Assembly (NCBI GenBank): GCA_009829735.1
Contig: CM020620.1
Span: 1,178,001 to 1,242,000, forward strand
Source of the DNA: Pyropia yezoensis
Taxonomy: Eukaryota; Rhodophyta; Bangiophyceae; Bangiales; Bangiaceae
Reading direction: 5' to 3'
Length of the DNA: 64,000 bases
The translations under genes were made by a program, and so were the position numbers. Shown piece by piece: positions 1 to 64,000 of the stretch (position 1 is the first letter of the stretch; each line of letters starts with the position of its first letter). Below the pieces are notes generated by a model. It did no database searches. It saw only the letters and a list, made by a program, of their open reading frames with translations, and had not been told where the DNA came from.

Positions 1-340
1 CACTGACAAACAAGAAGATGGTGTGTGGGCCAACAGTTTCTTGGTCGGGACGGGGACGCAGGGCCAGGCCCCGCTGTCCCTCCCCTTATCCCCCAGGGTC
101 CACTCAGAATCTCGCCACTCAGAATCTCCCACCCCAGCACCTGCCCAACGGGCCACACGGAAATTCAAGACGATAAATGCAGAAAACCCTCAAATCCCAG
201 TTGGATTTACTACTAAGCTAACTATCCCAAACTTAGGGAAGATGGACCCAAATGCAGGGGGAGGAACGGATCAGGCTAGTGGCCTGCCGCCCCTTGCATG
301 GCACGTGTTGCCCCCCTACCTGGGGGTCAATACTGCCACA
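1..340 (-). repeat. F1 3' LTR, truncated at window edge
   Basis: Bases 1-340 repeat 8902-9243 in direct orientation with roughly a dozen differences. The similarity stops at the motif tgccaca, the complement of the LTR start TGTGGCA. The missing part is present at 57233-57360. Confidence 0.9.
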
Positions 341-677
341 CTCCCCTCTCCTCAGTTCCGACCGACCCGGTCGGCCCTGTGAGGGGGTTTGTAAACGCAC
401 GTCTCGGCGTTGGGGGCGCGACTTGCTGTCCCCCATCGAGTACGTAACGCGGATGTGGAGGCGGTCACGTTGACCGCCCCTCTCCTCAAGCTTGCCCACT
501 CGGCAGCTTGCTCTCCTCAGTTCACACCTCACCATCACCACCACCTCCCCTTCACCTTCCACGGGCCGCCCCACACTGGGGAGGCCACCTGTCTACCCAC
601 GATCCGAGTCCCCCTCAACTCGAGGCGGGTCTCGTGCCGCTGTAGCGAGGGCGTCTCTCCCCAACTTGGGGAGAGTC

Positions 678-2617
678 ATGGCGACCCCGGGAGTGGATAC
701 GGACTGTCTGGACGAGCGTATGGAGGACACCACCTACGGTGCAGCACTCGCCGGGACTTCCGGCGGGGGCTCCGCGATTGCTCCGGGGGATGGGACTCCC
801 GCGTCACCCGGCTTTGGGTTGACGGCGGATCTCCCCCGGAGGCGGGACAAGTTGTCCCGCGTGAGGCCTTGGGGCGGTGGTTTTACCCCGATTGGCCTCT
901 ATATGAGGAGGGGTTGACTGTTCTTCGCTGTGGCCGACTTGGCGCAGCGATGGGTCAGGTATGGGACCGCCTACGGGAGAAGTATCCCCGTAGGGTCGGG
1001 CTCCCTGCCGGCTTCAGGACGGACCAGTTTGCCTTCCTGGACGACGGGGAGGTCGATTACATTCAGCGGACCAAGGCCATGGTGGACCGCGGGGGAACTA
1101 TCCCGGGTCCCGGCGACTTGCCGACCTTTACTTGGGACGCGGTGGCAACTCGCCCCCCGTACCTTCAAGAGGCCGATCCGCACACTCATCACTTTGATGT
1201 GCGGATGGAGAAGGACTTCCGGCGAGGTCCCTACTTGGTGAACTCGGCTCAAGTTGAGGTTCCTCAGCAGTCTGCTGCCAGTAAGGAGCAGTACTATCCG
1301 AAGAAGCCCGAGTGGTGGCCTCAAGTTGAGGTCCCCTACGGGTTCCCGGCGTTGCTGCCACGGTTGCTTGACCACTTCGGCTCCGTCATGTTGACGGCTG
1401 GCCCTGATCACCTGGTGTGGGCCATGTTGGCCACCCAGTGGCTCCTCGAGGTCATGTCGACCTGGGTGTCTTGTGTTCTGCGGCGGGGGATGCTCTGGCA
1501 TCTCCCCCTCCGGCTTACCCAAGGTTTGGAACAGCTGACCCCTCAGCTAGTTGCTGAGGGGTGCTCATCAGGACAACTCACTCTACTTGAGGAGATGCTC
1601 CGCCTCCACAAGTTTATCGAGTGGGAGAGCATTGAGCACAAGTTGCGCCGCCCCACTCGTGGGCCCAAGGACGATGGCGCACTTCGCCAGTTCGTGTGGG
1701 TCGCTCGTGGACTTCACGACGGCCGTGTGTCCTACGAGAGGGGTTGGGCATCGGGGACTACCCGTATGCCCCGGGGGTGGATCGTCACACTGCGCCACCC
1801 CCGGACAAGCCCATAGTTATGGCCGTGCCCTCATATGATGACCATATGACTCAACCCACTGCGGGGGCCCCAAGTCGAGGTCGCAGTTACACCCGGGTCC
1901 CGCCACCTCGGCGTGCCCCTCCGCTTCCTACTGTCCCCTTCCAGCCGCACGGAACATCCCGATTAGCGTGGCCGTTGAGTCGTCCACCCCGGTGTCCCCC
2001 AACCTGGGGGCCACCCTCCTGACGGTATACCCCAAGTTGGTGTTACCGCCCACGCCTCTAACCTCAGAGATGATGATCACCACGTTGGTGCGCACCATTT
2101 CCTGGTTGGCCGCGTCGACCGGAACCCTTCAAACCTCCGAGACTTCTCAACTTGAGGAGCGCGTTCGTACTGCAGTGGCGACCGCGAGTTGCGAGTCGGT
2201 GGCGGAGTTTACGACGGCCGAGTTGGCTCGCATTGGGGCTATTATGCCCCAGCCAGCCCCACTTGGGCGTGGCAAACGTCGTGCGAGCCGGGCATACTCG
2301 CCTCCTCGCCGTCGTCGCCGACACTCGCGGCGCTCTCCCTCCGTGTCGGAAGACGAGTTGTCTTACTCCGTCTCGGAGTCCTCGACTCCGTCAGAGTCGG
2401 AGTCGGTCCGGCGTCTGCGTCGCAAACTTGCGCGCAAGACCAAGCAGAAGAGTAGCCACGGTCGGCGCCTCTTGCTCGACCGTGAGGGGCGCGACGGTTC
2501 CGACTTGGAGCCGCTGCCCCCTCCGACTGGTGGGAGCGTTATCGCCGTGGGTCTCGCCGCTCGGCTCTACGTGAGGGCGAGGGCCGTGGGGTGGGAGAGT
2601 CTAGCATGCATGCCTAG
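678..2617 (+). pseudogene. F1 antisense ORF (aORF1), frame-broken duplicate
   Basis: This is the same gene as 54610-56553 on the minus strand of piece 3, where it is one open frame. Here the frame breaks several times, at places where piece 3 has one more G in a short G run (near 828, 1730, 1952 and 2534). Because the two copies appear to be the same locus, these breaks are probably sequencing or consensus errors. The ATG is at 678, in a context identical to the piece 3 copy. Confidence 0.8.
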
Positions 2618-2728
2618 TTGGCAGCTGCCTTTGTTGTGAGAGTGTGAGGGTTAGGGCTGTAATTAAAAGCCACTCTGCGTACCACTTCGACTTGAAGCAC
2701 TCTCTTGGCACTGTTGCTCGGCCTTCCC

Positions 2729-5700
2729 TCAAGTTGAGGGAGGGCTGTTAGGGTCTATCTCATTCCGGGCACAGTACGCCCGGACCTTCTCAGCGGGAAG
2801 GTCCTCTACATACTCCCACGTATCATCCTTGGCTTTGTAGCCAAACCAACGGACCCTCAACATGAGGCGGTCAGTGTCCTCAACCCAGCAGTGGTCGATG
2901 AACTTATCGAACACGTACTCCTGCGGGCCCTGTTCGGCCGCAGGCAGTGAGGGGAGGCGCCATGCTTCCAAAGCACGCGCCCAAGCTGGGTCGCCTGCAG
3001 GCGTTGGTGCAACTTTGACCACGTCCTGTCCGTTCACTGTGCGGACCCAATCGTCACTTTCGATGGTGAAGCGCCGCCCATCAGTACGAAGGACCTGGTA
3101 CGGCCCCTTCGTCTGGAATACCAACTTACCCCCAGTTGGGGTGTGTGAGTGGACCAATACCCAGTCACCCTGCTCGGGGACATGCTTGGCGTTGCGCACC
3201 TCTTTGTCAAAGGTACGCTTGTAGCGCTTTTGTGCTTTGTCCATCTCAGCCCAGACTTTAGGGATGAGGTGTTCAAGTCTAGCAGCGAACTCCGCCTTAC
3301 TCTCAGTAGGAGTAGGCTTACTGCCACCATCCTCCCTAGTTGGGAGCGGCCGCCGCACGGCAATAGACCGCACGCGACGGGGGGTCACAAAAGCGAGGGG
3401 TACTTCCCCGGTAGATGAGTGAACCTGCGAATTGTAGGCAGTGGTAAGAATAGATATGTATTGGTCCCACGTTTTCACGTGCTCACTCACATAGTGGCGC
3501 AGCTGCCTAACAATAGTTTTGTTGAAGCGCTCCACCTGCCCGTTAGTTTGTGGGTGGTAGGGGGTGGCATGGTTTGCCTTAACCCCCAACATATCCAGCA
3601 CTCCCTGAAACAGTACAGACGCAAATTGCGGTCCATTGTCCGATAGTGTACTATCTGGGATGCCATACGCGGCAACCCAGTGATCTAGGAAGGCTGACAC
3701 GACCGACATGGCCGTGATCTCTGCCAGTGGGATCGCTCGCGTAAGTTTCGTGAAGCGGTCCCAGATGACCAGGAGGTACTGGTTGCCCTCCTTGGTCACT
3801 GGCAGTGGCCCAAGGATGTCCATCGCCAACGCGGCAAAGGGCTCCTTGGCCGGAAACAATAGCATAGCCGTAGTAGGCCGCCGTTCCATCAGACGGTTCT
3901 GTGCACAACTTGTGCAGGCAGCCACCCAACTGTAGATGTCCACCACCATGGACGGCCAGTAGTACCTGGTCCTCAGGGTCTGGTACAGTTTACTAGACCC
4001 CAGGTGTCCACTCGTGGAAGCGTTGTGCTCCCTCTCAAGGATACTGCCCTTGAGTGATGCGGGGACGAAAAAGTTGTTCGGTCCCCTGGAATACCCCCCT
4101 CCTCATGAGGAGGCCATCGTCTCCCAGGAAGAACCGCGTCTCCGCCACTGTATCCAGTGTATCCCTCTGCGACTTGCAGAAGGGATCCTCGGCCTGGGCC
4201 TTCACCACCTCGTCCAGGGACAGGGGCAAGTACTTCTTGTTCCCTGGCGCCTCGGGGTTCAACGCCTGACCCGAGCGCGTGACTACCCCCACGATGGGGA
4301 TGTCCTCATCGACTGGGTTAGTGTCCAGCCCCTCGGTAGGTACCCGAGAGAGGCCGTCGGCAAGGGCATGTTGCCTGCCAGGTCGTTACTCAATATCAAA
4401 GTTGAAGGGTGCCAGTCGCACCCTCCACCGGTTGAGACGAGTGTTCGTACAGTCCGTCTTAAAGATGAACTGCAACGCGCGGTGGTCACAGCGGATGAGG
4501 AACTTCTTACCCTCTAGGTAGTGACGAAGTGACGTCACCGCCCACACCACTGCAAGTCCTTCCAACTCGGTGACTCCGTAGTTCTTCTCGGCCGAGTTCA
4601 GCCCCTTGCTAAAGTATCCCACCGGCAAGTACTCCTTGTCCGGCTGCTGCTGAAGCAACACACAACCAAGTTGGTCGTAGCTAGAATTCACATCCAGGAT
4701 GTAGTGGCCTCCCAACTTGAGAATAGCCAGGATAGGGGGCTTCAGCAGAAGGTCCCGAAGAGTCTCAAAGGATTCCTGCTCCACCCGACTTGGGGGAGGC
4801 AGGTTCTTCGATAGCGTTGAGCTCACTAACTCATTCAACGGCTTTGCCACCTTGGCGAAGCCCTTGGTGAAACGTCGGTACACGTTACACATCCCGAGGA
4901 AGCTCCTCATCTGGGTCTGGGTCCGGGGGTACTGAGCCTTACGGATGGCCCTCAAGTTCTTCTCGTTCACACTGAGACGCCCCGGACGGACAACATGTCC
5001 CAAGTACTCCACCTCTTGAGTGAAGAGGTGGCACTTACTCGCCTTCAGTGACACACCGGCGTCAGCAAGTAGCTTGAGCACCTGGCCATGATGGCCAATG
5101 TGCTCCTCCGGACTTCGGGAGAACACAATGATATCGTCTAGGTACAAAAGACAGATCTGCCACCGTACTCCGGCCAGAATCATGTCCACAGCGCGCTGGA
5201 AAGTTGCCGGCGCGTTACACAGATCAAACGGTAGACGCTTGCACTGGTAGGTACCACAGTGACAGGTAAAGGTAGTTTTATGCCTGTCCTCCGGGGCAAT
5301 GGGAATTTGTCAGTACCCCGCGTTACAGTCCAGAGTAGAGAACACGTTCGCCTCCCCCAGAGAATCCAGACAGTCAACCATCCTAGGTAGGGGATAATTG
5401 TCCTTCACCGTTCTCTCGTTGAGCTTACGGTAGTCGATACAGAACCGGGGGGTCCCATCAACTTTGGGGACGATAACCACCGGACTCGCCCACTCGGCGT
5501 TGCTGGCCTCGATCACATCGAGGGCCTCCATGCGAGCAGCTTGCTCCTAACGAGAGCCCTTGAACGGGGTCCTCCCCTATACGGTTGTTGGCGTATAGGG
5601 GGTGCACCGGGCTTCAACTCGATCCGGTGTTGGGTAGCTATCATGAGTCCCAATTGACCATCCCACAACTTAGGATATTGGTCCAAGAGGCGTTCAACTT

Positions 5701-6714
5701 GAACCCTCAACCTGGGGGGAACACCCTCCATGTTCACATGGGGTCGAGGAGAGGCGGCCGACTTGGCTTGATGCTTCTCCTTTCCGGACTTCGGGTCGCT
5801 ACTTCCGCCCGCGTTGAGGGTGACCGCTACTACCGGTCCCTCGTGTTGATAGATATAGCCGAACTTGGCTCCCGACTTGAAGTACTGGGGCGACGAGCTC
5901 AGGTTCATCACCTGGATCCTCCACGGGACTCTGGCTTTGGAGTCCATCGTGCCAAGGGCAACAAGCACTTGGTGCTTGCGAGCAAGACGGGGGTAAGGGT
6001 GCACAATCCCGTTCCCCGTATAATCAGTTACAACGTCAAAGTGCGCCACCGAGTTGGGGGGCAACGTGACTTTACGGGCTAAACGCAGGTTAGCAGTAAT
6101 CCCTTCCCTCACAGAGCAAACAGGCTTCGACTGTGAGACTGTCACAGGAGCCACAGACTTTCCCTTACCAAGGATGGGGATGGTCTCCCCATTCATCAAC
6201 TTGACCCAATGCTCAGGGCCACAAATCAAAGGCACTTGTGTTACGACATAAGGGGTACCCAGAAGCAGGGGTACCGATATATTCTCAACTACTCCATAGG
6301 TCACGTCGACCTCATGGGTCCCCAACCTAGTTGGTAGGGTCACGGCACCAACGATGGGAAGTACCCCACCCTTGATGTCAATCATATGGTCAGCTTTGGA
6401 CCTCCAGCGTAGGAGCTTCATCTCCTTTGGTAATGGCGACTTGCGTATCAAGGAGGCTCCTGACCCGGTATCAAGTACGATACGGGCACCACAGGCGCGG
6501 CCGGGGGCAAGTTGCACCCGTCCAGCCACCTGGAAGTTCTCACCCGTCAGGACCGCGATGACCCGACGTGAGTTTACGTTCTTGGGGAGTCCTACCCGAG
6601 GTGGGCGGACTCCCTTAGGTCGCCGCAGTATCCGGCACGGTTGGTTCGTCCTCTTGACCCACTTGGCCGAGGCTGCCGTTGTGAGCTTCGGACGGCCAGC
6701 TCCAACGGTCATTC
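2729..6714 (-). pseudogene. pol: F1 pol, duplicate copy
   Basis: Order from 6714 downwards: aspartic protease (DTGSG), reverse transcriptase (YLDD), RNase H, HHCC and DDE integrase, and a C-terminal chromodomain. It shares with the piece 3 copy a frameshift near the protease-RT boundary, a TGA where NAGY-W-QIP is expected, and a TAA where FDIE-Y-RPG is expected. It also has a private extra A near 4072, where piece 3 has four A and this copy five. The shared breaks are probably real; the private one is probably an assembly error. Confidence 0.85.
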
Positions 6715-8655
6715 GTTTCCCGCCGACTTGGCGTCCGAATCTGAGGGCGGGGAGGAAGACGACGAGTCCGAGGACGACGTGTCCGCCTCCTCCGCCGAGG
6801 GTGTGGCGACCGCGACGATCGGTCGAGACCCACCCTCGCGGCGGGAACGTACTTCGTTCGTAGCCGACTTCTTACTCGCATTCCTAACAAGTTGTTGAAT
6901 GCGTTTACTCAACTTGGGGCACTCATGTGCCCAGTGTCCATCGGAATTGCAGTTCCAACACCGATTGTCAGTTCCCGGAGGGGTCTTCTCAACTGGGGAA
7001 GACGAAGAGATACCCTGGGAAGTTCCCACGGCAGCTACCGCCCTCTCCTTGCGGATTCGGCGCGCCTCTCTGAACTCTCTGGCTCGGCGCGCCTCCTCCC
7101 GTTCCTTGGCCCACTCGGCCTGACGCTTCTGGCGTTGTTCCTCCCGCAACTTGCGGTAGGCCTCACCTCTGCGGTAGGCGAACCTAGCCAACTCGGCCAG
7201 GGTCGCCCGGGCAGTGTTATGCTCCCGGGTCTCCATCCGAACTGACCAATGGAGTCCCTCCACAAACCGACTCTCCACCACGGCTTGTGGATGAAAAAAC
7301 CCACAAAGATTGTCGAGCTTACGGACTCGCTCCGCAAAGAACAACTCGTCCTCCGCCTCTTCCTGATGGGCTTGCGTAAACTCCTCGACTTGAGAAGCCA
7401 GCGCCGCTTCATCAACCATGGCCCTCAACAACCAGTTGACGAGCTCCAAATAGGACGTCACCTCCCCAGCGCCTCCGCTTGAGGAGCTGGGCATGACGGA
7501 CATAAGTTCTGTCCGTAGGTCTCCCTTCGTGAACTCCTGTAGCATGTAAAAAGCCATGCCTTCACTTATGGCATTGTCGTCACAGGCTTTTGTGAAACGA
7601 CGTAGGAACTCAAAGACACGGAGGGGGGGAGTTCCATCCCACTCCGCTTTGTGCCCAAAAGAATGAAGTGCATTCTTCTTGGCACGGCCCATGGCTCGGG
7701 CCTGGTCAGGACCATACGCCACCGACTTGTTGTGGAGGGCGTAGGTCTCACAGTCAAAGATCCTCTGGTAGACCGGGTTGGCTACCTGGATCTTGGGCGG
7801 CACCTCACGTTGAGGGAACAGCCGCTGTGGCACTGGGGTCAGTTGACCCTCAGCGCCTGTAGTCTGGTACGGCGAGCTTGGTGTAGCCGCCGGCGTTTCC
7901 GAGTGGAACTCCCCCGTGAAGGGCGTACGCCCCACCGAGAATGGTGCGGCTCCCACGTTGGGAGTCACAGGGGTCCCCCCCTGTTCGGGGCGACCCGGAA
8001 GAGGCGTCAGGGGAGATTCCCCCTGCGCCTGCGGACTCGAAAGCCCCAATCCGGTCTGGACATTAAGGCCATCTGGCAAACTCGCCACAATCTGATTCAG
8101 AATAGTATTCGTCATCGTGACCACCAGGTCCGGCAAAGTCTGCCGCAACATATTGGTCGCCTCCCGACGGACAGTTTCCGCGAGGAGGGGATTGACGACT
8201 CCAGTTGAGTCTCGGTCCGCCTCCGGGAGTCCGCCTGAGGGGTAACCACGTTCCTCAGGGGTCTCAACCGGGGGCATGGGCGCGAGCTCATCGCCGACCA
8301 ACGGAGGTCCGCCGTCCTCCGAAAGCCTAGTTGGCGACGGCTCCAAGCCAAAGTTGGCTCCAACCCGAGTGGAACCCGCGGGGACAGTCCTCACCCCTTG
8401 GGACGTTCCCGTTGAGTATACCACACGGTGGCCAGACTTCGGCCCACCCACATCAGAAGTGTCACCCGAGTGAACTCCCGACTGAGTCGAGGTGGCCTGT
8501 TGCCCGCCCACACTTCCAGTCCTGCTGGCTTGAGGGACCTCTAGTCCCTCTGCGACCCCAGGTAAACCCACCTGTGTCTCACCAGTATTCGAAGGCACTG
8601 AAGTACGTGCGTCACCCGTGTACTCCCCGGACGACGGGGGGTCCGAACTAGCCAT
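6709..8655 (-). CDS. gag: F1 Gag polyprotein, duplicate copy
   Basis: This is the same open frame as 48573-50519 of piece 3, with ATG at 8655 and stop at 6709. It has a long Pro/Ser/Thr/Gly-rich N-terminal half, a central helical capsid-like region, a charged Arg/Glu-rich helix and one CCHC zinc knuckle (CWNCNSDGHWAHEC), and it ends in GNE. See the piece 3 entry for details. Confidence 0.85.
   Translation of the reverse strand: MASSDPPSSGEYTGDARTSVPSNTGETQVGLPGVAEGLEVPQASRTGSVGGQQATSTQSGVHSGDTSDVGGPKSGHRVVYSTGTSQGVRTVPAGSTRVGANFGLEPSPTRLSEDGGPPLVGDELAPMPPVETPEERGYPSGGLPEADRDSTGVVNPLLAETVRREATNMLRQTLPDLVVTMTNTILNQIVASLPDGLNVQTGLGLSSPQAQGESPLTPLPGRPEQGGTPVTPNVGAAPFSVGRTPFTGEFHSETPAATPSSPYQTTGAEGQLTPVPQRLFPQREVPPKIQVANPVYQRIFDCETYALHNKSVAYGPDQARAMGRAKKNALHSFGHKAEWDGTPPLRVFEFLRRFTKACDDNAISEGMAFYMLQEFTKGDLRTELMSVMPSSSSGGAGEVTSYLELVNWLLRAMVDEAALASQVEEFTQAHQEEAEDELFFAERVRKLDNLCGFFHPQAVVESRFVEGLHWSVRMETREHNTARATLAELARFAYRRGEAYRKLREEQRQKRQAEWAKEREEARRAREFREARRIRKERAVAAVGTSQGISSSSPVEKTPPGTDNRCWNCNSDGHWAHECPKLSKRIQQLVRNASKKSATNEVRSRREGGSRPIVAVATPSAEEADTSSSDSSSSSPPSDSDAKSAGNE
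6715..6721 (-). promoter_or_regulatory. -1 frameshift heptamer GGGAAAC (F1, duplicate)
   Basis: It reads G GGA AAC in the gag frame on the minus strand, two codons before the gag stop. The pol frame is -1 relative to gag and stays open through it. Identical to 50507-50513. Confidence 0.85.
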
Positions 8656-8754
8656 GTTGGCTGACGATCCGTATGACAAGGTCCAAGTCCACCGTTCCTC
8701 TGAGACAGAGGGCCCCCTACACCCGGGTGCACCCGGAGGTAAAGTTTACCTCTG

Positions 8755-8772
8755 TCCCCTGCTGCTCCACCA
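8755..8772 (-). promoter_or_regulatory. Primer binding site (F1, duplicate)
   Basis: On the minus strand TGGTGGAGCAGCAGGGGA lies two bases inside the 5' LTR. The first three bases would pair with a tRNA CCA end. The same 18 bases occur in all three families. Confidence 0.85.
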
Positions 8773-8774
8773 AA

Positions 8775-9243
8775 TGTGGCAAAAACCACTCGCACACGCG
8801 ACACCCAAGTTGGAGCGGTGTACAAGGGCTGCCTCCCGTGTCGGGGGAACCGGAAGAAGTGCAAGTCGCACACACTCTGTCCCTGTTGTGGGGCAAACTC
8901 CCCACTGACAAACAAGAGGATGGTGTGTGGTCCAACAGTTTCTTGGTCGGGACGGGGACGCAGGGCCAGGCCCCGCTGTCCCTCCCCTTATCCCCCCAGG
9001 GTCCACTCAGAATCTCGCCACTCAGAATCTCCCACCCCAGCACCTGCCCACCGGGCCACACGGACATTCAAGACGATAAATGCAGAAAACCCTCAAATCC
9101 CAGTTGGAAATACTACTGAGCTAACTATCCCAAACTTAGGGAATGTGGACCCAAATGCAGGGGGAGGAACAGATCAGGCTAGTGGCCTGCCGCCCCTTGC
9201 ATGGCACGTGTTGCCCCCCTACCTGGGGGTCAATACTGCCACA
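8775..9243 (-). repeat. F1 5' LTR, duplicate copy
   Basis: 469 bp, starting TGTGGCA and ending TGCCACA in element orientation. It is followed at 9244-9248 by agaac, the complement of the gttct target duplication seen in piece 3. Confidence 0.9.
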
Positions 9244-12155
9244 AGAACAAGAGGGAACGCATCCCACCCTCTACCTTGACTCTCTTCAAACCGGTGCTCC
9301 TACCTCCTCGCTCGGAGACCAAGGTTCAAGTAACGATTCGGATCGCAGGTCAATACCTGATCTATGGACATAGGGAATTTCTGGCGAAACACCAGTTATA
9401 CTTGGCCCACGGACATCACAAGAAGGTAGAAAGGCACACCCCGTTCTCGGTGCTAATCGTCAACGTGAGCCGGAAGCTAATAACCCTCGCCAAGGGCACC
9501 CGAGTTGGTACAGCAGAGCCTTACCAGGGGTCCGCCCGTGCTATGAGCAAGGAAGACCTCTTGAACCTGCAACAAGAGCTGGCATCCAACTTGACGGCCT
9601 TAGACGTACCTCCGAAACAAGAGCAGGCTGGCAGCGCTACTCCGAAGCCCGAACAAGCATCACCCGGGATGCCGAAGGTCAAACAAGAAAATGTCCCTCC
9701 CGACTTAAAGGAGGCACTGGAGAAGCTTCTCCAGGAATATCGGCACCTGTGGTCGGGAGAGCTGGGCAAGATGGACGCCACTCTACACCGGATTCAACTC
9801 AAGCCGGAAGCTAAACCAGTGCACATGCAACCATATCGGGCTGGACCTCATCGCCGGGATGAGATTGAGAAGCAGGTTAACAAGATGCTCAAGATGGATG
9901 TTATCGAGCCATCTGATGGCGAGTGGGCCTTCCCAGTGGTAGTCGTCCCGAAACCTGGCGGTCACTTCCGTTTCTGCGTTGACTACAGGCGCCTGAACGA
10001 GATGACCGTCAAGGATGTATACCCGATACCCCGGATGGATGATTGCCTCGACTTTCTTGGTGATGCCACCCTCTTCTCGACGCTGGATTGTAATGCCGGT
10101 TACTGGCAGATCCCTCTGGCTGACGAGGACAAGGACAAGACCACCTTCACGTGCCACCTGGGACTATTCCGGTGCATGCGTTTTCCTTTTGGTCTCACCA
10201 ATGCTCCGGCCACCTTCCAAAGAGCCATCGACATCATCCTGTCCGGGCTAAGGTGGAGAACATGTTTGGTCTACCTGGACGACATTATCGTTTTCTCCAA
10301 GACCCCAGCGGAACACCTGGAGCACCTTCGAGAGGTCCTAGCCCTCCTGTCCAAGGCTGGAGTTACCCTCAAGGCCGAGAAGTGCCACCTGTTTGGGACT
10401 GAGGTGGAGTATCTGGGGCACGTGCTGAGTCCGGGAGAGCTCCGAGTCTATGAGAAGAACATCAAAGCCCTCCGGCATGCACGGCAACCTAAAACCCAGA
10501 CGGAACTCAAGAGCTTCCTGGGTATGTGCAACGTCTACCGCCGGTTCGTACGGGACTATGCTCTGATTGCCCGGCCATTGACCAAGCTCACCAGCAAGAA
10601 GCTTCCCGCACAACTCCCGGTGTTCGACGAGAAGCAGACCGCGGCCTTCGAAGAGCTCAAGAAGCGCCTGACCACCACTCCAGTACTGGCGTTACCCAAG
10701 CGGGAGGGCCAGCTTGTTCTGGAGACGGATGCCTGTGGCGTCCAGGTGGGGTGCTCACTACTCCAACAGCAACTTGATGGGCACTTTCTCCCGATAGGCT
10801 ACTACAGTCGCGTCTTGACTCCAGCTGAGAAGAACTATTCCACGACCGAGCGCGAGTGCTTGGCAGTCGTGTGGGCTTGCTTCCTGCTACGTCCATATCT
10901 TGAAGGACAAGAGTTCCTCATCCGGACGGACCACGCCAGCCTAAGGTGGTTGCTATGTATGGACAGCAGCCAAGGAAGGGTCGCCCGGTGGCGCCTACGC
11001 CTTTCAGAGTTCAAGTACAAGGTGTGCACCAGAGCAGGGAAGGAGCACCACTGCGCCGACACCATGTCCCGGCTGGAGACTCCTGCAGCCGACACCGGTC
11101 CTATTCCGGAGGAAATACCTTGCTTCATCCTCCCGAATGTTGGACGTGGCTGGCATGCTCCCCTGTATGAGACACCGGAAGCTCATCAACCTGTGACCAT
11201 TCACCGGATGCTGGAGGCACAATTGACGGATACTCAATGCTTGGAGCTTCGCCACCAAATGGACCTGAACCAGAACAGTCGTTTCTCCGAGTCTACAGAT
11301 GGACTCCTGGTACGGGTATCACCCTTCGATGGGGCCACTCAAGTATACGTACCCCGGGGCCTACGAGCTGACATCCTACGCCTGGAGAAATCGTCTCCCC
11401 AGGGCGGACATCCTGGCATCAATCGGATGTATGCCTCAATGCGACGACATTACTACTGGGAAACCATGGCCAGCGACGTCCATAAGCACCTGGAGGCTTG
11501 TGTTTCTTGTGCAAGGAACCGGTTGTCCCAGAGGAAGAAGACTTCTAAGCTACGCCTATTCCCTGCGGCGGAACCCTTTGCCAGCTTAAGCATGGACATC
11601 CTGGGGCCCCTACCTGAGACATCCAGTGGCAACATATACTTGCTCATCATCTGTGACCGGTTCTCCAAGTTCACTCGAGCAATCCCGCTGAGGACCATCA
11701 CGGCTCTGGATGTCACGTCAGCCTTCTGCGAGTACTGGATAGCTGCCTAAGGCCCTCCAGACTCCGTCTTAACCGACAACGGTCCCCAGTTTGCATCCCT
11801 GTTCTTCCAAGGAGTCTGTGACCTGATGGGCATCAAGAACTTGTACACTACGACGTACCACCCTCAAACGAACGGCCAGGTGGAACGATTCAACCGGACC
11901 CTAGTAGACATGCTACGGCACTACGTGGAGGAGCACCAAGAAGACTGGGACGAGCTCCTGGCTGTCGTCACTCTAGCCTACAACTCCCGAGCTCACCGGA
12001 CAACGGGAGTCGTTCCACTCGACTTTGTCACCCCAAGACGGCTGACCAACTTCTCCCTGGAAAGAATACCAGATGGTCTCCAGCCTGCATTGAAATCAGG
12101 TCCCAAGGCCAAGGATGAGTTCCTGGAACAACTGAAGCTCCTGCTCCCAAGAGTC
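9244..12155 (+). pseudogene. pol: F3 element 3B pol, internal part (piece 1)
   Basis: The open frame carries RT ([19 protein letters not shown]), RNase H (ETDACG, ERECLAVVWA, HHCADTMSRL) and integrase (HHCC with CVSCARN, then MDILGPLP, LTDNGPQF and NGQVERFN). Its N-terminus is interrupted by the F1 insertion at 9243; the missing protease part is at 57361-57938. A TAA at 11748-11750 replaces an expected Tyr just before the integrase LTDNG motif. The frame then continues to 12155, where a deletion of about 1.37 kb, relative to element 3A, joins integrase directly to the 3' end of the antisense ORF. The chromodomain is therefore lost. Confidence 0.85.
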
Positions 12156-12915
12156 GCCCGAGGCAGAACGGCCGGAGTAGTCGGCGACCGCACGGCCACC
12201 CCCTGTCTCGCGGCGGATAAGCGCGGGGCCGGAGGAGCTTGAAGCACCGGAACAGGCGGAGCGGAACGCAAACGTGCCGGCGACGGTCCAGGCGAAGCCA
12301 CCGGGATGACAGGTGCAACAGGAGCAAGTGGAGCCGCCGCAGACGCCCGACCGACCGCCGCGGCCCACCCCGACTCTTGCACCGGCGGCCCAGTTGGCAG
12401 ATGATCAAGGGCGACCGGAGCAGGAAAGCTGCCTAGCTGCGGCCACGCCGGAAGCGGCGTCGCCAGCTGCACCTTGGCCGGAGAAGACTGGTAGACCACC
12501 CGCACCCAACTGGAGCCATCCCGACGCGGGCGGTTCTGGTCGGCAATCGCGTTCAAGAAGTTCCGGTCATGCACCGGCAGCCGACGCCGGAAGTCAAGCA
12601 TCGCCCGGATGAGTTCCTTGTACTCCTCGTCCTGGCTGCACAGGAAGTCGACGGTCGACTTGTCGACAAACCAGACCATCAGGAGGTCGGGGAGAAGCCG
12701 AAGCCGGTTGGACACCAAGACCTCGTGGAGCCAGTGGTTGGCCGCCAAGACTGTCATCTCGGAGGTGTACATCATGTACGGGATCGAGTGGAAGAAGCCC
12801 TTGATCGACGCCTGGGTCAAGGCGTCCAAGACGTACCAGGTGAAGGGGATGCTGGATGGAGCAAACCCGACCGGGATCTCGATTTCCTGCTGCTGCGGGA
12901 TGACCTTGGGGTAGT
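12156..12915 (-). pseudogene. F3 element 3B antisense ORF, middle part
   Basis: Read on the minus strand from 12915, this matches aORF3 of element 3A from about codon 250 (starting at PKVIPQQQEIEIP) to about codon 500. The N-terminal part is cut at 12916 by an F3 LTR and lies in piece 2 at 25675-26121. The C-terminal part is removed by the deletion at 12155/12156. The segment includes the conserved helical core (NHWLHEV, LLPDLLMVWF, HDRNFLNAI) and a Pro/Ala-rich tail. Confidence 0.85.
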
Positions 12916-13486
12916 TGTGGTATAAAACTTGATCCTCTCAGACACGTGTCTATATCCCTCGGGGGAAAGGGACAGGTAACACAGAAAGGGGAACTACGAG
13001 AATGGTGTGCCTGTTGCCTCACGTGCCTGCTCGCAGAGCAAACAGATACGCACGGTAGTGCACACGGGGAAGAGGAAAGCAAACGCGCAGTTGTCTTTTT
13101 CCTGAGCGCGCGGGCCAAGGGCGCCTCGCTGTCCCTCTTAACGTGCATCTGGGGGAGCCTCGGCACGTTGGCCAGGTAGCCCCCCCATAACCCCGAGTGG
13201 CCCCGACCCGAGTCTAACCTCGTCAGGTCGGGGGCCACTATCACTACTAATTCTATTCCCACTCACTAATCTCACACTCAAATTCTCTCAAATCAAGTCC
13301 CTCACAAGTATGCAAAAACCCATCAGAAATCCCTCTCTCACGTGTGTATAGCGTAGTCCACCGCATCCCAGTGCCGGGCACGGGCCACGGCCGCCAACAA
13401 TCACCACACGGCGGGCGTGTTCTGGAACCTGGTGCCCTCTGGTTGTAGTCCCGGGTCGGCGCCAAGTCGGGGCCAGGGATGCTACA
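12916..13486 (-). repeat. F3 3' LTR of element 3A
   Basis: 571 bp; it begins TGTAGCATCCC and ends ATACCACA in element orientation, and matches 26122-26694 and 59906-60478. It is flanked at 12911-12915 by gtagt, the complement of actac, which also precedes the 3A 5' LTR at 26117-26121. That makes it the 3' end of the element starting in piece 2. It differs from the 3A 5' LTR at about a dozen positions by eye. Confidence 0.88.
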
Positions 13487-13597
13487 TAGCTTCCTCCCTA
13501 GTCCGGCACGTCCTCGGGCCGAACCAGGTGCCACCGTGCACAGCCTCGAGCACGTCCACACCGGTGCCGAGGTCGAGCGTCTTCACCCTGGTCACGA
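13487..13597 (-). other. 3' tail of element 3A with polypurine tract
   Basis: 111 bp between the F3 LTR and the F2 LTR. On the minus strand it starts with tcgtg, matching the bases before the F2 5' LTR at 35094-35098, so it is the part of 3A beyond the F2 insertion. It ends in agggaggaagcta right before the F3 LTR, a reasonable polypurine tract for plus-strand priming. No gene is visible. Confidence 0.8.
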
Positions 13598-13960
13598 TGT
13601 AGCACAATAGGAATCCGTCGCACGTCCACTCTCAGGGAACACTCACCAAGGGGGATCGGCACCAACGTCACCGGGAGGCCAAGGTTGCTGTCCTTGGAGC
13701 GCAAGCCACGGGACCAAGATGGGAGCCCAAATGGGAGGGGTTTGTTGTTCTACCTTGGCCGGCGGTGGATTCGCCACCGGCCCCCTCGTTATAAACCCTC
13801 GGAGACACTACTAACTACCCTCCACCCCAAGATGCAAGTCCCTCTGGTCATACGTAACTTATAGATACCGTGACCAGTACGAACTATCAAATTGAAAGTT
13901 AAGGGTTAGAAGTAGCCCCCCTGATATTAGGGTCACAATACGGTCAACCATATTGCTACA
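13598..13960 (-). repeat. F2 3' LTR
   Basis: 363 bp, from TGTAGCAATATGG to CTATTGTGCTACA in element orientation. By eye it differs at a single base from the F2 5' LTR at 35099-35461, and it is flanked by the matching duplication tcgtg (13593-13597 reversed). Together with the overlap of piece 1 and piece 2, this identifies it as the 3' LTR of the element starting at 35099. Confidence 0.9.
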
Positions 13961-14547
13961 TATCCCCCCCTTAGATTCGGCCCGTCCTCGGGTCGAGTTG
14001 CATTCGGGGTACCGAATGTAAGTGGGTCGCGTGACCGTTTACCCGTCGGGTGGGGCTTTGCGCCCCGTCGCGACAGACACCCCTTTTCGAGGTTGTCTCA
14101 GGGGGGTGCCCCCCTTTGCGTGGTACACACACACGATCCGTTTTCCGGACCGTTAAATTCCCGATGCGGGTTGCTGTTCACGCCCCCCCTTTCCGAGGGG
14201 TGGTGCAAGCGGATCCGCCACCAGGTGCCTGGTGGTAGGGGGGCCCCTCTCGTGTGGACGATTGAGTGGGGGGCGGGGGCTGCCCGCGTTGCGTGGGGGC
14301 GGTTGGGGGTGACCCCCCTTACTTACCCCGTGTGTGGGTGTGGCCCCGTCCCGCCCAGGTGCCTGGGTGGAGCGCGGTCGTAGCCCCGTGGGGCGCGGGT
14401 CGACCCGCGTGCCTGCGGCGCTTCTCGTGGCCGTTTGTGGTCATAAGCGCGGGTGTCCGCGCTTCCCTGGCTCGTCCCGGTTATCCCACCGTACCGGGTT
14501 GTAGCCGTCGACGGCTTGTGGGCGCGGGGGACTCCGCACCCGTTATC
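13961..14547 (+). repeat. Palindrome-rich leader of aORF2, with polypurine tract
   Basis: This stretch lies between the F2 3' LTR and the aORF2 ATG. Next to the LTR, on the minus strand, is a purine run (aagggggggata), the likely polypurine tract. The rest holds a dense series of perfect short inverted repeats: 14052-14066, 14100-14115, 14218-14235, 14394-14409, 14445-14464 and 14503-14516, with arms of 5-8 bp and loops of 0-5 bases. As the DNA upstream of aORF2 it is the natural place for its promoter, but no promoter motif is evident. Repeated at 24725-25311. Confidence 0.75.
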
Positions 14548-16995
14548 ATGTCCTATCCCCAGGTGCTTGAAGAGGAGGAAGACCTCCTGATCGGGGAGGA
14601 GATGGAGGACGACGCGCCTGTCGGTCCCGACGCCGCGCGTTACGGGGTGAGCTCGTCTGACGACGACGGGCCTGCGGTGTCCGTCCGTCTGTCGGCCGGA
14701 GGACTGTCGTCCGTGTGCAGCGGCACGACGGTGCCGTCGGCCGGAGGTCAACCCGGCGGTCAACCGCGCGTGGCGGCTTCTACCCCCTCTCTGCCGGCTG
14801 CCCGGATGGGGCCTGGTGCCGGTGCCGGCTCACCGCAGGTACCTCAAGATGGTCCGCCCTGCGGCGGAGGTCGCGACCCGCAGCCGACTCCGGCTGGTCA
14901 AGGTGGTCCGGGTGTCCGGGCGGTGACTCCTCGAGGCGGTCCCGACGTTGACGCGGGTGGTGGTGGCGGTGCGACACCCGGTGCGGCGGGTCAAGACGGT
15001 GCGGGTGTCCGCACGGCCGGGGCTCCGGCTCCGGAGGCTGTCCAAGTGCCTTCCCCTTCCGAGGCGGGGGCTACGCCGACGGGTGGTGCCGGCGCCGGTG
15101 CCGTACCTGCGGTGCCGCGGGCGTCGAGCGGTCAAGACGCTCCTTCTCCCATGGCGGTTGACACCGGGAGTTACTCCGGGCGGGCGCCCGCCCTTCTTCT
15201 TCCTCCTCGGCCTCGTCCATCTCCGACGTCGGCCCCTCTGCCGGTGGTGCGTCCCCCGGCGCCCCCGATTCTTCCTGGTCCTGCCCGGGTTGCCCCGTTG
15301 GGTGGCGGCGTCGCCGTGGCGGCGGGTCAACCCGCCATGTCGGTGTCCGACTTGGTGGCTCGGGTTCGAGGCCTCACGGTGCAAGAGTCGATGGAGTCCG
15401 ATGGGCGTATGCGGGTGGACTTCCACCTGGTGCATCCCCGTGGAGAATCCTCCCGGCGCGTCAAGGTGGACCCATGCTGGGAGCGGGAGTTGGTTCGGCT
15501 GGTCAACCAGCCGAACGCGGTCCGGGTGGAACACCATTGGATCCTGAGTCAGCCGGACGACCGGCATGCGCAGCTCTGGCGCACCCGGGTGGGACGGGGT
15601 GAGGTCTACCTCGACCCCAACTTCGGGGTCTGCGACTTGATTGCCCCCGCGTTGCCGCGGGAGATTGACTACCCGGCTAGTGCTCGGGGGATTGCGGCGG
15701 CGGCGGAGCCGGTTGCGTTTGGGGAGACGGTGAGCCGTACCGGTCGGTATCCCGACTTTGACTACTACCCGGGGGTACCCCCGTATCTGTCGTTGACGGC
15801 TCCCTACCCGCCCATGGCGGGGTTGAAGTCGGCGTCGAGTTGGCGACGTAACCATGGTGTCATGGCGGATGCGTTCCGCACGGATATAACGTGTGCGTTG
15901 CAGACCGGCAACGGTCGTGCTCCGGTATACACTCCCGTGCGCCCGCCGCTATGGCAGGAGGGGTGGGAACCCGCCCCTGCTTTCCGGTTTGACACCGGCT
16001 CCTGCCTCCGATACTTCGGGAGTGTGTTGGCCTCCCGGCCGGTCCACCCGTTGCAGGGTACCTTCACCCTTGAGGTTACCCTCGGGCAGGCTTCATCCTT
16101 CTTGCTGTCCGTCCGCCGGCAGGGTCGTCTGTTTCATCTTCCGACGGGTGTCCGTCGGCACATCGCGCAGTTGGGCGTGGATCTGATAGCTGCCAAGACC
16201 GGGTTGGCCCGGGAGTTCGAAGCCCTGCTGGCTGTTCACGATGCCGTGAACTGGGCTGGGGTGTTGGCCCTTCCCCCGTACCGGGACCCGCAGGCTGGGG
16301 CTTCCCCCTTGCCTCGTCACTCGTTGCGTGTCCGGCGTACTCAGCCGGGTGAGCCTAGTTGCCATGGGTGGGCGTCCACCGAGGCCGTTCCTGACCTGGG
16401 TATTCCCATGGTTATCCATGACCCTCTTCAGGTCCTTGCTCCGTGGTTCGGTAACCCGATGCCGGCGGCGGTTGGCCGTCGTCCCCGAGAGTGGGGCTCT
16501 GTGGGTGGGGAGCGTGAGGTGTCCCGTCGTCGGGCGGAGTACCGCCGTGGTTACGGTGGAGCCCCTTCGGTAGGGTCCTACCGGGCCTCGTATCAAGTGC
16601 CACCGGCTCCGGTGGTAGCCGTGTCGGCTCCTGTGGCTCCTCTGGCTGCGCCAGTGTCACCTCCCGCTCCTGTCCTACATGACGGGGGTCCCCGTCTCTG
16701 GTATGAAGGCGTTGACGCCCTTGTTACCCGCGCAATGCGTGGGGGTCTCTCTGTTAGCTGGGGGGATATCCCCCCAGGTGCTGCGCTGGTTGGGTCAGCG
16801 CGTTGCTTTGGTGGCGTGCTGGACCGCCTCCAGAAAGCTCTGGAGGACGTGGAGGCTGGCCGCAGCACCCTCGTCCAGCTATGCACCGAGGTAACTCGGG
16901 TGGTCGACCGTCGTGACATTGCCGACCGGTGGAGCACGGAGGTATACGCGCTTACGCGTGAGTGGCCTCCCTCGGGCAGTGGGTCTACCCACTGA
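14548..16995 (+). CDS. F2 antisense ORF product (aORF2), complete copy
   Basis: 815 aa from an ATG at 14548. The frame is open about 280 bases further upstream without another ATG, so the start is inferred. The N-terminus is acidic (VLEEEEDLLIGEEMEDD), followed by a Gly/Pro/Ala-rich stretch to about residue 260, then a folded-looking region. A core at about residues 410-570 (VPPYLS, RYFGSVLAS, LFHLPTGV, LLAVHDAVNW) follows the same pattern as the antisense ORFs of F1 and F3. A Pro/Ala-rich linker and a helical C-terminus end the protein. It lies between pol and the 3' LTR on the opposite strand, converging with pol. No known domain is recognised. That it stays open in the youngest family suggests it is a real protein. 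Confidence 0.7.
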   Translation: MSYPQVLEEEEDLLIGEEMEDDAPVGPDAARYGVSSSDDDGPAVSVRLSAGGLSSVCSGTTVPSAGGQPGGQPRVAASTPSLPAARMGPGAGAGSPQVPQDGPPCGGGRDPQPTPAGQGGPGVRAVTPRGGPDVDAGGGGGATPGAAGQDGAGVRTAGAPAPEAVQVPSPSEAGATPTGGAGAGAVPAVPRASSGQDAPSPMAVDTGSYSGRAPALLLPPRPRPSPTSAPLPVVRPPAPPILPGPARVAPLGGGVAVAAGQPAMSVSDLVARVRGLTVQESMESDGRMRVDFHLVHPRGESSRRVKVDPCWERELVRLVNQPNAVRVEHHWILSQPDDRHAQLWRTRVGRGEVYLDPNFGVCDLIAPALPREIDYPASARGIAAAAEPVAFGETVSRTGRYPDFDYYPGVPPYLSLTAPYPPMAGLKSASSWRRNHGVMADAFRTDITCALQTGNGRAPVYTPVRPPLWQEGWEPAPAFRFDTGSCLRYFGSVLASRPVHPLQGTFTLEVTLGQASSFLLSVRRQGRLFHLPTGVRRHIAQLGVDLIAAKTGLAREFEALLAVHDAVNWAGVLALPPYRDPQAGASPLPRHSLRVRRTQPGEPSCHGWASTEAVPDLGIPMVIHDPLQVLAPWFGNPMPAAVGRRPREWGSVGGEREVSRRRAEYRRGYGGAPSVGSYRASYQVPPAPVVAVSAPVAPLAAPVSPPAPVLHDGGPRLWYEGVDALVTRAMRGGLSVSWGDIPPGAALVGSARCFGGVLDRLQKALEDVEAGRSTLVQLCTEVTRVVDRRDIADRWSTEVYALTREWPPSGSGSTH

Positions 16996-17476
16996 GGAGT
17001 GCTATTGGTTTGTGAGGGAGAGGGCCCCGGCAACCCTTATGGTCGCCGGGTAGTAGTGAGTATAAACTCATCCCCCGCTGGGGGCATTGCTTGCCTCTGT
17101 TTGCTGCCCTGGGGAGTACCCCTTCTGGCTCAGTGGTGCCTTGCCTCCCGCCCAACTTCTTCCGGTTGGTTCATGCTTGGGGAGGTTATCCTCCCTCACT
17201 TTGTGTCTTGGCTTGGGGAGGTCATCCTCCCGTGTAAGCTCCCTAGTTACTTCGATATTATCGGAGTTAGCCTTTACCTTTAAGTTAACTTATTAAGGTT
17301 CAGGTTTTTACTTAGTTACCTAAGCTTAGCTCTACTTAGTTACCTAAGCTTGGTTCGACTTAGAAACCTAAGTCTGATTTGACTTAGAAACCTAAGTCTG
17401 CCGTAACCATGTCACACCCTACTTAGTAGGTATAAGCCTCACCCCCCAACAGCCGATGTCGGTGTCGGTTGGGTTG
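16996..17476. promoter_or_regulatory. F2 convergent junction with hairpin cluster
   Basis: This non-coding stretch separates the 3' ends of aORF2 (plus) and pol (minus). It carries several perfect hairpins, including GGGAGG-TTAT-CCTCCC and GGGAGG-TCAT-CCTCCC near 17180-17235 and an inverted repeat beside the pol stop (CCCAAC...GTTGGG, near 17445-17475). Its position suggests 3' processing or termination for both transcripts; that function is inferred. Copies at 21801-22279 and 42044-42524. Confidence 0.6.
17311..17396. repeat. Four 24-bp repeats of CTTAG-N4-CTAAG
   Basis: Inverted pairs start at 17311, 17335, 17359 and 17383, a spacing of exactly 24 bp. Two have the core CTTAGTTACCTAAG and two CTTAGAAACCTAAG. 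The patch is AT-rich inside a GC-rich element. It is conserved in the other two F2 copies (about 21876-21965 and 42124-42209). Confidence 0.9.
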
Positions 17477-19500
17477 TTACAGTAGGCGTCGTCGCCTCAT
17501 GTAAGGCATGAGTAGTTGGCGGGGTATATTCGCCGCCTGTTCCCAGGTGGGTGAGTCGTATCCGACCCACATAACCTTGACGTACCAGGGTCCTGGTATG
17601 TCCGGGTCGGTGTGTCCGACCACGCTCTCTACTTGGTATGGAATCCCATCCGGTCCCACCGGGTCATCCGACCGGTGGGTTGTAAGAGCTTCATGTAGCA
17701 ACCCAGCCGGTACCGGCTGAGGCTGTTCCGGCTTCGGAGCAGGTGTGACATCATTCATACTGATGCGTTGGATCTCCGTATCGGAGTGTAAGATAACAGA
17801 GTGGTCATCTCTGTGGAGGATCTGGTACGGTCCCTTGACCGGTTGCATAAGCTTGTTCCCTCGGAACTTCTGGTGTCTGATATAGACCCAGTCACCTGTT
17901 ACCAGGGTTGCGTTGCGCACCCGTAGTCGGGCGTCGAAGTTCTTCTTATACCGAAGTTGTGTTCTGTCAAGGGCACCCTTGAGCTTAGGAATCATCCACG
18001 ATAGCTTGGCCAACCAAGCTAGGTGGATGCGTTCGGCGGGTCGGCCCTTCGGTGTATCATACCGAGTGCACCTGCCGGGTGGCAGCGTCAGGTTACCGAC
18101 GCCTAGTGGCATGACCCACTCCAGCGGAGCAATGTTTGTGCTCCGATGTGGCCTGGCATTGTATGCCAGGGTGAGTACGGACAGAAGCCTGTCCCAAGTG
18201 TTCGTGTGCTCGGCCACGTAGCACTGTAGCATCTTTACGATGGTGCGGTTGAACCGCTCCACCTGCCCGTTGGACTGCGGGTGGTAGTCGGCTGCCCGAC
18301 GTGGTTCGATACCGAACATGCCCAGGACCTTAGTGCAGAATGCCGACGTAAGGTTTGCTCCGTTATCGGAGAGGAGTTGCTTCATGACTCCGTATGCACT
18401 GATCCAGTGGTCAACCACTGCGTTCATGATCGTGTATGCCGTATCATTCGGGATGGCTGCCGCTCTGGACAGCTTAGTGAAGCGGTCAGACATGACCAGG
18501 ATGTACCTGTTCCCTTCTTCCGTTATCGGAAGTGGCCCGAGTATGTCGATAGCGACTTGCTCGTTGGGCCCATCAGGTGGGAATAGCTTCATGGCAGACG
18601 CCCGCCTATGTAGACTCATGCGGTTACGTGCACAGGGGTGGCATCCCCTTACGTGGTCGACCACGTCGACGGCCATTGCTGGCCAGTAGAAGAACCTCGC
18701 ATTGCTGCGAACATACGTGAACCCCCCGGGTGTCCGGCTGTAGGGTTCTCATGTTCTCGTTCCATGACGGCTTGCCGTAAGGACACGGGAACCACGACTT
18801 GATGTCGTCCATCGGCGGTGCCCGCCGGTATATGAGTCCGTCTTCGTTCTCGGAGAAGATCCCGGCCGTACCGGCCAGGAGGTTAGCACGATGACGTCTA
18901 CAGTCATCGTCGTTGGCCTGTGCCTCGCGGAAGTCCGCGAGGGTCAATGGGCACGCAAGGTGTGCCATGGTATGGTCAGCCATACCCTGGGTAGCATTAC
19001 CCACCATGCACACCGGTACTACCGGGATGTCCTCGTCCACCGGGCGGGTATCCCCGCTCGGGGTGTCGAGTCGAGACAACGCGTCTCCGAGTGGTGGGGT
19101 TGACCCAGCCTTATACACCGTGCGGTAGTCGTGCTCGGCCATTTCAGCCTCCATCGGGCTAGCCTCCCATGGCTATCGGAATCCTTGTCACCAGGTTGAG
19201 GAGCCATCGTAGGGTTCGTGGTCGGAACCTCACGATGAACCTGGAGCCCTCCAGGTATGGACGGAGCAGTTGCAACTTGCCCATATAACTCCGCAGCATT
19301 CCACGCCTCCGGTGGCACTATAGTTCCGCTCAGCCGGGTTGAGTGTCCGGCTGAAGTACCCTACCGGACGTAGGTCCGGGATAACGTTATCGGTACCGAT
19401 CAACGTCTCTCCCTGTAACAGGGTGCATCCCACTTGTGTATCACACGCATCGACATCGATGACGAAGGTACCCCGTCTATGCGGTAACGCAAGGACGGGT
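17477..19500 (-). pseudogene. pol: F2 pol, C-terminal half (piece 1 duplicate)
   Basis: Encodes part of RNase H, integrase (HHCC; DILGPLP; SDNGANL; NGQVERFN) and the chromodomain, ending RRRRLL at 17477. It overlaps 40022-42043 of piece 2 as a reverse complement. Frame breaks near 18720 and 19150 are single-base differences from piece 2 close to the sequence gap and look like consensus errors. Conversely, this copy keeps the chromodomain frame that piece 2 loses by one C near 41915. Confidence 0.85.
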
Positions 19501-20000
19501 NNNNNNNNNNNNNNNNNNNNNNNNNNNNNNNNNNNNNNNNNNNNNNNNNNNNNNNNNNNNNNNNNNNNNNNNNNNNNNNNNNNNNNNNNNNNNNNNNNNN
19601 NNNNNNNNNNNNNNNNNNNNNNNNNNNNNNNNNNNNNNNNNNNNNNNNNNNNNNNNNNNNNNNNNNNNNNNNNNNNNNNNNNNNNNNNNNNNNNNNNNNN
19701 NNNNNNNNNNNNNNNNNNNNNNNNNNNNNNNNNNNNNNNNNNNNNNNNNNNNNNNNNNNNNNNNNNNNNNNNNNNNNNNNNNNNNNNNNNNNNNNNNNNN
19801 NNNNNNNNNNNNNNNNNNNNNNNNNNNNNNNNNNNNNNNNNNNNNNNNNNNNNNNNNNNNNNNNNNNNNNNNNNNNNNNNNNNNNNNNNNNNNNNNNNNN
19901 NNNNNNNNNNNNNNNNNNNNNNNNNNNNNNNNNNNNNNNNNNNNNNNNNNNNNNNNNNNNNNNNNNNNNNNNNNNNNNNNNNNNNNNNNNNNNNNNNNNN
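19501..20000. other. Assembly gap, exactly 500 N
   Basis: A run of 500 N, evidently a placeholder length. The two sides are head-to-head copies of F2 pol: 20001 onward is the reverse complement of sequence ending near 19272. The join therefore reflects repeat similarity rather than a known distance. Confidence 0.97.
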
Positions 20001-21800
20001 GCAACTGCTCCGTCCATACCTGGAGGGCTCCAGGTTCATCGTGAGGTCCGACCACGAACCCCTACGATGGCTCCTCAACCTTGGTGACAAGGATTCCGAT
20101 AGCCATGGGAGGCTAGCCCGATGGAGGCTGAAGATGGCCGGGCACGACTACCGCACGGTGTATAAGGCTGGGTCAACCCACCTCGGAGACGCGTTGTCTC
20201 GACTCGACACACCGAGCGGGGATACCCGCCCGGTGGACGAGGACATCCCGGTAGTACCGGTGTGCATGGTGGGTAATGCTACCCAGGGTATGGCTGACCA
20301 TACCATGGCACACCTTGCGTGCCCATTGACCCTCGCGGACTTCCGCGAGGCACAGGCCAACGACGATGACTGTAGACGTCATCGTGCTAACCTCCTGGCC
20401 GGTACGGCCGGCATCTTCTCCGAGAACGAAGACGGACTCATATACCGGCGGGCACCCGCCGATGGACGACATCAAGTCGTGGTTCCCGTGTCCTTACGGC
20501 AAGCCGTCATGGAACGAGAACATGAGAAACCCTACAGCCGGACACCCGGGGGGTTCACGTATGTTCGCAGCAATGCGAAGGTTCTTCTACTGGCCAGCAA
20601 TGGCCGTCGACGTGGTCGACCACGTAAGGGGATGCCACCCCTGTGCGCGTAACCGCATGAGTCTACATAGGCAGGCGTCTGCCATGAAGCTATTCCCACC
20701 CGATGGGCCCAACGAGCAAGTCGCTATCGACATACTCGGGCCACTTCCGGTAACGGAAGAAGGGAACAGGTACATCCTGGTCATGTCTGACCGATTCACC
20801 AAGCTGTCACGAGCGGCAGCCATCCCGAATGATACGGCATACACGATTATGAACGCAGTGGTTGACCACTGGATCAGTGCATACGGAGTCATGAAGCAAC
20901 TCCTCTCCGATAACGGAGCAAACCTTACGTCGGCATTCTGCACTAAGGTCCTGGGCATGTTCGGTATCGAACCACGTCGGGCATCCGACTACCACCCGCA
21001 GTCCAACGGGCAGGTGGAGCGGTTCAACCGCACCATCGTCAAGATGCTACAGTGCTACGTGGCAGAGCACACGAACACTTGGGACAGGCTTCTGTCCGTA
21101 CTCACCCTGGCATACAATGCCAGGCCACATCGGGAGTACCAACATCGCCCCACTGGAATGGGTCATGCCACTAGGCGTCGGTAACCTGACGCTGCCGCCA
21201 GGCAGGTGCACTCGGTATGATACACCGAAGGGCCGACCCGCCGAACGCATCCACCTAGCTTGGTTGGCCAAGCTATCGTGGATGATTCCTAAGCTCAAGG
21301 GTGCCCTTGACAGAAACACAACTTCGATACAAGAAGAACTTCGACGCCCGACTACGGGTGCGCAACGCAACCCTGGTAACAGGTGACTGGGTCTATATCA
21401 GACACCAGAAGTTCCGAGGGAACAAGCTTATGCAACCGGTCAAGGGACCGTACCAGATCCTCCACAGAGATACCACTCTGTTATCTTACACTCCGATACG
21501 GAGATTCAACGCATCAGCATGAATGACGTCACACCTGCTCCGAAGCCGGAACAGCCTCAGCCGGTACCGGCTGGGTTGCTACATGAAGCTCTTACAACCC
21601 ACCGGTCAGACGACCCGGTGGGACCGGATGGGATTCCATACCAAGTAGAGAGCGTGGTCGGACACACCGACCCGGACCTACCAGGACCCTGGTACGTCAA
21701 GGTTATGTGGGTCGGATACGACTCACCCACCTGGGAACAGGCGGCAAATATACCCCGCCAACTACTCATGCCTTACATGAGGCGACGACGCCTACTGTAA
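20001..21800 (+). pseudogene. pol: F2' pol, C-terminal half
   Basis: It starts in RNase H (YLEGSRFIVRSDHEPLRW), then the HHCC finger, the integrase core and the chromodomain, ending RRRRLL. Compared with the F2 copy the frame breaks near 20530, 21130, 21313 and 21470, each by one base in a short run. Because these lie within 1.5 kb of a gap, some may be consensus errors rather than mutations. True substitutions are also present. Confidence 0.8.
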
Positions 21801-22279
21801 CAACCCAACCGACACCGACTTCGGCTGTTGGGGGGTGAGGCTTATACCTACTAAGTAGGGTGTGACATGGTTAAAGCAGACTTAGGTTTCTAAGTCAAAT
21901 CAGACTTAGGTTTCTAAGTCGAACCAAGGCTTAGGTAACTAAGTAGAGCTAAGCTTAGGTAACTAAGTAAAAACCTGAACCTTAATAGGTAACTTAAAGG
22001 TAAAGCTAACTCCGATAATATCGAAGTAACTAGGGGGCTTACACGGGAGGATGACCTCCCAAAGCCAAGACACAAAGTGAGGGAGGATAACCTCCCCAAG
22101 CATGAACCAACCGGAAGAAGTTGGACGGGAGGCAAGGCACCACTGAGCCAGAAGGGGTACTCCCCAGGGCAGCAAACAGAGGCAAGCAATGCCCCCAGCG
22201 GGGGATGAGTTTATACTCACTACTACCCGGCTACCATAAGGGTTGCCGGGGCCCTCTCCCTCACAAACAATAGCACTCC
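21801..22279. promoter_or_regulatory. F2' convergent junction with hairpins and 24-bp repeats
   Basis: Same layout as 16996-17476 in reverse orientation, with the CTTAG/CTAAG 24-bp array (one spacer has an extra G) and the GGGAGG/CCTCCC hairpins. No coding potential seen. Confidence 0.6.
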
Positions 22280-24724
22280 TCAGTGGGTAGACCCACTGCC
22301 CGAGGGAGGCCACTCACGCGTAAGCGCGTAGACCTCCGTGCTCCACCGGTCGGCAACGTCACGACGGTCGACCACCCGAGTTACCTCGGTGCATAGCTGG
22401 ACGAGGGTGCTGCGGCCAGCCTCCACGTCCTCCAGAGCTTTCTGGAGGCGGTCCAGCACGCCACCGAAGCAACGCGCTGACCCAACCAGCGCAGCACCTG
22501 GGGGGATATCCCCCAGCTAACAGAGAGACCCCCACGCATGGCGCGGGTAACAAGGGCGTCAACGCCCTCATACCAGAGACGGGGACCCCCGTCATGTAGG
22601 ACAGGGGCGGGAGGTGACACTGGCGCAGCCAGAGGAGCCATAGGAGCCGACACGGCTACCACCGGAGCCGGTGGCACCTGATACGAGGCCCGGTAGGACC
22701 CTACCGAAGGGGCTCCACCGTAACCACGGCGGTACTCCGCCCGACGACGGGACACCTCACGCTCCCCACCCACAGAGCCCCACTCTCGGGACGACGGCCA
22801 ACCGCCGCCGGCATCGGGTTACCGAACCACGGAGCAAGGACCTGAAGAGGGTCATGGATAACCATGGGAATACCCAGGTCAGGAACGGCCTCGGTGGACG
22901 CCCACCCATGGCAACTAGGCTCACCCGGCTGAGTACGCCGGACACGCAACGAGTGACGAGGCAAGGGGGAAGCCCCAGCCTGCGGGTCCCGGTACGGGGG
23001 AAGGGCCAACACCCCAGCCCAGTTCACGGCATCGTGAACAGCCAGCAGGGCTTCGAACTCCCGGGCCAACCCGGTCTTGGCAGCTATCAGATCCACGCCC
23101 AACTGCGCGATGTGCCGACGGACACCCGTCGGAAGATGAAACAGACGACCCTGCCGGCGGACGGACAGCAAGAAGGATGATGCCTGCCCGAGGGTAACCT
23201 CAAGGGTGAAGGTACCCTGCAACGGGTGGACCGGCCGGGAGGCCAACACACTCCCGAAGTATCGGAGGCAGGAGCCGGTGTCAAACCGGAAAGCAGGGGC
23301 GGGTTCCCACCCCTCCTGCCATAGCGGCGGGCGCACGGGAGTGTATACCGGAGCACGACCGTTGCCGGTCTGCAACGCACACGTTATATCCGTGCGGAAC
23401 GCATCCGCCATGACACCATGGTTACGTCGCCAACTCGACGCCGACTTCAACCCCGCCATGGGCGGGTAGGGAGCCGTCAACGACAGATACGGGGGTACCC
23501 CCGGGTAGTAGTCAAAGTCGGGATACCGACCGGTACGGCTCACCGTCTCCCCAAACGCAACCGGCTCCGCCGCCGCCGCAATCCCCCGAGCACTAGCCGG
23601 GTAGTCAATCTCCCGCGGCAACGCGGGGGCAATCAAGTCGCAGACCCCGAAGTTGGGGTCGAGGTAGACCTCACATCGTCCCACCCGGGTGCGCCAGAGC
23701 TGCGCATGCCGGTCGTCCGGCTGACTCAGGATCCAATGGTGTTCCACCCGGACCGCGTTCGGCTGGTTGACCAGCCGCACCAACTCCCGCTCCCAGCACG
23801 GGTCCACCTTGACGCGCCGGGAGGATTCTCCACGGGGATGCACCAGGTGGAAGTCCACCCGCATACGCCCATCGGACTCCATCGACTCTTGCACCGTGAG
23901 GCCTCGAACCCGAGCAACCAAGTCGGACACCGACATGGCGGGTTGACCCGCCGCCACGGCGACGCCGCCACCCAACGGGGCAACCCGGGCAGGACCAGGA
24001 AGAATCGGGGGCGCCGGGGGACGCACCACCGGCAGAGGGGCCGACGTCGGAGATGGACGAGGCCGAGGAGGAAGAAGAAGGGCGGGCGCCCGCCCGGAGT
24101 AACTCCCGGTGTCAACCGCCATGGGAGAAGGAGCGTCTTGACCGCTCGACACCCGCGGCACCGCAGGTATGGTACCGGCGCCGGCACCACCCGTCGGCGT
24201 AGCCCCCGCCTCGGAAGTGGAAGGCACTTGGACAGCTTCCGGAGCCGGAGCCCCGGCCGTGCGGACACCCGCACCGTCTTGACCCACCGCACCGGGTGTC
24301 GCACCGCCACCACCACCCGCGTCAACGTCGGGACCGCCTCGAGGAGTCACCGCCCGGACCCCCGGACCACCTTGACCAGCCGGAGTCGGCTGCGGGTCGC
24401 CACCTCCGCCGCAGGGCGGACCATCTTGAGGTACCTGCGGTGAGCCGGCACCGGCACCAGGCTCCATCCGGGCAGCCGGCAGAGAGGAGGTAGAAGCCGC
24501 CACGCGCGGTTGACCGCCGGGTTGACCTCCGGCCGACGGCACCGTCGTGCCGCTGCACACGGACGACAGTCCTCCGGCCGACAGACGGACGGACACCGCA
24601 GGCCCGTCGTCGTCAGACGAGCTCACCCCGTAACGCGCGGCGTCGGGACCGACAGGCGCGTCGTCCTCCATCTCCTCCCCGATCAGGAGGTCTTCCTCCT
24701 CTTCAAGCACCTGGGATAGGACAT
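22280..24724 (-). pseudogene. F2' antisense ORF (aORF2'), frame-broken
   Basis: Near-identical to aORF2 (14548-16995) over its whole length, from the ATG at 24724 (MSYP) to the stop at 22280. Single-base length differences break the frame near the N-terminus (24712), near 22795 and near 22510. The middle 669 codons, including the conserved core, remain open. These changes may be mutations or consensus errors. Substitutions relative to aORF2 are few and spread out. Confidence 0.75.
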
Positions 24725-25311
24725 GATAACGGGTGCGAAGTCCCCCGCGCCCACAAGCCGTCGACGGCTACAACCCGGTACGGTGGGATAACCGGGACGA
24801 GCCAGGGAAGCGCGGACACCCGCGCTTATGACCACAAACGGCCACGAGAAGCGCCGCAGGCACGCGGGTCGACCCGCGCCCCACGGGGCTACGACCGCGC
24901 TCCACCCAGGCACCTGGGCGGGACGGGGCCACACCCACACACGGGGTAAGTAAGGGGGGTCACCCCCAACCGCCCCCACGCAACGCGGGCAGCCCCCGCC
25001 CCCCACTCAATCGTCCACACGAGAGGGGCCCCCCTACCACCAGGCACCTGGTGGCGGATCCGCTTGCACCACCCCTCGGAAAGGGGGGGCGTGAACAGCA
25101 ACCCGCATCGGGAATTTAACGGTCCGGAAAACGGATCGTGTGTGTGTACCACGCAAAGGGGGGCACCCCCCTGAGACAACCTCGAAAAGGGGTGTCTGTC
25201 GCGACGGGGCGCAAAGCCCCACCCGACGGGTAAACGGTCACGCGACCCACTTACATTCGGTACCCCGAATGCAACTCGACCCGAGGACGGGCCGAATCTA
25301 AGGGGGGGATA
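24725..25311 (-). repeat. F2' palindrome-rich leader and polypurine tract
   Basis: Counterpart of 13961-14547, with the same series of short perfect inverted repeats. It ends with taagggggggata immediately before the LTR, the likely polypurine tract. Confidence 0.7.
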
Positions 25312-25674
25312 TGTAGCAATATGGTTGTCCGTATTGTGACCCTAATATCAGGGGGGCTACTTCTAACCCTTAACTTTCAATTTGATAGTTCGTACTGGTC
25401 ACGGTATCTATAAGTTACGAATGACCAGAGGGACTTGCATCTTGGGGTGGAGGGTAGTTAGTAGTGTCTCCGAGGGTTTATAACGAGGGGGCCGGTGGCG
25501 AATCCACCGCCGGCCAAGGTAGAACAACAAACCCCTCCCATTTGGGCTCCCATCTTGGTCCCGTGGCTTGCGCTCCAAGGACAGCAACCTTGGCCTCCCG
25601 GTGACGTTGGTGCCGATCCCCCTTGGTGAGTGTTCCCTGAGAGTGGACGCGCGACGGACCCCTATTGTGCTACA
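25312..25674 (+). repeat. F2' 3' LTR
   Basis: 363 bp, TGTAGCAATATGG to CTATTGTGCTACA. It differs at several positions from the two LTRs of the F2 element (35099 and 13598). It is followed directly by gaact, the first bases of interrupted aORF3 sequence. Confidence 0.9.
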
Positions 25675-26121
25675 GAACTCCAGCGCGGGGTCTTGACCGA
25701 GATGGACAAGACTCGTCTTCATACGGCGGACCAGATGCGCATGGCACAAGACCGCTCCCAGAGCTTCTCGGGTTTCTCTTGGGTTGCTCGTCTAGAGGAT
25801 CTCCCCTTCGCGCTGGTGCTGGATCTACCCTTGACCGAGCGTCGCGTGTCCGCGTCCGTTCTCCGGTGGCCGGAGGAGGAAGGGTACGTCCACCGGGCGC
25901 TCAAGGTCTGGGACGAGGCGCTCAAGGGGTCGGGGAGCCTGAACTGCGACCCCCGTCCGAGCATGGTCGCTCTGGAGCCGCCTTTCCTGACCCGGAAATA
26001 CTCCAAGTTGTCGCCGGCACGGAAGCAAGGTGAGCGACGCGGACGTCAGCGTGACGTCCTAGGGAGCTGCAACCATCAGGAGTTCTGGAAGCTGGACAAG
26101 GCTAACCGGGCGGCGTACTAC
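25675..26121 (+). pseudogene. F3 element 3B antisense ORF, N-terminal part
   Basis: An open frame matching aORF3 codons about 103-250 (from LQRGVLTEMDK to NRAAYY), bounded left by the F2' LTR and right by the 3A LTR. It continues in piece 1 at 12915 downward. The 5 bases actac at its right end are the 3A target duplication. The first ~100 codons and the 3' LTR of 3B must lie beyond F2', outside the window. Confidence 0.85.
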
Positions 26122-26694
26122 TGTAGCATCCCTGGCCCCGACTTGGCGCCGACCCGGGACTACAACCAGAGGGCACCAGGTGCCAGAACACGCCCGCCGT
26201 GTGGTGATGGTTGGCGCCCGTGGCCCGTGCCCGGCACTGGGATGCGGTGGACTACGCTATACACACGTGAGAGAGGGATTTCTGATGGGTTTTTGCATAA
26301 TTGTGAGGGACTTGATTTGAGAGAATTTGAGTGTGAGATTAGTGAGTGGGAATAGAATTGGTAGTGATAGTGGCCCCCGACCTGACGAGGTTAGACTCGG
26401 GTCGGGGCCACTTGGGGTTATGCGGGGGCTACCTGGCCAACGTGCCGAGGCTCCCCCCCAGATGCACGTTAAGAGGGAGAGCGAAGCGTCCTTGGCCCGC
26501 GCCCTCAGGAAAAAGACAACTGCGCGTTTGCTTTCCTCTTCCCCGTGTGCACTACCGTGCGTATCTGTTTGCTCTGCGAGCAGGCACGTGAGGCAACAGG
26601 CATACCATTCTCGTAGTTCCCCTTTCTGTGTTACCTGTCCCTTTCCCCCGAGGGATATAGACACGTGTCTGAGAGGATCGAGTTTTATACCACA
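26122..26694 (+). repeat. F3 5' LTR of element 3A
   Basis: 573 bp, TGTAGCATCCC to ATACCACA, preceded by the duplication actac. Confidence 0.9.
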
Positions 26695-26698
26695 GATT

Positions 26699-26716
26699 TG
26701 GTGGAGCAGCAGGGGA
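26699..26716 (+). promoter_or_regulatory. Primer binding site (3A)
   Basis: TGGTGGAGCAGCAGGGGA, four bases after the LTR; identical to F1 and F2. Confidence 0.85.
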
Positions 26717-26906
26717 TGATTGGAGTGTTTGAGAAGAGACATTTGGGAGCAGCGGTTGGGTTGTTCCTGTTCTGTCTTTTTCTGTGGTTTGGGAATTATT
26801 TGCACCCGTTCACGGGAATCCCATTCCTGGCTCTCCAACCCCTCTCTTGTGGTCTGGCGATCTTTGGACACGCAGGCAACTGGACTGTGGCTGTCAAGAG
26901 ACCAAC

Positions 26907-28667
26907 ATGGCTACCCTCCCTGGCACGACGGTGCCCGAAGGGGTAGACCCCGCGTCCCTTGACGCATCCCTGGTCACCGCGGGGGACGGTGCCCAACCCG
27001 GCGTTCTCCCTACGGGTGAAGCAGACCTGGGTGTGACATCCGGTAGCGGACTGGAGTCCACAGGCGGCCAAGCACCACCTGCTCCCGTTCCTCCGGCGGT
27101 TCCTCCTGCGGGAGCCACCCCGGGGTCAACGGCGTTTGAGTCCGCTCGCAGCAGACGTCTCCCTCCTGTCGGTTCTACTCCTCAACCTCCAGGGATAGCC
27201 CCTGGTCTGTTTACTCCTGGACCCACACATGGCAGCTGGGTGTATACACCTCTTCCTGTGGGCACTAGCAGTGCCAGAGGCACCGCTACGACTGGTTCCA
27301 CGGGTCTTCCTGAGACCTCGACTCCTGGGACCGGCCAAGCTTTTCCTCCCCTTGCATCCTATGGGGCGGGGAGCTCCAAGACCGGTAACCGGAGCAGCCG
27401 TAGGCGTCGGCGTCATCGCCGTCGCTCTAGCACCAGCGAGACCAGTTCCTCCAGCTCTGAGGAGGGATATGATTGGGATGCATCTCCCGGTCCCACCCGG
27501 CGCAGGCTAGTCGAGTTTGACTTCCCTGCCCACCAAGTGGGAGATGCCACCCTGAACAAGGTCACGTATTGGGGTAACTACCGGCTGGAAAACCAAGACC
27601 AAGGTTACACCCGGAAGATGGCCAAGAAGATGGCGTCCCTGAACCGGCGAATGCAGCCGAGCTCCGGGGGACATCCTAAGTTTTCCGGGAAGAGACCGGC
27701 GCTTATCTTTGCCTTCCTGCGCCGGTTTGTCAAGGCATGCAATGACAACGATGTGTCCGAGGGCAAGGCTCTCTACCTCCTGGTTAACTTCATGACCGGA
27801 GAAGCGGAACAGCGGTTTGCACAGGTTCTACCAGACTCTGCCGGACACATTGTCGGACGTACCGTCGCGAGTTATCCGGAGGCGGTCAACTGGCTCCTGT
27901 CCAACTACGCTGACGCGGACTCTCTGCGTAAAGCAGTCGGCAGGCTGAACTGGGCAACCATGGAAAGACAAGAGACTCCAGAGGCGTTCGCCCGTCGTGT
28001 CCGGGAGATGAGCGAGGCTTGTGGCAACGTTTACCCTGAGGACAGGCTCAAGATGATCTTCTCGGAAGGGCTTCCTGAATATCTTCAAGTGGATGCGGAG
28101 AACTATAACCAGGAACATCAAGAACATACCTTCCAGCAGTTGATGGCCTACACCCAGGGCAAGTACCGGCAATCCAAGGCCCTCCAAGCTCCCATGGTAT
28201 CAACTCCCAAGCCGTTGTCGCGAGTTCGACCCGGACCCGACAAGTATAAGGGAGGTGATAGCCCTGTACCGGTACTCGCAGTTGGCGAGGCCTCACCCGT
28301 GGGGTCAGGGGACAAGTGGGGCGGCTTCGTTTCTAAGGAGCAACCATCCCTGGTCGCCCGCAAGCAAGTCAAGAACCAGCGGTTCCGGTCTTGTTGGCTG
28401 TGCCAGAAGGAGGATCACATGTCCTACCAGTGCCCGACCATTCCCAAGGACCTCCAGGAGGAACTCAAGCGTCAAGGACTGGTGTTTGCAAAGGCGGTCA
28501 ACTGGGCTGACCGGCGGGCACCCTCCAAGATGGACAAGGCACAGGTACACGCAATCCGAGTGGCAACCTTACAGAGCATCACGGAGGCTCTGGCAAGGGA
28601 AGCTCCTACGGACTTTGACCTGGAAACCGAAACCTCTAAGGACTCCTCGGACCCGGGAAACGAGTAG
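26907..28667 (+). CDS. gag: F3 Gag polyprotein (3A)
   Basis: 586 aa from ATG 26907; the frame is open upstream without another ATG. About 200 residues of Pro/Thr/Gly-rich sequence with an Arg/Ser patch come first. A helical capsid-like region follows, with FLRRFVKACNDNDVSEGKAL and EAVNWLL, motifs that also occur in F1 Gag (FLRRFTKACDDNAISEG, ELVNWLL). One CCHC knuckle, CWLCQKEDHMSYQC, lies about 80 residues from the end. The protein ends SSDPGNE. By homology it would form the virus-like particle and bind element RNA. It overlaps the frameshift site that gives Gag-Pol. Confidence 0.88.
   Translation: MATLPGTTVPEGVDPASLDASLVTAGDGAQPGVLPTGEADLGVTSGSGLESTGGQAPPAPVPPAVPPAGATPGSTAFESARSRRLPPVGSTPQPPGIAPGLFTPGPTHGSWVYTPLPVGTSSARGTATTGSTGLPETSTPGTGQAFPPLASYGAGSSKTGNRSSRRRRRHRRRSSTSETSSSSSEEGYDWDASPGPTRRRLVEFDFPAHQVGDATLNKVTYWGNYRLENQDQGYTRKMAKKMASLNRRMQPSSGGHPKFSGKRPALIFAFLRRFVKACNDNDVSEGKALYLLVNFMTGEAEQRFAQVLPDSAGHIVGRTVASYPEAVNWLLSNYADADSLRKAVGRLNWATMERQETPEAFARRVREMSEACGNVYPEDRLKMIFSEGLPEYLQVDAENYNQEHQEHTFQQLMAYTQGKYRQSKALQAPMVSTPKPLSRVRPGPDKYKGGDSPVPVLAVGEASPVGSGDKWGGFVSKEQPSLVARKQVKNQRFRSCWLCQKEDHMSYQCPTIPKDLQEELKRQGLVFAKAVNWADRRAPSKMDKAQVHAIRVATLQSITEALAREAPTDFDLETETSKDSSDPGNE
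28655..28661 (+). promoter_or_regulatory. -1 frameshift heptamer GGGAAAC (3A)
   Basis: It reads G GGA AAC in the gag frame (ccG GGA AAC GAG TAG). The pol frame is -1 and is open from here to the protease. No compelling downstream stem was found by eye. Confidence 0.85.
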
Positions 28668-31600
28668 GGCAGGCGCTCTCCCCAAGTGTCTTCCCGAACC
28701 TCCAACGGCAGGGTACTTCTACCTGTTCTCCTCTTGCGTGCCGGGAGAAAGGACGGCGGTTACCTGCTCAACCGGTAGCCGCCTGGACACCCTGTTTGTT
28801 CAAGGGGAACTTGCTCGTCCTGCGTAAGGAAAATCTCAAGATTAATGCTCGTATGCGTGTGGGGGATAGCCTCCCCCAAGCTATTACGCCGGTGGTTGAC
28901 ACGGGAGCCGGACCAAGCGTCATCACTGAGAACCTGTTACCTCCGGGCTGGCGTCGACATGCCTGGAGAGCGCCTACCCGGACCCATATCGTCGACGCTT
29001 CGGGTCAAACCCTACGACCGCTTGGCCGTCTTCCTGTCGCCATCTATGTCAACAATGAACCAATGCTTTTTCCCTTTCTAGTAGTCAAGACCCTATCAGT
29101 CCCCCTTATCCTAGGCTGGGACTTCCAGAAGCAGCATGTCAAGAGCATCGTACCCGGAAAAGGGAAGGTGCAGTTCAACCATGGGTTTGTGTCACCGGTA
29201 TTGGAGCATCTGGACGCCAAGGTTCGTGTAGCCAAGAGCAAGAGGGAACGCATCCCACCCTCTACCTTGACTCTCTTGAAACCGGTGCTCCTACCTCCTC
29301 GCTCGGAGACCAAGGTTCAAGTAACGACCCGGATTGCAGGTCAATGCCTGATCTACGGACGTAAGGAATTTCTGGCGAAACACCAGTTATACTTGGCCCA
29401 CGGACATCACAAGAAGGTAGAAAGGCACACCCCGTTCTCGGTGCTAATCGTCAACGTGAGCCGGAAGCTAATAACCCTCGCCAAGGGCACCCGAGTTGGT
29501 ACAGCAGAGCTTTACCAGGGGTCCGCCCGTGCTATGAGCAAGGAAGACCTCTTGAACCTGCAACAAGAGCTGGCATCCAACTTGACGGCCTTAGACGTAC
29601 CTCCGAAACAAGAGCAGGCTGGCAGCGCTACTCCGAAACCCGAACAAGCACCACCCGGGATGCCGAAGGTCAAGCAAGAAAATGTCCCTCCCGACTTAAA
29701 GGAGGCACTGGAGAAGCTTCTCCAGGAATATCGGCACCTGTGGTCGGGAGAGCTGGGCAAGATGGACGCCACTCTACACCGGATTCAACTCAAGCCGGAA
29801 GCTAAACCAGTGCACATGCAACCATATCGGGCTGGACCTCATCGCCGGGATGAGATTGAGAAGCAGGTTAACAAGATGCTCAAGATGGATGTTATCGAGC
29901 CATCTGATGGCGAGTGGGCCTTCCCAGTGGTAGTCGTCCCGAAACCTGGCGGTCACTTCCGTTTCTGCGTTGACTACAGGCGCCTGAACGAGATGACCGT
30001 CAAGGATGTATACCCGATACCCCGGATGGATGATTGCCTCGACTTTCTTGGTGATGCCACCCTCTTCTCGACGCTGGATTGTAATGCCGGTTACTGGCAG
30101 ATCCCTCTGGCTGACGAGGACAAGGACAAGACCACCTTCACGTGCCACCTGGGACTATTCCGGTGCATGTGTTTTTCTTTTGGTCTCACCAATGCTCCGG
30201 CCACCTTCCAAAGAGCCATCGACATCATCCTGTCCGGGCTAAGGTGGAGAACATGTTTGGTCTACCTGGACGACATTATCGTTTTCTCCAAGACCCCAGC
30301 GGAACACCTGGAGCACCCTCGGGAGGTCCTGGCCCTCCTGTCCAAGGCTGGAGTTACCCTCAAGGCCGAGAAGTGCCACCTGCTTGGGACTGAGGTGGAG
30401 TATCTGGGGCACGTGCTGAGTCCGGAAGAGCTCCGAGTCAATGAGAAGAACATCAAAGCCCTCCGGCATGCACGGCAACCTAAAACCCAGACGGAACTCA
30501 AGAGCTTCCTGGGTATGTGCAACGTCTACCGCCGGTTCGTACGGGACTATGCTCTGATTGCCCGGCCATTGACCAAGCTCACCAGCAAGAAGCTTCCCGC
30601 ACAACTCCCGGTGTTCGACGAGAAGCAGACCGCGGCCTTCGAAGAGCTCAAGAAGCGCCTGACCACCACTCCAGTACTGGCGTTACCCAAGCGGGAGGGC
30701 CAGCTTGTTCTGGAGACGGATGCCTGTGGCGTCCAGGTGGGGTGCTCACTACTCCAGCAGCAACTTGATGGGCACTTTCTCCCGAATGGCTACTACAGTC
30801 GCGTCTTGACTCCAGCTGAGAAGAACTATTCCACGACCGAGCGCGAGTGCTTGGCAGTCGTGTGGGCTTGCTTCCTGTTACGGCCATATCTTGAAGGACA
30901 AGAGTTCCTCATCCGGACGGACCACGCCAGCCTAAGGTGGTTGCTATGTATGGACAGCAGCCAAGGAAGGGTCGCCCAGTGGCGCCTACGCCTTTCGGAG
31001 TTCAAGTACAAGGTGTGCACCAGAGCAGGGAAGGAGCACCACTGCGCCGACACCATGTCCCGGCTGGAGACTCCTGCAGCCGACACCGGTCCTATTCCGG
31101 AGGAAATACCTTGCTTCATCCTCCCGAATGTTGGACGTGGCTGGCATGCTCCCCTGTATGAGACACCGGAAGCTCATCAACCTGTGACCATTCACCGGAT
31201 GCTGGAGGCACAACTGACGGATCCTCAATGCTTGGAGCTTCGCCACCAAATGGACCTGAACCAGAACAGTCGTTTCTCCGAGTCTCCGGACGGACTCCTT
31301 GTACGGGTGTCACCCTTCGATGGGGCCACTCAAGTGTACGTACCCCGGGGCCTACGAGCTGACATCCTACGCCTGGAGAAATCGTCTCCCCAGGGCGGAC
31401 GTCCTGGCATCAATCTGATGTATGCCTCAATGCGACGACATTACTACTGGGAAACCATGGCCAGCGACGTCCATAAGCACCTGGAGGCTTGTGTTTCTTG
31501 TGCAAGGAACCGGTTGTCCCAGAGGAAGAAGACTTCTAAGCTACGCCTATTCCCTGCGGCGGAACCCTTTGCCAGCTTAAGCATGGACATCCTGGGGCCC

Positions 31601-32755
31601 CTACCTGAGACATCCAGTGGCAACATATACTTGCTCATCATCTGTGACCGGTTCTCCAAGTTCACTCGAGCAATCCCGCTGAGGACCATCACGGCTCTGG
31701 ATGTCACGTCAGCCTTCTGCGAGTACTGGATAGCTGCCTAAGGCCCTCCAGACTCCGTCTTAACCGACAACGGTCCCCAGTTTGCATCCCTGTTCTTCCA
31801 AGGAGTCTGTGACCTGATGGGCATCAAGAACTTGTACACTACGACGTACCACCCTCAAACGAACGGCCAGGTGGAACGATTCAACCGGACCCTAGTAGAC
31901 ATGCTACGGCACTACGTGGAGGAGCACCAAGAAGACTGGGACGAGCTCCTGGCTGTCGTCACTCTAGCCTACAACTCCCGAGCTCACCGGACAACGGGAG
32001 TCGCTCCACTCGACTTTGTCACCCCAAGGCGGCTGACCAACTTCTCCCTGGAAATAATACCAGATGGTCTCCAGCCTGCATTGAAGTCAGGTCCCAAGGC
32101 CAAGGATGAGTTCCTGGAACAACTGAAGCTCCTGCTCCCAAGAGTCAAGGAGTCAATCTCGAAGACCCAGGAGCGATACAAGCGGGGCTATGACAAGGGT
32201 GTTCGGGAAAAGAACAAGGAACTGGGTGGTGGCGACTTGGTTTTTGTAAACAACCATAGGAAGACCCGGGGGAAGCTGGACTCGAAGACGGATGGACCTT
32301 ATGAGATCCTGAATACGGACGGTTGGACCTTTCTTCTAGACGTGGATGGCTCCCCGTACCGGGTGAGCAGCGACCATGTCACCCGAGCTCCACCGCCAAG
32401 CCAACGGGACTTGACCCGGCGCAAGCGCGCCGCAGTACCCTGGCTATCCCAAGAAGAAGGCCGGGAATATGTCTACGTCAAGTTTGTGGACCATGCCTGG
32501 AGAGACGGGCGCTTGTACCTGCGATTACGCTGGTTCGGTTTTAACCCGGCAGATGATACCTGGGAACCCTCAAACCGGTTACCCATCGCGGACGTCTGTG
32601 CCTACACTCGGCGGAATGGGATTGAGGGCACCCCGGTGGCCAGAGCCGGCAAGGTTGTGGAATCGGACTCAGAGGAGGACCAGGAGGACGGGGCTGATCA
32701 AGACCCTCGGGACGAGACGAACTCAACGGCAACGGATGCGGAACAAGAGGACTGA
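28662..32755 (+). CDS. pol: F3 Pol polyprotein (3A), one in-frame stop
   Basis: Read as a -1 extension of Gag. Domains in order: aspartic protease (VVDTGAGPSV near 28895); RT ([28 protein letters not shown] near 30270); RNase H (ETDACGVQVG, ERECLAVVWA, HCADTMSRL); integrase HHCC zinc finger (CVSCARN) and catalytic core (MDILGPLP, LTDNGPQF, NGQVERFN). A chromodomain follows (YVKFVDHAWRDGRLYLRLRW), then an acidic tail to 32755. A TAA at 31739-31741 stands where related elements have Tyr (IAA-Y-GPPDS), splitting integrase between its catalytic aspartates. The frame is otherwise intact. The same TAA is in element 3B, so it predates both insertions. Confidence 0.88.
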
Positions 32756-32900
32756 GAAGAAGGGAACGGGTGTATCAAGGAAAACTCGCAATGCAAGCAT
32801 GGAACAATCAAGAAAAACAAGCACCCGCTCGAGCAACCCTTCTCTCCGCCTCTTCCCTACTCGCTTCTCCCAAGACTCTCACCCTCCTTGCCTCCAAGTA
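32756..32900. other. F3 convergent junction
   Basis: 145 bp between the pol stop and the aORF3 stop. No array like that of F2 is seen. Confidence 0.5.
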
Positions 32901-35018
32901 CTACTCCCGGCGCGGACGCTGCGCCGCGGGAGCGTCCTCCAGAGCTGCCTCCGCAGCACGACGGGAACCGGAGGAAGCCGGGATGACATAGTGCGGTGGG
33001 CGCGGTGCATCCCGGTATGACGCCATCGGGGTAGTGCCGGTAGTTGCCGGAGGCGTCCGCCCATCCAGATATGCCTGTCGGCGCCCCTGGAAGCCAGTGA
33101 AGGTCTCTGACCACTGCTGGGCCAAGCCATGCTGCGTCAAAGTCGCCAGAAGTTCGCCAACCACCGGGCTGTCCGACATCTGGCCGCTGTCCGCGCAAGC
33201 AAAGACCCGGTCAACCACGTTGTTCAAGACGCTGGCGTAAGTGCCCAGCACCAGGGAAGACCCAACGCCCTCAACCTGCACCGGAAGACGACCCAGCTGG
33301 TCTTCAATCATACCGACGTCGTACTGGTCGCATGTCGGGCCACCTTGGTTCAGGTACCAGTCAGGCACCCGGAAGCGGGTAAGGAGCAGAGTCGGCGCCG
33401 GGATCTCGAACCGCCCCAAGGATGCCACTACCGGACGGTCCACAACAGCCCCAGAAACCGGAGTCCCCAACTCCAGCAGAGGCGCAGGGCCGCCGACGGT
33501 TGAAGACGGCGTCCGAGGCGGAACGGCCGGAGTAGTCGGTGACCGCACAGCCACCCCCAAACTCGCTGCAGACAAGCGCGGTGCCGGAGGAGCTTGAAGC
33601 GCCGGCACAGACGGAGCGGAACGCAGACGCGCTGGCGACGGTTCAGGCGAGGCCACCGGGGCGACAGGTGCAACAAGAGGAAGCGGAGCCGCCGCAGACG
33701 CCCGACCGACCGCCGCGGCCCATCCCGACTCTTGCACAGGCGGTCCAGTCGGCAGGAGATCAAGGGCGACCGGAGCAGGAAAGCTGCTTAGCTGCGGCCA
33801 CGCCGGAAGCGGCGTCGCCAGCTGCACCTTGGCCGGAGAAGACTGGTAGACCATCTGCGCCGTACCGAAGCCATCCCGACGCGGGCGGTGCTGGTCGGCA
33901 ATCGCGTTCAAGAAGTTCCGGTCATGCACCGGCACCAGACGCCGGAAGTCAATCATCGCCTGGAAGAGCCCCTTGTACTCTTCGTCCTGGCTGCACAGGA
34001 AGTCGACGGTCAACTTGTCGACAAACCAGACCATCAGGAGGTCAGGGAGAAACCAAAGCCGGTTGGACACCAAGACCTCGTGAAGCCAGTGGTTGGCCGC
34101 CAAGACTGTCATCTCGGACGTGTACATCATGTACGGGATCGAGTGGAAGAAGCCCTTGATCGACGCCTGAGTCAAGGCGTCGAAGAAGTACCAGGTGAAG
34201 GGGATGCTGGAAGGAGCAAACCCGACCGGGATCTCGATTTCCTGCTGCTGCGGGATGACCTTGGGGTAGTACGCCGCCCGGTTAGCCTTATCCAGCTTCC
34301 AGAACTCCTGATGGTTGCAGCTCACGAGGAAGTCACGCTGACGGCCGCGTCGCTCGCCTTGCTCCCGTGCCGTTGACAACTTGGAGTATTTCCGGGTCAG
34401 GAAAGGCGGCTCCAGAGCGACCATGCTCGGACGGGGGTCGCAGTTCAGGCTCCCCGACCCCTTGAGCGCCTCGTCCCAGACCTTGAGCGCCCGGTGGACG
34501 TACCCTTCCTCCTCCGGCCACCGGAGAACGGACGCGGACACGCGACGCTCGGTCAAGGGTAGATCCAGCACCAGCGCGAAGGGGAGATCCTCTAGACGAG
34601 CAACCCAAGAGAAACCCGAGAAGCTCTGGGAGCGGTCTTGTGCCATGCGCATCTGGTCCGCCGTATGAAGACGAGTCTTGTCCATCTCGGTCAAGACCCC
34701 GCGCTGGAGTTCCTTGCGCCAGATGTTCAAGCAGTCCTGTTGGCACTGGGCCGCGCTGGCGTTGCCGACCACCGTGGAGTAGCGCCGGCCCGCCAGAGGA
34801 TCCTGCCCAAGAAGCAGCTCCGGGAGACCCACCGGGGGGGTCTCGACCGGGTGCATCACAGAAGCCGGGGGAACCCGATCCGTCCCCGCCGTGGCGACCG
34901 GCGCCGACATCGACACCCGAGGAACCGGAGGCAGGAGAGGGGCGCGACTACCCGAGTTCTCCTCCGCAACACTCGCCGCCGGAACCACGGGCCCAGCTTG
35001 GATCTCGGAACTGGACAT
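32901..35018 (-). CDS. F3 antisense ORF product (aORF3), complete
   Basis: 705 aa from ATG 35018. A Pro/Ala-rich N-terminus (1-75) precedes a folded region. The core at about residues 173-370 contains PPFL, RQRDFLVS, YYPK, NHWLHEV, LWFLPDLL and FRRLVPVHDRNF. The order and spacing resemble aORF1 (PPYL, EKDFRRGPYLV, YYPK, TQWLLEV, LWHLPLRL, LRLHKFIEW). A Pro/Ala-rich linker and a second helical region (about 540-650) follow, ending in a basic patch (AQRPRRE). It lies on the strand opposite gag-pol between pol and the 3' LTR. No known enzyme motif is seen and the function is unknown. It is fully open in this copy. Confidence 0.75.
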   Translation of the reverse strand: MSSSEIQAGPVVPAASVAEENSGSRAPLLPPVPRVSMSAPVATAGTDRVPPASVMHPVETPPVGLPELLLGQDPLAGRRYSTVVGNASAAQCQQDCLNIWRKELQRGVLTEMDKTRLHTADQMRMAQDRSQSFSGFSWVARLEDLPFALVLDLPLTERRVSASVLRWPEEEGYVHRALKVWDEALKGSGSLNCDPRPSMVALEPPFLTRKYSKLSTAREQGERRGRQRDFLVSCNHQEFWKLDKANRAAYYPKVIPQQQEIEIPVGFAPSSIPFTWYFFDALTQASIKGFFHSIPYMMYTSEMTVLAANHWLHEVLVSNRLWFLPDLLMVWFVDKLTVDFLCSQDEEYKGLFQAMIDFRRLVPVHDRNFLNAIADQHRPRRDGFGTAQMVYQSSPAKVQLATPLPAWPQLSSFPAPVALDLLPTGPPVQESGWAAAVGRASAAAPLPLVAPVAPVASPEPSPARLRSAPSVPALQAPPAPRLSAASLGVAVRSPTTPAVPPRTPSSTVGGPAPLLELGTPVSGAVVDRPVVASLGRFEIPAPTLLLTRFRVPDWYLNQGGPTCDQYDVGMIEDQLGRLPVQVEGVGSSLVLGTYASVLNNVVDRVFACADSGQMSDSPVVGELLATLTQHGLAQQWSETFTGFQGRRQAYLDGRTPPATTGTTPMASYRDAPRPPHYVIPASSGSRRAAEAALEDAPAAQRPRRE

Positions 35019-35098
35019 GACGTCCAGAATCCGGGGGGGAACGAGAGGGCCAAGGTGAAGGAGAGAAGGGGAGCAGAGAATCGGAGCAGGTGATCGTG
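35019..35098 (+). other. Element 3A tail up to the F2 insertion
   Basis: 80 bp upstream of aORF3, ending in the target duplication tcgtg (35094-35098). It continues at 13592 downward on the minus strand of piece 1. Confidence 0.75.
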
Positions 35099-35461
35099 TG
35101 TAGCAATATGGTTGACCGTATTGTGACCCTAATATTAGGGGGGCTACTTCTAACCCTTAACTTTCAATTTGATAGTTCGTACTGGTCACGGTATCTATAA
35201 GTTACGTATGACCAGAGGGACTTGCATCTTGGGGTGGAGGGTAGTTAGTAGTGTCTCCGAGGGTTTATAACGAGGGGGCCGGTGGCGAATCCACCGCCGG
35301 CCAAGGTAGAACAACAAACCCCTCCCATTTGGGCTCCCATCTTGGTCCCGTGGCTTGCGCTCCAAGGACAGCAACCTTGGCCTCCCGGTGACGTTGGTGC
35401 CGATCCCCCTTGGTGAGTGTTCCCTGAGAGTGGACGTGCGACGGATTCCTATTGTGCTACA
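35099..35461 (+). repeat. F2 5' LTR
   Basis: 363 bp with TGTAGCA/TGCTACA ends. A TATA-like tttataa lies at 35264-35270, a plausible position for the promoter, though this is inference. Confidence 0.92.
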
Positions 35462-35462
35462 T

Positions 35463-35480
35463 TGGTGGAGCAGCAGGGGA
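35463..35480 (+). promoter_or_regulatory. Primer binding site (F2)
   Basis: TGGTGGAGCAGCAGGGGA, one base after the LTR, the same 18 bases as in F1 and F3. Confidence 0.87.
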
Positions 35481-35685
35481 CGGGTTTCCGTCACCCTTGT
35501 GGTGACGCCGTCTTCGGCCCTGGCACACGGATAGGGATCCGGTCCTTTTCTTGTACTCGTGGTGTTGCGACCTGATCGATTGTGTTGAGTTTTTACCTTT
35601 GACTGTGATCTACTGTACTCTCCCCAATCTACCCCCTCGCTCTCTTGTTCGTGGTGATCGTTACGTCGGTTGACTGATTGTGACC

Positions 35686-37869
35686 ATGTCTACCCAGGAG
35701 ACGGGGAACGTTCAAGATGACGGATCGGCGTCGACGCCGACCCCGGAGGTGACTACGGGAACCGGGATCGGGAGCCCGATCGATAACATTGAGACGCCAA
35801 TGCTTTCCGGTGCCGGATCGACGTTTGGCACGGCTCGGACGGCAGGAGGCGGGGGCCCGCCTCAACTGTCGTCGACCGACCTCACTCCGCCGCCTCCTTC
35901 ACCAGGGGATTCCCTGATGGCATCATTGGCCCGCATCGAGGCCCGGTTTTCCGGGCTCGACGCCCGTCAAGATCGGACGGAGGACGCAATGGCAGTGTTG
36001 ATGTCAACACGGCACACGACGGGACCCCGTCGTGTTCCTCCCACACCGGTACGGTTCGAACCGGCCGGACTACTTTCGGAGTCCACCAGGGTCAACCCCG
36101 GTGTTGCTACTCCTGGACAACCCCCGGACACAATGGGGTATGGGTCCGACTCGTCGGCAGAGTTGGAACGGAGTCACACGGAGCGATACGCTCGGAGCAC
36201 CCGAAGCGGACTCCGCGGACACGACCCGGCGGATACGTACGCCGGTGGAGAGTCGGTTATTGGGGGAGGAGGTACCCTCTCGCAGTACCCCCACGACGAA
36301 GGAGGCCCGGCAACTCGGGTTCCCGAGGTGCCGACGCCTGAAGTACCATCCTCAGTGGTGGAAGCTATGACCGCGCAGGTAACTGCGAGCCTACTGAAGC
36401 GGATGGAGTCCGATGAGTTCGCTCACCAACTGGCTAAGCGACTGGATATCCAGGACGCTGACACGGAGATCGTCAACGAGGTCTTCCGGTCGGTTCTTAC
36501 TCCGGAACGTTATCGTTTGGAGGACCGCTCTACCACCGTATCGGAATCGATGCGTAATACGTCGCATCGGGCGATCCGCTCTATGCAGACCCTTATGAAG
36601 GGAGTCCCTATGTTCGGGGGGCCGAACGGACGCCCGTTGGCAGTCATCGGCTTCTTGACTAGCTTCAAGGCAGCCGCAGACAAGGCGCTCGTTAACGAGG
36701 GGCCGGCTCTGGAGATCCTCCCGTTCTTTGTTGATGAACGGGTGCGAGGCATTCTTCGCCAGGCATCCCCGATGCCGGGAATGAGGGTCGCGGCCACCCC
36801 CATGGATTACCGTGGGATATTGAAGGAGCTGCTGAGCAGCTACCTCAGTGAGGACAAGTGCGAGGACCACTATCGGGCCCTTCGCACTGCCACCGCCCAG
36901 TCCTGGGAGGATGAGGAGATGTTTGGACGCCGGATCCAAGAGCTCGACTACGAGCTGGGGAAGCTCCTCGGAGAAGGGGAGCTACGGGCCATCCTGTTCG
37001 CAGGAGTACCCAACTACGTGCGGATATCCGCCCGGGGCGCCAACACGGCACGGACGAACTTCAGTCGACTGATGCATATGTGCAAGTCCCTAGGGGACGC
37101 CTACCGGGTTCTACACCCGGAGTGTGCCTTGGCCCCGAAGCCCAAGGGTGAGGGAGGCAAGCCCAGTCTTACCCCGGTACCGAGGCAAGAGAAGGTGGAA
37201 CGTAAGGTCGCACCAGTACTGGTGGCGACCGAACATACCCCTATTGGTGAGGGTGACCCTCTAGTCGACCAACAGGGCCACCTGTTGCTACCGGCGACGC
37301 CGGTGATTGATGAACATGGTACGGTAGCGTACATCGCCCCGGCTGGAACCCAGTTCCAGGTCAACGAAGGAACGGGACGGCGCGTCCCGTATGTGCGGAC
37401 TACAGGGTACTCCCCGGTGACGGGTAACCCTCACCAACCCTTGCCAACATGGGCGGTGCGCACGGAGGCACCCCCGCAGATTGCGGGCCGACCCAACCGG
37501 TTGGGGGAGTCCATGTTCCGGTTGACCCAAGGACCCAAGGCCTACCAGGGAGCAGGCACTCGGGCGCCCGAGGGAGGCAACCGTAGCTACGGGGCTACCC
37601 CGATGCGACCTCAAGGGGGGACCGGCACGTCCGGATGTATGTTGTGTGGGGATCCCCAGCACTGGGTGTCTTCCTGCCCACTCATCCCCGAGGAGTCTCG
37701 GCGGGCAGCGGCGCAACGCAAGGCATCCACCGGGGGGTATCCCGCCCGAGCACCCGGACCCGCACCGGGTAGGCAGCCAGCTCCAGGTGGAGTACTGGCC
37801 GTCGAGGGGGCACCTCCTCAGCCGGATGTCCCGGCGGACAGCACCCTACCAAGGGCGGGAAACGAGTAA
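35686..37869 (+). CDS. gag: F2 Gag polyprotein
   Basis: 727 aa from ATG 35686 after a ~200-bp untranslated leader. The N-terminal ~210 residues are Pro/Gly/Thr-rich. A capsid-like helical region spans roughly 230-490 (FLTSFKAAADKALVNEGPAL, LFAGVPNYVRISARG), aligning in layout with F1 and F3 Gag. A CCHC knuckle (CMLCGDPQHWVSSC) lies at about 651-664. The C-terminus, PRAGNE, is generated by the slippery site. Gag is longer than in F1 and F3 because of an extended linker before the knuckle. Expected role: particle assembly and RNA packaging. Confidence 0.9.
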   Translation: MSTQETGNVQDDGSASTPTPEVTTGTGIGSPIDNIETPMLSGAGSTFGTARTAGGGGPPQLSSTDLTPPPPSPGDSLMASLARIEARFSGLDARQDRTEDAMAVLMSTRHTTGPRRVPPTPVRFEPAGLLSESTRVNPGVATPGQPPDTMGYGSDSSAELERSHTERYARSTRSGLRGHDPADTYAGGESVIGGGGTLSQYPHDEGGPATRVPEVPTPEVPSSVVEAMTAQVTASLLKRMESDEFAHQLAKRLDIQDADTEIVNEVFRSVLTPERYRLEDRSTTVSESMRNTSHRAIRSMQTLMKGVPMFGGPNGRPLAVIGFLTSFKAAADKALVNEGPALEILPFFVDERVRGILRQASPMPGMRVAATPMDYRGILKELLSSYLSEDKCEDHYRALRTATAQSWEDEEMFGRRIQELDYELGKLLGEGELRAILFAGVPNYVRISARGANTARTNFSRLMHMCKSLGDAYRVLHPECALAPKPKGEGGKPSLTPVPRQEKVERKVAPVLVATEHTPIGEGDPLVDQQGHLLLPATPVIDEHGTVAYIAPAGTQFQVNEGTGRRVPYVRTTGYSPVTGNPHQPLPTWAVRTEAPPQIAGRPNRLGESMFRLTQGPKAYQGAGTRAPEGGNRSYGATPMRPQGGTGTSGCMLCGDPQHWVSSCPLIPEESRRAAAQRKASTGGYPARAPGPAPGRQPAPGGVLAVEGAPPQPDVPADSTLPRAGNE
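37857..37863 (+). promoter_or_regulatory. -1 frameshift heptamer GGGAAAC (F2)
   Basis: In frame as G GGA AAC GAG TAA. The -1 frame reads on through an ATG at 37878 into Pol with no stop. A short stem (37879-37883 with 37896-37900) begins 15 bases downstream, a weaker case than in F1. Confidence 0.87.
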
Positions 37870-40800
37870 GAGGAAGGATGACCGGGGGGCGCTGGGGTCA
37901 CCCAAGCAAGCCACCCCGGAGTACCGCGGGGAAAGCCCCACGGAGAGCGCGGTTGAGCCGACGCCGCATCAACCCCCGGGTACACCTTCCGGCCCCTACG
38001 ACACGGCGTCAGGGGATTGATGACCACCCTCCAAGGTTGGGAGAAGAGGACGGGAAGCCCCGTCACGTTGAACCAGACAAGGGCCCTGTTCAGGATGCCC
38101 GAGCTACACCGGATATCGGTGTAGGACATGTGTTGTTTACCTTGGAGAACTTCAAGGTATCAGCCACACTGGGGGTTGACCCCCAGTCGACACGATCATA
38201 CTACCCTGTACTGGACACAGGGGCTGGACCCAACCTTATCCGGAAGGATACCCTCCCGGACAAGTGGCTTCCACGAGTCAGAGTGACTCGGGGACCCACC
38301 ATCAAGGACGCGAATGGTCGACTCATTCGTACGACCGCAGCGATGTCGCTGCAGATTACCATCGGGGATCTCACCACGGAAGTTGACTTCCTGGTATGTG
38401 AAACGCTATCGGTGCCCTGCATACTGGGGTGCACCTTCATCAACGTTCACGTTGATGCAATCCGGCCAGGCCGGAGGACCGTCGAGCTTCAAGAAGCCGA
38501 CGGGACGAAGCGAGGACACACGGCTATCGTCAGGGACCTGACGCTACAAGGAAGCCACGTTAACGTGGCTGAGGTGTACGCAAGCGTCGAGCCGAAGACA
38601 CTTCGGTTGGCCAAGCGAACTCGCTTTGAGCCGTTGTCAGAGACAGTCCTCCCGGTTAACTGCGACCTCGCAGGCATCTGCAGAGTCCAGTCCAACCTAC
38701 GGACGTACAAGCGCCATGGGTTGACCATGGCCAACGGTCTCATAGACCTCCCAGCAGAAGGGTCGTCCCTCCTAGTGATGGCGAACTACCGCCGTAAGGC
38801 AGTCACCCTCCCGAAGGGAACTATCCTCGGGATTGCCGAACTCTACGAAGGAGATATCCTTACCCCTGATAAGGAAGGTCAAGTGGAACCACTTGAAGTA
38901 CTGGCGGTCGCCGAGACCACCGAGCGACAGCAACCCGATGACGGGAAGCCTAACCCATCGGCGGCTCCGGCGGACCTGCCGCCAAAGGACCAAGAGGCCT
39001 TGAAGGCACTGGCCGAGGCTGACCTCGACCACCTTCCCCCTTCGGTAGCCGAAGGGGTACGACGGATGCTAAGAAAGCATGACGTTATGTGGACAGGCGG
39101 GGCCTTGGGGACCATTGGGGCAACCCAACATCGTATAGACCTGGTACCAGGCGCACGACCCGCCCGCTCACAACCGCACCGAGCGGGACCTATGCAACGA
39201 GAGATCGTTGATGGAGAAGTGAAGAGGATGAGTGAAGCTAAGGTGATCCGACCTTCGATGTCGGAATGGGGTGCCCCAGTCGTTATTGTGCCGAAGAAGG
39301 ATCAAACCCCTCGGTTTTGCATCGATTATCGACGCCTCAACTTGGTTACCAAGAAGGACTCATACCCTTTACCAAGGATGGATGAATGCATCGACTCCCT
39401 GGGGGAGGCTACGGTGTTTACCACCATCGACTGCAATGCCGGATACTGGCAGATCCCGGTGGCGGACGAGGATATCCCCAAGACGGCATTCGTCTGTCAC
39501 AGTGGAGTGTACGAGTTCCTAAGGATGCCCTTCGGATTATCCAACGCCCCCGCTACATTCCAGCGGGCTATCGACATCATACTGTCTGGGGTGAAGTGGC
39601 GTAACTGCCTAGTGTACCTCGATGACGTCATCGTCTTCTCACGTAACATGGATGACCATGTACAACATGTTGACGAGGTACTCACCCTCTTGAGGAACGC
39701 CGGGGTAACCCTGCGTCTGAAGAAGTGCGCCTTCTTCCAACAGACGGTCGAATATCTGGGCCACCAGATAACCCCTGGTAAACTAGGGGTACTCGAAGCC
39801 AATACCCGGGCACTCCGGGATGCCCGGTTCCCTAACACCCAGACGCAGCTCAAGAGCTTCCTGGGAATGTGCAATGTATACCGACGGTTCGTCAAGGACT
39901 TCGCTCGGATAGCTAAACCGTTAACGGTTCTTACGAGCAGTACCTTACCCAAGGTACTCCAACCCCCTTCGCCTAGCGAAGAGGAGGCATTCGAGTCGCT
40001 GAAGCGAGCCCTACTAGCCCCACCCGTCCTTGCGTTACCGCATAGACGGGGTACCTTCGTCATCGATGTCGATGCGTGTGATACACAAGTGGGATGCACC
40101 CTGTTACAGGGAGAGACGTTGATCGGTACCGATAACGTTATCCCGGACCTACGTCCGGTAGGGTACTTCAGCCGGACACTCAACCCGGCTGAGCGGAACT
40201 ATAGTGCCACCGAGCGTGAATGCCTCGGAGTTATATGGGCAGTGCAACTGCTCCGTCCATACCTGGAGGGCTCCAGGTTCATCGTGAGGTCCGACCACGA
40301 ACCCCTACGATGGCTCCTCAACCTTGGTGACAAGGATTCCGATAGCCATGGGAGGCTAGCCCGATGGAGGCTGAAGATGGCCGAGCACGACTACCGCACG
40401 GTGTATAAGGCTGGGTCAACCCACCACCTCGGAGACGCGTTGTCTCGACTCGACACCCCGAGCGGGGATACCCGCCCGGTGGACGAGGACATCCCGGTAG
40501 TACCGGTGTGCATGGTGGGTAATGCTACCCAGGGTATGGCTGACCATACCATGGCACACCTTGCGTGCCCATTGACCCTCGCGGACTTCCGCGAGGCACA
40601 GGCCAACGACGATGACTGTAGACGTCATCGTGCTAACCTCCTGGCCGGTACGGCCGGGATCTTCTCCGAGAACGAAGACGGACTCATATACCGGCGGGCA
40701 CCCGCCGATGGACGACATCAAGTCGTGGTTCCCGTGTCCTTACGGCAAGCCGTCATGGAACGAGAACATGAGAACCCTACAGCCGGACACCCGGGGGGTT

Positions 40801-42043
40801 CACGTATGTTCGCAGCAATGCGAAGGTTCTTCTACTGGCCAGCAATGGCCGTCGACGTGGTCGACCACGTAAGGGGATGCCACCCCTGTGCACGTAACCG
40901 CATGAGTCTACATAGGCGGGCGTCTGCCATGAAGCTATTCCCACCTGATGGGCCCAACGAGCAAGTCGCTATCGACATACTCGGGCCACTTCCGATAACG
41001 GAAGAAGGGAACAGGTACATCCTGGTCATGTCTGACCGCTTCACTAAGCTGTCCAGAGCGGCAGCCATCCCGAATGATACGGCATACACGATCATGAACG
41101 CAGTGGTTGACCACTGGATCAGTGCATACGGAGTCATGAAGCAACTCCTCTCCGATAACGGAGCAAACCTTACGTCGGCATTCTGCACTAAGGTCCTGGG
41201 CATGTTCGGTATCGAACCACGTCGGGCAGCCGACTACCACCCGCAGTCCAACGGGCAGGTGGAGCGGTTCAACCGCACCATCGTAAAGATGCTACAGTGC
41301 TACGTGGCCGAGCACACGAACACTTGGGACAGGCTTCTGTCCGTACTCACCCTGGCATACAATGCCAGGCCACATCGGAGCACAAACATTGCTCCGCTGG
41401 AGTGGGTCATGCCACTAGGCGTCGGTAACCTGACGCTGCCACCCGGCAGGTGCACTCGGTATGATACACCGAAGGGCCGACCCGCCGAACGCATCCACCT
41501 AGCTTGGTTGGCCAAGCTATCGTGGATGATTCCTAAGCTCAAGGGTGCCCTTGACAGAACACAACTTCGGTATAAGAAGAACTTCGACGCCCGACTACGG
41601 GTGCGCAACGCAACCCTGGTAACAGGTGACTGGGTCTATATCAGACACCAGAAGTTCCGAGGGAACAAGCTTATGCAACCGGTCAAGGGACCGTACCAGA
41701 TCCTCCACAGAGATGACCACTCTGTTATCTTACACTCCGATACGGAGATCCAACGCATCAGTATGAATGATGTCACACCTGCTCCGAAGCCGGAACAGCC
41801 TCAGCCGGTACCGGCTGGGTTGCTACATGAAGCTCTTACAACCCACCGGTCGGATGACCCGGTGGGACCGGATGGGATTCCATACCAAGTAGAGAGCGTG
41901 GTCGGACACACCGACCGGACATACCAGGACCCTGGTACGTCAAGGTTATGTGGGTCGGATACGACTCACCCACCTGGGAACAGGCGGCGAATATACCCCG
42001 CCAACTACTCATGCCTTACATGAGGCGACGACGCCTACTGTAA
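37864..42043 (+). CDS. pol: F2 Pol polyprotein
   Basis: About 1390 codons in the -1 frame. Aspartic protease at about residue 113 from the ATG at 37878 (YPVLDTGAGPNLI); RT with [18 protein letters not shown] and YLDD at about 580; RNase H (DVDACDTQVG, ERECLGVIWA, HLGDALSRL); HHCC finger (GHPGG...CHPCARN). The integrase catalytic triad is in AIDILGPLP, LSDNGANL and NGQVERFN (about 1032, 1092, 1127), and a C-terminal chromodomain follows (YVKVMWVGYDSPTWE). All catalytic residues are present. One C is missing near 41915 relative to 17595-17610 of piece 1, which shifts the last ~35 codons; this looks like a consensus error. Chromodomains steer integration to marked chromatin in related elements. 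Confidence 0.9.
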
Positions 42044-42524
42044 CAACCCAACCGACACCGACATCGGCTGTTGGGGGGTGAGGCTTATACCTACTAAGTA
42101 GGGTGTGACATGGTTACGGCAGACTTAGGTTTCTAAGTCAAATCAGACTTAGGTTTCTAAGTCGAACCAAGCTTAGGTAACTAAGTAGAGCTAAGCTTAG
42201 GTAACTAAGTAAAAACCTGAACCTTAATAAGTTAACTTAAAGGTAAAGGCTAACTCCGATAATATCGAAGTAACTAGGGAGCTTACACGGGAGGATGACC
42301 TCCCCAAGCCAAGACACAAAGTGAGGGAGGATAACCTCCCCAAGCATGAACCAACCGGAAGAAGTTGGGCGGGAGGCAAGGCACCACTGAGCCAGAAGGG
42401 GTACTCCCCAGGGCAGCAAACAGAGGCAAGCAATGCCCCCAGCGGGGGATGAGTTTATACTCACTACTACCCGGCGACCATAAGGGTTGCCGGGGCCCTC
42501 TCCCTCACAAACCAATAGCACTCC
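42044..42524. promoter_or_regulatory. F2 convergent junction with hairpins and 24-bp repeats
   Basis: Same stretch as 16996-17476 in the other orientation. It has four CTTAG/CTAAG units from about 42124 to 42209 at 24-bp spacing, then GGGAGG/CCTCCC hairpins. Confidence 0.65.
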
Positions 42525-44023
42525 TCAGTGGGTAGACCCACTGCCCGAGGGAGGCCACTCACGCGTAAGCGCGTATACCTCCGTGCTCCACCGGTCGGCA
42601 ATGTCACGACGGTCGACCACCCGAGTTACCTCGGTGCATAGCTGGACGAGGGTGCTGCGGCCAGCCTCCACGTCCTCCAGAGCTTTCTGGAGGCGGTCCA
42701 GCACGCCACCAAAGCAACGCGCTGACCCAACCAGCGCAGCACCTGGGGGGATATCCCCCCAGCTAACAGAGAGACCCCCACGCATTGCGCGGGTAACAAG
42801 GGCGTCAACGCCTTCATACCAGAGACGGGGACCCCCGTCATGTAGGACAGGAGCGGGAGGTGACACTGGCGCAGCCAGAGGAGCCACAGGAGCCGACACG
42901 GCTACCACCGGAGCCGGTGGCACTTGATACGAGGCCGGTAGGACCCTACCGAAGGGGCTCCACCGTAACCACGGCGGTACTCCGCCCGACGACGGGACAC
43001 CTCACGCTCCCCACCCACAGAGCCCCACTCTCGGGGACGACGGCCAACCGCCGCCGGCATCGGGTTACCGAACCACGGAGCAAGGACCTGAAGAGGGTCA
43101 TGGATAACCATGGGAATACCCAGGTCAGGAACGGCCTCGGTGGACGCCCACCCATGGCAACTAGGCTCACCCGGCTGAGTACGCCGGACACGCAACGAGT
43201 GACGAGGCAAGGGGGAAGCCCCAGCCTGCGGGTCCCCGGTACGGGGGAAGGCCAACACCCCAGCCCAGTTCACGGCATCGTGAACAGCCAGCAGGGCTTC
43301 GAACTCCCGGGGCCAACCCGGTCTTGGCAGCTATCAGATCCACGCCCAACTGCGCGATGTGCCGACGGACCACCCGTCGGAAGATGAAACAGACGACCCT
43401 GCCGGCGGACGGACAGCAAGAAGGATGAAGCCTGCCCGAGGGTAACCTCAAGGGTGAAGGTACCCTGCAACGGGTGGACCGGCCGGGAGGCCAACACACT
43501 CCCGAAGTTCGGAGGCAGGAGCCGGTGTCAAACCGGAAAGCAGGGGCGGGTTTCCCACCCTCCTGCCATAGCGGCGGGCGCACGGGAGTGTATACCGGAG
43601 CACGACCGTTGCCGGTCTGCAACGCACACGTTATATCCGTGCGGAACGCATCCGCCATGACACCATGGTTACGTCGCCAACTCGACGCCGACTTCAACCC
43701 CGCCATGGGCGGGTAGGGAGCCGTCAACGACAGATACGGGGGTACCCCCGGGTAGTAGTCAAAGTCGGGATACCGACCGGTACGGCTCACCGTCTCCCCA
43801 AACGCAACCGGCTCCGCCGCCGCCGCAATCCCCCGAGCACTAGCCGGGTAGTCAATCTCCCGCGGCAACGCGGGGGCAATCAAGTCGCAGACCCCGAAGT
43901 TGGGGTCGAGGTAGACCTCACCCCGTCCCACCCGGGTGCGCCAGAGCTGCGCATGCCGGTCGTCCGGCTGACTCAGGATCCAATGGTGTTCCACCCGGAC
44001 CGCGTTCGGCTGGTTGACCAGCC
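42525..44023 (-). pseudogene. F2 antisense ORF, C-terminal two thirds (cut by gap)
   Basis: Matches 15497-16995 of piece 1 as a reverse complement. Several one-base differences in C or G runs break the frame (near 42932, 43238, 43250, 43308, 43370, 43509 and 43552). They cluster in the last ~1.1 kb before the gap, while piece 1 is open there, so they are best read as low-quality piece-end errors. The N-terminal third continues in piece 1 at 15496-14548. Confidence 0.8.
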
Positions 44024-44523
44024 NNNNNNNNNNNNNNNNNNNNNNNNNNNNNNNNNNNNNNNNNNNNNNNNNNNNNNNNNNNNNNNNNNNNNNNNNNNNN
44101 NNNNNNNNNNNNNNNNNNNNNNNNNNNNNNNNNNNNNNNNNNNNNNNNNNNNNNNNNNNNNNNNNNNNNNNNNNNNNNNNNNNNNNNNNNNNNNNNNNNN
44201 NNNNNNNNNNNNNNNNNNNNNNNNNNNNNNNNNNNNNNNNNNNNNNNNNNNNNNNNNNNNNNNNNNNNNNNNNNNNNNNNNNNNNNNNNNNNNNNNNNNN
44301 NNNNNNNNNNNNNNNNNNNNNNNNNNNNNNNNNNNNNNNNNNNNNNNNNNNNNNNNNNNNNNNNNNNNNNNNNNNNNNNNNNNNNNNNNNNNNNNNNNNN
44401 NNNNNNNNNNNNNNNNNNNNNNNNNNNNNNNNNNNNNNNNNNNNNNNNNNNNNNNNNNNNNNNNNNNNNNNNNNNNNNNNNNNNNNNNNNNNNNNNNNNN
44501 NNNNNNNNNNNNNNNNNNNNNNN
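44024..44523. other. Assembly gap, exactly 500 N, bridged by piece 1
   Basis: Placeholder gap. Reverse complement of piece 1 overlaps both sides, so the missing sequence corresponds to 12707-15496 reversed, about 2.79 kb. Confidence 0.95.
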
Positions 44524-45074
44524 CGGCTTCGGCTTCTCCCCGACCTCCTGATGGTCTGGTTTGTCGACAAGTCGACCGTCGACTTCCTGTGCAGCCAGGA
44601 CGAGGAGTACAAGGAACTCATCCGGGCGATGCTTGACTTCCGGCGTCGGCTGCCGGTGCATGACCGGAACTTCTTGAACGCGATTGCCGACCAGAACCGC
44701 CCGCGTCGGGATGGCTCCAGTTGGGTGCGGGTGGTCTACCAGTCTTCTCCGGCCAAGGTGCAGCTGGCGACGCCGCTTCCGGCGTGGCCGCAGCTAGGCA
44801 GCTTTCCTGCTCCGGTCGCCCTTGATCATCTGCCAACTGGGCCGCCGGTGCAAGAGTCGGGGTGGGCCGCGGCGGTCGGTCGGGCGTCTGCGGCGGCTCC
44901 ACTTGCTCCTGTTGCACCTGTCATCCCGGTGGCTTCGCCTGGACCGTCGCCGGCACGTTTGCGTTCCGCTCCGCCTGTTCCGGTGCTTCAAGCTCCTCCG
45001 GCCCCGCGCTTATCCGCCGCGAGACAGGGGGTGGCCGTGCGGTCGCCGACTACTCCGGCCGTTCTGCCTCGGGC
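44524..45074 (+). pseudogene. 3B antisense ORF, middle part (piece 3 copy)
   Basis: Open frame from RLLPDLLMVWF to the Pro/Ala-rich tail; duplicate of 12156-12706 reversed. At 45074/45075 it runs into the reverse of integrase because of the deletion. Confidence 0.85.
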
Positions 45075-47984
45075 GACTCTTGGGAGCAGGAGCTTCAGTT
45101 GTTCCAGGAACTCATCCTTGGCCTTGGGACCTGATTTCAATGCAGGCTGGAGACCATCTGGTATTCTTTCCAGGGAGAAGTTGGTCAGCCGTCTTGGGGT
45201 GACAAAGTCGAGTGGAACGACTCCCGTTGTCCGGTGAGCTCGGGAGTTGTAGGCTAGAGTGACGACAGCCAGGAGCTCGTCCCAGTCTTCTTTGTGCTCC
45301 TCCACGTAGTGCCGTAGCATGTCTACTAGGGTCCGGTTGAATCGTTCCACCTGGCCGTTCGTTTGAGGGTGGTACGTCGTAGTGTACAAGTTCTTGATGC
45401 CCATCAGGTCACAGACTCCTTGGAAGAACAGGGATGCAAACTGGGGACCGTTGTCGGTTAAGACGGAGTCTGGAGGGCCTTAGGCAGCTATCCAGTACTC
45501 GCAGAAGGCTGACGTGACATCCAGAGCCGTGATGGTCCTCAGCGGGATTGCTCGAGTGAACTTGGAGAACCGGTCACAGATGATGAGCAAGTATATGTTG
45601 CCACTGGATGTCTCAGGTAGGGGCCCCCAGGATGTCCATGCTTAAGCTGGCAAAGGGTTCCGCCGCAGGGAATAGGCGTAGCTTAGAAGTCTTCTTCCTC
45701 TGGGACAACCGGTTCCTTGCACAAGAAACACAAGCCTCCAGGTGCTTATGGACGTCGCTGGCCATGGTTTCCCAGTAGTAATGTCGTCGCATTGAGGCAT
45801 ACATCCGATTGATGCCAGGATGTCCGCCCTGGGGAGACGATTTCTCCAGGCGTAGGATGTCAGCTCGTAGGCCCCGGGGTACGTATACTTGAGTGGCCCC
45901 ATCGAAGGGTGATACCCGTACCAGGAGTCCATCTGTAGACTCGGAGAAACGACTGTTCTGGTTCAGGTCCATTTGGTGGCGAAGCTCCAAGCATTGAGTA
46001 TCCGTCAATTGTGCCTCCAGCATCCGGTGAATGGTCACAGGTTGATGAGCTTCCGGTGTCTCATACAGGGGAGCATGCCAGCCACGTCCAACATTCGGGA
46101 GGATGAAGCAAGGTATTTCCTCCGGAATAGGACCGGTGTCGGCTGCAGGAGTCTCCAGCCGGGACATGGTGTCGGCGCAGTGGTGCTCCTTCCCTGCTCT
46201 GGTGCACACCTTGTACTTGAACTCTGAAAGGCGTAGGCGCCACCGGGCGACCCTTCCTTGGCTGCTGTCCATACATAGCAACCACCTTAGGCTGGCGTGG
46301 TCCGTCCGGATGAGGAACTCTTGTCCTTCAAGATATGGACGTAGCAGGAAGCAAGCCCACACGACTGCCAAGCACTCGCGCTCGGTCGTGGAATAGTTCT
46401 TCTCAGCTGGAGTCAAGACGCGACTGTAGTAGCCTATCGGGAGAAAGTGCCCATCAAGTTGCTGTTGGAGTAGTGAGCACCCCACCTGGACGCCACAGGC
46501 ATCCGTCTCCAGAACAAGCTGGCCCTCCCGCTTGGGTAACGCCAGTACTGGAGTGGTGGTCAGGCGCTTCTTGAGCTCTTCGAAGGCCGCGGTCTGCTTC
46601 TCGTCGAACACCGGGAGTTGTGCGGGAAGCTTCTTGCTGGTGAGCTTGGTCAATGGCCGGCAATCAGAGCATAGTCCCGTACGAACCGGCGGTAGACGTT
46701 GCACATACCCAGGAAGCTCTTGAGTTCCGTCTGGGTTTTAGGTTTCCGTGCATGCCGGAGGGCTTTGATGTTCTTCTCATAGACTCGGAGCTCCCCCGGA
46801 CTCAGCACGTGCCCCAGATACTCCACCTCAGTCTCAAACAGGTGGCACTTCTCGGCCTTGAGGGTAACTCCAGCCTTGGACAGGAGGGCTAGGACCTCTC
46901 GAAGGTGCTCCAGGTGTTCCGCTGGGGTCTTGGAGAAAACGATAATGTCGTCCAGGTAGACCAAACATGTTCTCCACCTTAGCCCGGACAGGATGATGTC
47001 GATGGCTCTTTGGAAGGTGGCCGGAGCATTGGTGAGACCAAAAGGAAAACGCATGCACCGGAATAGTCCCAGGTGGCACGTGAAGGTGGTCTTGTCCTTG
47101 TCCTCGTCAGCCAGAGGGATCTGCCAGTAACCGGCATTACAATCCAGCGTCGAGAAGAGGGTGGCATCACCAAGAAAGTCGAGGCAATCATCCATCCGGG
47201 GATCGGGTATACATCCTTGACGGTCATCTCGTTCAGGCGCCTGTAGTCAACGCAGAAACGGAAGTGACCGCCAGGTTTCGGGACGACTACCACTGGGAAG
47301 GCCACTCGCCATCAGATGGCTCGATAACATCCATCTTGAGCATCTTGTTAACCTGCTTCTCAATCTCATCCCGGCGATGAGGTCCAGCCCGATATGGTTG
47401 CATGTGCACTGGTTTAGCTTCCGGCTTGAGTGAATCCGGTGTAGAGTGGCGTCCATCTTGCCCAGCTCTCCCGACCACAGGTGCCGATATTCCTGGAGAA
47501 GCTTCTCCAGTGCCTCCTTTAAGTCGGGAGGGACATTTTCTTGTTTGACCTTCGGCATCCCGGGTGATGCTTGTTCGGGCTTCGGGAGTAGCGCTGCCAG
47601 CCTGCTCTTGTTTCGGAGGTACGTCTAAGGCCGTCAAGTTGGATGCCAGCTCTTGTTGCAGGTTCAAGAGGTCTTCCTTGCTCATAGCACGGGGCGGACC
47701 CTGGTAAGGCTCTGCTGTACCAACTCGGGTGCCCTTGGCGAGGGTTATTAGCTTCCGGCTCACGTTGACGATTAGCACCGAGAACGGGGTGTGCCTTTCT
47801 ACCTTCTTGTGATGTCCGTGGGCCAAGTATAACTGGTGTTTCGCCAGAAATTCCCTATGTCCATAGATCAGGTATTGACCTGCGATCCGAATCGTTACTT
47901 GAACCTTGGTCTCCGAGCGAGGAGGTAGGAGCACCGGTTTGAAGAGAGTCAAGGTAGAGGGTGGGATGCGTTCCCTCTTGTTCT
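45075..47984 (-). pseudogene. pol: 3B pol, internal part (piece 3 copy)
   Basis: Duplicate of 9244-12155. The frame breaks near 45625 (extra C), 46655 (missing G), 47205 (missing T), 47300 (missing C), 47430 and 47575. In the same places piece 1 is open, so most of these are probably consensus errors. The TAA in integrase (45482-45484) is in both copies and in 3A. Confidence 0.83.
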
Positions 47985-48452
47985 TGTGGCAGTATTGACC
48001 CCCAGGTAGGGGGGCAACACGTGCCATGCAAGGGGCGGCAGGCCACTAGCCTGATCTGTTCCTCCCCCTGCATTTGGGTCCACATTCCCTAAGTTTGGGA
48101 TAGTTAGCTCAGTAGTATTTCCAACTGGGATTTGAGGGTTTTCTGCATTTATCGTCTTGAATGTCCGTGTGGCCCGGTGGGCAGGTGCTGGGGTGGGAGA
48201 TTCTGAGTGGCGAGATTCTGAGTGGACCCTGGGGGGATAAGGGGAGGGACAGCGGGGCCTGGCCCTGCGTCCCCGTCCCGACCAAGAAACTGTTGGACCA
48301 CACACCATCCTCTTGTTTGTCAGTGGGGAGTTTGCCCCACAACAGGGACAGAGTGTGTGCGACTTGCACTTCTTCCGGTTCCCCCGACACGGGAGGCAGC
48401 CCTTGTACACCGCTCCAACTTGGGTGTCGCGTGTGCGAGTGGTTTTTGCCAC
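47949..48452 (-). other. Antisense Cys-rich ORF in the F1 5' LTR
   Basis: An open frame of up to 167 codons from an ATG three bases inside the LTR end. Near its start is C-x2-C-x6-C-x5-C-x2-C (CLPCRGNRKKC, then CPCC), with basic residues between the second and third Cys. This is the layout of the first half of a Zn2Cys6 cluster; a further Cys follows 12 residues later. The same Cys are kept in the 3' LTR copy. The rest is Pro/Ser-rich, and this copy runs past the LTR into 3B sequence. It may be chance. Confidence 0.35.
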
Positions 48453-48453
48453 A
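47985..48453 (+). repeat. F1 5' LTR
   Basis: 469 bp, TGTGGCAGTATTG to GGTTTTTGCCACA; the 7-bp ends TGTGGCA/TGCCACA are inverted. Confidence 0.95.
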
Positions 48454-48455
48454 TT

Positions 48456-48473
48456 TGGTGGAGCAGCAGGGGA
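48456..48473 (+). promoter_or_regulatory. Primer binding site (F1)
   Basis: TGGTGGAGCAGCAGGGGA, two bases after the LTR. Confidence 0.88.
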
Positions 48474-48572
48474 CAGAGGTAAACTTTACCTCCGGGTGCA
48501 CCCGGGTGTAGGGGGCCCTCTGTCTCAGAGGAACGGTGGACTTGGACCTTGTCATACGGATCGTCAGCCAAC

Positions 48573-50519
48573 ATGGCTAGTTCGGACCCCCCGTCGTCCG
48601 GGGAGTACACGGGTGACGCACGTACTTCAGTGCCTTCGAATACTGGTGAGACACAGGTGGGTTTACCTGGGGTCGCAGAGGGACTAGAGGTCCCTCAAGC
48701 CAGCAGGACTGGAAGTGTGGGCGGGCAACAGGCCACCTCGACTCAGTCGGGAGTTCACTCGGGTGACACTTCTGATGTGGGTGGGCCGAAGTCTGGCCAC
48801 CGTGTGGTATACTCAACGGGAACGTCCCAAGGGGTGAGGACTGTCCCCGCGGGTTCCACTCGGGTTGGAGCCAACTTTGGCTTGGAGCCGTCGCCAACTA
48901 GGCTTTCGGAGGACGGCGGACCTCCGTTGGTCGGCGATGAGCTCGCGCCCATGCCCCCGGTTGAGACCCCTGAGGAACGTGGTTACCCCTCAGGCGGACT
49001 CCCGGAGGCGGACCGAGACTCAACTGGAGTCGTCAATCCCCTCCTCGCGGAAACTGTCCGTCGGGAGGCGACCAATATGTTGCGGCAGACTTTGCCGGAC
49101 CTGGTGGTCACGATGACGAATACTATTCTGAATCAGATTGTGGCGAGTTTGCCAGATGGCCTTAATGTCCAGACCGGATTGGGGCTTTCGAGTCCGCAGG
49201 CGCAGGGGGAATCTCCCCTGACGCCTCTTCCGGGTCGCCCCGAACAGGGGGGGACCCCTGTGACTCCCAACGTGGGAGCCGCACCATTCTCGGTGGGGCG
49301 TACGCCCTTCACGGGGGAGTTCCACTCGGAAACGCCGGCGGCTACACCAAGCTCGCCGTACCAGACTACAGGCGCTGAGGGTCAACTGACCCCAGTGCCA
49401 CAGCGGCTGTTCCCTCAACGTGAGGTGCCGCCCAAGATCCAGGTAGCCAACCCGGTCTACCAGAGGATCTTTGACTGTGAGACCTACGCCCTCCACAACA
49501 AGTCGGTGGCGTATGGTCCTGACCAGGCCCGAGCCATGGGCCGTGCCAAGAAGAATGCACTTCATTCTTTTGGGCACAAAGCGGAGTGGGATGGAACTCC
49601 CCCCCTCCGTGTCTTTGAGTTCCTACGTCGTTTCACAAAAGCCTGTGACGACAATGCCATAAGTGAAGGCATGGCTTTTTACATGCTACAGGAGTTTACG
49701 AAGGGAGACCTACGGACAGAACTTATGTCCGTCATGCCCAGCTCCTCAAGTGGAGGCGCTGGGGAGGTGACGTCCTATTTGGAGCTCGTCAACTGGTTGT
49801 TGAGGGCCATGGTTGATGAAGCGGCGTTGGCTTCTCAAGTCGAGGAGTTTACGCAAGCCCATCAGGAAGAGGCGGAGGACGAGTTGTTCTTTGCGGAGCG
49901 AGTCCGTAAGCTCGACAATCTTTGTGGGTTTTTTCATCCACAAGCCGTGGTGGAGAGTCGGTTTGTGGAGGGACTCCATTGGTCAGTTCGGATGGAGACC
50001 CGGGAGCATAACACTGCCCGGGCGACCCTGGCCGAGTTGGCTAGGTTCGCCTACCGCAGAGGTGAGGCCTACCGCAAGTTGCGGGAGGAACAACGCCAGA
50101 AGCGTCAGGCCGAGTGGGCCAAGGAACGGGAGGAGGCGCGCCGAGCCAGAGAGTTCAGAGAGGCGCGCCGAATCCGCAAGGAGAGGGCGGTAGCTGCCGT
50201 GGGAACTTCCCAGGGTATCTCTTCGTCTTCCCCAGTTGAGAAGACCCCTCCGGGAACTGACAATCGGTGTTGGAACTGCAATTCCGATGGACACTGGGCA
50301 CATGAGTGCCCCAAGTTGAGTAAACGCATTCAACAACTTGTTAGGAATGCGAGTAAGAAGTCGGCTACGAACGAAGTACGTTCCCGCCGCGAGGGTGGGT
50401 CTCGACCGATCGTCGCGGTCGCCACACCCTCGGCGGAGGAGGCGGACACGTCGTCCTCGGACTCGTCGTCTTCCTCCCCGCCCTCAGATTCGGACGCCAA
50501 GTCGGCGGGAAACGAATGA
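48573..50519 (+). CDS. gag: F1 Gag polyprotein
   Basis: 648 aa from ATG 48573. A long disordered N-terminal half (Pro/Ser/Thr/Gly) comes first. A capsid-like region spans roughly 275-480 (FDCETYALHNKS, FLRRFTKACDDNAISEG, ELVNWLLRAM, RFVEGLHWSVRM), then an Arg/Glu-rich helix. The CCHC knuckle CWNCNSDGHWAHEC lies about 70 residues from the end, followed by a Ser/Asp-rich tail ending SAGNE. The stop TGA overlaps the first ATG of the pol frame (ATGA at 50516-50519), so reinitiation is an alternative to frameshifting for making Pol. Confidence 0.9.
   Translation: MASSDPPSSGEYTGDARTSVPSNTGETQVGLPGVAEGLEVPQASRTGSVGGQQATSTQSGVHSGDTSDVGGPKSGHRVVYSTGTSQGVRTVPAGSTRVGANFGLEPSPTRLSEDGGPPLVGDELAPMPPVETPEERGYPSGGLPEADRDSTGVVNPLLAETVRREATNMLRQTLPDLVVTMTNTILNQIVASLPDGLNVQTGLGLSSPQAQGESPLTPLPGRPEQGGTPVTPNVGAAPFSVGRTPFTGEFHSETPAATPSSPYQTTGAEGQLTPVPQRLFPQREVPPKIQVANPVYQRIFDCETYALHNKSVAYGPDQARAMGRAKKNALHSFGHKAEWDGTPPLRVFEFLRRFTKACDDNAISEGMAFYMLQEFTKGDLRTELMSVMPSSSSGGAGEVTSYLELVNWLLRAMVDEAALASQVEEFTQAHQEEAEDELFFAERVRKLDNLCGFFHPQAVVESRFVEGLHWSVRMETREHNTARATLAELARFAYRRGEAYRKLREEQRQKRQAEWAKEREEARRAREFREARRIRKERAVAAVGTSQGISSSSPVEKTPPGTDNRCWNCNSDGHWAHECPKLSKRIQQLVRNASKKSATNEVRSRREGGSRPIVAVATPSAEEADTSSSDSSSSSPPSDSDAKSAGNE
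50507..50513 (+). promoter_or_regulatory. -1 frameshift heptamer GGGAAAC with pseudoknot (F1)
   Basis: gcG GGA AAC GAA TGA in the gag frame. After a 6-base spacer a stem forms between 50520-50530 (CCGTTG then GAGCT) and 50541-50552 (AGCTC, one bulged A, CAACGG). Loop bases 50531-50535 (GGCCG) can pair with 50559-50563 (CGGCC), giving an H-type pseudoknot. Heptamer, spacer and structure match the standard -1 signal. Confidence 0.88.
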
Positions 50520-53500
50520 CCGTTGGAGCTGGCCGTCCGAAGCTCACAACGGCAGCCTCGGCCAAGTGGGTCAAGAGGACGAACCAACCGTGCCGGATAC
50601 TGCGGCGACCTAAGGGAGTCCGCCCACCTCGGGTAGGACTCCCCAAGAACGTAAACTCACGTCGGGTCATCGCGGTCCTGACGGGTGAGAACTTCCAGGT
50701 GGCTGGACGGGTGCAACTTGCCCCCGGCCGCGCCTGTGGTGCCCGTATCGTACTTGATACCGGGTCAGGAGCCTCCTTGATACGCAAGTCGCCATTACCA
50801 AAGGAGATGAAGCTCCTACGCTGGAGGTCCAAAGCTGACCATATGATTGACATCAAGGGTGGGGTACTTCCCATCGTTGGTGCCGTGACCCTACCAACTA
50901 GGTTGGGGACCCATGAGGTCGACGTGACCTATGGAGTAGTTGAGAATATATCGGTACCCCTGCTTCTGGGTACCCCTTATGTCGTAACACAAGTGCCTTT
51001 GATTTGTGGCCCTGAGCATTGGGTCAAGTTGATGAATGGGGAGACCATCCCCATCCTTGGTAAGGGAAAGTCTGTGGCTCCTGTGACAGTCTCACAGTCG
51101 AAGCCTGTTTGCTCTGTGAGGGAAGGGATTACTGCTAACCTGCGTTTAGCCCGTAAAGTCACGTTGCCCCCCAACTCGGTGGCGCACTTTGACGTTGTAA
51201 CTGATTATACGGGGAACGGGATTGTGCACCCTTACCCCCGTCTTGCTCGCAAGCACCAAGTGCTTGTTGCCCTTGGCACGATGGACTCCAAAGCCAGAGT
51301 CCCGTGGAGGATCCAGGTGATGAACCTGAGCTCGTCGCCCCAGTACTTCAAGTCGGGAGCCAAGTTCGGCTATATCTATCAACACGAGGGACCGGTAGTA
51401 GCGGTCACCCTCAACGCGGGCGGAAGTAGCGACCCGAAGTCCGGAAAGGAGAAGCATCAAGCCAAGTCGGCCGCCTCTCCTCGACCCCATGTGAACATGG
51501 AGGGTGTTCCCCCCAGGTTGAGGGTTCAAGTTGAACGCCTCTTGGACCAATATCCTAAGTTGTGGGATGGTCAATTGGGACTCATGATAGCTACCCAACA
51601 CCGGATCGAGTTGAAGCCCGGTGCACCCCCTATACGCCAACAACCGTATAGGGGAGGACCCCGTTCAAGGGCTCTCGTTAGGAGCAAGCTGCTCGCATGG
51701 AGGCCCTCGATGTGATCGAGGCCAGCAACGCCGAGTGGGCGAGTCCGGTGGTTATCGTCCCCAAAGTTGATGGGACCCCCCGGTTCTGTATCGACTACCG
51801 TAAGCTCAACGAGAGAACGGTGAAGGACAATTATCCCCTACCTAGGATGGTTGACTGTCTGGATTCTCTGGGGGAGGCGAACGTGTTCTCTACTCTGGAC
51901 TGTAACGCGGGGTACTGACAAATTCCCATTGCCCCGGAGGACAGGCATAAAACTACCTTTACCTGTCACTGTGGTACCTACCAGTGCAAGCGTCTACCGT
52001 TTGATCTGTGTAACGCGCCGGCAACTTTCCAGCGCGCTGTGGACATGATTCTGGCCGGAGTACGGTGGCAGATCTGTCTTTTGTACCTAGACGATATCAT
52101 TGTGTTCTCCCGAAGTCCGGAGGAGCACATTGGCCATCATGGCCAGGTGCTCAAGCTACTTGCTGACGCCGGTGTGTCACTGAAGGCGAGTAAGTGCCAC
52201 CTCTTCACTCAAGAGGTGGAGTACTTGGGACATGTTGTCCGTCCGGGGCGTCTCAGTGTGAACGAGAAGAACTTGAGGGCCATCCGTAAGGCTCAGTACC
52301 CCCGGACCCAGACCCAGATGAGGAGCTTCCTCGGGATGTGTAACGTGTACCGACGTTTCACCAAGGGCTTCGCCAAGGTGGCAAAGCCGTTGAATGAGTT
52401 AGTGAGCTCAACGCTATCGAAGAACCTGCCTCCCCCAAGTCGGGTGGAGCAGGAATCCTTTGAGACTCTTCGGGACCTTCTGCTGAAGCCCCCTATCCTG
52501 GCTATTCTCAAGTTGGGAGGCCACTACATCCTGGATGTGAATTCTAGCTACGACCAACTTGGTTGTGTGTTGCTTCAGCAGCAGCCGGACAAGGAGTACT
52601 TGCCGGTGGGATACTTTAGCAAGGGGCTGAACTCGGCCGAGAAGAACTACGGAGTCACCGAGTTGGAAGGACTTGCAGTGGTGTGGGCGGTGACGTCACT
52701 TCGTCACTACCTAGAGGGTAAGAAGTTCCTCATCCGCTGTGACCACCGCGCGTTGCAGTTCATCTTTAAGACGGACTGTACGAACACTCGTCTCAACCGG
52801 TGGAGGGTGCGACTGGCACCCTTCAACTTTGATATTGAGTAACGACCTGGCAGGCAACATGCCCTTGCCGACGGCCTCTCTCGGGTACCTACCGAGGGGC
52901 TGGACACTAACCCAGTCGATGAGGACATCCCCATCGTGGGGGTAGTCACGCGCTCGGGTCAGGCGTTGAACCCCGAGGCGCCAGGGAACAAGAAGTACTT
53001 GCCCCTGTCCCTGGACGAGGTGGTGAAGGCCCAGGCCGAGGATCCCTTCTGCAAGTCGCAGAGGGATACACTGGATACAGTGGCGGAGACGCGGTTCTTC
53101 CTGGGAGACGATGGCCTCCTCATGAGGAGGGGGGTATTCCAGGGGACCGAACAACTTTTCGTCCCCGCATCACTCAAGGGCAGTATCCTTGAGAGGGAGC
53201 ACAACGCTTCCACGAGTGGACACCTGGGGTCTAGTAAACTGTACCAGACCCTGAGGACCAGGTACTACTGGCCGTCCATGGTGGTGGACATCTACAGTTG
53301 GGTGGCTGCCTGCACAAGTTGTGCACAGAACCGTCTGATGGAACGGCGGCCTACTACGGCTATGCTATTGTTTCCGGCCAAGGAGCCCTTTGCCGCGTTG
53401 GCGATGGACATCCTTGGGCCACTGCCAGTGACCAAGGAGGGCAACCAGTACCTCCTGGTCATCTGGGACCGCTTCACGAAACTTACGCGAGCGATCCCAC

Positions 53501-54498
53501 TGGCAGAGATCACGGCCATGTCGGTCGTGTCAGCCTTCCTAGATCACTGGGTTGCCGCGTATGGCATCCCAGATAGTACACTATCGGACAATGGACCGCA
53601 ATTTGCGTCTGTACTGTTTCAGGGAGTGCTGGATATGTTGGGGGTTAAGGCAAACCATGCCACCCCCTACCACCCACAAACTAACGGGCAGGTGGAGCGC
53701 TTCAACAAAACTATTGTTAGGCAGCTGCGCCACTATGTGAGTGAGCACGTGAAAACGTGGGACCAATACATATCTATTCTTACCACTGCCTACAATTCGC
53801 AGGTTCACTCATCTACCGGGGAAGTACCCCTCGCTTTTGTGACCCCCCGTCGCGTGCGGTCTATTGCCGTGCGGCGGCCGCTCCCAACTAGGGAGGATGG
53901 TGGCAGTAAGCCTACTCCTACTGAGAGTAAGGCGGAGTTCGCTGCTAGACTTGAACACCTCATCCCTAAAGTCTGGGCTGAGATGGACAAAGCACAAAAG
54001 CGCTACAAGCGTACCTTTGACAAAGAGGTGCGCAACGCCAAGCATGTCCCCGAGCAGGGTGACTGGGTATTGGTCCACTCACACACCCCAACTGGGGGTA
54101 AGTTGGTATTCCAGACGAAGGGGCCGTACCAGGTCCTTCGTACTGATGGGCGGCGCTTCACCATCGAAAGTGACGATTGGGTCCGCACAGTGAACGGACA
54201 GGACGTGGTCAAAGTTGCACCAACGCCTGCAGGCGACCCAGCTTGGGCGCGTGCTTTGGAAGCATGGCGCCTCCCCTCACTGCCTGCGGCCGAACAGGGC
54301 CCGCAGGAGTACGTGTTCGATAAGTTCATCGACCACTGCTGGGTTGAGGACACTGACCGCCTCATGTTGAGGGTCCGTTGGTTTGGCTACAAAGCCAAGG
54401 ATGATACGTGGGAGTATGTAGAGGACCTTCCCGCTGAGAAGGTCCGGGCGTACTGTGCCCGGAATGAGATAGACCCTAACAGCCCTCCCTCAACTTGA
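50514..54498 (+). pseudogene. pol: F1 Pol, three breaks
   Basis: The -1 frame from the slippery site carries protease (IVLDTGSGASLI), RT (FCIDYRKLNE, YLDDIIVFS), RNase H (ELEGLAVVWA, RCDHRAL, ALADGLSR), an HHCC finger (GHLGS...CTSCAQN) and the integrase triad (MDILGPLP, LSDNGPQF, NGQVERFN). A chromodomain (LRVRWFGYKAKDDTWE) ends it. The breaks, present in both assembly copies, are a one-base frameshift near 51682 just before RT, a TGA at 51916-51918 replacing Trp of GYWQIP, and a TAA at 52840-52842 replacing Tyr after FDIE. In RT the usual FG of PFGL is FD. The element is probably not autonomous. Confidence 0.9.
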
Positions 54499-54609
54499 GG
54501 GAAGGCCGAGCAACAGTGCCAAGAGAGTGCTTCAAGTCGAAGTGGTACGCAGAGTGGCTTTTAATTACAGCCCTAACCCTCACACTCTCACAACAAAGGC
54601 AGCTGCCAA
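54499..54609. other. F1 convergent junction
   Basis: 111 bp between the pol and aORF1 stops. It contains an AT-rich ttttaatta patch but no repeat array. Confidence 0.5.
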
Positions 54610-56553
54610 CTAGGCATGCATGCTAGACTCTCCCACCCCACGGCCCTCGCCCTCACGTAGAGCCGAGCGGCGAGACCCACGGCGATAACGCTCCCCACCA
54701 GTCGGAGGGGGCAGCGGCTCCAAGTCGGAACCGTCGCGCCCCTCACGGTCGAGCAAGAGGCGCCGACCGTGGCTACTCTTCTGCTTGGTCTTGCGCGCAA
54801 GTTTGCGACGCAGACGCCGGACCGACTCCGACTCTGACGGAGTCGAGGACTCCGAGACGGAGTAAGACAACTCGTCTTCCGACACGGAGGGAGAGCGCCG
54901 CGAGTGTCGGCGACGACGGCGAGGAGGCGAGTATGCCCGGCTCGCACGACGTTTGCCACGCCCAAGTGGGGCTGGCTGGGGCATAATAGCCCCAATGCGA
55001 GCCAACTCGGCCGTCGTAAACTCCGCCACCGACTCGCAACTCGCGGTCGCCACTGCAGTACGAACGCGCTCCTCAAGTTGAGAAGTCTCGGAGGTTTGAA
55101 GGGTTCCGGTCGACGCGGCCAACCAGGAAATGGTGCGCACCAACGTGGTGATCATCATCTCTGAGGTTAGAGGCGTGGGCGGTAACACCAACTTGGGGTA
55201 TACCGTCAGGAGGGTGGCCCCCAGGTTGGGGGACACCGGGGTGGACGACTCAACGGCCACGCTAATCGGGATGTTCCCGTGCGGCTGGAAGGGGACAGTA
55301 GGAAGCGGAGGGGCACGCCGAGGTGGCGGGACCCGGGTGTAACTGCGACCTCGACTTGGGGCCCCCGCAGTGGGTTGAGTCATATGGTCATCATATGAGG
55401 GCACGGCCATAACTATGGGCTTGTCCGGGGGTGGCGCAGTGTGACGATCCACCCCCGGGGCATACGGGTAGTCCCCGATGCCCAACCCCTCTCGTAGGAC
55501 CACACGGCCGTCGTGAAGTCCACGAGCGACCCACACGAACTGGCGAAGTGCGCCATCGTCCTTGGGCCCACGAGTGGGGCGGCGCAACTTGTGCTCAATG
55601 CTCTCCCACTCGATAAACTTGTGGAGGCGGAGCATCTCCTCAAGTAGAGTGAGTTGTCCTGATGAGCACCCCTCAGCAACTAGCTGAGGGGTCAGCTGTT
55701 CCAAACCTTGGGTAAGCCGGAGGGGGAGATGCCAGAGCATCCCCCGCCGCAGAACACAAGACACCCAGGTCGACATGACCTCGAGGAGCCACTGGGTGGC
55801 CAACATGGCCCACACCAGGTGATCAGGGCCAGCCGTCAACATGACGGAGCCGAAGTGGTCAAGCAACCGTGGCAGCAACGCCGGGAACCCGTAGGGGACC
55901 TCAACTTGAGGCCACCACTCGGGCTTCTTCGGATAGTACTGCTCCTTACTGGCAGCAGACTGCTGAGGAACCTCAACTTGAGCCGAGTTCACCAAGTAGG
56001 GACCTCGCCGGAAGTCCTTCTCCATCCGCACATCAAAGTGATGAGTGTGCGGATCGGCCTCTTGAAGGTACGGGGGGCGAGTTGCCACCGCGTCCCAAGT
56101 AAAGGTCGGCAAGTCGCCGGGACCCGGGATAGTTCCCCCGCGGTCCACCATGGCCTTGGTCCGCTGAATGTAATCGACCTCCCCGTCGTCCAGGAAGGCA
56201 AACTGGTCCGTCCTGAAGCCGGCAGGGAGCCCGACCCTACGGGGATACTTCTCCCGTAGGCGGTCCCATACCTGACCCATCGCTGCGCCAAGTCGGCCAC
56301 AGCGAAGAACAGTCAACCCCTCCTCATATAGAGGCCAATCGGGGTAAAACCACCGCCCCAAGGCCTCACGCGGGACAACTTGTCCCGCCTCCGGGGGAGA
56401 TCCCGCCGTCAACCCAAAGCCGGGTGACGCGGGAGTCCCATCCCCCGGAGCAATCGCGGAGCCCCCGCCGGAAGTCCCGGCGAGTGCTGCACCGTAGGTG
56501 GTGTCCTCCATACGCTCGTCCAGACAGTCCGTATCCACTCCCGGGGTCGCCAT
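54610..56553 (-). CDS. F1 antisense ORF product (aORF1), complete
   Basis: 647 aa from ATG 56553 (MATPGVDTDC); the frame is open further upstream without an ATG. The core at about residues 127-317 has DYIQRTK, TRPPYL, EKDFRRGPYLV, YYPK, TQWLLEV, MLWHLP and LRLHKFIEW, and aligns by eye with aORF3. A Pro-rich linker follows, then a helical stretch near 460-530. The C-terminal region is strongly Arg/Ser-rich (RRRRRHSRRSPSVSEDE) and basic, which would suit nuclear localisation or nucleic-acid binding. No enzyme motif is recognised. It is open although F1 pol is broken. Confidence 0.75.
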   Translation of the reverse strand: MATPGVDTDCLDERMEDTTYGAALAGTSGGGSAIAPGDGTPASPGFGLTAGSPPEAGQVVPREALGRWFYPDWPLYEEGLTVLRCGRLGAAMGQVWDRLREKYPRRVGLPAGFRTDQFAFLDDGEVDYIQRTKAMVDRGGTIPGPGDLPTFTWDAVATRPPYLQEADPHTHHFDVRMEKDFRRGPYLVNSAQVEVPQQSAASKEQYYPKKPEWWPQVEVPYGFPALLPRLLDHFGSVMLTAGPDHLVWAMLATQWLLEVMSTWVSCVLRRGMLWHLPLRLTQGLEQLTPQLVAEGCSSGQLTLLEEMLRLHKFIEWESIEHKLRRPTRGPKDDGALRQFVWVARGLHDGRVVLREGLGIGDYPYAPGVDRHTAPPPDKPIVMAVPSYDDHMTQPTAGAPSRGRSYTRVPPPRRAPPLPTVPFQPHGNIPISVAVESSTPVSPNLGATLLTVYPKLVLPPTPLTSEMMITTLVRTISWLAASTGTLQTSETSQLEERVRTAVATASCESVAEFTTAELARIGAIMPQPAPLGRGKRRASRAYSPPRRRRRHSRRSPSVSEDELSYSVSESSTPSESESVRRLRRKLARKTKQKSSHGRRLLLDREGRDGSDLEPLPPPTGGERYRRGSRRSALREGEGRGVGESSMHA

Positions 56554-56891
56554 GACTCTCCCCAAGTTGGGGAGAGACGCCCTCGCTACAGCGGCACGAG
56601 ACCCGCCTCGAGTTGAGGGGGACTCGGATCGTGGGTAGACAGGTGGCCTCCCCAGTGTGGGGCGGCCCCGTGGAAGGTGAAGGGGAGGTGGTGGTGATGG
56701 TGAGGTGTGAACTGAGGAGAGCAAGCTGCCGAGTGGGCAAGCTTGAGGAGAGGGGCGGTCAACGTGACCGCCTCCACATCCGCGTTACGTACTCGATGGG
56801 GGACAGCAAGTCGCGCCCCCAACGCCGAGACGTGCGTTTACAAACCCCCTCACAGGGCCGACCGGGTCGGTCGGAACTGAGGAGAGGGGAG
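56554..56891 (-). other. aORF1 leader and F1 polypurine tract
   Basis: Upstream of the aORF1 ATG, reaching the 3' LTR. The bases ctgaggagaggggag just before the LTR are the likely polypurine tract. Weak open frames here are Pro/His-rich low-complexity translation. Confidence 0.6.
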
Positions 56892-57359
56892 TGTGGCAGT
56901 ATTGACCCCCAGGTAGGGGGGCAACACGTGCCATGCAAGGGGCGGCAGGCCACTAGCCTGATCCGTTCCTCCCCCTGCATTTGGGTCCATCTTCCCTAAG
57001 TTTGGGATAGTTAGCTTAGTAGTAAATCCAACTGGGATTTGAGGGTTTTCTGCATTTATCGTCTTGAATTTCCGTGTGGCCCGTTGGGCAGGTGCTGGGG
57101 TGGGAGATTCTGAGTGGCGAGATTCTGAGTGGACCCTGGGGGGATAAGGGGAGGGACAGCGGGGCCTGGCCCTGCGTCCCCGTCCCGACCAAGAAACTGT
57201 TGGCCCACACACCATCTTCTTGTTTGTCAGTGGGGGGTTTGCCCCACAACAGGGACAGAGTGTGTGCGACTTGCACTTCTTCCAGTTACCCCGACACGGG
57301 AGGCAGGCCTTGCGCACCGCCCCAACTTGGGTGCCATGTGTGCAAGTGGTTTTTGCCAC
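56850..57359 (-). other. Antisense Cys-rich ORF in the F1 3' LTR
   Basis: 169 codons from an ATG at the LTR end, reading toward aORF1. It carries CLPCRGNWKKC and CPCC as in the 5' LTR copy, with all those Cys kept despite about a dozen amino-acid changes. In this copy it lies upstream of aORF1 on the same strand but in a different frame. A spliced transcript could in principle join them, which cannot be seen here. Confidence 0.35.
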
Positions 57360-57360
57360 A
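56892..57360 (+). repeat. F1 3' LTR
   Basis: 469 bp, same length and ends as the 5' LTR; followed by the duplication gttct. Confidence 0.95.
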
Positions 57361-57938
57361 GTTCTTGGCTACACGAACCTTGGCGTCCAGATGCTCCAAT
57401 ACCGGTGACACAAACCCATGGTTGAACTGCACCTTCCCTTCTCCGGGTAGAATGCTCTTGACATGCTGCCTTTGGAAGTCCCAGCCTAAGATAAGGTGGA
57501 CTGATAGGGTCTTGACTACTAGAAAGGGAAAAAGCATTGGTTCATTGTTGACATAGATGGCGACGGGAAGGCGGCCCAGTGGTCGTAGGGTTTGACCTGA
57601 TGCGTCGACAATGTGGGTTTTGGTAGGCGCTCTCCAGGCATGTCGACGCCAGCCCGGAGGTAGCAGGTTCTCAGTGATGACGCTGGGTCCGGCTCCCGTG
57701 TCAACCACCGGCGTAATAGCTTGGGGGAGGCTATCCCCCACACGCATACGAGCATTAATCTTGAGATTTTCCTTACGCAGGACGAGCAAGTTCCCCTTGA
57801 ACAAACAGGGTGTCCAGGCGGCTACCAGTTGAGCAGGTAACTGCCGTCCTTTCTCCCGGCACGCAAGGGGAGAACGGGTAGAAGTACCCTGCCGTTGGAG
57901 GTTCGGGAAGACACTTGGGGAGAGCGCCTGCCCTACTC
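57361..57938 (-). pseudogene. pol: 3B pol, N-terminal part (protease)
   Basis: Continues in the -1 frame from the 3B frameshift site. It contains the protease motif VVDTGAGPSV and runs to VAKN, where F1 interrupts it. It resumes at 47984. Very similar to 28662-29235 of 3A. Confidence 0.88.
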
Positions 57939-59693
57939 GTTTCCCGGGTCCGAGGAGTCCTTAGAGGTTTCGGTCTCCAGGTCAAAGTCCGTAGGAGCTT
58001 CCCTTGCCAGAGCCTCCGTGATGCTCTGTAAGGTTGCCACTCGGATTGCGTGTACCTGTGCCTTGTCCATCTTGGAGGGTGCCCGCCGGTCAGCCCAGTT
58101 GACCGCCTTTTCAAACACCAGTCCTTGACGCTTGAGTTTCTCCTGGAGATCCTTGGGAATGGTCGGGCACTGGTAGGACATGTGGTCCTCTTTCTGGCAC
58201 AGCCAACAAGACCGGAACCGCTGGTTCTTGACTTGCTTGCGGGCGACCAGGGATGGTTGCTCCTTAGAAACGAAGCCGCCCCACTTGCCCCCTGACCCCA
58301 CGGGTGAGGCTTTGCCAACTGCGAGTACCGGTACAGGGCTATCACCCCCCTTATACTTGTCGGGTCCGGGACGAACTCGCGACAACGGCTTGGGAGTTGA
58401 TAACATGGGAGCTTGGAGGGCCTTGGCTTGCCGGTACTTGCCCTGGGTGTAGGCCATCAACTGCTGGAAGGTATGTTCTTGATGTTCCTGGTTGTAGTTC
58501 TCCGCATCCACTTGAAGATATTCAGGAAGCCCTTCCGAGAAGATCATCTTGAGCCTGTCCTCAGGGTAAACGTTGCCACAAGCCTCGCTCATCTGCCGGA
58601 CACGACGGGCTAACGCCTCTGGAGTCTCTTGTTTCTCCATGGTTGCCCGGTCCAGCCTGTCGATTGCTTTACGCAGGGAGTCCGCGTCAGCGTAGTTGGA
58701 CAGGGGCCAGTTGACCGCCTCCGGATAACTCCCAACGGTACGCCCGACAATGTGTCCGGCAGAGTCTGGTAGAACCTGTGCAAACCGCTGTTCCGCTTCT
58801 CCGGTCATGAAGTTAACCAGGAGGTAGAGAGCCTTGCCCTCGGACACATCGTTGTCATTGCATGCCTTGACAAACCGGCGCAGGATGGCAAAGATAAGCG
58901 CCGGTCTCTTCCCGGAAAACTTAGGATGTCCCCCGAAGCTCGGCTGCATTCGCCGGTTCAGGGACGCCATCTTCTTGGCCATCTTCCGGGTGTAACCTTG
59001 GTCTTGGTTTTCCAGCCGGTAGTTACCCCAATACGTGACCTTGTTCAGGGTGGCATCTCCCACTTGGTGGGCAGGGAAGTCAAACTCGACTAGCCTGCGC
59101 CGGGTGGGACCGGGAGATGCATCCCAATCATATCCCTCCTCAGAGCTGGAGGAACTGGTCTCGCTGGTGCTAGAGCGACGGCGACGACGCCGACGCCTCC
59201 GGCTACTCCGGTTACCGGTCTTAGAGCTCCCCGCCCTATAGGATGCAAGGGGAGGAAAAGCTTGGCCGGTCCCAGGAGTCGAGGTCTCAGGGAGACCCGT
59301 GGAACCAGTCGTAGCGGTGCCTCTGGCACTGCTAGTGCCCACAGGAAGAGGTGTATACACCCAGCTGCCATGTGTGGGTCCAGGAGTGAACACACCAGGG
59401 GCTATCCCTGGAGGTTGAGGAGTAGAACCGACAGGAGGGAGACGTCTGCTGCGAGCTGACTCAAACGCCGTTGACCCCGGGGTGGCTCCCGCAGGAGGAA
59501 CAGCCGGAGGAACGGAGGCAGGAGGTGCTTGGCCGCCTGTAGACTCCAGTCCACTACCGGATGTCACACCCAGGTCTGCTTCACCCGTAGGGAGAACGCC
59601 GGGTTGGGCACCGTCCCCCGCGGTGACCAGGGATGCGTCAAGGGACGCGGGGTCTACCCCTTCGGGCACCGTCGTGCCAGGGAGGGTAGCCAT
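57933..59693 (-). CDS. gag: F3 Gag polyprotein (3B)
   Basis: 586 aa from ATG 59693, the same length as Gag of 3A with scattered substitutions (for example ATMEKQETPEALARRVRQM against ATMERQETPEAFARRVREM). It has the same CCHC knuckle CWLCQKEDHMSYQC and the same DPGNE end. The frame is fully open even though 3B pol and aORF3 are disrupted. Confidence 0.88.
   Translation of the reverse strand: MATLPGTTVPEGVDPASLDASLVTAGDGAQPGVLPTGEADLGVTSGSGLESTGGQAPPASVPPAVPPAGATPGSTAFESARSRRLPPVGSTPQPPGIAPGVFTPGPTHGSWVYTPLPVGTSSARGTATTGSTGLPETSTPGTGQAFPPLASYRAGSSKTGNRSSRRRRRRRRRSSTSETSSSSSEEGYDWDASPGPTRRRLVEFDFPAHQVGDATLNKVTYWGNYRLENQDQGYTRKMAKKMASLNRRMQPSFGGHPKFSGKRPALIFAILRRFVKACNDNDVSEGKALYLLVNFMTGEAEQRFAQVLPDSAGHIVGRTVGSYPEAVNWPLSNYADADSLRKAIDRLDRATMEKQETPEALARRVRQMSEACGNVYPEDRLKMIFSEGLPEYLQVDAENYNQEHQEHTFQQLMAYTQGKYRQAKALQAPMLSTPKPLSRVRPGPDKYKGGDSPVPVLAVGKASPVGSGGKWGGFVSKEQPSLVARKQVKNQRFRSCWLCQKEDHMSYQCPTIPKDLQEKLKRQGLVFEKAVNWADRRAPSKMDKAQVHAIRVATLQSITEALAREAPTDFDLETETSKDSSDPGNE
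57939..57945 (-). promoter_or_regulatory. -1 frameshift heptamer GGGAAAC (3B)
   Basis: Same position and frame as in 3A (28655-28661). Confidence 0.85.
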
Positions 59694-59883
59694 GTTGGTC
59701 TCTTGACAGCCACAGTCCAGTTGCCTGCGTGTCCAAAGATCGCCAGACCACAAGAGAGGGGTTGGAGAGCCAGGAATGGGATTCCCGTGAACGGGTGCAA
59801 ATAATTCCCAAACCACAGAAAAAGACAGAACAGGAACAACCCAACCGCTGCTCCCAAATGTCTCTTCTCAAACACTCCAATCA

Positions 59884-59901
59884 TCCCCTGCTGCTCCACC
59901 A
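59884..59901 (-). promoter_or_regulatory. Primer binding site (3B)
   Basis: TGGTGGAGCAGCAGGGGA on the minus strand, four bases inside the LTR. Confidence 0.87.
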
Positions 59902-59905
59902 AATC

Positions 59906-60478
59906 TGTGGTATAAAACTCGATCCTCTCAGACACGTGTCTATATCCCTCCGGGGAAAGGGACAGGTAACACAGAAAGGGGAACTACGAGAATGGTATGC
60001 CTGTTGCCTCACGTGCCTGCTCGCAGAGCAAACAGATACGCACGGTAGTGCACACGGGGAAGAGAAAAGCAAACGCGCAGTTGTCTTTTTCCTGAGGGCG
60101 CGGGCCAAGGACGCTTCGCTCTCCCTCTTAACGTGCATCTGGGGGGGAGCCTCGGCACGTTGGCCAAGTAGCCCCCCCATAACCCCGAGTGGCCCCGACC
60201 CGAGTCTAACCTCGTCAGGTCGGGGGCCACTATCACTACTAATTCTATTCCCACTCACTAATCTCACACTCAAATTCTCTCAAATCAAGTCCCTCACAAG
60301 TATGCAAAAACCCATCAGAAATCCCTCTCTCACGTGTGGATAGCGTAGTCCACCGCATCCCAGTGCCGGGCACGGGCCACGGCCGCCAACCATCACCACA
60401 CGGCGGGCGTGTTCTGGCACCTGGTGCCCTCTGGTTGTAGTCCCGGGTCGGCGCCAAGTCGGGGCCAGGGATGCTACA
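59906..60478 (-). repeat. F3 5' LTR of element 3B
   Basis: 573 bp with TGTAGCATCCC/ATACCACA ends. The retrotransposon nest ends here. The next five bases (gtcat, 60479-60483) should be its target duplication, but the other side is outside the window. Confidence 0.92.
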
Positions 60479-62014
60479 GTCATCTTTTTGGGACAGAAAC
60501 ACGCAGTAGAGAATTTTGTTCCTTCGACTGCATGGATGCTCTTGGTTGAGGACGGAAAGAAAGGCTTTACATGAGCTTACTAAGCCACCCTTGTCAAGTC
60601 CGAAGCACAGCTGGACATCCCGCACCTTCGGGTCCGGCACGGCCCCCGGGCTGTCTTGCCCCTTAAATGCGGACACAGCCTTAATCTTCTTGCTGTCAGG
60701 TCCACGTGTCGCACGCTCGAGGAAGTCGCCGCCAACCAGCAGGTCGTCAATCAGCGCTTGTACAGCCGCCCGCGGCGTGACGAGGAAGGCCCCCGCCCCG
60801 TCAGATATCACCTGGTTCCGCTCCTCCGCTTGGGCCTCGGCGAGGTCGCGTCGCAGTACTTCCCGGCTTGCCAGACCACTGGTGGCCCCACCCATAAAAA
60901 GGCGGACACGCTGCCATTGCGTCCTGCTAATGTTGTTGTCCAGGATGAATTGCGTTTGCAGCCGAGCTGAAAGGGGCGCCAGGGCCGCCGCAGGGGGGGC
61001 CACCACCACGCCACCACTTTGGCGGGCCCGCCGGCATAAGTCCTTCACAGCCGCAATGAGGAAGCCGTGCTCAACCCCGAGCACCCTGCTGACCGCTGCG
61101 GCAACCCCAGCGGCCCTCCGCCGATTTTGGCGCGGGCCCACGTCCACCTTGCGGGGGATGGTATAGCACGTGTAAATCCGCGTGCAACCATTAACAAAGA
61201 AGACCGTGATAGACCCCGGCCGCGTGGCAGCAAAGTACTCATTGGCTCGTGCGGCGTCCAGCTCCCCATCCTTATCCGGTGCCTCTCCCATTGGACCGTC
61301 AAGAAGGGATACCTCGGCCGAGGTAAAGGCTCTGCCGCACCCGCACGCTCGCGCGGAACGGCCAGTGGGGAGACGCCAAGGGAGTTGGGCAACGTCCAGG
61401 CCAGCCACTTGCACTGCCTCCAGCTGAGGGGGCGCCTCGTCCACACCAGCCACCCACACTGCCTCGAGCTGAGGGGGCGCCACGTCCGCACCAGCCACCC
61501 GCACTGCCTCGCGCTGGGGGGGCGCCACATGGAAACCGGAAGGGCGGACGGTCCGGAGCGCCGGGCGCCGACCGCCAGACCAGTCCAGAGTACCGCGCGT
61601 CGCCTTCTTGCGTGCTCTCAGATAGCACACCGAGCAGGTGCCTGTCGGCGTCCCACGACTGTCGGTGGGCCCCGACACGGTACACTTGCGCAACGGCGCG
61701 GCGGCCACGAGCGCAACAGCTGCTCTCTCAGTGTTGACGGCCGACGGGACCGCGTGCCGCCATAGACGGCCGGCTTGGCTGTCTCGCACGAGCGGAGACG
61801 CGCACAGGGAGCACACAAACGCCAAGGGAGGACCTGCCAACCCTTTACCAACGAAGAGAGAGGCTTGAGAGCTGAACCAATCAATTATGGTCCGTGGGAA
61901 GCACAGAAAAACGAAGCCCCGTAACGAAACAATGAGCAGGGGTTCCAGCGGTTCCGAGGGCACAGGGAGGGTCAGAAAGCCATCCCGCACCCGTTCAACG
62001 AGAGACCTCTCCAA
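60479..62014 (-). pseudogene. Transposase-like gene, N-terminal part, cut by 3B
   Basis: An open frame of about 512 codons running into the 3B LTR after FLSQKDD. No ATG occurs near the N-terminus (the frame opens with a TTG), so the start is uncertain and may follow an intron. CxxC pairs (VCSLC, TCSVC) in the first 150 residues suggest a zinc-binding region. A tandem 16-residue repeat follows, then a mostly helical region (ISRTQWQRVRLFMGG, RRDLAEAQAEE). The segment VQLCFGLDKGG ... LNQEHPCSRRN resembles, from memory, the start of the catalytic half of an uncharacterised transposase-like family known from invertebrates and algae. The C-terminal half is missing beyond the insertion. Confidence 0.5.
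61391..61529 (-). repeat. Three tandem ~48-bp coding repeats
   Basis: Units each encode about APPQLEAVxVAGxDV (16 aa). The first unit has R for L and the spacer residues vary. In frame with the surrounding gene. Confidence 0.85.
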
Positions 62015-62922
62015 GAATCGCGATGCCCCGGACCGTTCGTGCGTCTAAAAGTACGTACAGGTCTGGTCGGTCTCCCGAGTCATCCGTCATGGCCTCAGGA
62101 GCCATCCTTGTCACTACGTGGGACTATAGGGTGCAATGGGTGATGCTTGGGGGGCGTGCCGGGGTGTTCTGGGTCGACGTTTGGGGCGATGGAATGGCGC
62201 AGGGCGCCAGCAGACGCGGGCGTCGTGTCGCCGCGATGGTCGCCACCGCGACGACGACCGCGCCTGGACGCCATACGTTTCGGAAAAAGTCGGAACGTGG
62301 CACTGTAATGAGCAAATGTGGACGAATACGCCCTTAACTGGGTGTGGCTTGGCGGCCTCGGCTTCCACCACGCCAAAGGCGCTCACCCCCAGTTAAGGCG
62401 TGCCCAGAGCGGACACTAGAGTTCAGAGCGATTTCGGATCAGCCATTGGCCCAGAGCGCTGTGTCAGGAGCAAGTATGGCATATACTGAACATTGTCACA
62501 CTATTTCACGGTTCAAGCGACGTGTCTGATGAGAAATGGAGCACAGCTGCCTGGGGCTGCTCTGGAGGGCCTCTTGCGTGGAAATTCGACATGGAATCAG
62601 CACATTTCTTCTTATTGAAAAAGCGCACATTGCCTCACAGGCATCGCCACAGCAACGACGAAGTCACACAAGACAGCCCAAGGGTGAGAAGATCCTCTAA
62701 GGCAGAAGGGGATCGTTGCACGGGAACAAGAGCAGCTCAGTTATTTCCCCGCATTCCAGAAGGTCTCTTTCATGGGTTGGTCGTCGTATCTTCCTCCTCG
62801 GCATGCGCGCAAGTCGCACACGGGGCACGCAGGGGAACCTGAGCGAAGACATTTAAGCCTAGAAGATGTACAAAGGAATGTCCAGAGTACACAGGTCATG
62901 TGAAAGAACAGCCAGTGTATCT
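62015..62922. other. Spacer between the two transposase-like pieces
   Basis: 908 bp with no convincing gene. It holds the inverted repeat at 62328-62401. Short frames here have no recognisable content. Confidence 0.6.
62328..62401. repeat. Imperfect inverted repeat, 17-18 bp arms
   Basis: acgcccttaactgggtg (62328-62344) against cacccccagttaaggcgt (62384-62401), differing by one-base length changes. The spacer is 39 bp. These could be facing terminal repeats of two adjacent elements or a hairpin. Confidence 0.7.
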
Positions 62923-64000
62923 TTAATCGTCAAGCAAAATGGCAAGGCACATTTCCTCTGCAGCAGCGAGCAAGGCATCGTCGGCCTCTGCTTCGGCCTC
63001 TTTCGCTGCTGCTTCCTTGTCCTTTTGCTGACGATGGGCAGCTATCGTGTTCACAGCCCCTGCCACCATATTAGTCGCCCACTTGTTCATATCGTCCTCG
63101 CGCTTCTCAAGACAGGCTGCCGACTCCCCAGGGCTGGTCCCGGCTGCTGTCTTGGCACTAGTCGTCCGCATGTCCGACTCCTTCGTCGCTTTGCGAGCGC
63201 CAGCCGCCGCTGTGGCCCGACGCTTGCCGAGGTTGAACGACGAGTCGCCCAAGCCGCATCCCACGGCCGCTTTCTGCAGCAATCGCACAGAGCGCTCCAG
63301 GAAGGTGGCTCCAACCAGGGCCTTGATGTTCTGGTTGTCATGCCCATGCCACGCCTTCAAGCCTTGCTCACTGCAGAGGCCGATGGATCCATGCCTGTCC
63401 AGGAAGTCGGGCGCGTGACAGCAGAGGATGTGGAACTTGGGGATGACACTGCACCACTCAAAGTCCGCAATGAGGCCGCCTACAAAGGCAGCTACTCGTC
63501 GATGGAAAGAGGCTCGCTCAGCCGGCGGGATGATCTCAGCCCGGTTCATCACAGGTATGATAGAGCCCCAGAGAGTGCACGCATTGCGATAGGCACGCGC
63601 GCGCGATGCGGGAATAAACGTGTCCAGCAGGTCGCACAAGAGCTCCAGGTTGACAGCAATCGTGTGGCACTGCTTCCCAGCGAACGATCCCCCGTGGTAC
63701 GGAGCCGGGCATACACCCACGCCGGACCGGAGGGCCTCAGCCATTGCCGTGGCGTACTCAGCCGCCCTCTCAGGCCCTTGATCGAACACAACCGCTTCAA
63801 CGTCAAGGATGAGAAGGTAGCCCGTGCCACCCTGGGCCACGTGCAGCGGCATTGGGGCAATGTCAGCAACGTCAATGACCAGGAGGGGCTTCCGCTCAAT
63901 CGACAGGTGCTCGGTCATGCCCAGGGGCTCGTCCATGCCCGCGAGTGGCACATCTTGGTGAGCGAGAGCCATGGCCTCAGCGTCCTCGATCGTACGAAGC
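62923..64000 (-). CDS. Transposase-like protein, C-terminal part (runs off the window)
   Basis: About 359 codons, open to the right edge, so the start is outside; the first ATG inside is at 63972. Motifs in order: LHVAQGGTGYLL, PYHGGSFAGKQCHTI, IPKFHILCCHAPDFL, GSIGLCSEQGLKAWHG. A Lys/Ala/Glu-rich coiled-coil-like tail ends at 62923. The pattern HGGxFxG ... PKxHxLxxHxxxFL ... SEQGxKAxHG resembles, from memory, the C-terminal half of the same transposase-like family suggested for 60479-62014. A RAG1-like or Transib-like origin is possible but not shown. Confidence 0.5.
   Translation of the reverse strand, partial: LRTIEDAEAMALAHQDVPLAGMDEPLGMTEHLSIERKPLLVIDVADIAPMPLHVAQGGTGYLLILDVEAVVFDQGPERAAEYATAMAEALRSGVGVCPAPYHGGSFAGKQCHTIAVNLELLCDLLDTFIPASRARAYRNACTLWGSIIPVMNRAEIIPPAERASFHRRVAAFVGGLIADFEWCSVIPKFHILCCHAPDFLDRHGSIGLCSEQGLKAWHGHDNQNIKALVGATFLERSVRLLQKAAVGCGLGDSSFNLGKRRATAAAGARKATKESDMRTTSAKTAAGTSPGESAACLEKREDDMNKWATNMVAGAVNTIAAHRQQKDKEAAAKEAEAEADDALLAAAEEMCLAILLDD

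Follow-up and report, generated by a model that had tools for sequence, protein, structure and literature searches.

Three families of Ty3/gypsy retrotransposons in the red alga Pyropia yezoensis, here called F1, F2 and F3, carry a coding, conserved, element-borne gene on the strand opposite gag-pol. The frame of this antisense ORF (aORF) is under purifying selection, and the proteins of the three families share a central domain. Reasoning by analogy with antisense genes of other retroelements, we give a probability of about 60% to the reading that the product is an accessory, nuclear regulatory or chaperone-like protein of a red-algal gypsy clade, which would act in trans and be made from an antisense transcription unit.

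Antisense frames in a nest of gypsy elements

The window, meaning the whole stretch of 64,000 nucleotides that was analysed, is built of nested Ty3/gypsy elements, contains two N gaps of 500 bp each and has a GC content of 0.44-0.69 per 2-kb block. Repeats, mostly LTR retrotransposons, are reported to make up 48% of P. yezoensis (PMC7423979). On the strand opposite the antisense ORFs, Pfam recognizes zinc knuckles, protease, reverse transcriptase, RNase H and integrase, and gives weak matches to the chromodomain. The sequence TGGTGGAGCAGCAGGGGA is common to all three families and lies within a few bases of the 5′ LTR on its inner side, where a primer-binding site would be expected.

The F1 element lies on the plus strand between a 469-bp 5′ LTR (47985-48453) and a 3′ LTR (56892-57360), which were located by self-BLAST, with boundaries read from the sequence, and are flanked by the target-site duplication GTTCT (47980-47984 and 57361-57365). 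Its gag (48573-50519) has a zinc knuckle (PF00098, E = 3.9e-5, frame tested from 48549). Its pol (50516-54498) is made up of several open pieces that hold part of the reverse transcriptase, RNase H, integrase and a weak chromodomain match; the Pfam domain matches fall within 52039-52842 and 52936-54498, and 50516-51715 has none. In F2 copy a, on the minus strand, the 3′ LTR (13597-13960, located in the same way) and the integrase part of pol (17477-18676; PF00665, E = 1.3e-9) are recognizable. F3, on the plus strand, begins with a 573-bp 5′ LTR (26122-26694) whose matching 3′ LTR is outside the window, and its pol (28853-32755) consists of two open pieces with Pfam matches, 28853-31741 and 31817-32755.

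In each family the aORF is antisense to gag-pol and lies between pol and the 3′ LTR. The sequence-only reading had reported long antisense ORFs in all three, and they are present as described: 647 aa in F1 (54610-56553, minus strand), 815 aa in F2 (14548-16995, plus strand) and 705 aa in F3 (32901-35018, minus strand). From start codon to 3′ LTR the distance is about 340 bp in F1, 590 bp in F2 and 185 bp in F3, the last taken from locus L011. In shuffles that preserve dinucleotides, the longest frames were at most 338, 435 and 377 codons, and the observed length was reached in 0 of 300 trials per family. The sense-strand frames over the aORF regions hold 7-25 stops.

The window holds further copies and pieces of the gene. 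F2 copy b (22701-24710, minus strand) is open for 669 codons only, and copy c is represented by a part (43167-44023, minus strand) that is cut by the N gap at 44024-44523. A piece from a second F1 copy was found by hmmsearch at 395-1816 (plus strand), inside a reverse-complement duplicate of 44524-57232, and a remnant of another F3 aORF (12155-12915, minus strand) ends at an inverted F3 LTR at 12916. The duplicate, 1-12706, is 99.83% identical over 12.7 kb to 44524-57232, which adjoins an N gap; the pair is perhaps an assembly duplicate or an unmerged haplotype. An F3 element sits inverted inside another F3 aORF, with a 5-bp duplication, GTAGT, common to both junctions (positions 25675-26122, 34266-34712 and 12911-12916). 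Two ORFs near the end of the window, at 60245-61291 (348 aa) and 62923-63972 (349 aa), both on the minus strand, have no Pfam match at E 0.1.

A common domain and selection on the antisense frame

That the three families carry a homologous gene had been claimed from shared motifs and staked on similarity among the proteins. The similarity proved significant for F1-F2 and F1-F3, and the claim holds for a conserved central domain of about 160-190 aa common to the three families. This domain spans aa 139-319 in F1 (55597-56139, minus strand), aa 392-572 in F2 (15721-16263, plus strand; BLASTP) and aa 200-362 in F3 (33933-34421, minus strand; BLASTP). Homology is shown for this domain only; C-terminal comparisons between families gave Z scores of -0.9, -0.3 and 2.6, which we do not count as homology. 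The aORF proteins of F1 and F2 are more similar than those of F1 and F3, whereas the integrase tree instead joins F1 and F3 (support 86). Because the two orders disagree, recombination or unequal rates of change may be involved.

Rates of change were estimated from Nei-Gojobori counts with our own script, skipping codons with a stop (one in F1, four in F3). The F1 and F3 loci are those whose proteins matched the copies in the window best, a choice that favours low dN; choosing copies by protein score could not, however, produce a dN of 0.01 at a dS near 0.11 in neutral sequence. Across eight F1 copies, mean dN is 0.0138 and mean dS 0.105 in the aORF, compared to 0.0115 and 0.0699 in the pol C-terminus (six of the eight copies, two being aligned over <80%). 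Without the window copy the F1 aORF ratio is 0.09. One F1 pair (L004 and L007) differs by three nonsynonymous and 54 synonymous changes (Fisher p = 6e-29). For 30 copies of F3, dN/dS is 0.303 in the aORF and 0.362 in the pol C-terminus, and the constraint on the F3 aORF is only moderate (0.30-0.43). Copies of F2 hardly differ from one another: two nonsynonymous and 12 synonymous changes separate copy a from L039, and 11 and 13 separate it from copy b, a weak signal.

Segregating changes number 40.5 nonsynonymous and 128.5 synonymous in F1 (seven copies), and 188 and 158 in F3 (28 copies), for an expected nonsynonymous share of 0.73-0.74. These counts omit the window copies L001 and L009. One F3 match begins a codon late (L031); it was omitted from the F3 segregating-change and along-protein counts and realigned for the 30-copy comparison, and it is included in the F3 codon-position averages, which it distorts. 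Of about 81 changes in F1, 46.4 affect the third position of antisense codons, and the sense-strand frame that uses the same positions contains 25 stops. It is thus the antisense frame that is constrained. The constraint extends along most of the protein and is strongest at aa 321-400 in F1 and aa 561-640 in F3; the C-terminal tails are weakly constrained (ratios of 0.31 for F1 aa 561-640 and 0.53 for F3 aa 641-705). With ratios of 0.09 in F1 and 0.303 in F3, the copies are far from neutral. Together with the protein similarity, this supports the earlier proposal of an accessory gene maintained across families.

Synonymous divergence among F1 copies is higher in the aORF (dS 0.105, eight copies) than in pol (0.070, six copies) or than LTR divergence (0.024, eight copies), which suggests recombination between element lineages. 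For F3, LTRs were taken from 28 of the 30 loci.

Occurrence among gypsy families

Profile and protein searches covered the 107.5-Mb genome. Among the best-scoring full-length matches listed, the aORF is free of internal stops in 66 of 68 F1, 53 of 55 F2 and 49 of 63 F3 copies. The core occurs in at least 150 copies in F1 (none with a stop among those listed) and at least 150 in F2 (148 of the 150 listed lack a stop), and there are at least 63 F3 aORF copies; the best 150 matches listed in the F1 and F2 core searches are all near-identical copies. At every F1 and F3 locus examined (38 of 38), pol lies next to the aORF on the opposite strand.

A chromodomain search listed 150 PF00385 matches, of 54.3-66.5 bits, which gave 24 loci (L040-L063). 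By DNA identity these represent three other gypsy families, C-A, C-B and C-C, with two loci more diverged. The integrases of these families have a strong chromodomain, whereas the matches at the integrase end of F1, F3 and F2 are weak (E = 2.8e-4, 2.1e-3 and 0.08, all below the cut-off). None of the 24 loci, taken with flanks of 1.5 kb, matches the aORF core profile; flanks of that length could fall slightly short of a core positioned as it is in F1. Comparing one locus per family, the integrases of C-A, C-B and C-C are 24-28% identical to those of F1-F3, which are 37-51% identical to one another. An unrooted integrase tree of the six families, one sequence each, separates F1-F3 from the other three with support of 100. 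Judged from these sequences, the aORF gene is the mark of one clade within the six-family sample and has outlived the divergence of that clade.

Antisense open stretches 3′ of the chromodomain are found at the 24 other loci too, reaching at least 150 codons at 17 of them, at least 200 at six and at least 300 at one (387 codons, L060). This is about what GC-rich sequence gives in shuffles. A tandem arrangement (L064) has no antisense open stretch of more than 177 codons in the 4.4 kb read; its pol stop is followed after about 2.1 kb by another frame resembling gag, recognized by inspection of the sequence rather than by Pfam. In the C-C family, a 153-codon antisense open stretch recurs downstream of pol at four loci (L050, L061, L062 and L063; 810-1268, plus strand).

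Known antisense genes and the possible role of the protein

Antisense genes at this place are a named class. The term aORF-3R is used for genes of Grande, RIRE2, Retand, PvRetro13 and the fungal element Boty, whose function is given as not known (PMC7264820), as it is for antisense genes of LTR elements generally (PMC7264820; PMC11963269, Discussion). The plant members (Grande gene23, RIRE2, Silene Retand) occupy the same antisense position between pol and the 3′ LTR (PMC7264820), occur in most copies and are conserved like other element proteins (PMC7264820, PMC11963269). Gene23 of maize Grande is transcribed in antisense and yields a nuclear protein (PMC7264820, PMC11963269), and antisense TRP28 (PF04195) genes are present in 97% of recent Retand clusters (PMC11963269). 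F1-F3 differ from these in their red-algal host and in having no detectable TRP28. They may also differ in integrase lineage, F1-F3 integrases ending in weak chromodomain matches and Retand being a non-chromovirus (PMC11963269); chromodomain Gypsy lineages outside the chromoviruses have been described (PMC12477816). At E 10, PF04195 matches neither the genome nor the three cores, and shuffled sequences fit the six-position spacing published for TRP28 at least as well; on these grounds a TRP28 likeness considered near the 'HFG' stretch of F1 was rejected.

Other comparisons are looser. Boty of Botrytis cinerea provides a non-plant aORF-3R between pol and the 3′ LTR (PMC7264820), the likeness being one of position. 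ORF2 of PvRetro13 from Phaseolus shares the position and is reported to have an SMC domain (PMC7264820), whereas the F1-F3 proteins have no Pfam domain above cut-off. The DNA transposon Sola1-1_Ec32 of the brown alga Ectocarpus has an accessory protein gene opposite the transposase strand (PMC12477816), with ParB-like and DNA-methyltransferase domains that have no Pfam match in the F1-F3 aORFs. The HBZ gene of HTLV is a retroelement antisense gene for a nuclear regulator, with its promoter inside the 3′ LTR (PMC7264820, PMC11963269). No antisense ORF in a red-algal LTR element was reported in the portion of the open-licence literature covered by our search. The suggestion that the gene might be the undescribed component of the window therefore holds in part: the arrangement is already known from plants and fungi (PMC7264820), and what appears new is the family of proteins, together with its occurrence in a red-algal host lineage.

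At E 1, the only Pfam match of the full frames is to DUF6214, in the longer frame of F2; with E = 0.1 and 13.2 bits it falls short of the 26.6-bit cut-off. It disappears in the cores at E 10, and the three cores have no significant Pfam match. Searches of PHROGs, PDB profiles, IMG/VR and GTDB genomes gave no significant relative; the last two contain viral contigs and prokaryotic genomes, respectively, where relatives from red algae are not to be expected. An AlphaFold2 model from the three-sequence alignment has a mean pLDDT of 36.5, with block means of 61-77 reached only within aa 461-520 (predicted F1 helices at aa 464-519; 54997-55164, minus strand), and is mostly helical, at low confidence, wherever anything is predicted. 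The N-terminus is probably disordered and the central domain probably helical; a proline-rich stretch and further predicted helices are present. Basic, NLS-like clusters occur near the F1 C-terminus, and the same scan finds none in F2 or F3.

We propose that each element carries, on its complementary strand, a second transcription unit with an antisense promoter lying within the 3′ LTR or immediately inside it. From there an mRNA would run back towards pol, to be translated into the 647-815 aa protein; selection on the antisense frame indicates such translation indirectly. The protein would act in trans, presumably in the nucleus, and help the element spread, for instance as a regulator of its transcription or silencing or as an escort of its RNA or cDNA. 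We rank such a nuclear regulatory accessory first by analogy to Grande gene23, which is nuclear and antisense-transcribed, and to HBZ, with an anti-silencing factor second and a structural protein third.

Could the frames be non-coding and owe their length to GC richness, or to constraint acting on the sense strand? The GC-rich window does make long open frames commoner, as the stretches of at least 150 codons at 17 of 24 other loci illustrate. Counter to this, the observed lengths never arose in 300 shuffles per family, selection acts in the antisense frame while the sense frames hold 7-25 stops, and the families have a protein domain in common. We regard this explanation as scarcely credible; as a full account, dN/dS and the homology of the proteins refute it. 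For retroelements, regulatory antisense RNAs have been discussed (PMC7264820), and the working product might be such an RNA. The constraint is specific to nonsynonymous sites, however, which refutes RNA as the sole function and makes this reading very improbable, although an additional RNA role is possible.

The remaining alternatives accept a protein. VANC proteins protect Arabidopsis VANDAL elements from host silencing, and the aORF product might likewise shield its element from DNA methylation or small-RNA silencing. The high copy numbers fit this (at least 150 core copies in F1 and in F2, at least 63 in F3), and an overlapping antisense transcript would be expected to form double-stranded RNA, making a counter-measure useful. 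Yet high copy number has many causes and no domain match points this way; we consider an anti-silencing factor a minority possibility. Less likely still is a structural or Env-like protein, such as a second particle component or a membrane or cell-exit protein. In its location, between pol and the 3′ LTR, the gene corresponds to env, and the large size and partly helical, low-confidence prediction would suit such a protein. Env-like genes (sense aORFs), in contrast, are sense-oriented and encode transmembrane segments, whereas the F1 and F3 aORFs are antisense at all 38 loci and a simple 19-residue Kyte-Doolittle scan of the F1-F3 proteins reaches maxima of only 1.27, 1.37 and 1.45, with no transmembrane-like segment. 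Nor are the proteins similar in sequence to Gag of their own elements, and the sequence thus argues against both a membrane protein and Gag. An origin by capture, whether the host or a different mobile element was the source, with the gene still present outside gypsy elements, is comparably unlikely and would fit any of the functional readings. That no relative was found leaves room for it. Against it, all 38 F1 and F3 loci examined adjoin pol on the other strand, in genome searches listing at most the best 150 matches, a depth at which a diverged single-copy homologue would be missed.

We suggest tentatively, at clearly less than even odds, that the antisense proteins are an undescribed family that defines a whole red-algal gypsy clade and is either independent of plant aORF-3R or a diverged remnant of a common ancestral gene. 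If independent, antisense accessory genes would be a convergent, recurrent requirement of gypsy elements; if of common ancestry, the gene would be older than the split of red algae and green plants. An antisense gene beyond land plants and fungi, with no detectable TRP28 kinship and under purifying selection across diverged families, argues that such proteins matter and that their genes either had several origins or go back very far. High-copy, near-identical elements in a culturable seaweed offer a system in which antisense transcript and protein can be sought directly.

The LTR ends bear on how such a transcript might be made. A purine-rich tract precedes the 3′ LTR in each family (F1 56.87-56.89 kb, F2 13.96-13.99 kb, F3 positions 3766-3799 of L011); on the antisense strand it reads as a run of pyrimidines with CAG or TAG (YAG) at its end, resembling a 3′ splice site. 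Antisense genes of the HBZ type are spliced, a donor in the LTR being joined to a downstream acceptor. The antisense LTR strands of F1-F3 contain no GTRAG donor, and GTNNGT occurs in F1 and F2 only. A spliced antisense mRNA is a weak lead, the splice-like tract having been examined in F1-F3. The antisense LTR strands of all three families also contain ACTACTAA, possibly a promoter or processing element that they have in common.
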